A stretch of 64,000 nt of DNA. It comes from Nereocystis luetkeana. Taxonomy: Eukaryota > Sar > Phaeophyceae > Laminariales > Laminariaceae. Where the stretch lies: contig JARUPZ010000037.1 of NCBI GenBank assembly GCA_031213475.1, positions 1,240,001-1,304,000 of the forward strand. Direction: 5' to 3'. Shown here piece by piece: positions 1 through 64,000 of this stretch; the stretch's first letter is position 1; every line of letters starts with the position of its first letter. A program made the position numbers and the translations under genes. The notes under the pieces were generated by a model. It searched no databases. It was given only the letters and a program-made list of their open reading frames with translations, and was not told the origin of the DNA.

Positions 1-1174
1 CATTGCTCAGCTCGGAGGCAGCCTACGAGAGATTAGGGACACGTGGGGCGTAACGAAAGAAGCGATGGAGGGCATCGTCCCGGAATCTTGGTTGGTATGG
101 AGCATGCGTGCAGAGGGGGACCTGGTCCCAGGGCCCCTGAAGCCAAGATGCTGGCTGCACATGATGCCGTAACCATCAACTCCCGCAAGGCTCAACAGAG
201 GTTGGGAAAGCTGGTGAATCAGGGTCGGCACGCTGCACACACAGCCTCGCTGGGGGAGCTACCGGCGATTGCACGTCCACCTGGACCAGGCGACCCGCTG
301 GGGGGGAGCGAGACCAAGGCGTTCGCCAAAGCTCGCTACAGAAGTCTACAAGGAGCAGGAGCCACTGCTTGCCTTCGGGCGAGGCCAACAGACTCTCCCC
401 GTGTCATACCAGCAGCGGAGTTCGTGGGCTGCGGAAGGCGCTTCATCGGCATTGAGGAGCACGTGGCAGTGAGGTGCTCCTGTTGCGACGCAGTCGACAT
501 AGACACACGCCACGCACGCATCTGTCCCAGAGCAGGGGCACAGGTAAACCAGCATCAACCGTTGGTTCACGCGATCTCCCGCACGCTGAAGCGGCTGGGA
601 ATCCCATATTAAGTAGAGAGCGGCGAACCGTTCACTGCAGACCGGAACCTGCAGATGGACATCGTTATCAGGAGAGGAGGTCTTCGGGACGCTCCTAACA
701 GGGAATACACGGGAAAGCCCATCCTACTGGACGTCACCGATGCAGACCCGCAAGCACAGGTCCACCTGCGAGGAGGCAGCGCTGATCATGGTGGATCAGC
801 TGCCTCTACCTCCGAGGCGCGCAAGGCGCAAACACTACGCGCGTCCGGGACATGTGTCCTTGGATGAGCGGAGCCACAAAATAGCGACCTTAGCAGTGAA
901 AAGCTTTGGGCGCCTCGGGGTAGAGGGCAGCAACCTCATCGACCAGCTGGCAGCTAGCGTCGGAGGGGGGAGGGATCGTGGGTCGACAGCAAGGAAGGGG
1001 GTCAAGGAACGCTTGCTCCAAATCGTCTCGGTGACCACACTGGTCGCCATTTCGAAGAGGGTGTCAAGGTTCAAGCCCCAGCTTAGGCATCGCCAAGAAG
1101 TAAGACGGAACAGGGGGGGGAGGGACTACAGACCCACACCGATGGCGTGGGGATGGAGCTTGGATGCAGCTTAG
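1..1174 (+). pseudogene. LINE ORF2 C-terminus, restriction-like endonuclease type, broken
   Basis: This is the last part of a non-LTR retrotransposon polyprotein that enters from outside the window. Reading starts in frame 2 (around 2-140), moves to frame 1 (about 170-820), has an in-frame TAA at 610-612 and returns to frame 2 to a stop at 1172-1174. Visible pieces are a cysteine/histidine zinc knuckle (RCSCC, then RHARICPRAG and QHQPLVH), then MDIVI and ILLDVTDADPQ, which carry the acidic residues of a PD-(D/E)XK-like nuclease, then an SEARK..HYARPGHVS segment and a basic tail. In this family the region follows the reverse transcriptase and nicks the target DNA. At least two frameshifts and one stop mean the copy is dead. 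The family assignment is from motif memory, not a search; a related LINE C-terminal domain is the alternative. Confidence 0.75.
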
Positions 1175-1269
1175 GATTTAATAATAGAACGTAATGAGAA
1201 GGAAGGAGCAAGTACAGAGAGTGGAGTAGACAAGCCGAAAGTTGGCACAGAAGGGAGGTAGACTTGGTA

Positions 1270-1271
<2 letters not shown>

Positions 1272-1308
<37 letters not shown>

Positions 1309-1629
1309 CATCCCATTCATTATCTTCGCACATCTTCTTCTCTCTCTCCTTCCAACTCGTAACTCAGATCCGGGGTCACATAGCAGGCTCTTCTCTCCCC
1401 TTCCCGCTACGGTACGTGCCTTCATTTTTTTATCGCGAGAAGATTTCAGCCTTTTCTTCCCTCGTCGACTCGCATCGAATTGTGCCTACCCACGCTGCAA
1501 GGCGCTCTCAACAATTGAATCCCTTTTTTTATTTTTGCAAATAAAGTCAAGGTCCGACCCTCCTGGGGCTCGAACCCAGGACTCAAACAAGTAGAATTCG
1601 AGGTTAACCACTTGAACCACCGGGGCGAC
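1272..1629 (-). mobile_element. tRNA-derived SINE, copy 1
   Basis: Read on the minus strand, the element starts with a tRNA-like head at 1629 carrying an A box and a B box (GGTTCGAGCCC) at normal spacing. A unique body of about 280 bp follows, and it ends in a 37-base A tail (seen as T at 1272-1308). Two other copies lie at 5995-6325 and 8044-8390 in the same orientation. The long pure tail suggests this is the youngest of the three. Such elements are transcribed by RNA polymerase III and copied by a partner LINE; which LINE is not visible. Confidence 0.85.
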
Positions 1630-2120
1630 CGGCTTACATGGGTTTCTTTGGTTTCCAAGGTTTTCTTCTTTCAGGAAAGTGATGAGCGATCAATGTTAAA
1701 AATCATGCTGCACATTGTCGGAAGGCAAGGGGAATTATAATATATTTACAAGGTATATCATGTATATAACTTTATATATATGTGTATTGCTATGATTATG
1801 TTGCGGCTCACCACAGGCGACTAATTCTTTTCCCAGTGTTACTTCGAGTGATTCGCGAATAGCCACAGGCGAGTATCGTATACGAAATTCCGGTCGAGCG
1901 TGTCGTTGGGCGTCGTTCCGTGTCGTTGTGTGTCATACGTGCTGCTCTTCTCATCGTGGTCTTCTTGGAGTGGCGCGTAGTCTTCTCGGTGTAATTTTTG
2001 TTGCCGTCACCTCGCTCGAGTGCAAGTCTCCTGTGTCTACATCGTCGCATGCCTCGTTGGACCGGTGCATACATATACCCATGTGCTGCTGCAGCGCCGT
2101 CGTCAAGTCCGTACGCACTG
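1630..2120. other. No gene recognised
   Basis: AT-rich sequence with TATATA runs near 1740-1790. I see no supported coding region or known repeat here. Confidence 0.4.
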
Positions 2121-3194
2121 CTCCGTAGTATGTGTGTGGCGTCCCTTTCATGCCTCTGCGCCTTCGTTTGGGGGGGGGGGGGGGAACTAACCCTTTACGT
2201 ACTGTAGTCAGTCCCGTTTTTGGGCACCACACTTCAAAAATCATGGTGTAGTCGCACTCCCGTTCTAGGGAAAAACACATGAAATTAGACTGCTTTGCCC
2301 GCAGAACGGAACTGGAGTACTGAAGGGCTTTGTAACTTCATTTATCCGAGGACCAATAAAAAGAATAATACTAATATTAATACGTAGCTGCAACAAAAGG
2401 AAGTCGCTCGCATTCGTGTTCAGTTGCCTGTCCGGTGCCTCACCTCGGTGGACCATCAGCGTAAAACCGTTTGGATACCAACACAGGCTTGCTTACGTCC
2501 TGATTTTCTGAAATTGTTGAACGAGCTCACCATCTGACCACACGTATATATCACATGCTGTGTGCCCGACATTTTTTTAAGTGTGTGATCCCTGCTTCGT
2601 AGTATGTGTGTGGCGTCCTTTTGATGCCTTTGCGCCATAGTTTGGAGGGAGGAGACTGACCCTTTAAGTACTGTAGTCAGTCCCGTTTTTGGGGGGTCAA
2701 CAATCATGGGGTAGTCGCGCACTCCCATTCTAGGAGAAAACACATGAAATTATAGACTGCTTTGCCCCCAGAACGGAACTGCAGTATTGAAGGGCTTTAT
2801 AACTTCATTTATCCGAGGACCAATAAAATAGAATAATACTAATATTAATACGTAGTTGCAACAAAATGAAGTTGCTCGCATTCGTGTTCAGTTGCCTGTC
2901 CGGTGCCTCTTCTCGGTGGGCCATCAGCGTAAAACCGTTTGGATGCCAACACACAGGCTAGCTTGCATCCTGATTTCCTGAAATTGTTGAACGAGCTCAC
3001 CATCTGACCACATATATATATATATATATATCACATGCTGTGTGCCCGACATTTTTTTACGTGTGTGATCCCTGCTTCGTAGTATGTGTGTGACGTCCCT
3101 TTGATGCATTTGCGCCTTAGTTTGGACGGGGGAGACTAACCCTTTAAGTACTGATTTCCGGAAATTGTTGAACGATGATCTGACCATACGTATA
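2121..3194. repeat. ~475-bp tandem repeat, copies 1 to 3
   Basis: Units begin at a TAGTATGTGTGTG sequence near 2126, 2600 and 3080, so the period is about 474-480 bp. Each unit holds a G-rich tract (14 G in copy 1 near 2170), a CAGTCCCGTTTT stretch, and the TTGTTGAACGAGCTC and ATCTGACCA sequences. Copy 3 has an internal deletion and stops at 3194, where the 1.26-kb segment at 3195-4451 begins. A fourth copy resumes at 4452. No coding potential is evident. Confidence 0.85.
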
Positions 3195-4451
3195 TTCCGT
3201 TCCCCTCGCTGCCTCAACAAGGAATGCTGCGAGGCATGCCCTATCCGGCTAATAGCGAGTGGGGTAGGTCTTTCTGGCGGGTGTAAGGCCGGACTCACCC
3301 TCAAGGAGTGATACCTTCTCGCTGCTGCCTGTGGCCGCGAGGCTCAGGCGGCAGTAGAGTTGGGTCGTACGTGGTGCGTCAGGCACGGACACCTACGATT
3401 CGCGCGTCTTTTTTAGGCAGCTGCGGCAGAGCAGCAATGCTCAATCGGGGTGTCCGTGCGCGGAGGCAGGCGCCAATACAGGCCACACTACGGCACAGTC
3501 TATTGCGCCGGTAGGAGGCTGGATTCGACGACGAGGGAGGAGGGAGACTGAGCGTCGACGTGCGGGGAAGAGACGGATTGACCTCCCCCTGCGCGAGAAT
3601 TTTTATTTTCCAGATCAGAACCGCAAGTGCGAGGAGCATTTTGTTTTTCAGGATGACGGAGAAAGGGAAACGACTGGAAGGGAATGGCAACGAGTGCACG
3701 CGCAAAGGAGCGGGTGGATTGGGCCAAGGCGATGATGCGGCCATGAAGAGCGGCAGGAAGACGGTGCATGGAGACCCATGATCTGCGCGCACACTATCAT
3801 CACGAGAGAAGCAGTCATAGTTTGTTTTTTCCTGGTATTGTTTTTCACGAGGCAGAATAGTATCTACCGGTACTTATTATATACGTCGTCACTGCTGGTC
3901 TTTGTAGTTTGACGAGTTGTATACCCTTCATGGGGAATAACCTACGCAATTATCAGGGACGTGGTATCATAACTGTGCTGCACTTTTTTGTGTCAGACAG
4001 TCCAGGAAGAGATTATGGCGATCGTTGATATTCGTGTGGTAGTAAGGTTCGATTGCTCCTTTTTTGACTGCATATCCGCGAGTCTTCACTCTGACAGCAC
4101 CCCAGATAGCAGGCAGGTGTGTTCCTCTTTCGTTTTCACGACTACCGTGCGTTTCGTACGGTGCAGGCAGCACTTCAGACAGCATCCGCTGTAGTCAGCA
4201 GCCACGAGTTGGTTAGTGGTGGGAACGGGGGTACTCTTCTATGTTATAGTTGAGAGGATATACCCGCGGCCATGTTAGTTCAGTTTTGCACATTGGTTTT
4301 ATCTTGTGTGCGCTTTTTTCGTCTCGTGTATTTTGAGGCAGCCGAATTTCGATTTTTTTTTGGTTTTTCGGATCTTCCTAGGGCTTCAGCACCTTTGTGT
4401 GACCACGGACTCCTTCGTCAGAGAGTTAATGTGAGAACAACAACAACAACA
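3195..4451 (+). repeat. 1.26-kb segment, inverted mate of 51958-53212
   Basis: This segment interrupts the ~475-bp array and is repeated in reverse orientation at 51958-53212, with nearly the same length (about 1257 and 1255 bp) and high similarity throughout. One end is a CAACAACAAC tract with AGAGTTAATGTGAG; the other starts TTCCGTTCCCC. The far copy lies inside the 2950-bp element F, so this copy may be an internal F fragment or a mobile unit nested in F. Small ORFs in several frames are conserved only as DNA; I recognise no protein. Confidence 0.8.
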
Positions 4452-4930
4452 ATATATGTGTGTGGCGTCCCTTTCATGCCTCTGCGCCTTAGTTGGAGGG
4501 GGGAAGACTAACCCCTAACCCTTGCAGTACTGTAGTCAGTCCCGTTTTAGGGCACCACACTTCAATAATCATGTGGTATAGTCGCGAACTACCGTTCTAG
4601 GGAAAAACACATGAAATTAGACTGGTTTGCCCCCAAAACGGAACTGCGGTACTGAAGGGCTTTATAACTTCATACATCCGAGGGCCAATAAAATAGAATA
4701 ATACTAATATTAATACGTAGCTGCTACAAAATGAAGTCGTTCGCATTCGTGTTCAGTTCCCTGTCCGGTGCCTCATCTCGGTGGACCATCACCGCAGAAC
4801 CGTTTGGATACCAACACAGGCTTTTTGCTTGCGTTCTGATTTCCTGAAATTGTGAAACGAGCTGATCATCTGACCGTATGTATTTATAATTTATATCGCA
4901 TGCTGTGTGCCCGACATTTTCACGTGTATG
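4452..4930. repeat. ~475-bp tandem repeat, copy 4
   Basis: It resumes the array exactly where the 1.26-kb segment ends, with the same order of landmarks: GTGTGTGGCGTCC, CAGTCCCGTTTT, TTCATACATCCGAG and ATCTGACCGTATG. It is more diverged than copies 1 and 2. Confidence 0.8.
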
Positions 4931-5994
4931 ACCTACAGCAGATATTGTAGTTCATGCTTGCCTCGCGACAATATAAAATAGCAGCGTAGATGGCCATTCC
5001 AATATACACCAAAAATCTTTCTGTCTATCAGCAGTATATCCCTCATACTCTCTGTGAATATGTCTTAAATTCTTCTGTTCGTTGTTGTTGTTGTTCTCAC
5101 ACTATTATCTCATCTCCACAATACTATATGCAGTCCGTGGTCGCAGGATAGGCTCCTATAACTCTGGAGTGTGGAAGGAAATACCTCGGTAAAAATAAAA
5201 CAAGCAAAGCTTATACCTGGTATAGAATAGTACACATGATAACTGAAGCACATCTATACACCTCAGACAAAAATTCTACAGGGCGGTCCGCGCACGTACG
5301 TACCGTATCAAATACACGCGGTACGCTGTACGAGTTGCCACAGAACTTTCCTCACATATTTCTTCATCAATATGTTTATAGTAAGTATCAATAGGTACAG
5401 TCCTCATCACATCATTACATTGATTGTTACCAGGGCATACTTTAAATTCACAACTATACCGGAGAAGGATTAGGTAGAACATCATAATAAATAATAAATC
5501 CTGTGATGCCAATCATTTTATTTTGGCTTTAAATTTAACGAGTCCTCCCACGGTCCGCCTTTTTGACGGCAAACACACAAAATACCAGTATACAATTCCG
5601 TCGGATAAAACTAAAAATTGAAGGAGTCGCCCTCCCCTCCCGAACCGAGAGTCCTTTCTTTTTGTTGCTGCGTTGCCTCTCACATTCGTTCACGCATCAG
5701 AGTTATATTGAGCCGACTTTGATTTGACCTGCCCCCGGCTAGGCCGTTCCTTATGTCTCGACCTTTTGTGTTGCCGGTTTTTCCTTTACGATGTTGTAAG
5801 CACAGGGGGTGCAGGGTGGATCATTAAATTTATACGTTTATCACAGTGTAATCGCATCGTCGTTCGCAACAAGGTATGGGGTCTGACGTCACAGCAGTCT
5901 AACTGAGACGATCTCTCGTCACCCTCCCATTTAGTACGGTTGATCTCACATGAAAACACAATGCGCGGGGTTGACATAGGCATACATTACTACG
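4931..5994. other. No gene; short inverted echo at 5081-5144
   Basis: No supported gene. At 5081-5144 a GTTGTTGTTGTTCTCAC tract followed by CAGTCCGTGGTC is the reverse complement of the right end of the 3195-4451 segment, so a fragment of that family lies here in the opposite orientation. A TACCTGGTA scar motif is at 5214-5222. Confidence 0.4.
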
Positions 5995-6325
5995 TTTTTT
6001 TTTTTCTCATCCCATTCATTATCTTCGCACATCTTCTTCTCTCTCTGCTTCCAACTCGTAACTCAGATCCGGGGTCACATAGCAGGCTCTTCTCCCCACT
6101 TCCCGCTACGGTACGTGCCTTCATTTTTATCGCGAGAAGATTTCAGCCTTTTCTTCCCTCATCGACTCGCATCGAATTGTGCCTACCCACGCTGCAAGGC
6201 GCTCTCAACAATTGAATCCGTTTTTATTTTTGCAAATAAAGTCAAAAGTCCGACCCACCTGGGGCTCGAACCCAGGACTCAAACAAGTAGAATTCGAGGT
6301 TAACCACTTGAACCACCGGGGCGAC
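5995..6325 (-). mobile_element. tRNA-derived SINE, copy 2
   Basis: On the minus strand the A box (TGGTTCAAGTGG, from 6304-6315) and the B box (GGTTCGAGCCC, from 6262-6272) are intact and about 30 bp apart. The body matches copy 1 closely and ends in an 11-base A tail (T at 5995-6005). This is the cleanest promoter of the three copies. It is a repeat head and not a functional tRNA gene, because the sequence runs on into the shared body. Confidence 0.85.
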
Positions 6326-7400
6326 GTATAGGTGCCGTGAGTTGTTCCCCGCCCAAGATCATAACATTTACACGATTTTGGCCGATTGGCCTTTTTTATT
6401 TTTGCACTGGGGAGGAGGCGAAAGTTTTTGTTGAAGATAGTGGAGGAAGATTGATTGTATATTTTTTGTGTCCGTCTAAATAAATTAATGGTTTCTGAAT
6501 TAAGCTGTCGACCGTGTGTTCCACGAGACTATTATGGAAGATGAGAAATAGATCGTTTGGGCTACATGTCGCGCTCTGATTTCGGCGGTTGAGGTATTAT
6601 AATTAAAAGAAGTATATTATTATGTTCACGTTGAGGTATTCTAATTATAAGAAATTCAATATTATGTTCACGTCGTCAAGGACTACTAATTGTGTTTTTT
6701 TGCCGATGTAGATCGAGGTTTTCTCTTTGTTGGAGTTAGTATTGCTGGGGAGCGCTATGGGTTGCGTTTAGCAGATAAGGGAGTATCAAACTTTCGCTGG
6801 GGTTTCTTTCGCCTGATTGCTGCAGAGCATACGAGGTAGTCTATTTCTCCATTACCAGGTATTATTTATACTACCTGTTGTGGGCTGTACGGAACGAGAA
6901 AATGTATTAATACCTTCCCCACGAACGATTTATGAACTCTTCTCCATGGCGTTTTGGCTTTCTTTGATTTGGTTTGTCGAGGTTGATCGAGGTTTCCTAT
7001 TTGTTTGTCGTTGTTGCTAGAGAGTGCTGTGGGTTGGGTTTTGGGGGGCGAGAGAATCTCATATACACACGTGGTTTTTCTGTTTTGTTTTGCTTTAGTG
7101 CCGGAGAGCGTAGGCGAGGTACTTTTTATCCATCAATGATCACCTGCTGTGGGCTGTGCGGGAGGAGTAAATGCCATACTTTCCCCAAGGAACGTAAAAC
7201 ATAGATTATTTCTCCCTATTTCATTACTACCTGTCGTGGGCTGTACGGAAGGAGTAAATATCATACTTTCCCCACGAACGTGTACAACAGTCTAACGTAC
7301 GGTCAACCTCTGAGTGATCTTTGCTCGAAGGGTTGGTATAGTTTTTTTTCAATTCTCCTGCAAGGTGCCTTGACACTCAATCAAGTGCACCAGCGATAAA
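6326..7400 (+). repeat. Repeat G, degenerate internal duplications
   Basis: Three related blocks carry CCTGTTGTGGGCTGTACGG or a close variant, then a TTCCCC-ACGAACG stretch, near 6865, 7140 and 7225. Between them lies a GATCGAGGTTT..TTTG..GTTG stretch. The same material is found at 55650-55810 and, inverted, at 34735-34950 inside element H, so this is a diverged relative of H. No protein is recognised. A TACCAGGTA motif is at 6853-6861. Confidence 0.6.
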
Positions 7401-7407
7401 ACATTAG

Positions 7408-7516
7408 TATTACGGGGGACCATAGTTAATAGGACCTGTGGTATACATAAAAACCTATATATTTAACCATTTCTACTAACAATATTTGGTCCTATTAACT
7501 ATGGTCCCCCGTAATA
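7408..7516. mobile_element. 109-bp MITE-like hairpin, perfect 29-bp inverted ends
   Basis: The 29 bases at 7408-7436 (starting TATTACGGGGGACC) are exactly reverse-complementary to 7488-7516, around a 51-base AT-rich loop. AAACATTA occurs just outside on both sides (7399-7406 and 7524-7531) and may be a target duplication, but it is offset by 1 and 7 bases, so this is not certain. There is no coding capacity. Confidence 0.7.
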
Positions 7517-7599
7517 GTGGACGAAACATTATAAAATATCATCCTAAGGTACCTAATTAGACACTCTGATTGGCTAGGGGTATGTTTTACGCGGCTTAT

Positions 7600-7720
7600 T
7601 CAACTTTCGAGTAGTTCCAGCCACAGCATCCCGAGTCAACCTAGAGTCTTCCCAACCACAGCATCCATGCCGGCCGAGCCAACCTCGAGTTTCACCAAGT
7701 AGAGCATCCCAGCGCTACCC
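7600..7720. repeat. Short degenerate repeats around CCACAGCATCC
   Basis: CAGCATCC or GAGCATCC recurs about every 45 bp together with AGCCAACCT or a similar sequence (three imperfect units). It looks like an old minisatellite. No gene is seen from 7530 to 8040. Confidence 0.5.
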
Positions 7721-7728
7721 ATTGGCAT

Positions 7729-7754
7729 AGGGTTCGGGTTCGGGTTAGGGTTCT
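7729..7754 (+). repeat. Telomere-like TAGGGT/CGGGTT tract
   Basis: About four units of the hexamer GGGTTC or GGGTTA in a row (TAGGGTTCGGGTTCGGGTTA, then GGGTTC). This resembles the TTAGGG telomere repeat with C-for-A changes. It is short and may be chance or an old interstitial telomere remnant. Confidence 0.5.
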
Positions 7755-8043
7755 GGTCAGAAGGTCGGCTTCAGGCGTCCAGCACAAAACCTCCATCAAG
7801 ATCTACTATCAAGGTCTGTCCACCCCTCAATTGATAACGATGTCCATCAGCCGAGCCCCGGGTCACCAGGCGTCGAACCTGTCGCTCATATTCTTCCTTC
7901 CGACTATTATGACTTATTCCCTTCGGGAATCCCTGTCCAACATGTGTCACGGGCCCTTGGCATCGAAAACTGCCATTTGCAGTAAACCTGCGGGGCTTAA
8001 GCTTCGAGGCGGCCGTCACGCCGCCGAAGAAGCTTTTCCCCCT

Positions 8044-8390
8044 TGTATATATATATATTTTTGCTCATCCCATTTATTATCTTCGCCCATCTTCTTCTCT
8101 CTCTCCTTCCAACTCGTAACTCAGATCCGGGGTCACATAGCAGGCTCTTCTCCCCCCTTCCCGCTACGGTACGTGCCTTCATTTTTATTGCGAGAAGATT
8201 TAGGCATTTTCTTCCCTCGTCGACTCGCATCAAATTGTGCCTACCCACGCTGCAAGGCGCTCTCAACAATTGAATACTTTTGATTTTGATTTTTTCAAAT
8301 AAAGTCAAAAGTCCGACCCACCCGGGGCTCGAACCCAGGACTCAAACACAAGTAGAAATCGAGGTTAACCACTTCAACCACCGGGACGAC
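8044..8390 (-). mobile_element. tRNA-derived SINE, copy 3
   Basis: Same head and body as the copies at 1272-1629 and 5995-6325. The head has mutations (GTCGTCCCGG start, altered A-box flank), and the tail is a TATATATATATTTTT stretch instead of pure A/T, so this copy is older. Confidence 0.8.
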
Positions 8391-9469
8391 CAGTATTATA
8401 TGCATATGATATATCACAATATATATATGATATATCACACGATATTATGACATGATATGTCATACACCCTGCATATATATAACATCTTATAGCGATATAA
8501 AAAAAAACACCCGTGATATGGACGTGACTAAGAAATATCAACTTTTATGACTTAGACATATGCTAATGGGACAGCGAAGTTTCAATAAAAAAGTTTGAAT
8601 TTCAATGGTACCCGCCAAAAAAAATCAGAACACGCTTCCTTTAGGCCACGTAGAGAAAAACAAATCTAACTTTTGTAAAAGCCCAAAAAAAGCAAATCTG
8701 GGGCCGATATTGGGCCAACATCAGCTTGGGAAAAACTCAGGCCGATCTTTGATTCGAAGCGGCAAGATTCCGAGTCCTCGACAGACATCCATCGACAAAA
8801 CCAACGACTGCGTCATGAATTCTGAGCGGAGTGCGCTCGTTAGGGGCTCCGACCCACCCTAGGGTCACCGTCTTCACATCATGGCCAGTGTCATGTGGCG
8901 GGAGCTGACCAGGTGTATGATAAAACAATATTTGGCCGCTGGTTTGCACAAAACAGAAAACAAAACTTCTCCATCCGTCTCGAATGGCAAAAAATAGACT
9001 TTTTTTTCAGGTTTGGGAGGATACCGTACGACGCCGCCGCCAAGTTCTCGCCCCCTATTTAATAGACCATGGATCCACCTGATATCTTCGAGGCCGTCAT
9101 CTCTATTCGTTGGCCTTGCCAGATACCGAGCGGGCTGGTCGTGGGCTGAGTCTATGTCGAGATCGAGCGTCGATCGTCACACGAGCTGGTTTCGATCACC
9201 GTGTAGACAATTTGCGATCAGAAAAAACAAATTGCGCCGCCTGCCGCCGTTGGGAGGAAAAAAAGAAACAATCAAACATTTTTCTCGTTTTTTCTCACAG
9301 CGGCGGAACGAGAAAAAATTCGCTGTTTTTTTAAAGCAATATATTTGAAAAAAACTTTTGAACTTCGCTTGGAATATGGACACATGCCCTTTTACTATCT
9401 AGTGCTGCTCGGTAAGAGGGATGATGTGTTACAGCTGACCTCCTTTTGTGTGCCGCTATCGGCTCGGTC
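8391..9469. other. No gene recognised
   Basis: Starts with an AT-rich TGATATATCA-type stretch (8395-8470). The rest gives only short ORFs that I do not recognise. Confidence 0.4.
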
Positions 9470-9990
9470 TGATCCCGATAACCAACTGTTGTCGTTCGTT
9501 GAGAGAGTCCTCATGGGGATTTCCTCCGTACCTCGCTCCTAAATCCTCTCTGGCCACGGGGTGGCCAGACGCCACGAGAGTTGAGTGTTGGTATTGCTCA
9601 GCGAATGCGACGTGGGAATAACTGGCATGCACGTGATGGGCAACTGACATGGACGTGGTGGGCAAGACTCATGCTCGATGTGTGAACAGGATATGGTTCG
9701 ACTTGTTTCTTTTGTTCTTTGGTGGGATTGAGTAACCCCAGGTAGGGCCACAGAGCACCCGCATGGACCATTACAGCCGATACGGGGTTTCCATGACCCA
9801 GACATAGGCCTCCCCCGCCGGGGACACTCCATTGTATACCTACATCGATATGACAGCGAGCCATTCTACGGCTTTATCGCTGCCTTACACGATGCACCCT
9901 CTGTGCGTCACTGGTCAGGTCATTCGACGTACATCACAGAATACCCTGTCGCCCACCTGGGCGATTCCTGGAGCCCGTAGCGCTGCAACA
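9470..9990 (+). repeat. Repeat C, copy 1
   Basis: About 520 bp, present again inverted at 13155-13690 and as a shorter direct copy at 18891-19215. Landmarks are GGCCACGGGGTGGCCAGACG (itself a partial palindrome), a run of CATG-containing units near 9625-9690, and CAGCGATAAAGCCGTAG (seen as reverse complement). Together with copy 2 it flanks 9990-13155 like long inverted termini. Confidence 0.85.
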
Positions 9991-10836
9991 ACCCCCCTGC
10001 CCGACGCATAACTATCGTCGGCGCACAGCGGGTCTCCCGGCCCCTACCCGGTAACAGCGTGGGCAATTCCTCCTCCACTTCCCCGACGAACCGGCTGCCG
10101 CGGTCCTCCTTATCTGTTCGACGCTTAACGAGCTTCGGCCGCGTACGGACATCCCCGATTCTCGTGACGCGGCTCCTACACCTTCCGCTTCTCCTTCTGG
10201 CGGGCGCTGCTGCTGTTTCGACTTCGGCGACGGCTGCTGTTGCTGCTGTTGCTTCCGTTGCTGTTGCTGCTGCTGCTGCTGATGACACAGTTGCTGCGCC
10301 TGATGCTGTTCCACCTCGTCCTTCTTCTTCTCCTGCTGGGCCGGCTGTTTGCGCTTCCTCTGCGGCGGCGGGGGCGGTGGCCCTGATTACACCCCCGTCT
10401 TGCGGGTTCCCGTTGCCGTGCTCGGTTGCTGCTACTACGGTTGCGCTCCTGCGTAGCGCTCCTGCTCTGGCGGTGGTGGCTGCTACGGTGGTCACGACTG
10501 CGACTGCGGCTCCGTGCATCTAACTTGAAAATGGTACGATGCTTTAGCATCCTATGCAGCTTACGTAACGGGGTACACACAAATCTACCTGACCCCTGAT
10601 CCGGCGTCCTCTCATAGACTCTTGATAGCTCAGACCGAGCTGCTCGACGGAAGTGATTCGCTACGCCCCGGTCCAATGCTCGTGCGCCCGATTCGCGTGG
10701 ATGCCTTCCCTTCCGCGTTTGCTGGCCGCCTCCTTGATCAAGACCCTGTTATCCCCCAGCGTCTGCTCACCCGCGGAACTCCTCTGAGTTGCCGCGTCGT
10801 GCCGCGCTCTTCTGGGGCTCTTTTCCTCCTGCTGTA
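9990..10836 (-). other. Triplet-rich block between inverted C repeats (RS/poly-Q reading)
   Basis: A CTG/TTG-rich stretch at 10200-10310 keeps all frames open. On the minus strand one frame (10176-10676) reads as an Arg/Ser-rich, SR-like sequence, another (10012-10314) as poly-Gln, and a third as Ala-rich. At 10680-10836 a minus-strand frame reads a charged sequence with VLIKEAASKRGREGIHANR that looks more protein-like. The left 60 bp (GCTGCAACAACCCCCCTGCC) belongs to family E/B. It may be a remnant coding exon carried by a transposon or only a triplet expansion; I cannot name a protein. Confidence 0.35.
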
Positions 10837-13152
10837 TCTTGAGTATGTATCCCTCTCAGCCTCCAGAACATCTGCTGCCTCTCCGCCAAGGAACTAGTCG
10901 AATTTGCGCCTCATGTGTTTCCGCCGCTCATGGAAGATCTTGAATTCACGCCTCATGTGCTCCGGCCGCTCATGGAAGATCTTGAGTTTAACTGTCAATA
11001 CCCAAACACCAGCTGTGCAATCGAAGATTTCGTCCAAACTCATCTTTGCAAGCTCTGTGTGAAACTTCGCTCAGGAACGTTTGGTGCACCCCTACTGTGC
11101 TCGTTTAAAGATACTGACCTTTGACTCCAAGTAAGTAAGTCGTTTGAAGGTTCAAACGTTCACGCCACCCCCTCAAGCACTAACGTGACTCCGAGTAAGT
11201 AAGTCGTTTGAAAGCACTGACATTCACGCCACGTTTGAAGGTACTGACATGACTCCGAATAAGCAAGTCGTTTGAACGCACTGACGTTCACGCCACCTTC
11301 ACGCCACCCCCCCAAGTACTGACGTGACTCCGCGTAAGTAAGCCGTTTGAAGGCACTGTGACGTTCACGCCACCCCCCAAGCCCGAACAGTGTCCACTGG
11401 TGAGACCCTTTCGTGCTGAAACTAGTCCATGAGTCCTCAAACGTCATTCATCCACCACCACTTCCAGATCGTACCCCTTGTATAACGGTTTTCGTGAAAG
11501 TAGTTGTACAAAGGTGGTGACAAACACCCCCCCAGCACGGAAACTACCTACTGCCTATTGGCATCCCAATCTCACCTTTCGATTCGTGTCTCCAACACTG
11601 GGCCACTAATCTTGGAGAGTCAAATAGGAAGGTATCCTGCTCGGTTACACCATACCTACAGCATGTTTTCCAGCATTAGTCCTGCAATCTAGAGTTCCTA
11701 CAACCATTCTTCTCCGATCAGGCGGATCACCCGATGCTTGGAGACGGACGACATGCTCGGTTACACCATGCCTACAGCATGTTTTCTAGCATTAGTCATG
11801 CAATCTAGAATTCCTATAACCGTTCTTCTCCGATCAGGCGGATCACCCGATGCTTGGAGACGGACGACACAACAGGTGCGAGGTATGCTCAACCACTTCA
11901 TGATCGCTTTCGTAAATGGAGGGAACCTTTAGTTTGGGCATTGGGCATCTGTGGCCTCGCTTTTATAGAAGTGCCCTCCCAATGCGGGGACGAAGCACTT
12001 GAAAATTAGGGTCAACCTTATGTACATGTACAGCAGTGCAGTGCTCAAACGGTGAAGATGCCCAATCGTCATTGGGAACCATGTCAGATACTTGAACAAA
12101 GTCAAGCTCGGTTGATTCTCCGTTCACTGTGTCAGCGACTAAGACGGCGCATGAGTATGCGCGCTGGGGAGGGGCTTTGTTTTCCTATCGGAAACTACCA
12201 GGTTTTCTCTCCTCAGTTTGATTTGCATTGTGTATCTCGTATCCACCGCTTAGGATGCATGTATTTGTTCTGGAAGAGCAGTCACCCTTGCTTCAGGCAA
12301 AGCGCTCCGGATAGAGGCCAGTCTTACGAGGTCCTTTCCACACGAATGTAAAAAAGCGCCTGTTTTCACGGTTTTCCAATATTCGTGCATATGTATGATA
12401 CTATCAGATAACTGTTCACGCATCCCCCAGTATTCGGGCGCTGTGACCACGGGATTGCAACTATTTATGTGTGTGATCCCCGATTCTGTGATACAAACCG
12501 CTGTGTTGACATCCTGGTAGTCGATAATCTAGTGCCGGGTGGGTTGTAACTACCAGTACTAATATGCCCGGTGCCACTAGGTTGATAGGTTTTATTTATT
12601 CGCTGGTGTCGCATTACTATCTCTGCTCTTGGACGGAAAGTGTGCGTCGTGCCTGCCGTATCCAGCATGATGTGATACCAGCTCGGTATGCTGAAGATAC
12701 TATACATACTTTACAGCAGTCGGGATGAATAAAGTGATGCGGCCGTATGTGTTCCACTCGTACTCTGCACGTATTGCGTATGTGTTCTTCACCTTCAACA
12801 ATTCTTTCTACCCGTCGACATCCAGCACAACCAGTGTCCGTGCCCTTTACTTGATTGATCCTAGAGATAGATTTTTCCTGTGGTCACAAACTACACCACA
12901 GTCATCACAATATACGTGGATTTCTTGAAAGTTCCATGTTTGCCAGCCGACAACGACGTTGTTGTCCAGGGGTTCATCGTTCTAAAGGGTGATTATGTAC
13001 GCCCAAACAGCGTAAGGCTCGACATTGTTAGTTTCCGTTATCACCTAACCGAGCAAACGGTCCACGAGAGCATGCGTGTATTAGTACGTACGGCACCTTT
13101 AGCTTGTATCCACACCTGTCGGTTACATTTGGTGTTGAAGACATTATGTGGT
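10837..13152 (+). repeat. Family A copy 1, left arm of a large inverted duplication
   Basis: It matches 16330-18890 in reverse complement for about 2.3 kb. Predicted peptides of 99 and 64 residues at 12052-12351 and 11738-11932 reappear unchanged on the opposite strand at 17151-17450 and 17570-17764, so identity is very high. It holds a 115-bp tandem duplication (11639-11753 and 11754-11868, keyed by CTCGGTTACACCAT) that the other arm also has, so that duplication is older than the inversion. Related, more diverged copies are at 31010-33340 and 45225-48340. No protein is recognised. Confidence 0.9.
11115..11395 (-). repeat. 63-bp minisatellite, about 4 units
   Basis: Units carry GAGTAAGTAAGTCGTTTGAA followed by a CTGACGTTCACGCCAC stretch, starting near 11127, 11190, 11255 and 11325. 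The matching array in the other arm has about 8 units. Confidence 0.85.
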
Positions 13153-13154
13153 CA

Positions 13155-13690
13155 ATTGTTGCAGCGCTACGGGCCCCAGGAGTCGCCCATGTGGGCGACA
13201 GGGTATTCTGTGATGTACGTCGACTGACCTGACCAGTGACGCACGGAGGGGGTATCGTGTAAGGCAGCGATAAAGCCGTAGGATGGCTCGCTGTCATATC
13301 GATATAGGTATACAATGGAGTGTCTTTGGCGGGGGAGGCCTATGTCTGGGTCATGGAAACCCCGTATCGGCTGTAATGGTCCATGCGGGTGCTCTGTGGC
13401 CCTACCTGGGGTTACTCAATCCCAACAAAGAACAAAAGAAACAAGTCAAACCATATCCTGTTCACACAATGTGCATGAGTCTTGCCCACCATGTCCATGT
13501 CAGTTGCCCATCACGTGCATGTCAGTTAATTCCACGTCGCATTCGCTGAGCAATACCAACACTCAACTCTCGTGGCGTCTGGCCACCCCGTGGCCAGAGA
13601 GGACTTAGGAGCGAGGTACGGAGGAAACCCCCATGAGTACTCTCTGAACGAACGACAACAGCTTGCTATCGAGGTCAGACCGAGCCGATA
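13155..13690 (-). repeat. Repeat C, copy 2 (inverted)
   Basis: Reverse complement of 9470-9990 along its whole length, including GGCCACCCCGTGGCCAGAGA and the CATGTC-type units. It abuts the right end of family A copy 1. Confidence 0.85.
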
Positions 13691-13739
13691 GCGGCACGCA
13701 AGAGGAGGTTGGCTGTCACATGGTGAACCCAGGCAGATG

Positions 13740-14010
13740 ACAGAGAGAGGGGAATTTGGAGCACAAGGTCATGAGCTCTGGTGGGGATACGAGAGATCGG
13801 TACCCAGGGAATTTGTTTGGCCCCGAGCACCTGGGCCCGAGGGTTCTCCCGGGCGGAACGAGGGCCCGAATAACTTGGCCCGAGAGCCTTCCTGGGCGGA
13901 ATAAGGCCCAAGTGTCGGGGCCCAAGTTTTTCCCCGGGTGGGATCAGTGTCTCTGCCCGAGCTTCTCCTTGATGGAATCTGATGGGTGACCACGTATCGA
14001 GCCACGAGCT
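13740..14010. repeat. GGCCC-rich degenerate minisatellite
   Basis: Recurring units of about 32 bp with TTGGCCC, GAG, CCGGGCGGAA or CCTGGGCGGAA, and AAGGCCC or AGGGCCC, strongest at 13800-13950. The minus strand reads as a repeating Leu-Gly-Pro peptide, which I take to be a by-product of the repeat. Confidence 0.6.
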
Positions 14011-15784
14011 CTGTCCGGGATGATGGAGTCGGATGGGTGCCAGCAGCGAGGGATATACGTAGAAAGTAAGATAGAGTACATATATTCGGGTAGCACTACT
14101 GCTGTTTATAGCAGTGACCATGCATAACGTATCAGGAAACAGTAGTCACGGCAGGTAGTCACCATCACAGACTCGCGATAAGGCAGCACCAGAAAAGGAA
14201 AAAAGGCCAGGAATCTCTCCGTCCTGACCTCGATTTGTTTTTCGTTCCTGCGCCCGCCTTGACGATTGTTTGCGGCCGGCCTTCGCCTCAGGTGTAACTC
14301 TCGTTTGTTTGCGGCCGTTCTTCGCCTCAGACGTGACTCTCGATTTGTTTTTGTTTTCGGCCCCGCATATCTCGTCTGTGTTTCTTTGTGCGGCCGGTAT
14401 TTTTCTTGCTGTGCGGTACTCGTCGAGCAAACAAATGGGGGGGGTCGGCTGTATTCATTTAGACTACCATGGCAATACGTATGTGTACGACTCTAATAAT
14501 CAGCCCAACCTGAGCGACAGCAGTATTTTCGTGGTCACATGTCACATGTAACTGCTGTTGTTGAAGTATACCTCGCTGCTGGTATCGAAACAGGGAGTAC
14601 TTTTGAATATCGTTGCGGGAGGAGCGCCTTCCGTAGATGGTTCTACGTTTGAAGTTGTACGTAGGAACCGATAACCTACTATGCCCCGAGCCCTGAGTAA
14701 TAGCTGCCTGGAGCAAAGGCGCCTCAACTTGAAAATTACACAGAAAAGCCGTATCCCCGTCTACAATACCATCAGTAGTCTATACACTACCAGGTATACA
14801 GTTTCACACGATGCTCAAAAAGATGAGAAGATGGTATATATTATACGACGACTTGCATTACCGTACGTACACAACTAAGAATATGAATATTAACGATGGT
14901 ACATGTAATGTGGAAAAAGGACAGGGAACCATACTGCTACTACTACTGCTGTACTCTGTACCTGCAGTTTTTTATTTTTTTCTTCCCCGAACAGGGTGAG
15001 CTCTTGATACACGGTTACGCCTACAAGGGGGGCTGGCTCGCAGTACATTTTCTTTTGACAACATTAATGAAGGCTATATAAAATATTACACACTCCCGTA
15101 AAACTGTACCAGGTAGGCCGTATGGCAAAATCCCTAGGGACCATTTCGTACATCTCTCTTCCCATCTTTTCAAGTCATGTTAACGCGTTGAAAAACGACA
15201 TATCAGGATGTACCACACACACCGTATGTACACGAGTACCAGATATCTGGTATTCATACGGGGCATACTACGTTGATGAAGCTGGGTAGAAATGACGATT
15301 TTAAGTCGAAGGCCACATATCATACGTGGAGGGTGTATCCACAGTACATACAGTATTCATACCACTATCAATATAACCGTTCATGGGACTGAAGGTCGCA
15401 CTGCAAAAGCTCTCTAGATCCTTGGGTCCATCGTTCCTCTTTCTTTCACAAGAGTGAAGACGTTTGACTTTGGCCCCACACGTACCTACACACGTACGGG
15501 ATGAGTGTCCCCTACTATCGGGGCAAAGTAATGTTGTTGGAAAGCCGTTCAGCTGTGCAGTGTAAGGCAGGTTACTATTCGGGGGTAGATGAAAGCTACG
15601 TTGAAACAACTGAGGGCACACAACGAGAGTCATAGCGGGTTGTTATGGTCTCCAAGTACCCGATACGTTGGAATTCTACTTCTTTCACCCGTTCGGGTCT
15701 TCTCACCCGGAACGTTGGCATTTCACTGGCTTTCCCCGGTCTTTTGACCCGGTACGTGCCATAGGAAACAACCTTACTCACTAG
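14010..15784 (+). repeat. Family D copy 1, main part
   Basis: It shares long blocks with D copy 2 (24000-25110) and, inverted, with 48480-50070. Shared landmarks are AACAAATGGGGGGGGTCGGC, ACTGTACCAGGTAGGCCGTA (15105), TCCCTAGGGAC and a pair of GGTACGT stretches near 15700. Near 14230-14400 there are three units with TTGTTTGCGGCC or a similar sequence. Scar motifs are at 14788-14796 and 15107-15115. Confidence 0.75.
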
Positions 15785-16068
15785 ATTCCGCGCACATAAT
15801 TAGTCCGTCAATAATAAGAAATAAGAACGGACAACCCAGGCGATGAGAATGTTTGCAAAACTCTGATATGAGGTGATCGTGCTCTTTGTATAATCCCACG
15901 TTCTATTTTGCATACTATGTTGTAGCTTCCGCGCACATAATTAGTCCGTCAATTAGAGGAAATAAGAACGGACAACCCAGGCGATGGGACTGTTTGCAAA
16001 ACTGTGATATGAGGTGATCATGTCCTTTTTATAATGCGACGTTCCATCTTGCGTACTATGTTATGGGA
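15785..16068. repeat. 142-bp tandem duplication
   Basis: Two head-to-tail units (15785-15926 and 15927-16068), each with CCGCGCACATAATTAGTCCG, GAACGGACAACCCAGGCGAT and a TACTATGTT end. Only one unit of the related sequence is seen in D copies 2 and 3. Confidence 0.85.
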
Positions 16069-16329
16069 TACTCGTTACGTGCATACATCCACATGTTTCG
16101 GTGTTGCCTGCCTTGTAGGAGGGTGATTCGTGTGATATGCTGTTATGTATTCATGCTGCCGATAGTGCTCCGCCTGTTTGTTTCGTAAGGCTTTGAAGAT
16201 ACTTGTCTGGTCAATGCATGCAGGCATACTCGTTGCTCATGCTCCGTTTGCCTGCTGCTCGCGCTCGTATGTTTGCTCGTTTTTCATGATCGCACACACA
16301 TGCATGTTCGTTAAACAATGTCTGCGCGG
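16069..16329 (+). repeat. Family D, start segment placed after the main part
   Basis: It matches 22955-23235 (GATACTCG..GCATACATCCACATG, and TTTTCATGATCGCACACACA), which in D copy 2 lies at the start of the element. In this locus the order of D segments is therefore permuted. Confidence 0.65.
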
Positions 16330-16900
16330 GATTGACCACATAATGTCTTCAACACCAAATGCAACCGACAGGTGTGGATACAAGCCAAAGGTGCCGTACG
16401 TACTAATACACGCATGCTCTCGTGGACCGTTTGCTCTGTTAGGTGATAACGGAAACTAACAATGTCGAGCCTTACGCTGTTTGGGCGTACACAATCACCC
16501 TCTAGAACGATGAACCCCTGGACAACAACGTGCATTGTCGGCTGGCAAACATGGAACTTCCAAGAAATCCACGTATATTGTGATGACTGTGGTGTAGTTT
16601 GTGACCACAGGAAACATTTCTCTCTAGGATCAATCAAGTAAAGGGCACGGACACTGGTTGTGCTGGATGTCGACGGGTAGAAAGAATTGTTTAAGGTGAA
16701 GAACACATATGCAATACGTGCAGAGTACGAGTGGAACACATACGGCCGCATTACCTTATTCATCCCGACTGCTGTAAAGTATGTATAGTATCTTCAGCAT
16801 ACCGAGCTGGTATCACATCATGCTGGATACGGCAGGCACGACGCACACTTTCCGTCCAAGAGCAGAGATAGTAATGCGCCACCAACGAATAAATAAAACC

Positions 16901-16916
16901 TACCAGGTACCAGGTA
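16901..16916. repeat. Double TACCAGGTA scar
   Basis: Two overlapping TACCAGGTA motifs sharing a TA. The paralogous left arm has only the single TA at this point (AACCTATCAACC on the reverse strand around 12586), so CCAGGTA was added twice here or lost twice there. This is one of three paired comparisons behind the excision-scar reading. Confidence 0.85.
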
Positions 16917-18119
16917 TCAACCTAGTGGCACCGGGCATATTAGTACTGGTAGTTACAACCCACCCGGCACTAGATTATCGACTACCAGGATGTCAACACA
17001 GCGGTTTGTATCACAGAATCGGGGATCACACACATAAATAGTTGCAATCCCGTGGTCACAGCGCCCGAATACTGGGGGATGCGTGAACAGTTATCTGATA
17101 GTATCATACATATGCACGAATATTGGAAAACCGTGAAAACAGGCGCTTTTTTACATTCGTGTGGAAAGGACCTCGTAAGACTGGCCTCTATCCGGAGCGC
17201 TTTGCCTGAAGCAAGGGTGACTGCTCTTCCAGAACAAATACATGCATCCTAAGCGGTGGATACGAGATACACAATGCAAATCAAACTGAGGAGAGAAAAC
17301 CTGGTAGTTTCCGATAGGAAAACAAAGCCCCTCCCCAGCGCGCATACTCATGCGCCGTCTTAGTCGCTGACACAGTGAACGGAGAATCAACCGAGCTTGA
17401 CTTTGTTCAAGTATCTGACATGGTTCCCAATGACGATTGGGCATCTTCACCGTTTGAGCACTGCACTGCTGTACATGTACATAAGGTTGACCCTAATTTT
17501 CAAGTGCTTCGTCCCCGCATTGGGAGGGCACTTCTATAAAAGCGAGGCCACAGATGCCCAATGCCCAAACTAAAGGTTCCCTCCATTTACGAAAGCGATC
17601 ATGAAGTGGTTGAGCATACCTCGCACCTGTTGTGTCGTCCGTCTCCAAGCATCGGGTGATCCGCCTGATCGGAGAAGAACGGTTATAGGAATTCTAGATT
17701 GCATGACTAATGCTAGAAAACATGCTGTAGGCATGGTGTAACCGAGCATGTCGTCCGTCTCCAAGCATCGGGTGATCCGCCTGATCGGAGAAGAATGGTT
17801 GTAGGAACTCTAGATTGCAGGACTAATGCTGGAAAACATGCTGTAGGTATGGTGTAACCGAACAGGATACCTTCCTATTTGACTCTCCAAGATTAGTGGC
17901 CCAGTGTTGGAGACACGAATCGAAAGGTGAGATTGGGATGCCAATAGGCAGTAGGTAGTTTCCGTGCTGGGGGGGTGTTTGTCACCACCTTTGTACAACT
18001 ACTTTCACGAAAACCGTTATACAAGGGGTACGATCTGGAAGTGGTGGTGGATGAATGACGTTTGAGGACTCATGGACTAGTTTCAGCACGAAAGGGTCTC
18101 ACCAGTGGACACTGTTCGG

Positions 18120-18665
18120 GCTTGGGGGGTGGCGTGAACGTCACAGTGCCTTCAAACGGCTTACTTACGCGGAGTCACGTCAGTACTTGGGGGGGTGGCG
18201 TGAAGGTGGCGTGAACGTCAGTGCGTTCAAACGACTTGCTTATTCGGAGTCATGTCAGTACCTTCAAACGTGGCGTGAACGTCAGTGCCTTCAAACGGCT
18301 TACTTACGCGGAGTCACGTCAGTACTTGGGGGGGCGGCGTGAAGGTGGCGTGAACGTCAGCGCGTTCAAACGAGTTACTTACTCGGAGTTTCGTCAGTAC
18401 CTTCAAACGTGGCGTGCACGTCAGTACCTTCAAACGACTTACTTACTCGGAGTCACGTCAGTACCTTCAAATGTGGCGTGAACGTCAGTGCGTTCAAACG
18501 ACTTACTTACGCGGAGTCAGGTTCAGTACCTACAAACGTGTCGTGAATGTCAGTGCTTTCAAACGACTCACTTATTCGGAGTCACGTCAGTACTTGAGGG
18601 GGTGGCGTGAACGTCTGAACCTTCAAACGACTTATTCACTTGGAGTTAAACGTCAGTATCTTCAA
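18120..18665 (+). repeat. 63-bp minisatellite, about 8 units
   Basis: Unit landmarks TTCAAACGACTTACTTACTC and GGAGTCACGTCAGTAC recur near 18161, 18232, 18296, 18371, 18437, 18499, 18564 and 18627. Units alternate between a GGGGGGGTGGCGTGAA spacer and a CCTTCAAACGTGGCGTG spacer. Family A copies 3 and 4 keep only one or two units. Confidence 0.9.
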
Positions 18666-18890
18666 ACCACCCCAGTAGGGGTGGACCAAACGTTCATGAG
18701 CGAAGTTTCACACAGAGCTTGCAAAGATGTGTTTCGACGAAATTCTCGATTGCACAGCTGGTGTTGGGGCATTGGCAGCCAAACTCAAGATATCCCATGA
18801 GCGGCCGAACCACATGAGGCGCGAATTCGTCCAATTTCGTGGCGGAGAGGCAGCAGAGGTTCTGGAGGGTGAGAGGGATACTCAAGATGT

Positions 18891-19215
18891 GGGCAAGACT
18901 CATGCACAGTGTGTGAACAGGATATGGTTTGACTTGTTTCTTTCTTGATTTTGGGGGTATTGAGTAACCCCAGGTAGGGCCACAGAGCACCCGCATGGAC
19001 CATTACAGCCGATACGGGGTTTTCATGACCCAGACAATGGCCTCCCCCGCTGGGGACACTCCATTGTAGACCTACATCGATATGACAGAGAGCCATCCTA
19101 CGGCTTTATCGCTGCCTTACACGATGCACCCTCTGTGCGTCACTGGTCAGGTCAGTCGACGTACATCACAGAATACCCTGTCGCCCACCTGGGCGACTCC
19201 TGGAACCCGTAGCGC
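18891..19215 (+). repeat. Repeat C, copy 3 (5' shortened)
   Basis: Direct copy of 9655-9985 beginning GGGCAAGACTCATGC. It joins family A copy 2 directly, without the block that lies between C and A at 9990-10836. Confidence 0.85.
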
Positions 19216-19782
19216 TGTAACAGATGTGGCATCAAAATAGGTTTAAAAAACAGTAATATCGGGTACCTGGTATGGAAACACACCTGAAAAATCCTTTCTC
19301 GTGGAAAGGTCCGGGCAACCTCGAAAAATATTCTTTGATTATTTCCCAATTAAAGACACATGTGAAGGTGTTACTTGCTGAACTATAAGGGTAAACAACC
19401 GATCGATTACGCAGTTCAGGGTGATCCTTAGAACGCTTCCTCGCCCTCTGAACGGCCGGATTTTTGAGGTGTCAGCACCGTATACGATTCTACGCTGACC
19501 TTGTTATTTAATACCAGAGGAACCCGGGAAATGTGCCTTTAAGGACCTCACACGCAAGCGCTTCTATAAAATAAACGTTCTAGATGAGAATCGGAACGCA
19601 ACCTAGGCGGTGGATCGCGTACTCGCGGTGCTCTGACGGATGGACTCCTCGTCGAAAACCCGGGAAGGTGGCCGGAGGAAGATAAAGAGGATGTGGACGG
19701 TGTAAGGTCTGAGCTTGAGTAAGGAAGAAAACGAAAATAGATAGAATCGGTACGTCTTGCCATGTACAGCAAGTGGGTGGCA
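19216..19782. other. No gene recognised
   Basis: Unassigned sequence with a TACCTGGTA motif at 19264-19272. No supported coding region. Confidence 0.4.
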
Positions 19783-20330
19783 CGTGATACAGCAGGGTAC
19801 CGCTCTCAGGCCCTATAAAGGACACGCGCTAGGTATAGATCTCTGAGATGGGCTCACTTTTTTTTCGAGAGTTCGAGAAGTGCCCTCATGCAGTAATGAT
19901 CGGATCACGCAGAAAATGAATTCATGAAATGCGGGAGTTTCAAGCAGTTAGAGAGAGCAATCGAAGCACTGTAGACACGATAACGGGCACAACAGGCGAG
20001 GAGGGCCCAAGGGGCTGGGGGTCGAAAGGACTGATATCGCAGATCACTTGGCTTTGACTCAGTCCTTGCTTCACTTACTGTAGTGGTGTTTATTCAACAC
20101 CGGGTGGTCCCGGAACCTCAATATTGGTTCTTTCCCCGAGACCGAAGACGTTCCCTCACCGGGGATCCTCCCTGGCCCTATATGATCCGCCCAGAGGAGC
20201 TTACCAAAGCTCACCATCTGCCCATACAAATAGACATGACGCGGCACTGATCAGCAGTTGTCTCGCGCCATATTATTCTCCTCATAAAGCTGGTCACGAC
20301 AGTCGCAGCGCTCTTTGAACCTCTTACCCC
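19783..20330 (+). repeat. Repeats T1 and E1
   Basis: T1 starts TACAGCAGGGTA and contains CTCAGGCCCTATAAAGGAC, TAGATCTCTGAG and TGATCGGATCACGCAG. E1 follows with AGGGCCCAAGGGGCTGGGG, ATCACTTGGCTTTGACT, CACCGGGTGGTCCCGG and a TGTCTCGCGCCATATTAT block. The T-then-E order recurs at 25121, 37884 and (split by an insertion) 51205/54291. Confidence 0.8.
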
Positions 20331-21120
20331 GGCGGCCGTCGCTACAACACCCTCTCTGCCGGACGCAAAACCATCGTTGACACAAAGCGGATACCCCGGT
20401 ACAAGCCCAGCGACAGCTTGTGCGCTCCTCCTTTCCTCCTTGGCTCTGCGCCGAATCATCACCCCCCCTAGGACGGCGCATGTCAGTGTCGGTCCCAAGC
20501 GAGTCTTCCGGCGATTCTTTAATCCTTCGTTTTTCCTCGGCTCCCCGCCGTTGTAACACCCCCCAACCCGGTGCATGTTAGCGTTGGCGCCCAGATGGCA
20601 TCACGATCATAGACCGCTGCAGCGCGTGCGTTTTCCTCCTCCGCACATCACCGTCGACTTGATGATGCAGCGCCCTCCTCCGTTCCTCCTCGTCTCCCCC
20701 CCGTTGTAACAACCCCCTCAGGCCGGCGCATGTGAGCGTCGGTGCCCAGCGGACACCACAATCATAGATCGCTGCAGCACGTGTGCCTTCCACCTCCGCA
20801 CATCGCCCTCAGCTCGATGTTGCGGCGCCCCTCCTTTCTACGGTGTTGCTCTTGGACGGCGTGGACGGTGTTGAGAAGAGCGGCTTTCCTGGGACTTGTA
20901 CGTTTTTCAGTCTTCCTCTTCCCTTTATCGTGATCGACGCGATGGTGCAGCGCCCCTTGTTTTCGCGGTGCTGTCCTTGGATAGTGGTAAGAATAACGCC
21001 GGTCCTGACCTTCGTGCGGATGTTTTTCAGCCTTCCTCCCCCGTCTGCCCAATGTTACAGCGCCTCTTCTTCCCGCGGTGCTGATCTTGGACGGTGGCGA
21101 GAAGAGCGGCTGTCCTGACC
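20330..21120 (+). repeat. Family B GC-rich array, ~161-bp units
   Basis: Degenerate units start with CGTTGTAACACCCCCC or similar (20345, 20540, 20700), then a GGCGCATGTGAGCGTCGG stretch and ATCATAGACCGCTGCAG. From about 20820 a shorter unit takes over (GTGCAGCGCC, GGTGCT, CTTGGACGG, GAAGAGCGG). The counterpart at 43379-43660 has fewer units. Confidence 0.75.
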
Positions 21121-22114
21121 CTCTTACATCCTTCACGACTGGCAACTGCCAGTGCCGCATGTGTGTAGCAAGCTCGCAGCTTGTACTCACCAGTGAAAAA
21201 CATGTTTTTGTTCTTGCCTCACCTGTATTTGAGATAGGGAGCCCTTCTCGAAGGCTTCCATCCGCACCTTGATAAAAACCTAAACGTTCGCCCTTTTAAC
21301 CGGACACATATTCCACTGTAAGCTACCATCGTCTTATCACACACCCTCACCTTTAACGAAGACTTCCGAGACTTCTGCCAGTTCTTCGTCGTATGGTTAT
21401 ATGTGGCCACACTGCCTAGACACTGCAGTGAATGCCCAACTTGCCCCTCTTTGTATATCGGCCCGCTTGTCTGTATCTATCTATCTAACCTGTCGTAACG
21501 GTTCACGGATTGATATTCAAATATACTTGCGTACTGGACTACGTAGATATTGCAACATTTCACATATCTTGGACAGACGTTCCAATGTGCACGCACAGTG
21601 AACAGCATCGATGCTGCCGTCATTCACTTTCCTTCGCCAGACGGTTTCTCGGTGCCTTCAGCAAACGTTTCTACGTAAGCTAACATCCACCTATCTCTCT
21701 GAAGTTTATCCATATGTTTTTAGTCTCTCTTTGTGCGGATACCATTTTTCTAACTATTGTGTGTGTGCTTCCCTCCCGAAGATGATCTCAAACTTCCCTC
21801 TACACACGTTCCGAATGTTGAGGTGGTTCCGTATTATGGGTTTTCCACGGGATGTATGAAGTTCATGATGAGTGTTCCTTTTACTTTGCCCTCATCGTAT
21901 AGTTTGGAGCCTATTTCGTACACTTCGCGTTCTTGAATGAACTAGAACGAGCAAATGTGGAGGCGGATTTTGCATATGGGTTCACCACGGGCTGTAACAA
22001 GTTAATGATTTAGTCCTCTTTCTACGTTGGCCTCCTCCGATGGTATACATTTCGATTTCGCATACTTCGCGTGCTTCAACTTACTGTCGCTACAAGTACT
22101 CAAGGTTGATACCT
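21120..22114 (+). repeat. Family B, unique part
   Basis: Diverged direct repeat of 43700-44800: CACTGTAAGCTACCATCGTC, CAAATATACTTGCGTACTGG and GAAGTTCATGATG occur in the same order. Here the CAAATATACTTGCG block is single (21400-21600); at 44019-44456 it is tandemly triplicated. Confidence 0.7.
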
Positions 22115-22727
22115 GATGCCGAGTGAATAAGTCGTTCGAAGGTACTGACGTTTACTACTGACCTTCACTCCATCCCGCCAGCAAGAAACTCTGTTCACTG
22201 GTGCGACTCTTTCACGCTAAAATCAATCATGAATCCTGAAACGGCGTTCGTCCACCGCCACTTTCACATCATACCCCCCGCACGATGGTTACAGAAAGGT
22301 GGTGAAAAAGACCCCCTTAGCACTGAAACTGTCGACTAATATTTCAATCATATCTCTCGATTAGTTTCTTTATCCGTCGGCCCCGCTCATTGAAGAGACA
22401 AAGAGCACAGTGGCCTGTCAGGTTGCGCAGATCACGCCAAAGCTCGTCACATTCCGTCTCGATCTCGGGTTTCACAAAGGTCTACCTGTACGTGGTGCGG
22501 CTACGCCCACAGTCAACCGTTCCTTCTAACCCTGTATTGACGCATTTCCTGGTACACGTTTCTTATGTACCTTCTGTGTGCCTGAAGTCGAGTATCTGTA
22601 CATTAACCGAATGTGTGTGAGCTCAAGTGCATCACGAAAACATGTACAAGTAGCAAAACACTAATGGAAAACAACCTACATTGGCCTGGTCAGTCTTAAT
22701 ATATGTTTGCCCGTATCGTGTTCTATA
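22115..22727 (+). repeat. Family A copy 5, fragment
   Basis: It starts with one unit of the 63-bp repeat (GAATAAGTCGTTCGAAGGTA), then GTGCGACTCTTTCACGCTAA, GGTGGTGAAAAAGACCCCC and CCAAAGCTCGTCACATTCCG, as in copies 3 and 4. Similarity fades by about 22620. Confidence 0.7.
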
Positions 22728-22945
22728 CCCACCAGTAGGTGAGTCGGACTCAGAGATCTGACGAGCGCGGGTCCTTTTAAGCGTCTGAGAGCTGTACCCA
22801 GCTGTAACATGGTGAGCCCAGGGAGATCGAAGTGCATCGCAGATGATCAGAGTCTTCGCAAAACGTGTGCAGGCGATGGGAATGTTTGCAGAACAGTTAT
22901 ATGATGTGATCGTGTTCTTCGAATGATCCCACGTTCTTTCTTACA

Positions 22946-22954
22946 TACCAGGTA
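22946..22954. repeat. TACCAGGTA scar with empty paralogues
   Basis: The sequence ACATACCAGGTAATATTTTA corresponds to GCATAACATTTTA on the reverse strand of D copy 3 (TA at 51054-51055). A bare TA is also seen in the related sequence at 16054-16055. The difference is exactly CCAGGTA. Confidence 0.8.
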
Positions 22955-24471
22955 ATATTTTATGGGATACTCGGTATATGCATACATCCACATGTTTTCG
23001 TTGTTGCCTGCCTTATATGATGGTAATTCGTGCAATATGCTGTTTTGTGTTCACGCTGCCGATGTTGCTCTCCTTGTTTGTTTCGTAAGGTTTTGAAGAT
23101 ACGGCTCTGGTCGATGCATGCAGGCATACTCGTTGCTCGTGCTCCGTTTGCCTGTTGCTCGTGCTCGTATGTTCACTCGTTTTTCATGATCGCACACACA
23201 TGCATGTCCGTTAATAAATGACTGCATCCTTTTGACCACATAGTGTCTTCAAAACCAAATGCAACCGACAGATGTCGATACAAGCCAAAGGTGCCGTACG
23301 TACTAATACACGCATGCCCTCGTGTACCGTTTGCTCGGTTAGGTGATAACGGAAACTAACAATGTTGAGCCTCACGCCGTTTGGGCGTAGATAACCACCC
23401 TATAGTACGATGAACCCCTCGACAACAATGTGCGTTGTAGGCTGGCAAACATGAAACTTCAAGAAAACCACGTATATTTCGATGACTAGCATTCTTGCCG
23501 CGATTATTAGACAACAACATCAGTAGTGATACTGTGTCTCTATTATAGCAAGACCACGACACGATGAAATAAGCGTACGCACACCAATTGAAAAGTCTGA
23601 TACACGTTTGACCCTCTTCGATATCTCCGGTCGCACCACTGTCCGCGTTGCATATCAACCGAGCGTTGTGCTCGAGAACCAGGTACAACACTTGAAGGAC
23701 TGAAAGCCTAACATAACAGGAAAGCAGCAGCAGAAGGAAAATCGGAGCAGATGAATAAAGATCGGTTACCCAAGGCCTTGTGGGGCACGGGTCACACGGG
23801 GTGAGATAGTTTCACCTGGAAGATGATGAGCTTGCACACAACAGAGGGAGGTGTGGCTTGCTGTGTCCGAAGGGTTCGGAGTGATGGCAGATACACAATG
23901 TAGCCCATCCTGATCAGTACCAGGTCGACAGGTATGGAGCGGGTGGAACACAATCGTGGGTTGATTCTTTTATTTGTTTTGATGTCGTATCGACAGTCGA
24001 AAATACCGGATTTTTTCTTGCTGTGTGGTATTCCTCGAGCGCGAAAAACAATGGGGGGGGGTAGCCTGCATTGTCGCCCTGATTGAAATAAAATTCAAGT
24101 CACACACCAATGCTAGAAAACTCGCGCAGCGCATGCCGTAATATGGTGGACTACCAATGTAAGACCAGGGGCATGGACCCAACGAGATACCGGTAGCAAG
24201 TACGACACGAGACATACCGGCGACGCGCATTACCATACATGATTATTATGAATATCAGTAAAAATAGTCATTTGAAAAAAAGGCAGGGACCCATACTGCT
24301 ACTACTGTGTACCCTGTACCTGCGTTTTTATATTTTTTATTTCCCGAACAGGGTTGATTTATTATTGATCGGCGTACACGCAGAAGCATAGGCCGGGTGG
24401 CTCGCAGTATGTATGATTTTCACAACATCAATTGAGGACGTATATTTGGTATCTATGATACTGTAAAACTG

Positions 24472-24480
24472 TACCAGGTA
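24472..24480. repeat. TACCAGGTA scar shared with 15107, absent at 49230
   Basis: D copies 1 and 2 read ACTGTACCAGGTAGGCCGTA; D copy 3 reads ACTGTAGGCCGTA on the reverse strand (TA at 49230-49231). The difference is exactly CCAGGTA next to a TA. Confidence 0.85.
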
Positions 24481-25215
24481 GGCCGTATGGTAAGATCCCT
24501 AGGGACTCTTGGGTCTAACTCTCTTTCCACCTTGACTGCTGTAACGAGTCATGAGAAAAACACGTTATCAGGATGTACCACACACCGTACGTATATATGG
24601 TATTCATAAGGGGCATACTGATGAAGCGGAGTAGAAAGGAAGTTCAAGAGAGCATACGTGAAGGATTTATGTATTCACACTATCAATATTAATACTATCA
24701 ATAGAACTGTCCATGGTACTCTAAGTCGTACGGCATAATCTCTCTGGATCCTGGGGCCTACCATTCCTCCTGCTTTCACAAGAGTGAATACCTTTACCTT
24801 TGTCCCTACACATGTACGGTATCCCTTACAACCTCCGCAAAGTATCACACCGCTACTCGTAGTGTCCTGACATGAAATGTTGTGAAGCCGTTCAGCTGTG
24901 CGTAGCAAGGCGGATTATTATTGGGGTGAAAGCACTCTATGAAAGCTACGTTCAAAATGAGAACCATACACGACAACTAATATGTCATCACATGGAATAG
25001 CTGGTACGGTTTTGGTCTTCTCGTACCCGATACGTGGGAATATCACTTGTTTGACCTGTTTTTTATGGTCTTCTTACTCGGTACGTTGGCCTTTTACTGG
25101 CTTTCCCCGCTATGGTCGTCTGTTACGGCAGGATGCAGCTCACAGACGCTTAAAAGGACCCGCGCTAATTAGATCTCTGAGGCCGACTGACCTGCTGGTT
25201 GGGAGTTCAAAAAGT

Positions 25216-25700
25216 GCCTTTGTGCAGTAATGATCGGGTCACGCAGAAAGTGAGTCGATGCAATGAAGTAGTTGCAAGCAGCCAGAGAGAGCAATGAAAC
25301 AGGAACCACACACGCGATAACTGGCACGACGGCCAAGGCAGGGCCCAAGGGGCTGGGGATCGACAGGACGGGTATCACAGATCACTTGGCTTTGACTTTC
25401 TTTCTGCCCTTGGTGGTGATTAGAAACACCGGGTTGTTCCGTGACCTCGTTACTGGTTCTTTACACGGAACTGAAGGCATTCCCCCACCGGGGGTCCTCC
25501 CTGCCCCTATAAGATTCACCCAGGGGAGTTAGCCATAGCTGGCCGTCTGCCCATCGAATAGATCCGATGCGTGACACTGACTATTAATAGAGCAGATGTC
25601 TCGCGCCGTATTATCCTCCTCGAAGCACTGTCGCGCTGTAACAGTTCCTCGGCGCTGTAACAACCCCCCTGCCCGACGCAAGCATGCGTTGGAGCAAAAC
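25216..25700 (+). repeat. End of T2 and repeat E2
   Basis: The T2 outer half (GTTGGGAGTTC..TGATCGGGTCACGCAG) is followed by E2 with GCAAGCAGCCAGAGAGAGCA, CAAGGGGCTGGGG, ATCACTTGGCTTTGACT and a final GCGCTGTAACAACCCCCCTG. After about 25690 family similarity stops. Confidence 0.8.
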
Positions 25701-25784
25701 TGGGCCCCCCCAGCGGACGAATGCTTTTTCTCCCCCGTACTAACCGGCTCACCGCTTTCGTCCCCCGCCTGTCGCTGGCCGAGG

Positions 25785-26207
25785 TCACCCCTGGCCTGCG
25801 GCGTTCCGGTGTTCCTCGATCCCGCGAGTCGCTCCGCTGCGGCTAAGCTCCTCCCAATCGCTGTCAGGGTATGGCACTCGCCAATACGGCTCCCGAAAGT
25901 CGTAAATCCTTCCAACCGACGCTCGACTCACCCCATAAGATCCAGCGAACGACCGTCTGACCTGCGTCCCCGTCAGAAAGTACTGCAGCGCTCTTGTTCG
26001 CACCCCCTGGTCACGTTTTTCTTTCGGTGGTGGTTTCGGGGGCCGAGGGTGGCAGCCCTTTCCCTTGCACGCTTCCCACAGGGCGTGGAAGACGTCAAGT
26101 TGCAGAGGGGAGAAGCTGCCCCTCACTTCCCCTTCTGGTAACCACTCAGCAGCAGCAGCAGCGGCGGCAGCCACAGACTCAGACGGCTCCTCCAGCGGGG
26201 GTCGCAA
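25785..26207 (-). CDS. Unidentified 140-residue ORF with HTH-like segment
   Basis: The minus strand is open for 140 residues with an Ala run (EWLPEGE after AAAAAAAA), a Pro/Lys-rich linker, then LTGTQVRRSFAGSYGVSRAS and VGRIYDF. That stretch looks like a helix-turn-helix of the kind found near the N-terminus of some DNA transposases. It lies between repeat E2 and the DIRS-like element. No catalytic residues are visible and the region is GC-rich, so it may be a non-coding open frame. Low confidence. Confidence 0.3.
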   Translation of the reverse strand: MRPPLEEPSESVAAAAAAAAEWLPEGEVRGSFSPLQLDVFHALWEACKGKGCHPRPPKPPPKEKRDQGVRTRALQYFLTGTQVRRSFAGSYGVSRASVGRIYDFREPYWRVPYPDSDWEELSRSGATRGIEEHRNAAGQG

Positions 26208-26371
26208 GGTTCACTTTCTCGCACGGACAGCAGGGGAGGGGGAGCGGAGGGTATGGTCGGCACGGGGCTGGGGGGGGGAGAGAATCGGGGGGGGATTGAC
26301 CGGGCGGGCCTCGCCCGGAGGCGGGGCCGAACGGCGGGGGGTGCAGGGCGGAGGTCGGAATTTCGACGTTC

Positions 26372-27977
26372 GTGGACAGCCGTAAGTCGGTGGGACTACC
26401 GGAGGCACCTCAACCTGGGTCGGTGTCGCAAGACGTGTTCGTTGGTGAGGGGTGTGACTTTGAATGTGCAGAAGCGATACGTGCCGGTAAGATGATGACA
26501 AAATGCGCCGCAGTAAACCCAGAAGCTGATAGCGAGTCTAGAGAGATCAGTAACTTTAGGAAAGTCGTGAAATTAGCATGGACAGCGCGCGCGCGTGAGA
26601 AAGCTGAAAAGGTAAAAGGGAAAAACAACTCTAGACAGAATGATAAGCCACAGAACAACAGTACTACTCGACATAATAATGATGAATCGCCAGCTCGTAG
26701 CCCAGGGGAGACCCCTTGGGCACAGGGCACAACCGAGACGGAAAAATAGCAGTAGCTCTAGACAGAGTTACTTGGATCAGAACGGCAACAGTTCTAGACA
26801 TAATGATGATGTCCTGATCGCCCTGACCTCGAGTCGGGGCAAGTCCGTCAAAGAAAAGAAAATCTCTAGATAGAGCGACGAGTCGCAGAACAACAGCGAG
26901 CCTAGACAGGAGCATGTTGATCGGCCAGCCCTGAGCTCAGGGGAGACCTCTTGGGCACAGGCCACAACCGAGACGGAAGAAAATAGCAGTAGCTCTAGAC
27001 AGAGTAACTTTGACCAGAACATCAACAGTTCTAGCCAGAATGACGATGTCTTGTTCGCCCAGACCTCGAGTCAGGGCAAGTCCGTAGAAGAAAAGGGAAT
27101 CTCTAGACAGAGTGACGAGTCGCAGAACAACAGCAATTTTAGACAAAATTACCTTGATCTGCCTGCCCGTAGCCCAGGGGAGACCCTCTGGGCACAGGGC
27201 ACAACAGAGACGGAAGAAAATAGAAGTAGCTCTAGACAGAGTTACTTGGATCAGAACGGCAACAGTTCTAGACATAATGATGATGTCCTGATCGCCCTGA
27301 CATCGAGTCAGGGCAAATCCGTAAACGAAAAGAACATCTCTAGCCAGAGTGCCGAGTCGCAGAACAACAGTGAGTCTAAAAAACAGTACTGTGATTTGCC
27401 AGCCCTTAGTAGACCCCTTGGGTACGGGACAGTTTGTCGAAAGGAAAAAGGCTTACAAGGATCGGTACGACAAGTGGCACCTTCAGATGGAGTTGTACCG
27501 TACCAAGTTAAAGGACAGACAAGTAAGCTAACCAGACAGGAAAAATTCGCTGCACTGAACGAAAAATGGAGGCAAACAAAAACGTTGATGACCGTCGAAA
27601 CACGCGAACTAAACCACAAGAAAAACACCATACGAGAAATGTCAGAGACAGGCACAGAACTTTTACATGTATGCGCTGGTAAAGTGGGAGATGTGGCCGT
27701 TGGGCTCGGAGGCACTCTGGCGTCACCTCCGTTGGCCGTCGATCACGTCGAACACTGCTTTGGGTGGGTTGAAGGTTTCCCCGCAATAACAGAACTCATA
27801 GGCATCATGAAGAATGGCGTGCCGGTGAAGACAGCAGTCACGAACCTCGACCCTTCAAGAGCAATTCGGTATGGTAACCACAGCAGAGTGTTTGAACCTA
27901 GTTTGGGAAAAACTGTACGAGGATGTACGACGCAATCGCGTTCTAGTGTTCAACAGAGGGTCAGCTGCCGCGCTTAA
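26372..27977 (+). pseudogene. DIRS-like ORF1 with 237-bp tandem repeats
   Basis: This is a hydrophilic, Ser/Asn/Gln-rich product of the position expected for a Gag-like ORF1. Its middle (about 26620-27410) is built of three full and one partial 79-codon repeats, keyed by AGGGGAGACC at 26704, 26939 and 27176. The first unit is 235 bp, a 2-base deletion near 26742 that shifts the frame from 2 to 3, and a TAG lies near 26870 in the second unit. The last 190 residues (to the TAA at 27975-27977) are non-repetitive and run towards the RT. No zinc knuckle is visible. No function can be given beyond the structural role inferred from position. Confidence 0.7.
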
Positions 27978-27986
27978 GGACTACGT

Positions 27987-29672
27987 GTGGCGCCCCTCGG
28001 TGCCGTTGTTACGCACGAGGTCAGAATAGTTAACGACTACTCGTTTGATGTCGACGCGGCGAGAGGAGAGAAGGGAGGGCTGAATAAAGACACGCAAACG
28101 GAAGATGTGCCGAAATTCCTCTGTGCCGACGCACTCCCTTCACTTTTAAACGCGCTCACCGGCCTCCTCACCTTCGTATCCTTTTGGCCAAAGCAGACGT
28201 AACAGACGCCTTCAGGAACGTCAGGGTATCACCGCACCAAGCGCAGAACTTTTACTATGTGGTAGACGACGTGTTGGTAGCATATTTTAGACTCACCTTT
28301 GGATGGACAGCCTCGCCCGGGTACTGGGGCCTCATGGCCTCAGCGGCCGAACACGCCCACCTTCACACCACAGTAGATAGTGCGGTTTTTCTACCAGAAG
28401 GCGAGGCTATGATGGCGCATGTCAAAATCGCGGACCCATGGGAGTCGGGCAAGCCAACTAGGATCCCGACCGGAGTCAGAGTAAAATCGTCACGAAGGGG
28501 GGGATTAAACGAACCGTTTCTGACGGCAGTATACGTGGACAACTTTATTATGGCCTGCGTGCAACTTAATCCTGCAGATCAGACCGCCCTCATAGCTTCC
28601 GCTTCCCTTGCTTCAGATAACGTAAGATTATTCGGACCAGACGAAAAAGGTGAAACCCCTATACTCGCTCCAAAGAAGAGCACTGATTAGGACATAATCG
28701 TAGATGCGCTGGGTTTTACAATCAACACACACCATGCGGACTTCCGTGACCAAGGAACGGGTAGAAGCAATTAGGCTCCTCGAGTAGGAGTGGTCGGGGG
28801 ACAAAACGTATGCAAGCGCGCAAGATGTGCTTAGTAAGCATGGCAGGCAAACTGTGGAACCTCACCTACATAGTCAGAGCCGGTAGATATTTTGTTTGGC
28901 AGCTTTTACGTCTGATCAATCTTCACAAAACCGCCAAAGCCAAACAATCGACGAGTGAGACTGGGCTGGGAGTGCCTATGATATCTCCTTTTGGAAATGG
29001 GCAATCGAACCGAAGTTGGTTAGCGCCGGGGAATCCCTCGGCGCACCATTTTACGCACACGTAGAACGATCACCGTCGCGACGATACTATTCGGACGCAA
29101 GCTTTACTGCAGTCGGGGGCTTTTGCCCAGAACTAAAAGTATACTGGAGATACGACTTGAACCCCGTACTGTCGCGTCTCTTGAAGAACTAAACGGTGAC
29201 CAAAGGAGAGGACGCAATCACAGTCAACCTGCTTGAATTGGGTTGTATGGTCATGACGGCGTACGTGACTCAAGTCATTCTGCACGACAGGCCAGTCATG
29301 CAAGGAGACCCCGCACTATTGAGGGGGGACAACGTGACAGCCGTGTCATGGATTAATCGGTGTGGTGAGTCGCATAACCGGCGAGCTTCACTGGCCATGA
29401 GACTTCTAGGTAGACTGGAAATTACGAGCGGATGGAGCCATGGCGAAAAGCATATTCCCGGCGTGCAGAACGTAGTAGCGGATAGCATCTCGAGATGGCC
29501 GAAAACAGAAATCGCGCAAAAGTTGCAGACACACGTACAAGGGCAATGGACAGAGCAGAATATAGGTGACGGTGGCCGTGCAGTCTTCGAGACTAATCTG
29601 CAGCCAAAATTCCCCACAGGGTACATAGCTGATATAATATGGGAAGCGATGACACGAACTGTAGAACCATGA
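27987..29672 (+). pseudogene. DIRS-like reverse transcriptase and RNase H, broken
   Basis: RT: an N-terminal IVNDYSFDVDAARGEKGGLN segment in frame 3 (27987-28202), then a shift to frame 2 with AKADVTDAFRNV (motif A aspartates), FGWTASPGYWG (motif B) and YVDN (motif C, usually YVDD, so the second catalytic Asp is now Asn). A stop comes at 28688-28690. RNase H in frame 3 shows YSDAS near 29091, LLELG, RGDNVTAVSWINR and VADSISR, which supply the D-E-D-D acidic set. A TAA lies just before 29196 and a stop at 29670-29672. Together these would copy the element's RNA into DNA. Motif assignment is firm; the copy cannot be active. Confidence 0.85.
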
Positions 29673-30760
29673 ACACCCCGCAAACCCCATCGAGCAGGAA
29701 CACACACTGGAGAGGGCGGGAAGGACGAGGAGGTGGACAGACTGGTGGAGATACTCGCGCTGGCCTTAGTGGGGGCAAGCACGCAAACCGTGTACTGGAA
29801 CAAGTGGCAAACCTGGTGCCGTCTCAGAGTGATTGAAGGGAAGAGTCCGTGGCTAGCAGAGGGTGATGGAGTCGACGCAGCAGTGAAAGAGTTGACGAAA
29901 TTCATGGCCCTGCGATGCTTTGCATTCAAAAACCAAAGCCAGACCATACCAGGTTATCTATCAGCCATCAAGTATTTCCACAGAATGTTCGGAGGTTGGG
30001 AGCTGCCCACTTCACACTGCATGGTTGTAGCCGTAGGGAAAGGGATCGATAGAGCTCACGGGAAATCGGAGATACGCCCCAAGGTCAGGAAGCCTCTTAC
30101 GTGGGACCTGTTGACCACGGGGATGAAGAGCGCGTGTGAGGTAGGAACCGAAAGAGGGGTAGTCTGGACCGGACTGGCGTTGTCGTTTCCTCTTCTTTGT
30201 AGAGCCTCTGAAATTTAGGCCTACGGCAACGGGCTGGTACACGCAGATTTTTGTCCGAAGAGGAGAGACTCAGCGTTTTTTTCGGGAGCGTTCCAACTAG
30301 CGTGGGATAAAGACCTGCTACAGACAGAGTAGAAGTGACGTTCCGCGCTTCCAAGTCAGACTCCAAGAGGCTGGGGTCAATCGTCACCAGTACGAGAGTA
30401 ACGAAAGGGAAGGGAAGGTTTTGGGGCGTAAAGAGTCTGGGGGCGTTGGAGATCCTTCTGGTTTTACTAGACCTTCATCCCGGACTGAGCAGGTCAGCAC
30501 CATTGATGCAGACACGCACGGCCACCGGGTGGAAGGTGAGCACGCGCACCGTTGCAACAAAGGCCTTGAGGCGGATGTTAAGCAGTTTGGGTAGGGACCC
30601 GACTCAGTACGCTCTCCACTCAGGCAGGATCGGGGGGGCAACCCAGCTTGCTGCGCAAGGCGCGTCAGACATTCAGACTCAACGGGCGGGGATATGAAAA
30701 TCACTAGCGTTCATGGTCTATGTAAGAGTAGGAGGGGAGGCAGCGGAGTTTGTGTCCGAA
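29673..30760 (+). pseudogene. DIRS-like tyrosine recombinase, broken
   Basis: Frame 3 (29733-30218) reads an N-terminal SAM-like domain (NKWQTWCRLR..FMALRCF..IPGYLSAIKYFHR) ending in LLCRASEI, which holds the first catalytic Arg, followed at once by a stop. Frame 2 (30335-30697) continues with FRASKSDSKR, then LHSGRIGGATQLAAQGASD, the His-x-x-Arg catalytic box. A TGA at about 30694 falls where a Gly-Arg-Trp would be expected, and the frame then reads KSLAFMVYVR, whose Tyr is likely the nucleophile. The enzyme would join a circular DNA copy to the chromosome. The catalytic residues are recognisable, but the gene is in at least two pieces. Confidence 0.85.
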
Positions 30761-31009
30761 GCACTGACAAGGTAATAGTGGCAGGAACGTGGGGGATTGA
30801 ATTTGAGGGATAATCGGGCTTTCTTAAGGGGAAAGAGTTCAAACAGTTGTCCGTTTTCCCTTGGGGTACTGGTCGAAACGTAAACGTGGAAAGCGGGTCA
30901 GCCCGAAGTGTTTTCTTGGAGCACGGTGTCCCATTGTACCATGTGTTTGTCCTCTTCGGCATTGCTTTACTGCGTAAATTAATACCACAATTGTTGAGCC
31001 AATCAAAAC

Positions 31010-33340
31010 AAACTTCGAAATTGCTTCCAAGTATTGTATCGGTTGAGACATTGAGCTTCTAATGTGAGGGGCTCAGAAACGTCTGGTTGCACCCCTACTG
31101 TGGGATGGCTTACTAGCCAAGGTAAATTTCTGATTTCGAGTAAGTAAGTCGTTTGAAGGTACTGACGTTTACGCCACCCCCCAGCACGGCAGTGCCCACT
31201 GGTGAGACCTTTTCGTGCTAAAACAAAACATGAGTCCTCAAACGTCATTCATCCACAACCACTTCCGGACCGTATCCCTTGCATAACGGTGTTTGTGGAT
31301 GTAGTTGTAGAAAGGTGGTGACAAACACCCCCCCAGAACGGGAACGGCCTACCGCCTATTGTGATTTCAATCACACCTCTCGATTCGTTCCTTCAACACT
31401 GGGCCACCATACTTGGGGCGTCGAATAGCAGGGTATCCTGTTAGGTTGAGCAGATCATACCAAAGCTCGACACATTCCATCTCGGTCATGGGTCTCACAA
31501 ATGTGTACCTATGGGGGGTGTAGCGACTTGCACATGCACTCGCCCCTTTGGACATCTGGGTATTTGAACGTTACCATACCTGGTATAATCCTCATGTACG
31601 TCTTATGAAAGACTGACGAGTACAAGTATCTGTATATTAACTGAATCTGAATGAACAATCCCCAAAGCCTAGGTATTATCACGAAAACGTTTAGTAAAAC
31701 ACCATGGTCTGTATCAAACTGATATTGGGTTGAGGAGCCTGGTCGATCGTGATAGATGCTTAGCCGTGTTGAACTATACCCCTCTCGTAGCAGGGTTCTG
31801 TGTCTGGCTTGCCTCCCATTCAACTATCACTGTTGTTGTGCCATCGTTTTGATCAAAGTCATGGCCACCTGGATTACACTATGATGACAACATTTTTTTC
31901 CAAGATTAGTCATGCAATTTAGCATTTCTACAACCGTTCTTCTCCGACGAGGTGGACCACCCGATACTGGGATACGGACGACAAACACAGGGATGCGTGG
32001 TACGCTTAACAACTACACGCTTGCGTTCGCAAATTAACCCCTTTAGAACTCTATTCCCGTTTTGGGGGCTAACCATCCTAATTCCAAGTAGTTTGCCCCC
32101 AATTGTCCCCAAAAAGAGACTGCAGTCCTAAGAGGGTTAAGGGAACCTTTAGTTTGGACATCGGGCATATGTGGCCTTTATACCTGCCCTCCCATCGCGG
32201 GGACGAAACACCTGGAATTAGGGTCAAACTTAGGTACATGTACTGGCAGTGCAGTATTCAAACTGTCAAGATGCCCAGTCGTCGTTGGGAACCCAGTCAG
32301 GGGTAAGCTCGGTTGACTCCGTTGACCGCGCCAGCGACTAAGGCGGCGCGTGAGTATGTGTGCTGGGGAGTGGCTTTGTTTTTCTATCGGAAAATACCAA
32401 GTTTTCTCTCCTCAGTTTGATTGGCATTGTGTTCTGGTATCTCGTATCCACCGCGTAGGATGCATGTATTTGTTCAGGAATAGCAGTCACACTTGCTACA
32501 GGCAAAGCGTTCCGAATAGAAGCCAACAGTTCCGGGGTCTTTTCGGCACGATGTAACAAGCGCCTGTTTTCACGTCAAGGTTTGGTTTACTTTCCAGAGT
32601 TCTTCAGTAGCCCGCTCTATGGTCTATGCTGGGCGTATATGCCACGTTCACACTCTGTCCCAGTTCATGCCCAGACTGATCAATGTTACACGCAGCCTGC
32701 GACCCTTGTTGATGCGCCATTGTAAGCGCTGTCCTGAATACGTAGTGTATGATTCGCTATATTAGCACTCTTGTGTTCACACACACCGCAACTACGATGT
32801 ATTGTAGTTCTCCTTTATGTGTCCCTTTGTTTTTATTTGGGTTGTACATATAATAATAATAAAGCATGCATACGTTCATGGTGTCCTTTAGTTGCAATTA
32901 GTACGAGATGGTATCCCATATCGGGTATCTCCTTAGAGTACCGCGTCTCTATTACGTACTGGTACTGCACTATTTAGTTAGTACCTGGTACTTCTTTGGT
33001 TTCTCCAATCGAGATGCATTTTAGTTACAGCCTGTTTAGTAGCCGGAGTTCGGAATGAGTTATATTATTAGTGCGACAATAATGTCATACGAAATATCTG
33101 TACAGCAGTGTCTTCTTCATGCTCGACGTCCACCAACCATGGAGTGTTTCTTTGTACGCGTTTGCCGAATGTTCATACCTTATATTATTACTTTGTAGTT
33201 ACGTATGTGAGATATGGAGATTGATTCCCATCCCGTTTGTTCTCTTCGCCCTATTTTCTCTATCCCTCCTTCGTATACACATCCGGGGTCACAGAGCAGG
33301 CTCTTTAATCCCCTCCCAGCATGCGGTCTGTGCCTTGGGT
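31010..33340 (+). repeat. Family A copy 3
   Basis: It runs parallel to copy 4 (45225-47500): one 63-bp unit, GGTGAGACCTTTTCGTGCTA, GGTGGTGACAAACACCCCCC, GTTGAGCAGATCATACCAAA, then the CGGATACGGACGACAAA-like block and GAGATGCATTTTAGTTACAG. Compared with arms 1 and 2 it has only one copy of the 115-bp block and extra sequence at 31430-31860. Scar motifs are at 31577-31585 and 32982-32990. No protein is recognised. Confidence 0.85.
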
Positions 33341-33345
33341 TTATA
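33228..33345 (-). mobile_element. SINE-related fragment, second subfamily
   Basis: TCCGGGGTCACAGAGCAGGC and TTGTTCTCTTCGCCC match the body of the tRNA SINE in the same strand sense, but the sequence then switches to a CATGCGGTCTGTGCC block not present in copies 1-3. No tRNA head is left. A fuller copy is at 47410-47720. Confidence 0.6.
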
Positions 33346-35344
33346 TATATATCACGCTGTTGTAGGAATTACTCTAAATACATACATGCTTGATAATGCA
33401 GCAGAGTGGGGAGGGAGGAGAAGAGCCCCCTTTACGCGACCACCCCGGATTTAGTATACTCGGAGTATCAAGTATAATACCGAGAAATCGAACGCTTTCG
33501 AGCCGCGAGCAATGTCGGTACAACCCCCAAAACCCATCAAACCGACTGCTGCACAGGTGATATAGGGCGAGTTTTGACGTCGTGCAAAGCTTTTTTGGAT
33601 CATCGTGATTCTTACTGATATTAAAGTAGCAGTGGGGCTCGAACAGGGGGCCAACAACAGCATCATACGATGGCGAACCAACAGAAAAAGGAGCAGCAGC
33701 AGCAGCAGCGTCAAGCCGAGTGGTGAAAATCGACGGGGATCAAACGAAGCCGGCACGAGCAAACGTGAACCGACGGAGGATGAAAAACCAACCACGCATA
33801 CGCGTCACACATCCGCTCCTGCTAGGAGAGCCAACGTCTTTCGCACCGTGTAGGATGTTTGTGTAGTCTCACTACATTTGCTGCAGGCAGGCTTCTCCCT
33901 CTTGCGGCTGCTGTATGCAGTTGAGTTGTGTTTGCTCGGGGCAACGTCTTCGCGCCGAAACTCATCATCATCATCGCCACGGACCACCAACAAGGCGGTG
34001 AAGGGAGCGTCACTTCTCATCCTCTCTATACCGGAGGTGAAGTCGGTTTGGTTAAATAATCAAAACTGCGACGGGTTTCCGAACCATAACCTGTAACAGC
34101 AAAATACGATCTCGACCAACAACGAGGAGGGATAACCAGATACCTGGTACCTTCTCGTGTCAAGCTGCATGATTGTTTGAGTACAGCAGCGTGCTGCGGT
34201 AGAAGGAGATAGGGAGGATGATTTGGAAATTAGGTGTTGTTGCAGAGCTTATAGAGGAAGGTACTGCTTTGTTGTCTGCAGTAGTAGTCCACAGCGCGGC
34301 CTATGTAGTGTACAAAATACGACAGAGAGGATTGCATGAACCCCTCGGGAGCTCGCAATATTTCTATTTCGATGGACTTCGGGTGAAGCGGCGGTAGATG
34401 ACTAGGACCGGATGTTCAAACGCACAGGAGGGCAGGAACACATGCGTGTTTCGAAGATGACGTCGCAAAGGACAAGATCTTGGAGCGTTGCACGAAGGCA
34501 GCTTGCAAAAGGTGATTTCGGAGTATGTGAGAGATATATTTTTTCACGTTGTTGCACGAAGGGAGCTTTTACAAAAGGGGATTTTGAAGCACGTGATGTA
34601 TTTTCGAAACAAGTTGGTATCAGAGGCAATACTATAATAAAGTTGAAAAATGGGCATCAGGCTGGCTATATATAATCAATAGATATGACTTTTCAGTGGC
34701 TGTCCCCTAAAACCCAACCGACAACGCTCTTCAGCTATAACGACAACAAAGAGAAACCCTCGATCAACATCGACAACCAAAATCGAAGAAGACGAAAACC
34801 GTTCAAGGGGAGGGCATGAGATTTTCTCGCCCCGTGCAACCCACGACAGATAATGCAGACTAAGCTCCTCTCTGCGTCAATAAAGCTAAAGAAAACAAAA
34901 AAAAGGTACCAGGTATGATTTTCCACAGAGCTCTTCAGCAATACTGACAAAAAGAGAAACTATCGATCAAAACGCAGCAAGCGGCAGTACTTTCGTCGGA
35001 AAGGAAACCCCGAGAGCCGAAGCCCCAGAAAAATAAGCGGGCGCAGTCTGGCAGGTTACAACAGAACAGTCGTCTCATCCAATCTGATGAATACTTGAGC
35101 ATCGAACGAAGCAAAGCCCTCACCTCTTAAAGGTATGTGATAAATGTCAGACAGAGCACCAACACACCAAAAGAAAAAAATACACTACGAAACACACAAA
35201 GTATGCTAGTTCTTCTGTTGTGCATGGTTTGCCCCCAAAACGGGACTTCAGTAGCAACAAAAAAAGGGTTACATTCTCCGCCCAAAAAAGAATACATAGA
35301 CAGAAAAGGAGATCATCAAAGAAATAACACACCACCAGTTAACT

Positions 35345-36110
35345 TTTACAGTGCAGGCATTAGTAATGCACACCAGACAGTGTTCTTTTTTATAATTGAC
35401 GATGGTGGTGGGGGGGAGGGGGGGAAATAGCCTGGTCTATGCGCGACCGCGGATCTATAGGTTATATACGACGCATCGCAGAAGGGAGCAAAAAGTAAGG
35501 GCGAACATCAATACTAATGGGACGAAGAAATGATAGGAAAAACAACGCAGAAAGCAGGGGATAATAGTCTGAAGATTGTTAAGATCACGCTGCAGTAGAA
35601 ATTACTCCAAATACATACATACATACATACATACATACATACATACATACATACATACATACATACATACATACATACATGTTTGATAAAAAAGCAGCGG
35701 TAGTAATGCACACTATTAATAAGCAGTGTTTCTTTCTATGCTTGACAACAATAGTGGCATGAGGGGGGGGGAAGAGCCTGCTCTATGACCGACCGCGCAA
35801 ATATTGAAAAAGAAATGCAGAAAGCAGGGGAACATAATGTGAATTAAGATCACGCTGCAGTAGGAATTACTATAAATATATACCTAAATGCTTGATAATA
35901 CAGCAGCGGTAGCAGACTATTAATGGGCAGTGTTCTATTTATACTTGACTATAATAGTGGAGGGGGGAGAAGAGCCTGGTCTATGACCGACCGCGGATTT
36001 CGGCTATACGTATATACGACGCATCGCAGAAGGGAGCAAAAAGGTAAGGGCGAACATGAGTAACGGGATGAAGAAAATATTGAAAAACAAGGCTGAAAGC
36101 AGGGGATGAT
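35345..36110. repeat. ~265-bp tandem triplication inside element H
   Basis: Three units near 35345, 35600 and 35865 share an AATTACTNNAAATA segment, a CTTGATAA or TTTGATAA stretch, AGCAGCGGTAG, GAAGAGCCTGGTCTATGACC, GAAAGCAGGGGA and ATCACGCTGCAGTAG. Confidence 0.75.
35611..35680. repeat. ATAC tetranucleotide microsatellite
   Basis: About 17 uninterrupted ATAC units, inside the second unit of the H triplication, where other units have only two or three. Confidence 0.95.
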
Positions 36111-36344
36111 ATAGGGTTTCCCCGTAAAAAAATAAAGGCGTGAAGATCGTCGTCTCTCTAAAAGAAAGTCGTCTCGAGTTTACGCCGCTAAATTATACGT
36201 AAAAATTCAAAAACCTAGAAATTTTACCACGACGAAAACATTTGACGAGAGGTACTTTTACGTCATATTTTTTTTCGACGTGAGGATGAACAGCTGCGAA
36301 CAGACCGCACCCACGCCATCCCCAACTCCCAACCTTGGCATCCC

Positions 36345-37175
36345 TCATCTCATGCGCTGAAAGCAATCCACAGCAGCAGCAGTGTACCACGACGACAATA
36401 CCGCTTCAACGTGTGGCCGGCCGGCACTGCGGGAGATAGATACTGCTTTCTGTTTGTGTGAAGCCCATCTACAGCTCTGCGCTGATCGCATGTTGAGTTT
36501 CTTTTGTCGACGAGAGGAAACATGTATGTCCTCGGGTGCACGCAGCAAGGGGCATGCAACCACACCACAACAGCGAGCGCAAAAGACATTCCCTTTGCAC
36601 TCGTACCCCTCCGAGCAGAGACCATCGCCAAGGCTATGGAGAGCCGCAGCATGCCGGACTGGGGGTGGAGGGGGGTGGCGTTGGGCCTGTGAGGGCGACC
36701 GGGAGGAGCAGCACCCCAGTGCGTCAGGATCATAGCTTTGGCTCGCTGGGACGCTCCCGGATTTGGAATTTGTGGGCACGAGAGGTGGGGGAGCTGTTGC
36801 TGTGGTTGGACGGTTCGAGCGGGGTGGAGGAGGCAGATGAAAAGGACGAGCACGATGAGCAGGGGGGGGGGAAACGAAGGCGGCGGTACCGCTGCAGGTT
36901 GTGCTTGAGGTGGTGTGTAGCGGGTCATTCGCGTGCGTATGATGTACGAAGAAACTGCACGGAGGATCGCCGCTTGCTGTAAAATGACCAGATACGAGTG
37001 TTGTATGTGCTCGTACCTCCGGCAACTGCTGCTGTACGAGCTTCAGGGATGCCGCAGTAATCAACACACGCACGTAATTGGACCCACGAATGGAAGGGGT
37101 GTACAACGGCAGTAGCGCCAGTTTATAAGATAGAGCACCTACCTGACAACCGGAAATTTCGAGATAGAGCACCAT
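36345..37175 (-). CDS. Unrecognised 276-residue ORF in element H
   Basis: One of the longest single open frames in the window, starting at ATG (37175). The product is Pro/Ser/His-rich in its middle (runs such as PPPPP and SPPPAHRARPFHLPPPP), has a Cys cluster (ECKGNVFCARCCGVVACPLL) and a basic C-terminus (SSRRQKKLNMR). I see no signal peptide, membrane segment or known domain. It sits in the part of element H that the copy at 54930-57120 lacks. It could be an exon or an accidental open frame; two other frames are also open here, which weakens the case. Confidence 0.3.
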   Translation of the reverse strand: MVLYLEISGCQVGALSYKLALLPLYTPSIRGSNYVRVLITAASLKLVQQQLPEVRAHTTLVSGHFTASGDPPCSFFVHHTHANDPLHTTSSTTCSGTAAFVSPPPAHRARPFHLPPPPRSNRPTTATAPPPLVPTNSKSGSVPASQSYDPDALGCCSSRSPSQAQRHPPPPPVRHAAALHSLGDGLCSEGYECKGNVFCARCCGVVACPLLRAPEDIHVSSRRQKKLNMRSAQSCRWASHKQKAVSISRSAGRPHVEAVLSSWYTAAAVDCFQRMR

Positions 37176-37883
37176 GAAAATTGTTTAATATACTCCCTGT
37201 AAATGTTGCAGCAGATCTTGATGTACCAGTACATGAGTACGCTAAATAACTGCAGCGTGATATTGTCCTTCACACTATTACAGGGTTTCCCCGTAAAATT
37301 TGAAAACAACGTTGTGAAAGAACGTCGTCTCAGTTATTTTCGGGCGAAATAAATCGTCGCGAAGTTCGCCGTGACGTTTGAACCACAGTTTGGCGATTAG
37401 TCTGCGAAAATGATGTAGATCTCGACGCTCGTGCCTTTTCGTAAATAGGGAAGGCCCGCCTTGTCATATAATATATTTCTTGTGCCGATTGTGCATTCCT
37501 GATACTCTCATCACCTGCCAGGTACGCGTATGACGCATGAACCCGCAAGAAGTAAAACCTCCGGGTACACTAAATCGGGGTGGTCGCGTAGAAGGAGCTC
37601 TTCTCCTCCCTCCCCACTCTGCTGCATATCAAGCATGTATGTGTTTGAATAAAAAACTAAAAGAGTAAGTCAGCTGTGAGTTCAACCGATCGGCAGATCG
37701 ATCAATACTCAACTTTGCAAGCTGCGTGAACCGGTTGCGCGTTTTCTATTATTTCCCTAGCGATTGACTACTGGCCGGAAATTTGCAACATTACAGGGAG
37801 TATATTGAACTCGAAATTTCCCGTGCGACAATTGGCCTACCCTCGACTACTGCAGTATTATGGTACGCCTCGGATGACCAAGT

Positions 37884-38040
37884 GTTACAGCAGGGTCCAG
37901 CTCTCAGACGCTAAAAAAGACCCGCGCTCGTTAGATCTCTGAGGCTGACTCACCTGCTGGGTTGGAGTTCGAGAAGTAAGTGCCTTCGTGCTGAAATGAT
38001 CGGGTCACGCAGAGAGTGGGTCGATGCAATGCAGTAGTTA
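37884..38040 (+). repeat. Repeat T3
   Basis: TACAGCAGGGTCCAGCTCTC, GACCCGCGCTCGTTAGATCT, GACTCACCTGCTGG and TGATCGGGTCACGCAGAGAG, as in T2 and T4. E3 would follow directly but is split off by a 250-bp insertion. Confidence 0.85.
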
Positions 38041-38290
38041 CGACGCATTCTGCGATAGAGGTAGCACATTTCCGTTCAAATTGTTTTTGGATGACGGGGC
38101 TCCTTAGCCCAAATTCGTCGGAATGCCAATGTTATTTGAAAAAATGACGTAATATAATACTTGGACCATGGGAGTTTTCGTCGGGAGGCGATTTGATTAT
38201 GGCTGAAATCAGTTTTCGGGTGAGGTGTGGAGCTCCTCAAGTGAGGAACCTGAGAAAATTTAGGGTGAACCTCTATCGTAGAACGCCTCT
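38041..38290. mobile_element. 250-bp MITE inserted at the T3/E3 junction
   Basis: The ends 38042-38062 (GACGCATTCTGCGATAGAGG) and 38269-38289 (reverse strand GAGGCGTTCTACGATAGAGG) form an inverted repeat matching at 18 of 21 positions. The flanks read GTAGTTA and TGTAAGCAGCC, where uninterrupted copies read GTAGTTGCAAGCAGCC, so the insertion point is clear. The target duplication looks like 3 to 4 bases (TTA or TTG), as in PIF/Harbinger-type elements, but mutations blur it. There is no coding capacity. Confidence 0.75.
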
Positions 38291-38560
38291 TGTAAGCAGC
38301 CAAAGTGAGCAATGGAACAGGAACCACAGACACGATGACGGGCACGACGGGCAAGGCAGGGCCCAAGGGGCTGGGGATGGATAGGACAGGTATCACTGAT
38401 CACTTGGCTTTGACTTTCTTTCTTCACTTGGTGGTGTTTAGTAAACACCGGGCTGTTCCGTGACCTCGTTACTGGTTCTTGACACGGAGCTGAAGGCGTT
38501 CCCACACCGGGGATACTCCCTGCCCCTATAAAATCCGCCCAGAGGCAGAGCTGTTGGCTT
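38291..38560 (+). repeat. Repeat E3
   Basis: AAGCAGCCAAAGTGAGCAAT, GGCAAGGCAGGGCCCAAGGG, ATCACTTGGCTTTGACTTTC, CACCGGGCTGTTCCGTGACC and CCTGCCCCTATAAAATCCGC. It stops near 38545, before the GCTAACCAAAGCTTG block seen in E4 and E5. Confidence 0.85.
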
Positions 38561-39180
38561 GAATTGCGCCGCATGTTGAAGTTAGCATTACTCCATGGCA
38601 TAGCTCCTCGTGCACGAAGAATATGGGCCTTAGAATATCCTCAGCGTATAGCTGCAACACACAGCTACCGATGGGTACCATTTGTCGAAGGTGGACGTCG
38701 GGGTGGGGGCCAACACGAGCAGTTGAAAGATTTTGCTGTAGGTTTTGTTTCTATCGAAGGCATATTTTTTGGAGGGGATTTCCTAAAATTATCCCCCCCC
38801 GGAGCACCTGGTCATGCGATCGCACATAGCGCCCGACTGGAAACACTGCCGGCCGCGAGATTCACGGGCGACGCTTAGTTCCCCATCGCGGTGCTCGTGG
38901 CCTTATAATAATTCGGTGAAAGCGATTGTGTGCATTTTTTTCTCGAGGCCTCTCACAATCGCGGCTTGGTCGTGTCTCGAGCGACTGCGGCGGATGGGGG
39001 ACGTCATAAGTAGGACGGCCAAACGAATCAGGGCCTTTTGACCATCGTGCGATGTGTTACAAGTGTCAGGCAACGCATAACTCCCGTCCGCTTGCTTGAT
39101 GATCGCCGAGCCGTCGAGGAATCCTTGACTCGGTCGGGCTGAAAAGTGTCTATTTTTGGTACTATTTATGGTACAAGGAC
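38561..39180. other. No gene recognised
   Basis: Unassigned; short ORFs only. It may contain upstream exons of the methyltransferase pseudogene, but I cannot define any. Confidence 0.35.
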
Positions 39181-41059
39181 GATGAGCAGAGCTGCCTGCG
39201 GTTGTGCCCTACATGGGAAGACTACTGGAAGTGGAGACATTGGGAGCTGTTTTTGCTTGTGGGCGAGTGGGAGGACGTGATGGTGTATCCGGAGGATGGA
39301 AGCACGTCAGAAACAGCTCATACTAGGCGGCGTTGGGTGAATGGGCTGCGCAAGTTGGCGATGAGTGGGCGTTTGACCGCGACCTGTCCAAGTGCCCGCT
39401 GCAGTATGGCGAGTGCATTTGCAGCCAACGTGGCTGTGTCGACAACTTGTACCACATACATGAAAAAGGTGTCGAAGGACGAGCAGGGTTCCCTCAACAA
39501 GATGGCGACTGGGCAGCCTTCACCCATGGGACGCTACCCATCCACCAAGTCTCAGATGTGTCGAGCAACATCTGGTTTTTCACCGTCAAGTGCCGCTTCG
39601 CTGCTCGAGTACCAGTATAACTTCCTATCTTCATCAGTTGTCGTCGTCCATCCCTGTTTGGCTTGATTATAATGTGTTAGTTGCGTGGCCCGTTTTGCGA
39701 GCAGGACAGCACCTGGTGCATGTTGGCTGTGTTGTGGGGGTTCAAACTCGTACTGAGTACGTGCATGCTTTTACATGTTCCAATCTCCGTGCAGGTTATT
39801 GGCCTCCTCGATAACGTGGCCATGGAGGGACGAGTGCTTGATTCTTGTGGAGCCACAGGCGATGCGGTTGCCACCGTCATGACTGCGCACGGCTTCCATG
39901 TTTCCGTGAACGACCTAAATTCCAGGTGTGTTGTTTGATTTTGTGCGCGATAGGTCATCTGTTAGGTGTGGATATACGTAGGCCCGAGCCGGCTATCGCA
40001 ATTAATACACATGTACATGTACGAGTGTGTACCTGTACTGCTGTGTACTGCTGTGTACTGCTGTATCGGCTGTATCGGGCGACTGTGCTACGCAGCTGCC
40101 GTGTTTGTAATGCAGGTGTTCTGCTGTGCTGTGTGTTGCTGTCCGTAGTTTACATCTTCGAACAGCAACAAAATCTTATACTAACTCCAAGTAGTTTGTC
40201 CCTAGAAAGCTGTGTGCTCAAGGAGCTCAACATTATATATGAATTCCAAGTAATTTCCCAGATAAAGGTGGGTACAGTTTAGAAGGAGTTTAGAACTTCA
40301 TACTAACCCAAAAGGAGTTTGTCCACCTGAAACGTGTTTGTACCAGACGTCCATGCTACGCAGCTTCTGCACACTTGTTCTCCTGTGGCTCAAAACTTGT
40401 GCTGGTACAGAGCAAAGCACGGGCAAAACAAAATTGCATCGCAACACGATCAGACACTACCAATAATACCATACCTGGTATTTAGAATCGTCAAGCCGTC
40501 AATTAAATCGAAACTAAGATCAAGTAAATCCCTCCAGAAAAAAAAGGTGCAGGCAGTGATCTCCGAGGTCAAAACCCTTCACTAATTCCAAGACATTTCA
40601 GCAAAAAACGCGGCTGTAGTGTCGTAGGGGTCAAGTCTAATGTGTAAAAATGTGTTGTTCGCTGTTGTTCGCTGTTGTTCGCTGTGTGCATCCCTCAGTT
40701 TGAAGGCTGACTTTCTCTTGGACGCTGCGTCGGACGGCTTCGGAGACGTGTTCATGGAGGAGTCGATACGCCCCGACTGAGTCGTGACTTCGCCGCCATA
40801 TAAGAACGTACTTGCTTTTTTGAAGCAGGCCTTGCGTGTTGCATATTTTGGGGTAGCATTCAAGATCAAGCCTAGTTTTCTTGAGCCCACACAGTCTCGG
40901 GGCACCCGGTTGAATGCAAACCCTCCCCACGCTCTCGTGGTGCTTCCACGTGCTAAGTGTCGTGGTAGGGTGTGTAGCGCGACGGAAGCGTGGTTTGTTT
41001 GGTGTTGTGTACCGGACGGATGTGTGCCTCGTGCGCAGGCTATTTCTATTGTGATGTAG
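39181..41059 (+). pseudogene. N6-adenine-type DNA methyltransferase, intron-containing, broken
   Basis: Pieces join into one enzyme-like protein. Frame 1 (39181-39340) reads WEDYWKWRHWELFLLVGEWE. Frame 3 (39333-39548) reads CPLQYGECICSQRGC, VDNLYHIHEKG and DGDWAAFTHGTLPIHQ. A phase-0 intron is inferred at 39549-39794 (gt..gcag). Exon 39795-39925 reads VLDSCGATGDAV and VSVNDLN, the SAM-binding motif I and following acidic loop. A second intron is inferred at 39926-40698 (gtgtgt..cctcag). The next exon reads ADFLLDAASD, then VVTSPPYKN, the catalytic motif IV, then GVAFKI, SFLEPT and EAWFVW. Such enzymes transfer a methyl group from SAM to adenine N6 in DNA. Defects: the frame change near 39330-39360 and a TGA at 40778-40780 just before VVTSPPYKN. 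RNA targets are an alternative. Confidence 0.7.
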
Positions 41060-43227
41060 CTATGACCCGCCTCCGCGGTGGCCGGATGCCCTTAAAATGG
41101 GAGGAAGTTAAAAGGCCTCGGGATATTCTTCGCTTTCTCGTCTCGTTTCGTGGGGAGGTTTTCGCGTATGACGAATAAAAAGCAGGCGGTAGTGATGTAC
41201 GATGCTCTCATACACCAGTAACAATACATCGCGAATTACCGCAGTAACATACAATACGTGTATCACTCGTTCATAACGAACCTCGCGCGAGGATAACATC
41301 GAATGATAACACGGTGTCGTGCATTTTGCAATGAGGAGCGATGGGTATTTGATTATAAAAATGCAACTCATTCACCTACAACGGGGACTGTAATACGTCC
41401 AACTTTATTGTTAAGCCTTAGCAACGGGGGCTTGTCGTTCGCTCTCCGTTTCGATACCACCTGGTTGTTTTACCCCTTCCCCCCCCTTCCCCTGTGATGG
41501 TCACCCTGGGATGGGTCAATAACACTGTTCCCAAAACCGCTTCCGTTCCCTCCCCACGGGTAAAGTCGACTAAATGCTGACTGACCACTGCCTCCAAAAT
41601 CCCAATGGCAGCTAGTGAAAGAGTACATAAACCGGTAGAGCCGTCGCCGACAAAGCCACTCCTAGGTCGCGAAGGCAAAACCCCGAATCTCTTCACACCT
41701 GATTTTGCAACACGTTTGGAGGGCGTCAAGCATTGGAACGGGGTTAGTTTGCAACTCGTTGTACACTTTGAAGGTACTGCTGTGAGTCATATCACGCTTA
41801 ACATAGTCAGGTCATAGATTTGTCATGATTGCAGGCGACTGTGGTTTGTACGCGTGCATAAATCAATACAATATACCGACACAGCAGTACAGCACGACCG
41901 TCGAGCACTGACACGGCGATATGATGGCGCCATCAACACTATAGCTACAATAGTCACGGAATGAGTATCCGAGCGTCCTGCGTGATCGAATCATGGGAAA
42001 TGATAGGCGACGCAAACCAACCAGAGGAGTAACACAGAATTGCTATGGGCTCTGGACACGGGTGCAGCACATCAGCGCTCGATTCTGTCGCCGGTTCTGA
42101 CAGGTTTCATGTATGATCATGTGTGTGCTACCACAGATCAACTCCACCACAAACTACTGGCGGATAGAATATATTGTTGTAACCGGTACACTATTTTCAG
42201 CATATGTTATTGATTTTGAGAGCGCACAGCAGCAGCAGCAGCGTAACATTCGAGTTTTATTGTACAGGATCCAGTATGCAAGTACACAAGGAGCAATCTA
42301 CTCTGTAATCCACGACAGGGATTCACGTACGATCATGTTTGTGGTATCAACTACACAACCTACTCGCGCATGCGCATACCGGTATCTTACCGGTACCAGG
42401 TGAGAGCGAATAGCAGCAACAGCAGCGAACCAACTAAGATTTGTATTGTACCGGATCCAGTATAGTATGCGGGTACACTTCGGTAGGTGATGTTGTACAT
42501 TTTACGAAAGATACCAGCCCTGACATGTACATTGTACATTACGACCATGGCATTCACAAGCGAGACGGGAAACATGCATCAAAGATCGTCAAGCGTCAAG
42601 CATGGGCCACTCGCAACGCCCTAGCCCGCACACGCGGTACACTCGGACACTTGTATCATCACCTGGCAGATATGCTGCTGTGACCATGCAGCAGCAAGAG
42701 CAGCAGTGGATACTGGTACTTCCTTGTACTGGTAGCCAGTGCTGTTCCGCTACACCACCGGTCGACTCTCTCGACTCGTGGTATGTGCGCCAAGTACAGA
42801 CACTGGGACCTCACGGCCGTCGATGGCAACATCAAACACACACAATCTCGGGGGCACACGCACACAGAGTACGAGTAGGCTCTTCTCTGCTCCTCTGATC
42901 GTCACGTGCGCCGGTTTTAGTACATTTTGCTTCCAATCATGGCGTGGCCAAATTTATTTCGCAATTAAAACGATTGCCATGCATGTGAACACCCGAAACC
43001 TCCAAGGACAGCTCGTACTCGCCGTATCCCTTGCAGCCAACAAGTCCGGGCTCTGTATGAGGCGCTGTTGGTGGAGATCTCGGGGTTGACTTGAAGCCTT
43101 GCTTTCACGACGGTGGCTTTCCATCGGATTGTGGAGGCCTGGTATGGCGTTTCTACTTGAAAATGTCGATTTTAAAAAATACATTTTCTACATAAAAGCT
43201 TCCATATTATGTGAACCAAACAGCACT
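41060..43227. other. No gene recognised
   Basis: No supported gene. There is a short CAG run near 42230 and a related one near 42415, each followed by ATTGTA and GGATCCAGTAT, so this is a small local duplication about 190 bp apart. TACCGGTA occurs near 42377 and 42389 and TACTGGTA near 42714 and 42732. GC varies strongly. Confidence 0.4.
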
Positions 43228-43700
43228 GGAGGATGCTAACCAAAGCTTGCCCTCTGCATATCGAATAGGCCCGACGCGTGACACTGATCAGGACAGTTGT
43301 CTCGCGCCGTATTATCCTCCCCATAGCGCTGGTCACGACAGTCGCAGCGCTATGAACTTCCTACCCTGGCGCCACTCGCTGTAACACCCCACCTGCCCGA
43401 CGCATGACCATCGTCGGCACAAAGCGGGCATCCCAGTACTTACCAGGCGATAGAGCGTGCGCTTTCCTCCTCGGCCGGCCTAACGTTTGTAGCACCCCCC
43501 CAGCGGGCATTACGATCATGAGCCGCTGCAGAGCGTGCGCCTTCCAATCTCCGCACCTCGCCGTCGCCTCGATGTTGCAGCTCCTGTCCTTCCTCAGTGT
43601 CGCCTCCAGACGGTGGTGAGAAGAGCGGCGATCTTGACCTTCGTCCAGACGTTCTTCAGCATTCCTCGTCCCATCCATCGCCGTTGTCCCGACGTCCCAT
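43228..43700 (+). repeat. Repeat E5 (3' part) and family B start
   Basis: GATGCTAACCAAAGCTTGCC, CGACGCGTGACACTGATCAG, TGTCTCGCGCCGTATTATCC and TACCCTGGCGCCACTCGC match E4 (54555-54715). GCTGTAACACCCCACCTGCC and the ATCATGAGCCGCTGCAGAGC block then match family B at 20340-20760. Confidence 0.85.
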
Positions 43701-44800
43701 CTGTATAACACGCTCGGAGCATGTACTCACCTGTGAAAAATACGATTTTCTTCCTGCCTCATCTGCATCTGAGTGAGGTGGGGGCTCACCTGCATCTGAG
43801 GCGGGGGGCCCCTCTCGAAGGCCTCTACCTGCATTTTGACAAGAATCTACACGTTTACTGTTTCGGCCCCGGCATCTTCTGCTTCGCCGGCATGGATTCA
43901 TTCCACTGTAAGCTACCATCGTCCTACCATACCACCTCACCTTTAAACTTTACAGAGTTTTGCCAGTCGATAATCGTGGGGATATACGTGGCCACGCTGC
44001 CCAAACACCGCGGTGATTGTCCACGTTGCCCCTTTATATATCTGCGCGCTTGCTAGTCTAACCTGTATTGACGGCCCACCGCTTGGTACCCAAATATACT
44101 TGCGTACTGAACTGTCGATCTTGCAAAACTTCACGTACCTTTACAAAAAAACGTGCATGCCGTGATTGCCCACGTTGCCCCTCTATATATCTGCGAGCTT
44201 GATAGTCTAACCGCTAGTAACGGCCCACCGCTTGGTACCCAAATATACTTGCGTACTGGACTGTCGATATTGCAAAACGTCACGTACCTTTGACAAACGT
44301 ACATGGGGTGATTGCCCACGTTGCCCCTCTACATATATCTGCGCGCTTGATAGCCTAACCTCTAGTAACGGCCCACCGCTTGGTACCCAAATATACTTGC
44401 ATACTGGACTGCCGATATTGCAAAACTTCACGTACCTTTGGCAGACGTTTCAACCTGCGCAGTGGACTGTGTCGACGATGCCACCATTCGCTTACCTTCG
44501 CCAGACGTTTCTCACTGTGCCTTCCTTCAACAACAGTGTCTGCCTATATTAGCATTCATCTGCCACTCTGAAGTATGTCCGGATGTCTCTTAGTCTCTTG
44601 GTACGGATTATCACCTTCTGACTTATTGATTAACTTCGATCGCGCGTAATACGGGGTTTATATGGTATACGCCTACCTTTTGGTGATTATCTCAAACTTC
44701 TCTGCATAGAGAGCAGGTACTTCTTTTGAATGTGGAGCTGGGTTTTATTTTATGTATGAGTTCATCACGGACGTGCTGTAGGAAGTTCATGATGGGTCCT
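43701..44800 (+). repeat. Family B, unique part with 146-bp triplication
   Basis: Parallel to 21120-21900. The block with CACGTTGCCCCTCTATATAT, CCCACCGCTTGGTACCCAAA and TATACTTGCGTACTGGACTG is present three times (from 44019, 44163 and 44310; period about 144-147 bp), but only once at 21400-21600. The last unit ends near 44456. Confidence 0.85.
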
Positions 44801-45400
44801 CTTTCTACTCCCTCCTCTTGACGTAGAGTTGTACTTGGTATTCTTCGAGTGTTTCGACTTTCTGGCACTAGCCAAAGTTATTATTCGATTCCGAGTGACT
44901 ACATTCGATTTCGAGTGACTGCATCGTTTGAATTTCTACTCCCTCCTCCCGATGTAGTTCTACTTGGTATCCTTCGAGTGTTTCGACTTTCTGGCACTAG
45001 CCAAAGTTATTATCCGCTCCCGAGTGACTACATCGTTTGAAGGTACTGGCGTTTACGCCACTTCGACTTACGGGCACTTCTAAATTGGTTCCAAGTATCG
45101 TATCTGTAAAGAAGTTGAGCTATTGTGAGGGGCTCAGGAACTTCTGGTGCCCCCCTACTGTAGGATGGCTCATTAGCCAGGGTTCCTCTTTTATTACGAG
45201 TAAGTAAGTCGTTTGAAGGTACTGACATTTACCACTTCGACTTACGGGCACTTCTAAATTGCTTCCAAGTATTGTATCTGTTGAGATGTTGAGCTAATGT
45301 GCGGGGCTCAGCAACTTCTGGCGCACCCCTACTGTGGGATGGCTCACTAGCCAGGGTAACTATTTTATTCCGACTAACTATGTCGTTTGAAGGTACTGAC
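44801..45400 (+). repeat. Two tandem duplications at the family B/A junction
   Basis: First, a duplication of about 120 bp keyed by GAGTGTTTCGACTTTCTGGC (44850 and 44970). Second, a ~175-bp duplication (45048-45225 and 45226-45400) keyed by CGACTTACGGGCACTTCTAA, GTATCTGT, CCTACTGT and TCGTTTGAAGGTACTG. Copy 3 of family A has a single unit of the second repeat (31015-31165). Confidence 0.85.
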
Positions 45401-48340
45401 GTTTACGCCACCCCCCCAGCACGAACAGTGTCCACTGATGTGACATTTTCGTGCTAAAACAACACATGAGTCCTCAAACGTCATTCATCCACAACCACTT
45501 CCAGATCGTACCCCTTGCATGACGGTTTTCGTGGAAGTAGTTGTAGAAAGGTGGTGACAAACACCCCCCAGAACGGAAACTGCCTACCGCCTATGGCATT
45601 ACAATCATACCTCTAGATTCGTTCCTTCAACACTGGGCCACCATACTTCGGAGCGTCGAATAGCAGGGTGTCCTGTTAGGTTGAGCAGATCATACCAAAG
45701 CTTGTCACGTTCCATCTCGGTCATGGGTCTCACAAATGTGTACCTGTGGGTGGTGTAGCGACTTGCACATGCACTCGCCCCTTTGGACATCTGGGCATTT
45801 AAACGTTATCATACCTGGTATAATCCTCATGCACGTCTTATGAGACGTACAAGTATCTGTATAATAACTAGATCTGAATGAACAATCCCCAAAGCCTATA
45901 TATTATCACGAAAACGTTTAGCGAAACCGTATGGTCGATATCCTACTGATATTGGGTTCAGGAGCCTGGTCGATCGTGATAGATGCTTAGCCGAGTTGAA
46001 CTATACCCCTCTCGTAGCAGGGTTCTGTGTCTGGCTTGCCTCCCATTCAACTGTCACTGTTATTGTGCCATCGTTGCGGTCAAAGTTATGGTCACCTGGA
46101 TTACACTATGATGGCCACATTTGTTTCCAACATTAGTCATGCAATTCAGCATTTCTACAACCGTTCTTCTCCGATCAGGGGGATCACCCGATACTCGGAT
46201 ACGGACGACAAAAGAGTGATGCGTGGTACGCTCAACAACTACACGCTCGTGTTCGCAAACTAATAAAACCTTTGGTTTGGACATTGGGCATATGTGGCCT
46301 TTATACTTGCCCTCCCATTGCGGGGACGAAACACTTAGGTACATGTACAGCAGTGCAGTACTCCAACGATTAAGATGCCCAGTCGTCATTGGGGAACCGT
46401 GTCAGATACTTCAACAGAGTCAAGCTCGGTTGACTCTCCGTTCACCGCGTCAGCGACTAAGGCGGCGCATGCGTATGCGTGCTGGGGAGGGGCTTTGTTT
46501 TTCTATCGGAAAATACCAGGTTTTGTCTCCTCAATTCGATTGGCATTGTGTATTTTGTATCCTCCGCTTCGGATGAATGTATTTGTTCTGGAAGAGCAGT
46601 CACACTTGCTACAGGCAAATCGTTCCGGATAGAAGAAGCTCACGCTCCGGGGTCATTTCGGCACGATGTAACAATCGCCTGTTTTCACGCCAAGGTTTGG
46701 TTTACTTTCCAGAGTCCTACAGTAGCCCGCGCTGTTCTCTATGCTGAGTGTATATGCCACGCTCGAAACTCTGCCCCAGTTCATGCCCAGACTGACCAAT
46801 GTACCACGCAGCCTGTGGCCCGTGTTGGTGAGCCATTGTGACGACGGCTGTCCTGAATACGTAGTGTATGATTCGCTATTTCAGCACTATCGTGTTTATC
46901 AACACCGCAAGTGCAATCTAGCGCTGTAGATATATTTTCTTCGTCCCTTTGTTTTAGCTTCGGGCGTACATATAATAGTACAGCATGGATACGTTCGTGG
47001 TGCCATTTAGTTGCAATTGATACGGGATGGTATCCCATATCGGGTATCTCGTTAGTACCGTGTCTCTTACGTATTGGTACTGTACTGTTTCGTACCAGTA
47101 CTTGTTTGTTTTCTCCTACCGAGATGCATTTTAGTTACAGCCTGTTTCGTAGCCGGAGTTTAATGTGTCTATTAAGAGTGTGAGAACATCATTATACCCC
47201 ACACTCACAGAACCCAGTCTTGACATAATGCTTACATACAGCAGTATGGGGCCTAAATGACGCGAGTTAGTTACAGCAGTGTCTTCTTCGAACCAACCCG
47301 ATCATGAAACCGCTTGACGTCCACCAACCATGCCATGTTTCTTCGTACGCGTTTGTCGATTGTTCATATTTGAGATTATTACTTCGTAGTTATGTATGTA
47401 CGATACAGACATATTTTTTATTTCCATCCCATTTGTTCTCTTCGCCCTTTTTTCTCTATCCTTCTTACGTATATACATCCGGGGTCACAAAGCAGGCTCT
47501 TTGATCCCCTTCCAGCATGCGGTCTGTGCCTTGGATTTATATTGCGAGAAGAGTTCAGTCCTTCGTTGCACCTATATACTCTCGTTAGGCGGTCTCAAAA
47601 AATTGATTTGATTCCTTACATTTTGTTGTATATATTGCGGAAATCACCGCCTCACCCATCGTGAGATTCGAGCTCCAACTTTAACGCTGAAAACAGAGGC
47701 GATACACAAGACCACAGGGGGGCTTTTGATGAAAGGAATAGGAACCAATGCTAACCATGATCAAAACCAACGAAACCATCTCTGAGACCCTATTAGATCT
47801 GATATTTGAGTTTGTGTGCTGTTGACATTATTCCATGGAAACGACTGCAGGTAAGAATGCTTTTAACCGAATCTTCGGCCATAGACTGGTGAGGACTGCA
47901 GTATCGTAGCTCATACTTCCGCAGCGTACGAGTACGAGGGGATTACAAGTATACGGCGTATATCTGCTAATAGTAAACTGGGGCTGTGTGATGTGATACC
48001 AGCTCGGTATGCTGAAGATACTATATTTTACCGTAGTATGTGAATGATGAAGAGAATACATACTTTCCCGAAGTCGGGATGAATAAGGTAATGCGACCGA
48101 CCGTGTGTGTACTGCTTGTACTCTTTACGAGTCTTGTTTGTGTGTTCTTCACCTTAAACCGTTCTTGCTACCGGTCGACATCCAGCACAACCAGTGTCCG
48201 TGCTGATTCTTTAATCCTAAAGACACAGACTTGCTGTGGTCACAAACTACGCCACGGATATGCTACAAACCAGTACACTGTTACGTACAGCAGTACATGT
48301 ACCAGGTATGTATGCAGTACGCACAGCAGTAGTATTGAGA
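45401..48340 (+). repeat. Family A copy 4
   Basis: Direct counterpart of 31165-33340, then extended to 48340 with the block seen at 12640-12900 in copy 1 (GCTCGGTATGCTGAAGATAC, GTCGGGATGAATAA, TCGACATCCAGCACAACCAG). It therefore bridges the two halves of the family. Scar motifs are at 45812-45820 and 48300-48308. At 47085 it reads TACCAGTA where copy 3 has TACCTGGTA. No protein is recognised. Confidence 0.85.
47410..47720 (-). mobile_element. SINE-like element, second subfamily, inside family A copy 4
   Basis: The body shares ATCCGGGGTCACAAAGCAGG and GCGAGAAGA with the SINE copies at the left of the window. On the minus strand a weak B box (AGCTCGAATCTC, around 47670) is preceded by a possible A box about 40 bp upstream. 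There is no clear A tail. It is diverged, with different middle sequence, so it is a separate subfamily or an older relative. Confidence 0.5.
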
Positions 48341-48479
48341 CCCCATGAACACATTTCTTTATACCCAACTATCTACATCAGTACTGGGTTGTCCATTCTG
48401 TTTTCTTAGAATTGGCAGACGCTCGTGATGTGCGAAGAAACTATTTATAATGAGTAGCGCTGTTTCCTATGGCAACGTA

Positions 48480-51204
48480 CCGGGTCAGAAGACCATACGG
48501 GGGAAAACCAGTGAAATGCCCACGTACGGAGTGAGAATACCATAAAAACAGGTAAAACAAGTGATATTCCTACGTATCGGGGAGTATTTCAAGAAGACCA
48601 TAACACCAACTATTCCATGTGATGACACACAATATTTGTCGTGTAAAGTTCTCAGTTTCAAGGTAGCTTTCATAGAGTGATTTCACCCCAATAATAACCG
48701 GCCTTGCTAGGCACAGCTGAACGGCTTCACAGCAGTACTTCATGCCAGGACACTACGAGTAGCGGTGTGATACGTTGCTGAGGTAATAAGGGGCACTAAT
48801 ACCGTACATGTGTAGGGACAAAGGTAAAGGTATCCACTAGGAATGGTAGGCCCAAGGATACAGAGAGATCTTGCCGTACGTACCATGAACAGTTAGTTCT
48901 ATTGGAAGTACTGATATTGATATTAATAGTGTGAATATATGCATCCTTCACCTATGTTGTCTTCAACTTCCTTTCTCTGTTCTACCCAGCTTCATCAGTA
49001 TACCCCGTATGAATACCATATACATATATGTGGTGTGTGGTATATCCTGATATGTGTTTTTTCATGACTCGTTACAGCAGTAAAACCTTTTAGAACCGCA
49101 GTCCCGGTTTGGGGACAAACCAGTCAAATAATAAGTAATTTGTCCTTAAACCGGGACTGCAGTCCTAAAGCGATTAAGAAAGAGACAGACCCAAGGGTCC
49201 CTCGGGATTTTTTGTCTTACCATACGGCCTACAGTTTTACAGTATTATAGATACCAAATATACGTCCTCCGTTCATGCTGTAAAAAGCATACATATTGCG
49301 ACCCACCCCCCCTGTATTCATATTTGTGTACGTATCAATAAATCGACCCTGTTCGGGGAATAAATAAACAAAACTTCCAGGGTACAGCAGCAGCAGAATA
49401 TGAGTCCCTGTCTTTTTTCCAAATTACACCTTGGACTATCATTGATATTATTAATAGTCGTGTATGCTAATGCCGGTCCTCAGGGTCATTCTTATCGGAG
49501 AGTACAATCTTTTCATATTTTTGAGAATCGTGTGAGTATATATAAATTACTGATAGCATTATTTATAGAGACGAAGATACGCCTTTTCTGTGTGATTTCC
49601 GAGTTGAGGCGCCTTCGCTACAGGCAGCTAAGTGTTTGGGGCGCGGTACGTTATCCGCAACTACGTACAGCTTCAAACTTAGTACCCTCTACGGGAGGCA
49701 CTCATCCCGCGACGAGGTTAAAAAGTACTCCATACTGTTTCGATACCAGCCGCGAGATATTCTCCAACAACAGCAGTTACATGTGACCTGTGACAACGAA
49801 AGTACTGACTTTCGATCAGGTTGGGCTGACTGATAGAGTCGTACACCTATTGCCATGCATGTAAGTCTAAATGAATACCTGGTACCTTGGTACAGCAGAA
49901 CCATCACGATTTACTACTCAGATTCCATGCCTTTCCAAACACCACGGGCAGCTCGTCACTGGCATGCGCGAATTTTCAAGCGCTGTGTGACTTGAATTTT
50001 AAGTCAATCAGGGTGACAAAGCCTACCCCCCCCATTTGTTTCGCTCGAGGAATACCGTACAGCAAGAAAAATATCAGTAATTTCCACTGTGGATATGACT
50101 TTAGAACAAAGAGACGAATCAATCCCACGGTTGTGTTTCACCCGCTCCATACCTGTTGGTCTGGTACTGATCATGATGGGCTGCATCGTGTATCTGCCAA
50201 CACCCCGAACCCTTCGGACACAGCGAGCCACACCTCCCTCTGTTGTGTGCAAGCTCATCATCGCCCAGCTGAAACTATCTTACCCCGTGTGACCCGTGCC
50301 CCACAAGGCCTTGCGTAGCCGATCTTCACCTGCTCCGATTTCCCTTCTGCTTTCCTCTGATTTTCGGCGTTCAGTCCTTCAAAGGTCGTACCTGGTACTC
50401 GAGCACAACGCTCGATTGGTATGCAACACGGACAGTGGTGCGTGCGACCGGAGACATCGAAGAGGGTCAAACGTGCATCGGACTTTCCATTTGGTGTGCA
50501 TACGCTCATTTCGTCGTGTCGTAGTCTTACTATTAATAGTGGCACACATATGTACGACTAATGATGTAGTTGAAGCATCGCGGCAAGAAGGCTCGTTAGT
50601 CACCAAAATTTACGTGATTTTCTTGAAAGTGTTGTCGAGGGAGGGGTTCATCGTTCTAGGTTATCTACGCCCAAACGGCGTAGCGCTCAACATTGTTAGT
50701 TTCCGTTATCACCTGACCGAGCAACGATGCACGAGAGCATGCGTGTATTAGTACGTACGGCACCTTTGGCTTGTATCGACACCTGTCGGTTGCATTTGGT
50801 GTTGAAGACATTATGTGGTCAATAGCATGCAGTCATTTATTCACGAGCAACAGGGGCAAAAGGAGCACGAGCAACGAATATGCCTGCATGCATTAACCAG
50901 ACAAGTATCTTCAAAGCCTCACGAAACAGACAGGCAGAGCACCATCGGCAGCGTGAATACATAACAGCATATTGCACGAATCACTATCATACAAGGCAGG
51001 CAGCAACAAAAACATTGTGCATGTATGAATATACCGAGTATCCCATAAAATGTTATGCAAGATAGGACATGGGATTGATTATACAAAGAACACGATCACA
51101 TCACATCACAGCAGTTTTGCAAACATTCCCATCGCCTGCACACGTTTTGCGAACACTCCGATCATCTGCAATGCACTGCGATCGGCCTGGGTTCATCATG
51201 TTAC
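48480..51204 (-). repeat. Family D copy 3 (inverted)
   Basis: Reverse complement of element D at 22806-25110, but with blocks missing and added: it contains a GGTTTGGGGACAAACCAG to TTAAACCGGGACTGCAGTCC stretch (49100-49165) not seen in copy 2. Its right edge joins T4 exactly as the left end of D copy 2 joins its inverted T. Its left edge lacks T and reads as at 15770 (CCGGGTCAGAAGACC, reverse). It has an empty TA site at 49230-49231 and scar motifs at 49876-49884 and 50389-50397. Confidence 0.8.
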
Positions 51205-51337
51205 AGCAGGGTACAACTCTCAGACGCTATAAAGGACCCGCGCTCGTTAGATCTCTGAGGCTGACTCACCTGCTGGTTGGGAGTTCGAGAAGTGCCTTCG
51301 TGCAGTAATGATCGGGTCACGCAGAGAGTGGATCAAT
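51205..51337 (+). repeat. Repeat T4
   Basis: TTACAGCAGGGTACAACTCT, AAGGACCCGCGCTCGTTAGA, CTCACCTGCTGGTTGGGAGT and ATCGGGTCACGCAGAGAGTG, then GATCAAT, where element F cuts in. The sequence resumes at 54288 with AATGCAATGCAG. Confidence 0.9.
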
Positions 51338-51457
51338 AGACCTATATAAAACTCAGAAAAAAGGCGAAATTTGGGGTTTAGAGCCAAATTATGTGCCTAT
51401 CGAGTTTTATACCAACGGCGGGACATGGCGATATTTTCGCGATACGTGGTCCGCAAC

Positions 51458-51504
51458 ACACAAATATATGCTTGGGGTATAATACCCCAAGCATATATTT
51501 GTGT
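51458..51504. repeat. Perfect 23-bp palindrome with 1-base loop
   Basis: 51458-51480 (starting ACACAAATATATGCTTGGGG) is exactly reverse-complementary to 51482-51504, with a single A between. It would form a tight hairpin in RNA or a cruciform in DNA. Confidence 0.95.
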
Positions 51505-51957
51505 TCTCTTTTTTAATTGGAAGAGCTGAATCTGTCAGACAAGATTGGACACACCGCAGACCCAGCCTGTCTCCTGTACTCGGCCATCCGATCATCACGA
51601 CATCATGACGCCACCATGAACAACAACAGCAGCAGTGGACGCGACGACTTGGTTGAATGGAGGAATCGCTTGGCAGCCACATCATGTCGGGGCCATCGCT
51701 GATGGTATGGGCTCTGTCGTGAGCTCTACTCACAACAACAGCAGGTGATTTCAAAAGTGTAAACGAGTACTCGTACAGACGGCCCCTGCGCGCGCAAAAC
51801 TCACTGTTGTTGTCAAGGCATACGAGTACAACACGAGAAGTTGTATACAACGATGAAAGGTCCCAACTGGCAAGCCGATGCACCGTTGCTCAGGCGAGCT
51901 CTGGGACGATGAAATGGTAGCGTACTCGAGGTTGTCGACTTCGTATACACCTGGTAG

Positions 51958-53212
51958 TTGTTTTTGTTGTTGTTGTTCTCATGTTAACTCTCTGACGAAG
52001 GAGTCCGTGGTCACACGAAGGTGCTGGAGCCCTAGGAAGATCCGAAAAACAAAAAAAAAAAACGAAAATTCGTCTGCCTCAAAATACACGAGACGAAAAA
52101 AGCGCACACCAGATAAAACCAATGTGCAAAACTGAACTAACATGGCCGCGGGTATATCCTCTCAACTATGACATAGAAGAGTACCCCCGTTCCCACCACT
52201 AACCAACTCGTGGCTGCTGACTACAGCGGATGCTGTCTGAAGTGCTGCTTGCACCGTACGAAACGCACGGTAGTCGTGAAAACGAAAGAGGAACACACCT
52301 GCCTGCTATCTGGAGTGCTGTGAGAGTGAAGACTCACGGATATGCAGTGAAAAAAGGAGCAATCGAACCTTACTACCACACGAATATCAACGATCGCCAT
52401 CTTATCCTGGACTGTCTGACACAAAAGGTGCAGCACAGTTATGATACCACGTCCCTGATAATTGCGTAGGTTATTCCCCATGAAGGGTATATAACTCGTT
52501 AAACTACAAAGACCAGTGACGACGTTTATAGCAAGTACCGGTAGATACTATTCTGCCTCGTGAAAAACAATACCAGGAAAAAACAAACTATGACTGTTCT
52601 CTCGTGATGATAGTGTGCGCGCAGATTATGGGTCTCCATGCACCGTCTTCCTGCCGCTCTTCATGGCCGCATCATCGCCTTGGCCCAATCCACCCGCTCT
52701 TTTGCGCGTGCACTCGTTGATATTCCCTTCCAGTCGTTTCCCTTTCTCCGTCATCCTGAAAAACAAAATGCTCCTCGCACTTGCGGTTCTGATCTGGAAA
52801 ATAAAAATTCTCGCGCAGGGGGAGGTCAATCCGTCTCTTCCCCGCACGTCGACGCTCAGTCTCCCTCCTGCCTCGTCGTCGAATCCAGCCTCCTACCGAC
52901 GCAATAGACTGTGCCGTAGTGTAGCCTGTGGTGGCGCCTGCCTCCGCGCACGGACACCCCGATTGAGCATTGCTGCTCTGCCGCAGCTGCCTAAAAAAGA
53001 CGCGCGATCGTAGGTCTCCGTGCCTGACGTACCACGTACGACCCAACTCTACTGCCGCCTGAGCCTCGCGGCCACAGGCAGCAGCAAGAAGGTATCACTC
53101 CTTGAGGGTGAGTCCGGCCTTACACCCGCCAGAAAGACCTACCCCACTCGCTATTAGCCTGATAGGGCATGCCTCGCAGCATTCCTTGCCGAGGCAGCGA
53201 GGGGAACGGAAG
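51958..53212 (-). repeat. 1.26-kb segment, inverted mate of 3195-4451
   Basis: Reverse complement of 3195-4451 over its full length, from TTGTTGTTGTTCTCATG to GAGGCAGCGAGGGGAACGGA. Peptides such as the 70-residue one at 52221-52481 (minus) match the other copy closely. It lies inside element F. Confidence 0.85.
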
Positions 53213-53294
53213 AGAGTGGGCTAGGTTGGCGTCGTGTTTGGGGAGCTTTCTGCTCGCTCTCGGACTCAAAAAAGTCCGTATACTAATTCCAAGT

Positions 53295-53500
53295 AGTACG
53301 CCTCTTTTCTTTTTTTTCAAGGAGAATATCTCGTGCTCGTCGTACGATCGTACGGCAGTAGCTGGTTCCTGTGTTGTTTCTACGTGGTACAGCAGCAGTA
53401 CGCCTCTTTTCTTTTTTTTCAAGGAGAATATCTCGTGCTCGTCGTACGATCGTACGGCAGTAGCGGTTTTCTGTGTTGTTTCTACGTGGTACATCAGCAG
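53295..53500. repeat. 103-bp tandem duplication
   Basis: Two units with AGTACGCCTCTTTTC, AAGGAGAATATCTCGTGCTC, GTCGTACGATCGTACGGCAG and TTTCTACGTGGTACA, differing at a few bases. TCGTACGATCGTACG is itself palindromic. Confidence 0.95.
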
Positions 53501-54287
53501 TACGAGTAGACTATACCACGAGGTGCCTGTTATGCTCTTTCGTATAATCCGTACCACGGAATCATTGCAGCTGCCGTCGCAAATATGTTGTTGGGGGGGG
53601 GATGCGTGACACCAGGTGTCTTGTCCTCGGCGTTGTCGTATCAAGTGCTCTGATACAAGTAATGCACTGGTGTACGAGTACTGTTGTGGACACCTCGCAA
53701 GCGTGCCTGTTGTATTTTATGTACAAGACGGAAGCTGGTATTTGGCAGATACCTACTCGCGAGCCGACGAGGTTAGTAACACGTACGTAACGCCGTTTGG
53801 AGGCTTCATCGTTCCCAAGAGGTAGGTGTTTACCTCGTGAGAGTGGTGGTATATACCTACGACTCTGCTGTGTGAGCCTATTTTTTGTTGTTGCTTTCGG
53901 GCTGCTGTACGTACTGAATCCAACACAACGGATCCCGATACCATCCTCAGGCTCATCGACGAAAGGGGTTTGCTTCCACTATCGCGGCCGTTTGGAGCAG
54001 AGCCAAGCGGGAGAACCGACGGAGCCGGCGAACGATATCTCGAGCATAACTCCAGGATGAGGAGCGGGGCCCGTGTCGAGGCCAATTACTACCCAGACAA
54101 CGTCTCCGACGGCTACCACCACTACAATCAGACTCTTTCAACTACAGACGAGTTTTATATCACGTGCTTCTGGCAAAAAAGGCGATTTCGAGTTTTATAT
54201 CGAGGGATTTGGGCGTACGCAAATCGCGATATTGAATTCGACGCAAAGAGTCGAAATATCACCATCCGTTGAGTTTTATATATGTCT

Positions 54288-54715
54288 AATGCAATGCAGT
54301 AGTTGCAAGCAGCCAGGTTGAGCAATGGAACAGGAACCACAGACACGATGACGGGCACGACGGGCAAGGCAGGGCTCAAGGGGCTGGGGATCGATAGGAC
54401 AGGTATCACAGATCACTTGGCTTTGACTTTCTTTCTTCACTTGGTGGCGTTTAGTAAACACCGGGCTGTTCCGTGACCTCGTTACTGATTTTTACACGGA
54501 ACTGAAAGCGTTCCCACACCGGGGATACTCCCTGCCCCTATAAGATCCGCCCAGAGGATGCTAACCAAAGCTTGCCCCCTGCCTATCGAATAGACCCGAC
54601 GCGTGACACTGATCAGGACAGTTGTCTCCCGCCGTATTATCCTCCCAACAGCGCTGGTCAAGACAGTCACAGCGCCATGAACCTCCTACCCTGGCGCCAC
54701 TCGCCGTAACACAAT
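54288..54715 (+). repeat. Repeat E4
   Basis: Continues the T4 sequence interrupted by F: AATGCAATGCAGTAGTTGCA, AGGGCTCAAGGGGCTGGGGA, ATCACTTGGCTTTGACTTTC, GATGCTAACCAAAGCTTGCC, ending CGCCGTAACACAA. Confidence 0.9.
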
Positions 54716-54929
54716 ATAGCTGTACCACTCGAGCGAGTCAACCATCCTAGTCGACGCGAAGTAAGATAGCATAAGTTAATTCTTAGAAGAAAGAAAGACA
54801 AAACAAAACAAAAGAGTGTCTGCAAAGTTTCCCAGCAACAAGGACGCAACATCCGTTATAACCCAATATCCACATCTCTACAGGAAACCCGGGGATGTCC
54901 CCCGGATGTCCCCTGACGACCACAGTGAC
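54716..54929 (+). repeat. Repeat I, copy 1
   Basis: Direct repeat of 61093-61315: TAGCTGTACCACTCGAGCGA, GTCGACGCGAAGTAAGA, TTTCCCAGCAACAAGGACGC and GATGTCCCCCGGATGTCCCC. No coding signal. Confidence 0.8.
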
Positions 54930-57120
54930 CTCAATAATCTCCAGACTATTATCCCCTGATTTCTACTTAGTTTTTTCAATAGTTTCTTCATCCCATTATT
55001 ATTGATGTTCGCCCTTACTTTTTGCTCCCTTCTGCGATGCGTCGTATATGACCTATAGATCCGCGGTCGCGCATAGACCAAGCTCTTCTCCCCCCCCCTA
55101 CCCCACTACTATTGTCGATAATTTTAAAAAAGAACACTGTCTGGTGTGCATTACTATTGCCTGCAGTGCAGCAGCAAAGATACACTATAACTGGGGGTGT
55201 GTTATTTCTTTGATGCCTTTTCTGTCTGTGTATTCTGTTTTGGACGGAGAATGTAACCCTGTTTCTAGTATTACTGCAGTCCCGTTTTGGGGGCAAACCA
55301 TGCACAATAGAAGAACTAGCAAACTTTGTGTGTTTCGTAGTGTATTTTTTTCTTTTGGTGTGTTGGTGCTCTGTCTGACATTTATCACATACGTTTAAGA
55401 GGTGAGGGCTTTGCTTCGTTCGATGCTCAAGTATTCATCCGATTGGATAAGACGACTGTTCTGTTGTAACCTGCCAGACTACGCCCGCTTATTTTTCTGG
55501 GGCTTTAGCTGTCGGTGTTTCCTTTCCAACGAAAGTACTGCTGCTTGCTGCGTTTTGATCGATAGGTTATCTTTTTGTCACTATTGCTGAAGAGCTCTTT
55601 GGAAAATCATACCAGTACCTTTTTAGTTTTCTTTAGCTTTATTGACGCAGAGAGTAGATTAGCCTGCATTATCTGTCGTGGGTTGCACGGGACGAGAAAA
55701 TCTCATACCTTCCCCTTGAACGGCTTTCGCCTTCTTCGATTTTGGTTGTCGATGTTGATGGAGGGTTTCTCTTTGTTGTCGTTATAGCTGAAGAGCGTTC
55801 TTGGTTGGGTTTTCGGGGACAGACACTGAAAAATCATATATATCTATTAATTATATATAGCCAGCCTGATGCCCATGTTTCAACTTTATCATAGTATCGC
55901 CTCCCTATTACCAACTTGTTTCAAAAATATATACCTCACGTACTCAAAACTGTTTTGAGTCCTCCATGCACCAACGTAAAAAAATGTATCTCACATACTC
56001 CGAAATCACCTTTTGCCTACTGCATTCGTTCAACGTTCCAAGATTTTGTCCTTTGCGACGTCATCTTCGAAAAATGCATGTGTTCCTGCCCTCCTGCGCT
56101 TTGAGCATTCGGTCCTTGTCATCTACCGCCGCTTCACCCGAAGTCCATCGAACTAAAAGTATTGCGAGCTACAGAGGGGTTCACGCAATCCTCTCTGTCG
56201 TCTTTTGTACACTAAATACGCCGCGCTGTGGATTACAGTAGTACCTTCCTCTATAAGCTCTGCAACAACACCCAATTTCCAAATCATCCTCCTCATCTCT
56301 TTCTACCGCAGCACACTGCTGTACTCAATCGTGCAGCTTGACACGAGAAGGTACCAGGTATCTGTTTGTCCCGCCGCGTTGTTGGTCGAGATTGTAATTT
56401 ACCGTTGCAGGCTACGGTTCAAAAACCGGCCGCAATTTTTATTATTTAACCAACCGACACCTCCCGTATAGAGAGGATGAGGAGCGACGCTCGCTACACC
56501 GCGTTGTTGGTGGCCCGTGGCGATGATATTGACGAGTTTCGGCACGAAGACCTTGCCCAGAGCAAAGACAACTCAACTGCGTACAGCAGCGGAAAAGGAA
56601 GAAGCCTGCCTGCAGCGACAGTGGTGAGACAACGAGACAACACAAACCGCCTACACGGTGCGAAAGACGTTGGCTGTCCTAGCAGGAGCGGATGTATGAC
56701 GCGTATGCGCGGTTGGTTTATCATCCTCCATCGGTTCACGTGTGCTCGTGCCGGCTTTGTTTGATCCTCGTCGAGTTTTACGACTCTTGACGCTGCTGCA
56801 GCTCCTCTTCCTCCTGTTGTTTCGCCATCGTATGATGCTGTTGTTGGCCCCCTGCTCGAGCTCCACTACTACTTTAATATCAGTAAGAATCACGATGATC
56901 CAAAACAGCTTTTCACGACAACACTCGCCCTATATCACCTGTGCAGCAGCCGATTCGATGGTTTTTTGGGGGCTGTACCGACATTGCTCGTGGCTCGAAA
57001 GCGTTCGATTTCTCGGTATTTTACTCGATGCTCCGGGTGCACTAAATCCAGGGTGGTCGCGTAGAGGGGGCTCTTTTTCTCCCTCCCCACTCTGCTGTAT
57101 TAGCAAGCATGTATCTATTC
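54930..57120 (-). mobile_element. Element H copy 2, inverted and shortened
   Basis: Reverse complement of 33371-35575. It ends (57035-57120) in the terminal sequence of element H (CACTAAATCCAGGGTGGTCG, CCTCCCCACTCTGCTG). It lacks the part of H that carries the 276-residue ORF. It has a scar motif at 56352-56360, shared with 34141-34149. At 55611 it reads TACCAGTA where copy 1 has TACCTGGTA at 34907-34915. Confidence 0.85.
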
Positions 57121-57499
57121 GCAAGGTTCCTCTTCGGGAGGTGGGTGGCATGAAATCCGGGGGGTGTCGCAAGCTGAAAAGGGAGACGCATGTAAAACCC
57201 TTGCACCTCTTTTTTGAGTGTAAATGATCTCGGAGTGAACTGGGTCATGGGTTACTGATTTATTGCTAAAAGCGAAGCGTAGTAGACTACTGTAGTGCTC
57301 AAAGGAAAGCGTAGGATTCTTGAGGAAATTGACGGGGTTTGTATCATCCAGGAATTCATCGCCTGGGTGGGATTTGTATCATCGATAGATGTGATTCTTG
57401 ATGATCTGAACGCCTTTACTGGGTGGGGTCCGCACGATCTACATGAACTACACACACATGTTAATGGAGCATACATGCGCCGTGATTAGCTGATTAATA
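57121..57499. other. No gene recognised
   Basis: Unassigned flank of element H copy 2. A TTTGTATCATC phrase occurs twice (57340 and 57371). Confidence 0.35.
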
Positions 57500-58480
57500 G
57501 CTTTGCGTGGGTGGGTCCGCATGATATGAAGGATCTGTACGATCTGCAGGGTCTGCATAATGTAGATGTATCACTTTTTTTGGCGGTGAGATCTTCTTGG
57601 TCGTGATTTTTGCCCTTAGTTGCGTGCGGGGTGGGGTGATCTGAACGCCATTTGTGCATGATGTGGAGGATCTACATGAATGATCCGAAGGACCGATTAT
57701 CTACACACTCCAACTAGTTTGCCCGGAGAGACAGCTATGTTCCGTATCATTTTCACTTGTGTGCCAGGTGGGATCTGGCTCATCTCAATGACTTTTCAAA
57801 TATCTAGCCGGAAAGGGATCTGTCTGGTTACAATTTTTCTAGATGTGTACCTGAGTAGAATTTGTGTTATCTGTACAATCAGTACAGTTTGACCAGGGTA
57901 GGATCTGTTGGATCTGCAGGTCTGCACATCTCTAGCGAGCTAGGGTCTGTAATATCTGCATGATCTGCACATGTTTATCGGCGGGTGTCATCGATCTGCA
58001 GAATCTGTATAATCTGCCGGATTTTTACGATCTACCCGTGTCGAATATGTGTGATCTGTATGATCTGTTCATTGGAATGGGGCATGTACGATCCCTGCAG
58101 TATATGCACATTTTTATCGGTGGGTCTGCATGATCTGCAGGATCTGTATGATCTGCGGGATTTTTGTATGGTCTGGAGTATCTATAAAATCTGGATACTT
58201 GACACTTGTTTGATTCATGCTTAGCCGAGATGGGTCTGTATGAGGCGGATATTTCACACATGTGTACTTAAGTGGGATCTAGATACTGTGTGATCTGCAC
58301 ATCTTTACCGGGTTGGATGTGTATGACCTGCAGGATCTGCATGATCTACCTTAGTGGAATCTGTGTGATCTGGATGATCTGTACACCTTAACCGAGAGGC
58401 GGTCTGTACGATTTGCAGGGTCTGAATGATCTGCAGGATTTCTGTACGATCTGGAGGATCTGTAAAGCTGGATACTTTAC
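57500..58480. repeat. GATCTG(C/T)A-based degenerate satellite
   Basis: About thirty GATC sites in under 1 kb (chance would give about four), mostly as GATCTGCAGGATCTGTATGA or close variants with a 10- to 12-base step. Larger blocks of about 150-170 bp recur, each starting near GATCTGCACAT, then TTTATCGG or TTTACCGG and a CTGCATGATCTGCAGG-like run (57960, 58110, 58290). The region looks non-coding. Confidence 0.85.
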
Positions 58481-58980
58481 ACTTGTTTCGGCGTGTTTAG
58501 CAACAACAGAAACATCAAGGCAAGCAACCTGTGCCAGCAACAGCAGTAGTAGCAGCTATACCGCGATCGTGTGTAGTAGCAGTAGCGGCAGCAACACCAG
58601 GAGCAGCAGAATGACAAGCAAACTCCGTGACATGGGCACATTGTACAAAAGGCAGTGAACACTCCGCTACTACTTACTTTTACACGCAACGCTATACGTG
58701 GTATGAAGATCAGACAAATGAATGATGAATCGCACCGAGATACTAAAACAAACTGACAGATATTTATGTACGTGGTGGATTAAGCGTGTTCTCATGTCTT
58801 GTGGCCATGCGGTCCACGAACACTCAATAGCAGCAGCAGCAGCACAACACTCAGCAACACTCGAGCAAAAACACCCGATTCAAAAAGCACTCGTACGCCT
58901 GTTGTTGCTGTTGTTGTTATACCAGGTACATACTGCTGCGTATTGCTCGAGCAGCACTCGAGCGCACGAGAAATTGTCAT
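58481..58980. other. No gene; CAG/GTT-rich patches
   Basis: Short CAGCAGCAG and GTTGTTGTTG patches near 58540-58620, 58830 and 58905. A TACCAGGTA motif is at 58920-58928. No supported gene. Confidence 0.4.
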
Positions 58981-59600
58981 ACTTCAAGAACTCCGAGTAT
59001 TAGAGTACTGTTGGCCTAAATACTCGGAGTACTTGCAGTATGAGCAGTACTGAAGGGCCAAAACCTCCGAGTACTGGGAATATGAGCAGTAATTATACTC
59101 GAGTACAAGCAGTCCCCGGAGTACAAACATCTAAATTACTCGAAGTATTCCGAGTATCGCGAGTATTGAACCCAGGAATACTTCATCATCCGAGTGAAAT
59201 ACTCCGAGTAATACTCCAACCCGGAGTACCTTGGAGTATAAAACCCTGAAATACTCCGACTATTACTCGTACCTCGGAATATGAAACCCTGAAATACTCC
59301 GAGTATTAAAGTTTTTGCAGTATGAAATGCCCAAGCACTCCGAGAATTTAAAGTAGGAGCAGTACAAGATCCCCAAATACTTCAAGTACAACGAGTATTC
59401 CAGAGTATTGAACCCCAAATACTCGGAGTACAGCAGTATTTCAGAGTATCGAACCCCAAAATACTCCGAGTACAAGCGGTATTGAGAGTAATCATGCCCG
59501 AAATACTCCGAGTACGAGCAGTATCCCGGAGTATCGAGCCCTGAAATACTCCGAGTACACGAAGTACCAGAAGTAATTTACCTCCGATACTCGTTACTTT
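58981..59600. repeat. Array of small palindromes, core TACTCCGAGTA or TACTCGGAGTA
   Basis: About ten degenerate units with a 55- to 60-bp step. Each contains a palindromic core such as AATACTCCGAGTA, a GAGCAGTA or AAGCAGTA phrase, a CGGAGTAT or AGAGTATC phrase and a GAACCCC or AAACCCT spacer. The cores vary in many positions but usually keep their symmetry. Confidence 0.85.
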
Positions 59601-61092
59601 GCTCCAAGGCGCTCGGAACATCTATCTGTACCTTCCCATATTGATATCTTACGAGCATCGTCTATCCTTTGCTCAGGACGACCCAATCCGGCACACTCTT
59701 CTGTCGATGACCACCAAAATTACAGTCGTTCTTCGTGCATTTACATTTCGCGTTACCACTGCTGCTGCCGTCTCCATCATCCTCGAGTTTGTGATGAAGT
59801 AAGTTCGACATCGTTTTCATTTCATTATCCTACCAGCACGGCCGCCTGATCTCTGCTCTGACACCTCGATTTAGCACACCTCATCCTCTCGATTAAAGTG
59901 ACAATATTGACGACCGTTCATTCGGATACTTCGGCGTTCGATCCTGCGGGCACTCCTTGCACCCGTGGCATTTGGATATTTAGTGCTACTCACACTCGCA
60001 CTTACTCGCAACATTCAGGCAGTATTTTGAGGTTTGAAGTTGAGTACTGCTCACACTCCCAATCACTCGCAATGTTGAGGCCGGAAGCACCCTAACTAAT
60101 AGTTTCAGCATTCAGAGTACGAAATTTGCTCGATACGGAAACAATCGATACTCCGAGTGTGGTCCCTCTGCTGTGCGTTTATCTTATTACTTGCAGATTA
60201 TATTGCATGGTGCTGCTGCAACCAACAACAAATAAAGTTTCAGTGTGAAATTCCAACGAGGGAGCAAGCACATCAAATAAATATTGCACAATTCATAATT
60301 TTAACGCCTATTGAGGTCCCCTACATGAAGTGACTTACAAAGTGGTTTTCATTAATGTGAAGCACGGGGCCACAATAAATGTCCAACCTATGTACGTATT
60401 GGCTCACCTATCATAGCTCCTATTTTATCTACAGGAATCTGGCCCGACCGCCGTGGGGGCGGGAGGGCCTTTTATTCCCTAGTATATACCTGGTATATAT
60501 ACATATTATATATATATTATATATATATCCGGACTGCTAAAGCAGATGCTTTCATTTTAGGGATCGAAATATCCATATCTGAAGCTCGAAATCGAACAAC
60601 ATATTAATAGGAAACAAACAGCCTTACAGTTAAAGAGATCGCCCGGGGCCCTGGCGAGGGGTGGAATCTGGACACAAGGTGGCTTGGATAGCGGGGTGCG
60701 GGTATGAGCCTGAACGCGCAGGGCATCCAAGCAGCTGGGACTTGGTGCAAGCCACGTGTGTATCTCAGCTTTCGATATCCGTCCCGCTATGGGTTCAATC
60801 GTTTGGGACAAGAGGGCCGTGATCATATATGAGTCATGCCTGGGATGAGCGAGGCGACAAAAATACAGCAAAACGTCGGGGCACAGTAGGGAAGGGCCAT
60901 ACACGAGAACTTTAGGGGCGGACCGCCTGGTTTCTGAAATGAACGACCGTGTTTGCTCAATTTGTGATTTTCCTCCAGGTCCATGGGCAACGGGAGTCTC
61001 TGGAGGTGAGGCTGATGGGAAAGAGTATAATGCCTACCCTCAAATACTGCAGTACCATGGTACGCCTCGGACGACCAAGCCCAGCTCGAGGC
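59601..61092. other. No gene recognised; small duplications
   Basis: At 59985-60090 there is a 75-bp tandem pair keyed by TACT(C/G)(A/C)TCACAC and ACTCGCAA. At 60480-60535 there is a TATATA tract with a TACCTGGTA motif. No supported coding region; 59600-59802 is open in one frame and ends in a GTAAGT-like donor, but I recognise nothing in it. Confidence 0.4.
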
Positions 61093-61685
61093 CAGCATAT
61101 ACTGTAGCTGTACTACTCGAAAAAGTCAACCACCCTGGTCGACGCGAGGTAAGAGATGTGAATTATTACCGAGAAGAAAAGGAAAGACAAACAGAGTGAC
61201 TGCTGTGGGCAATGTTTCCCAGCAATAATAAGGACGCAACATCCGTTATACCAAGATACATATCTCTATAGGAAACCCGGAGATGTCCCCCGGATGTCCC
61301 CTGACAACCACAGATTTCAGTAGACAGACAGACACCAAGACATACCGTCAAATCAACAATAGACACCCCAGCTGACACTGGGGAACGTTTAGGAGACGCA
61401 CCGCCCGCCGACCGCGCGACTGACTCCATAGCTTTGATGCTCGAATAATTTCATCCGGGCCCATGGGCAACCAGAGACTCGGGAGGTGATGATGACAGGA
61501 AAAAAGCTTGAGTCGTGCGTGGTGTGAGATTCCAGGGAACAGACAAACAGCAAGAAGTAGCAGATGTACCGGTACCCAACAATAGACGCGCCAGTTGACA
61601 CTGGGGAATTGCCGTGTGCAAGAGTCTTGGGGTGAATGTATGTCCTGGTTTGCTGACTCCATAAAAAGTACCAGGTACCAGCTAT
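61093..61685 (+). repeat. Repeat I copy 2 and an internal duplication
   Basis: 61093-61315 is a direct repeat of 54716-54929. A longer unit is duplicated locally: CCATGGGCAAC, GGAGGTGA, CAGACA, AACAATAGAC and GACACTGGGGAA occur near 60983-61385 and again near 61461-61607. A scar motif is at 61669-61677. Confidence 0.7.
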
Positions 61686-62286
61686 GTGCTTAACTTGATA
61701 ATTTTGCCGGCAGACCCACGGACCATTGGCTTCCAGCGCCGACAACGCACTGACCACCTCATGTCGTACGCCAAGGCCCTCAAAAAGGCACAATGCGAGA
61801 GCGTTGAGACCATCATCCGCAAACGACGCCTCCTCTTTGCGGGGGCCGCACAGCGGACGACCAGTCAGCGGCTGACCCACCGGGTGGTGTTTGGGGCGAT
61901 GGCTGGTGGGGAGAACCCAAGGCCAGGCCGACCGGAAAAGAACTGGGCCCAATGTCTAGCAGACGACCTCAGGATTTTTCAAGCCACCGAGGGGTCCACG
62001 GAAAGCTCCCCTCTGCTGTTCGGAGTAGAGACGATGTTATGGCCGAGGGCGGCTAAGAAGAGCGGGACGTGGTACCGGGGGGTCGTCGAAGCGGCGGGCG
62101 GACTGTTTCATGGGGAGGCGGCACATGGACGAGGCACAGAGGAGCCGGCTGCGCCACGCAGCTGAGGACGCCAAGAACGGCGACAAGGGGAGGGGAGGAG
62201 GGGGAAAGGGCTGCCGTACTGATACAGCTGTCGACGAATGGAGAAACGAAATGATCGATCGGGTGGCTAGGTATCGGCTCGACTAG
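61686..62286 (+). pseudogene. LINE reverse-transcriptase C-terminus, second family, frameshifted
   Basis: From about 61733 the product reads RRQRTDHLMSYAKALKK, then RKRRLLFAGAAQR, NPRPGRPEKNWAQCLADDL. The R-R-x-x-x-F-A-G and GRP-x-x-x-W-x-x-x-L-x-x-D pattern is typical of the extreme C-terminus of non-LTR retrotransposon polyproteins downstream of the reverse transcriptase. A 1-base change near 62107 moves the frame: the reading FMGRRHMDEAQRSRL, then DEWRNEMIDRVARYRLD, carries on to a TAG at 62284-62286, the likely native end. The RT itself is missing, as expected of a 5'-truncated insertion. It is not the same family as the LINE end at 1-1174. Confidence 0.75.
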
Positions 62287-63124
62287 CTACAGACGTTTGC
62301 CTGTGTCCCCCCCTCCTTCGTGTTGCTTCGTCCGCGCAGCAGATATCTGTCCTTCCTGAGTACAAATGCTTTCCCGTCTGGCACCCTTTCTGAAGTTCTT
62401 GCGTCTTTTGTATTCTGTTTCATTTCAGATTTTCGGTTTCGGGTTCAGTCTTTTTGTTCTTATTTTTCTGGTCTTGCTTGTGTTGTTGTGTTATCGTACC
62501 CGGTACGATGGTATTTCACTTGCTTGACGCTCGAATTTGCGATTTTTTATTATGTTTTGGTCTTCCTCTGTCTAAGTCTGTGACCACAGAACCAGTCTCT
62601 CCAGGATAAAGAATCAGGACAGACCCTGGGTGTGCTCATAAAGCTGGGTAGAAAGGATGATTTAATGTGAACACAACAACAACAACGCACGGGAACGAGT
62701 CTTTGGAGGTGAGGCTCCGCCATATTATGGCGAATCGATCAGAGTTAGGGGGGGGGAGAGAGTCCATGAAAGTTGTAAGGCTGGCCAGAATTACTGAATG
62801 TTGGTAAATATATGCCTCGACAGACATCGTTGCCCGCCCGTTCCCAACAAGCAATACTCGGGCATCAAATGTCAAAAGAATCAAGCCACAAAACGCACAG
62901 AGCGGCTCCCTATCATCCTCAAAACGTTTCCCTCTCTCAACAAAAGTGCAGAGAGAAAAAATACGGGGGGTGAGGCAGGTATGACTTGCCGGCACACAAG
63001 AGAGCCTTGACCGTCTTCACGTGTGTGTGCCGTTGGTCTCTCTCAACTCCTTCGCGCGACCTGGGAGTGCGTAAAAGGAAAGCAATAACGGCGCCACCAA
63101 CAGGATTAGTGTGTAATTCAGAAG
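62287..63124. other. No gene; includes a family A fragment
   Basis: 62581-62690 (GACCACAGAACCAGTCTCTC, GTGTGCTC, GGGTAGAAAGGATGATTTAA) is a diverged copy of family A in the orientation of copy 2 (compare 16596-16710). The rest, up to the GCN1 locus, shows no supported exon. Confidence 0.45.
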
Positions 63125-63234
63125 TTAAACACCACGCGTACACAGGAATACTGTTGCTGTTGGAGACACGAAACGAAAAATGTGGACGATCGGGAGCGAA
63201 TATTCAGGTAGCTCCCACACCTTACGACTCTCAC

Positions 63235-64000
63235 CTAGCACCCTTTCGGCAACTTCTTGAACAGCCTCGTTTTGATCGTCCCTGAGTTTTTCCAGCAATG
63301 CAATCGTGTGCTCGATAACGCCAGACGACGTTTTGGCACCCGAAATCGTGAGGACTTGCATCAGAGCTTCAAGCATGGTCTCTCTGACGGTGGCCTCGGG
63401 TGCGGATGACGCCCCTGACGCCAGGTCCGAAATGAGTGGGTCCACCCGAGAAGTCAACCGCATAAGCTGGCCAAGCGCGTTCAGACCTTGCTTCCTTGCG
63501 GCTCTGCTTGAATCCCCAAGCGCTTTCACAAACGTTGTCTGCAGCTGAGGGACAAAAGGCTTGAGGCTTGCGCCGCCTTTGCTGAGCAGCAGGCCAAGAG
63601 TTTGAAGAATTGCAGCCTTTACCCCAGGAGGGAATCTGTCACCCACGATACGAATCAGTGGTCCCGTGATCTTGATTAGGAAAGGCTGGAGGAATTTGTT
63701 CGAGGTCACCTCCACAAGCTCGCCAATGCCTGATGCTGCCGCCTCTCGCACCTCGGGACTGCCGTACATCAGTCCCTGTTGGTACATGGGTAACAACGGC
63801 TCCAGGCCCTTGGGAATGTTGACACCGGGAAGGAAAAACTCAGCCCCAGTCCCTCCCCCTCCTTTTCTGTGGCGCGCGTCACTCACGATCGACGCGATTA
63901 TGCTTCGAGCAAAGGTCAGGTGTGGAACAAGTTCCTCTGCAGGCACCCTGGTGTTCAAAGCCTTCAGGGCCGACCAGACCCCGAGAAGGACAGCCTCGTC
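63235..64000 (-). CDS. GCN1: GCN1 translational activator, partial (one exon)
   Basis: The minus strand is open from the window edge (64000, DEAVLLGVWSALKAL) for 255 codons. It then meets a clear splice donor: exon ends at 63235 and GTGAGA follows at 63234. The product is a chain of HEAT repeats with VPHLTFARSI, LLPMYQQGLMYGSPEVREAA, SGIGELVEV, GPLIRIVGDRFPPGVKAAIL, LKPFVPQLQTTFVKALGD, SSRAARKQGLNALGQLM and AVQEVAERVLG. These are characteristic of the region of GCN1 near the eEF3-like and RWD-binding repeats. GCN1 is a large cytosolic protein that binds stalled ribosomes and helps activate the kinase GCN2 under amino-acid shortage. No stop or frameshift is seen, so this is probably a live gene. 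Its next exon was not found in 62290-63200 within what I can read. Confidence 0.9.

Follow-up and report, generated by a model that had tools for sequence, protein, structure and literature searches.

Why does a 64,000-nucleotide stretch of the Nereocystis luetkeana genome (hereafter the window) carry so many copies of one nine-letter palindrome, TACCWGGTA? The first-pass annotation had listed 22 copies, and exact matching finds each of them at the position given there (12 TACCAGGTA and 10 TACCTGGTA). With this count the motif ties for fourth among the 9-mers of the window, and the four 9-mers equal to or above it are simple repeats of the poly-A, AT and CAG types. The over-representation claimed from the window holds for the whole 465-Mb assembly, which contains 182,395 copies, or 1 per 2.55 kb, against 1,744 of the motif read backwards, an excess of about 105-fold. 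At 23 loci picked without regard to the motif, window excluded (223,500 bases), there are 84 copies, one per 2,661 bases, so the window, with 22 in 64 kb, is typical of the genome. A 308-kb sample, made up in part of the window and of six 3-kb loci chosen because they hold the motif, has 234 motifs on both strands where a second-order Markov model expects 5.9.

TACCWGGTA is a derived insertion: on many independent occasions a bare TA acquired a unit of 7 bp. Between paralogues, a bare TA in one copy corresponds to TA-CCWGG-TA in the other, with the TA duplicated. The tandem double scar TACCAGGTACCAGGTA at 16901..16916 is cleanly absent from a paralogue at 12586 that is 94.6% identical, has a bare TA and is exactly 14 bp shorter. 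Two paralogues of the scar at 22946..22954 (TACCAGGTA), 51212-50905 and 15978-16202, are each shorter by 7 bp, as is the paralogue of 24472..24480 (TACCAGGTA) at 49367-49178. For 15107..15115 (TACCAGGTA) the paralogue near 49230 also has a bare TA, in an alignment only 68% identical. From these comparisons (16901-16916 against the 12586 region, 22946 against the 51054 region, 24472 and 15107 against the 49230 region) the annotation had read an inserted unit of CC(A/T)GG plus a second TA, and the alignments bear it out. Among 28 alignments with paralogues at 75% identity or more, the other copy is exactly 7 bp shorter across the site in 15 and 14 bp shorter in 1, compared with a net 7-bp gap in 2.7% of control windows; the 28 are not independent, since 11 of the 15 seven-bp cases are one repeat family set against a single scarred copy (L026:7056) and two pairs were counted from both sides. 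Taken per distinct scar (n = 13), five are matched by a paralogue with a bare TA and the expected length, five have only same-length paralogues and three have only paralogues of other kinds. At 50389..50397 (TACCTGGTA) the paralogue in 23845-23533 reads TACCTGGTT, of equal length with one base different, and at 32982..32990 (TACCTGGTA) and 34907..34915 (TACCAGGTA) the aligned paralogues read TACCAGTA and TACTGGTA, each one base shorter with a second gap nearby.

Some scars are shared by descent. The pair at 31577..31585 and 45812..45820 (both TACCTGGTA) and the inverted pair at 34141..34149 (TACCTGGTA) and 56352..56360 (TACCAGGTA) are each best counted as one event, as are 15107 and 24472, which probably have a common descent, because an identical scar lies within aligned flanks. 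The other scars in the window, all exact matches, are TACCAGGTA at 6853..6861, 14788..14796, 48300..48308, 58920..58928 and 61669..61677, and TACCTGGTA at 5214..5222, 19264..19272, 40472..40480, 49876..49884 and 60487..60495. In a 282-kb sample, which also takes in the six motif-chosen loci (two of them overlapping by about 1.2 kb), there are 104 scars or scar arrays, and 101 are left once look-alike flanks are removed. Shared ancestry thus fails to explain the scars, as the first-pass annotation had argued. Once made, they decay: by hand sums over a sample that includes motif-chosen loci, there are 110 intact motifs and 119 forms with a single mismatch at the eight fixed positions, where about 58 such forms would be expected, corresponding to roughly 7% change per site.

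A palindrome this abundant, and one that includes CCWGG, could be a conserved protein-binding or methylation site kept by selection or mutation bias. HIP1 of cyanobacteria, a short palindrome described as hugely iterated (PMC4390886), is alike in its iteration; the scars here differ in having presence/absence alleles that arise by 7-bp insertion. Paralogues lack or hold the whole unit, which is not the pattern of an ancestral motif altered only by point changes. Period-7 doublets occur, the flanks of the motif are mostly unrelated and the motif decays, and we regard such a site as extremely improbable.

The scars also share a preference for their targets. Among the 101 deduplicated scars it is palindromic, with Y at +1 in 83%, T at +6 in 53% and A/T at +7 in 80%. 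With a TA-site score trained on the other half of the scars, the window and motif-chosen loci being left out, 60% of 40 held-out scars fell within the top-scoring 10% of 12,015 TA sites. This supports a resemblance to the target preference of a TA-specific transposase. The 7 bp are all that is ever seen, and they might have been made directly, by templated repair or slippage, where no element was ever present. However, the palindromic preference, which reaches 7 bp to each side, and the two-ended pattern of mismatches both implicate a dimeric integrase that works on a pair of identical ends, and a direct origin seems very unlikely. A splice-site or introner origin was considered as well and was dropped (single listing).

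We conclude with good confidence that TACCWGGTA is what remains after excision of a cut-and-paste transposon whose insertions target and duplicate TA. We infer excision and have not seen it, since our searches did not turn up the element. Its two ends would each begin CCAGG, inside the duplicated TA. A staggered cut by the transposase, most likely of 5 nt, would leave CCAGG overhangs on the flanks, and their annealing would pair C:G, C:G, an A:A mismatch, G:C and G:C. Repair of this mismatch to A or T would give TA-CC(A/T)GG-TA; a central A:A mismatch had been suggested from the window, and it fits the A/T ambiguity of the motif. A slip by one or two bases would produce minority products of 6 and 7 nt.

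The rarer footprints fit such misaligned joining of two CCAGG overhangs. Genome-wide, 18,845 of 28,845 TACCNNGGTA (65%, where an even distribution would give 25%) fall into the four products that slipping predicts, TACC[AC][GT]GGTA; the reversed controls for the two counts are 4,918 for the full class and 1,198 for the predicted set. On both strands of 24 sources not chosen for the motif (window included, motif-chosen loci left out), the predicted 6-nt set occurs 24 times against 2.8 expected and other 6-nt forms 14 times against 7.6, while the predicted 7-nt set TACC[AC][GC][GT]GGTA occurs 8 times against 1.5 and the rest 6 times against 8.9. Genome-wide, the slip model would predict well over 12.5% of all TACCNNNGGTA to be TACC[AC][GC][GT]GGTA. 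The window has one possible off-register footprint of the 6-nt class, TACCATGGTA, at 61053..61062.

This minority class bears on what the ends of the element are. The first-pass annotation had proposed ends starting CCA, with 2-3 bases left per side. The same excision with CCA ends and a 3-nt overhang would leave CC from one side and GG from the other, with a single A:A overlap or with one base trimmed. Overhangs of this kind, 3-nt and 3', are known from Sleeping Beauty and mariner (PMC7827188), and the untrimmed join TACCATGGTA is enriched in the 308-kb sample (6 against 0.6 expected). Among 6-nt footprints, however, these ends predict TACCATGGTA alone, yet within the first 100 places of the genome listing TACCAGGGTA, TACCCTGGTA and TACCCGGGTA occur about as often. 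To account for them the ends must be CCAGG and the overhang must exceed 3; a lone A:A overlap, moreover, gives no base pairing. We therefore consider the shorter ends unlikely, and the CCA end is to be revised to CCAGG, the stagger probably being 5 nt. Several of the TACCCGGGTA places lie close together and may be part of a repeat. Polarity distinguishes CCAGG from CCTGG: TACCAGGGTA/TACCCTGGTA outnumber TACCTGGGTA/TACCCAGGTA by 34 to 4 in the first 100 places (8 of the 34 in one repeat cluster) and by 16 to 2 in a second set with the window left out, an excess that argues for CCAGG ends. Because later slippage in G runs would strike both polarities equally, the 6-nt forms are not merely mutated scars. 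The off-register set and the palindromic CCWGG together fit a footprint from two CCAGG termini, of an element itself not seen. Two classes are not predicted by the slip model, TACCGAGGTA/TACCTCGGTA (16 of the first 100 places) and the 4-nt TACGAGTA/TACTCGTA, 3.7-fold enriched with the window left out.

How does this compare with known systems? The footprint of Sleeping Beauty is TAC(A/T)GTA, whose central A or T comes from an A:A mismatch, and Minos, of the Tc1 family, has a 4-nt overhang and a footprint of TA, 4 bases and TA. Staggers longer than 3 therefore exist, although Minos differs from the scars here in having 4 nt and other letters. Sleeping Beauty targets TA, duplicates it and leaves its overhangs on the flanks as the footprint, as described in PMC7827188 and PMC8151067. 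It is like the scars here in target and duplication and differs in its 3-nt overhang, CAG, compared with the putative CCAGG. For Tc1/mariner footprints a range of 2-4 bp is given (PMC7913693), and the main footprint here has 5 bp between the TAs; we take that range as usual and not as a strict definition. Given this quantitative departure, we say only that the process works like Tc1/mariner-type excision, here at an unusual scale. The earlier reading of Tc1/mariner-type excision stands for the 7-bp gain at TA, its independent repetition and the transposase-like preference, but not for the CCA ends. To our knowledge no genome has been described with footprints of this kind in such numbers (about 182,000), and none is evident from titles or the starts of abstracts in the literature surveyed; among the matches listed in a search for the motif, all look unrelated by title.

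The sampled DNA, the window included, yielded neither an intact nor a dead element whose ends are CCAGG; in the window the annotation had likewise seen none. No transposase could be tied to the scars, and no site still holding an element came to light. TACCAGG and TACCTGG without a following TA occur 57 and 58 times against 37 expected each (24 non-motif-chosen sources), with no 8-base continuation more than 3 times; decayed scars could be the source of this mild excess. Searches of the sample for TACC...GGTA inverted repeats gave no element, the best matches lying inside long inverted repeats of the window, and TA-flanked short inverted repeats in the sample did not include the source element. 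In the scar-dense locus L041 there is a perfect inverted repeat of 20 bases whose arms start at two scars, but it continues past them and is thus a foldback, not an element. Insertion polymorphism between sample paralogues (80 of 102 candidates inspected by eye) yielded one MITE that is flanked by TA and has TTACGG at its ends, along with a probable one flanked by TTAA. Pfam scans covered 101 sampled ORFs in three sets (9, 10 and 82), where one count had put 455 above a length and complexity filter, and none matched a transposase domain. Profile searches of the genome with PF01359 and PF13358 gave 0 matches at E 0.001 (control matches: none of 14 for PF01359, 3 for PF13358). The PF13358 (DDE_3) search is no proof of absence, since a DDE_3 protein was later read in this genome: the Tc1/IS630-type transposase locus G000:C10 (L046-L048) has a TA-flanked end and a DDE_3 domain at 47 bits. 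Its putative right end, TTACGGAGGCTCATAATTAGTAGGACC, matches a roughly 105-bp MITE family, probably its own, and not CCAGG. PF03184 (DDE_1) gave 46 genome matches at E 1 or less, and this locus, with its putative end TTACGG, is the one of them that was read.

Could the element have been removed on purpose? A domesticated transposase might efficiently eliminate TA-bounded elements, with imprecise sealing leaving CCWGG and the assembly representing the state after elimination. The single dominant footprint and the TA target agree with this, and in the sample scars are far more numerous than any element. However, germline copies were not seen, and since the scars decay and are common to segmental duplicates (31577/45812, 34141/56352), they are inherited; we judge programmed elimination distinctly unlikely. 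Under the favoured excision model, moves sealed by simple end joining would each leave one scar and gain no copy, so that a few long-active elements could leave scars by the ten thousand and stay rare. Tentatively, a 5-nt-stagger transposase with a near-faithful end-joining partner may have long moved a very low-copy element, or may carry out programmed elimination; scars would then outnumber elements by orders of magnitude, and excision, not insertion, would be a main source of short insertions in this genome. Footprints are normally studied singly in assays, and here there are some 182,000 natural ones in one eukaryote, which together record, on the scale of a genome, how targets are chosen, in which register ends are joined and how mismatches are resolved. 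They are a strong lead towards a very active and hitherto undescribed TA transposase and a possible dating and phylogenetic marker, homoplasy-prone at 7 bp. Coding sequence would be exposed to +7 frameshifts, which makes the load on genes testable.

Second scars arise beside first ones. The assembly contains 15,917 head-to-tail doublets of period 7, against 2 in the control. In 19 of 59 listed plus-strand doublets the central bases differ (AT 14, TA 5; hand count), so simple duplication cannot account for every doublet. Equal central bases are in excess (40/59), as is AT over TA (p 0.006), and the excision model leaves both unexplained. Doublets were also found in nine stretches of viral contigs; eight hold the doublet alone, and one (L031) has one further scar in 2.3 kb.

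The first-pass annotation had counted 22 copies of the palindrome TACCWGGTA in the window, and every one of its coordinates proved exact. The over-representation is confirmed, and is stronger at genome scale: the assembly (465,085,209 bases in 1,987 contigs) holds 182,395 copies, one per 2.55 kb, against 1,744 for the same motif letters in reversed order. The window is typical, since 23 loci not picked by motif (223,500 bases, window excluded) have a similar density of one per 2,661 bases. Removal of look-alike flanks from a 282-kb sample left 101 of 104 scars, as we call the motif, or arrays. The window (G000:C37:1240001-1304000) is eukaryotic, judging by assembly size and by content: minus-strand frames with HEAT repeats of the GCN1 type flank its right edge, at 63128-64000 and in an adjoining locus (L029:1-4536), and no scar lies within either.

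Alignment to paralogues shows that the scar is an insertion. Scars in the sample were aligned one by one, together with up to 150 flanking bases per side, to the rest of it, and 28 alignments of at least 75% identity spanned the scar site; those below 75%, including that of the copy at 15107 cited in the first-pass annotation and some with ragged gaps, were left out. In fifteen of the 28 the paralogue was shorter by exactly 7 bp across the site, although the alignments are not independent, as 11 of these 15 set a single scarred copy of a ~115-bp repeat (L026:7056, in a sampled locus) against unscarred copies and two pairs were counted from both sides. One more paralogue, at 12586, lacked exactly 14 bp relative to the double scar at 16901-16916, six were equal in length and six differed otherwise; a net 7-bp gap occurs in 2.7% of random windows in the same alignments. 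When each scar is taken once, a bare-TA paralogue of the expected length exists for 5 of 13. The equal-length cases are mostly duplicates with one common scar (31577/45812, 34141/56352). Long inverted repeats are nested at 9500-19000 (e.g. 12551 with 16951, 11472 with 18030), and the double scar differs between their arms.

Minority footprints, classed by the bases between flanking TAs (five in the main class), bear on the element's ends. In the mechanism we propose, single-stranded CCAGG (3' or 5') would be retained on each flank. Annealed in register, these overhangs would give CC(A/T)GG; a one-base slip, with two mismatches (A:G, G:A), would give exactly CC[A/C][G/T]GG, and a two-base slip CC[A/C][G/C][G/T]GG. 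The one-base-slip prediction was drawn up on the first 100 listed genome places of the 6-nt class, where AG (18), CT (16), CG (14) and AT (13) make up 61 and other fillings 39 (the largest GA and TC, 8 each); eight of the AG places belong to a single repeat cluster, and several of the CG places are clustered too. In a nearly separate 248-kb sample without the window, sharing at least C1:1002989 with that list, predicted fillings account for 22 of 32 on both strands. Across 24 sources not picked by motif, the predicted set numbers 24 where 2.8 would be expected, the other fillings 14 where 7.6 would be. Genome-wide, predicted fillings are 18,845 of 28,845 (65%, versus 25% if even), or about 4,711 per predicted filling versus 833 per other. 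For the 7-nt class, the 248-kb sample holds 8 predicted against 1.4 expected, corresponding to four sites (p 0.005), and 6 other fillings against 7.9 expected. In the 4-nt class of that sample, predicted TA, CA/TG and CG are 3.2-5.8-fold enriched, as is unpredicted TC/GA (3.7-fold).

The first-pass annotation had invoked Tc1/mariner-type excision by an element with ends starting CCA. A 3-nt CCA overhang would give AT alone in the 6-nt class, where AG, CT and CG are also seen; ends of CCAGG with a 5-nt stagger are probable, correcting that version. Among 7-nt fillings, AGG and CCG are beyond the reach of a 4-nt CCAG overhang, and the choice of a 5-nt over a 4-nt stagger turns on three sites there (AGG twice, CCG once). 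Slippage in the G run of an old scar would yield TACCTGGGTA and TACCAGGGTA equally; their counts, complements included, are 4 versus 34 in the first 100 listed 6-nt places. A tandem array on another contig (G000:C1:1304145-1308362) carries TACCAGGGTA seven times, 528 bp apart, and a further copy precedes these by 1,040 bp. TACCGAGGTA/TACCTCGGTA and TACGAGTA/TACTCGTA, both unpredicted, are also common, in the first 100 listed places and the 248-kb sample respectively, and may be another element's footprints or satellite letters.

The target preference of the scars is integrase-like. Symmetric preferences surround the scar (pyrimidine at +1 in 168/202, T at +6 in 108/202, A/T at +7 in 162/202) and fall to near background past +8. 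With a TA-site score trained on half of the scars, the top 10% of 12,015 TA sites takes 60% of 40 held-out scars. Period-7 doublets, numbering 15,917 genome-wide versus 2 for the control, indicate that the TAs of an existing scar are struck again. The central bases of 59 doublets listed on the plus strand, counted by hand with two triple arrays entered twice, are AA 23, TT 17, AT 14 and TA 5; the 19 mixed-centre doublets imply a second event, not copying alone, behind many doublets. The proposed mechanism accounts for neither the excess of equal-centre pairs nor that of AT over TA (p 0.006). A foldback palindrome (L041:100-540) carries the same double scar, one end of which has decayed, on both arms.

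Single-base scar variants at eight fixed positions number 119 against ~58 expected, beside 110 intact scars (sums by hand), suggesting an average change of roughly 7% per site; the scars would thus be mixed-age fossils and not a constrained motif. As a rough estimate, ~0.4 scars per kb at that divergence would put fixation at one scar for every few hundred substitutions. A small number of elements, mobile over a long time, could be enough, if end joining seals excision without copying the element. Sleeping Beauty is described as leaving 3-nt overhangs as footprints (PMC7827188, PMC8151067), and Tc1/mariner footprints are quoted at 2-4 bp (PMC7913693), whereas the 5-bp CCWGG footprint, if left by CCAGG overhangs, would mean a longer stagger. 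Titles and abstract openings from a limited open-access literature search describe neither the motif nor a comparable genome-wide load, and the word 'footprint' is absent from the main text of an Ectocarpus transposon paper (PMC12477816). Excision scarring is, with good confidence, the best reading.

The main gap in that reading is the scar-making element, which was not found. TACCAGG and TACCTGG without a following TA occur 57 and 58 times in 290 kb, versus 37 expected each, and no 8-base continuation recurs more than three times there, so in this sample scars far outnumber elements with ends of this kind. A search of the whole genome with DDE_1 (PF03184) gave 46 matches at E ≤1, many of them within long open frames; ten, of near-equal score and the same span in open frames of 437-515 aa, are possibly a recently active family. 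At the one of these ten that was read (L046-L048, G000:C10:3951301-3956100), the protein matches DDE_3 (47 bits) and, under the curated cut-off, a winged helix, and a frame in L047 resembles, by eye, an upstream exon of the transposase. On the 3' side of the transposase frame, a TA-flanked stretch starting TTACGGAGGCTCATAATTAGTAGGACC (L048:158-184) shares up to 23 of 27 bases with the ends of a common ~105-bp MITE (7410-7514 in the window; ends TTACGGGGGACCATAGTTAAYAGGACC between TAs); the element's left end was not found. TA-inserting Tc1/IS630-type elements are probably present in the genome, and this transposase is probably the MITE's partner, not the scar maker. Consecutive open frames at 26874-30218 look retroelement-like by eye, with a recombinase-like 3' frame, and have no Pfam match. 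A ~106-bp insertion at 32034-32140, revealed by comparison with the paralogues at 17582 and 46263, has TTAA-like ends and inverted termini CCCTCTTAGGAC/CTAAAGGGG, and is a probable TTAA-type MITE.
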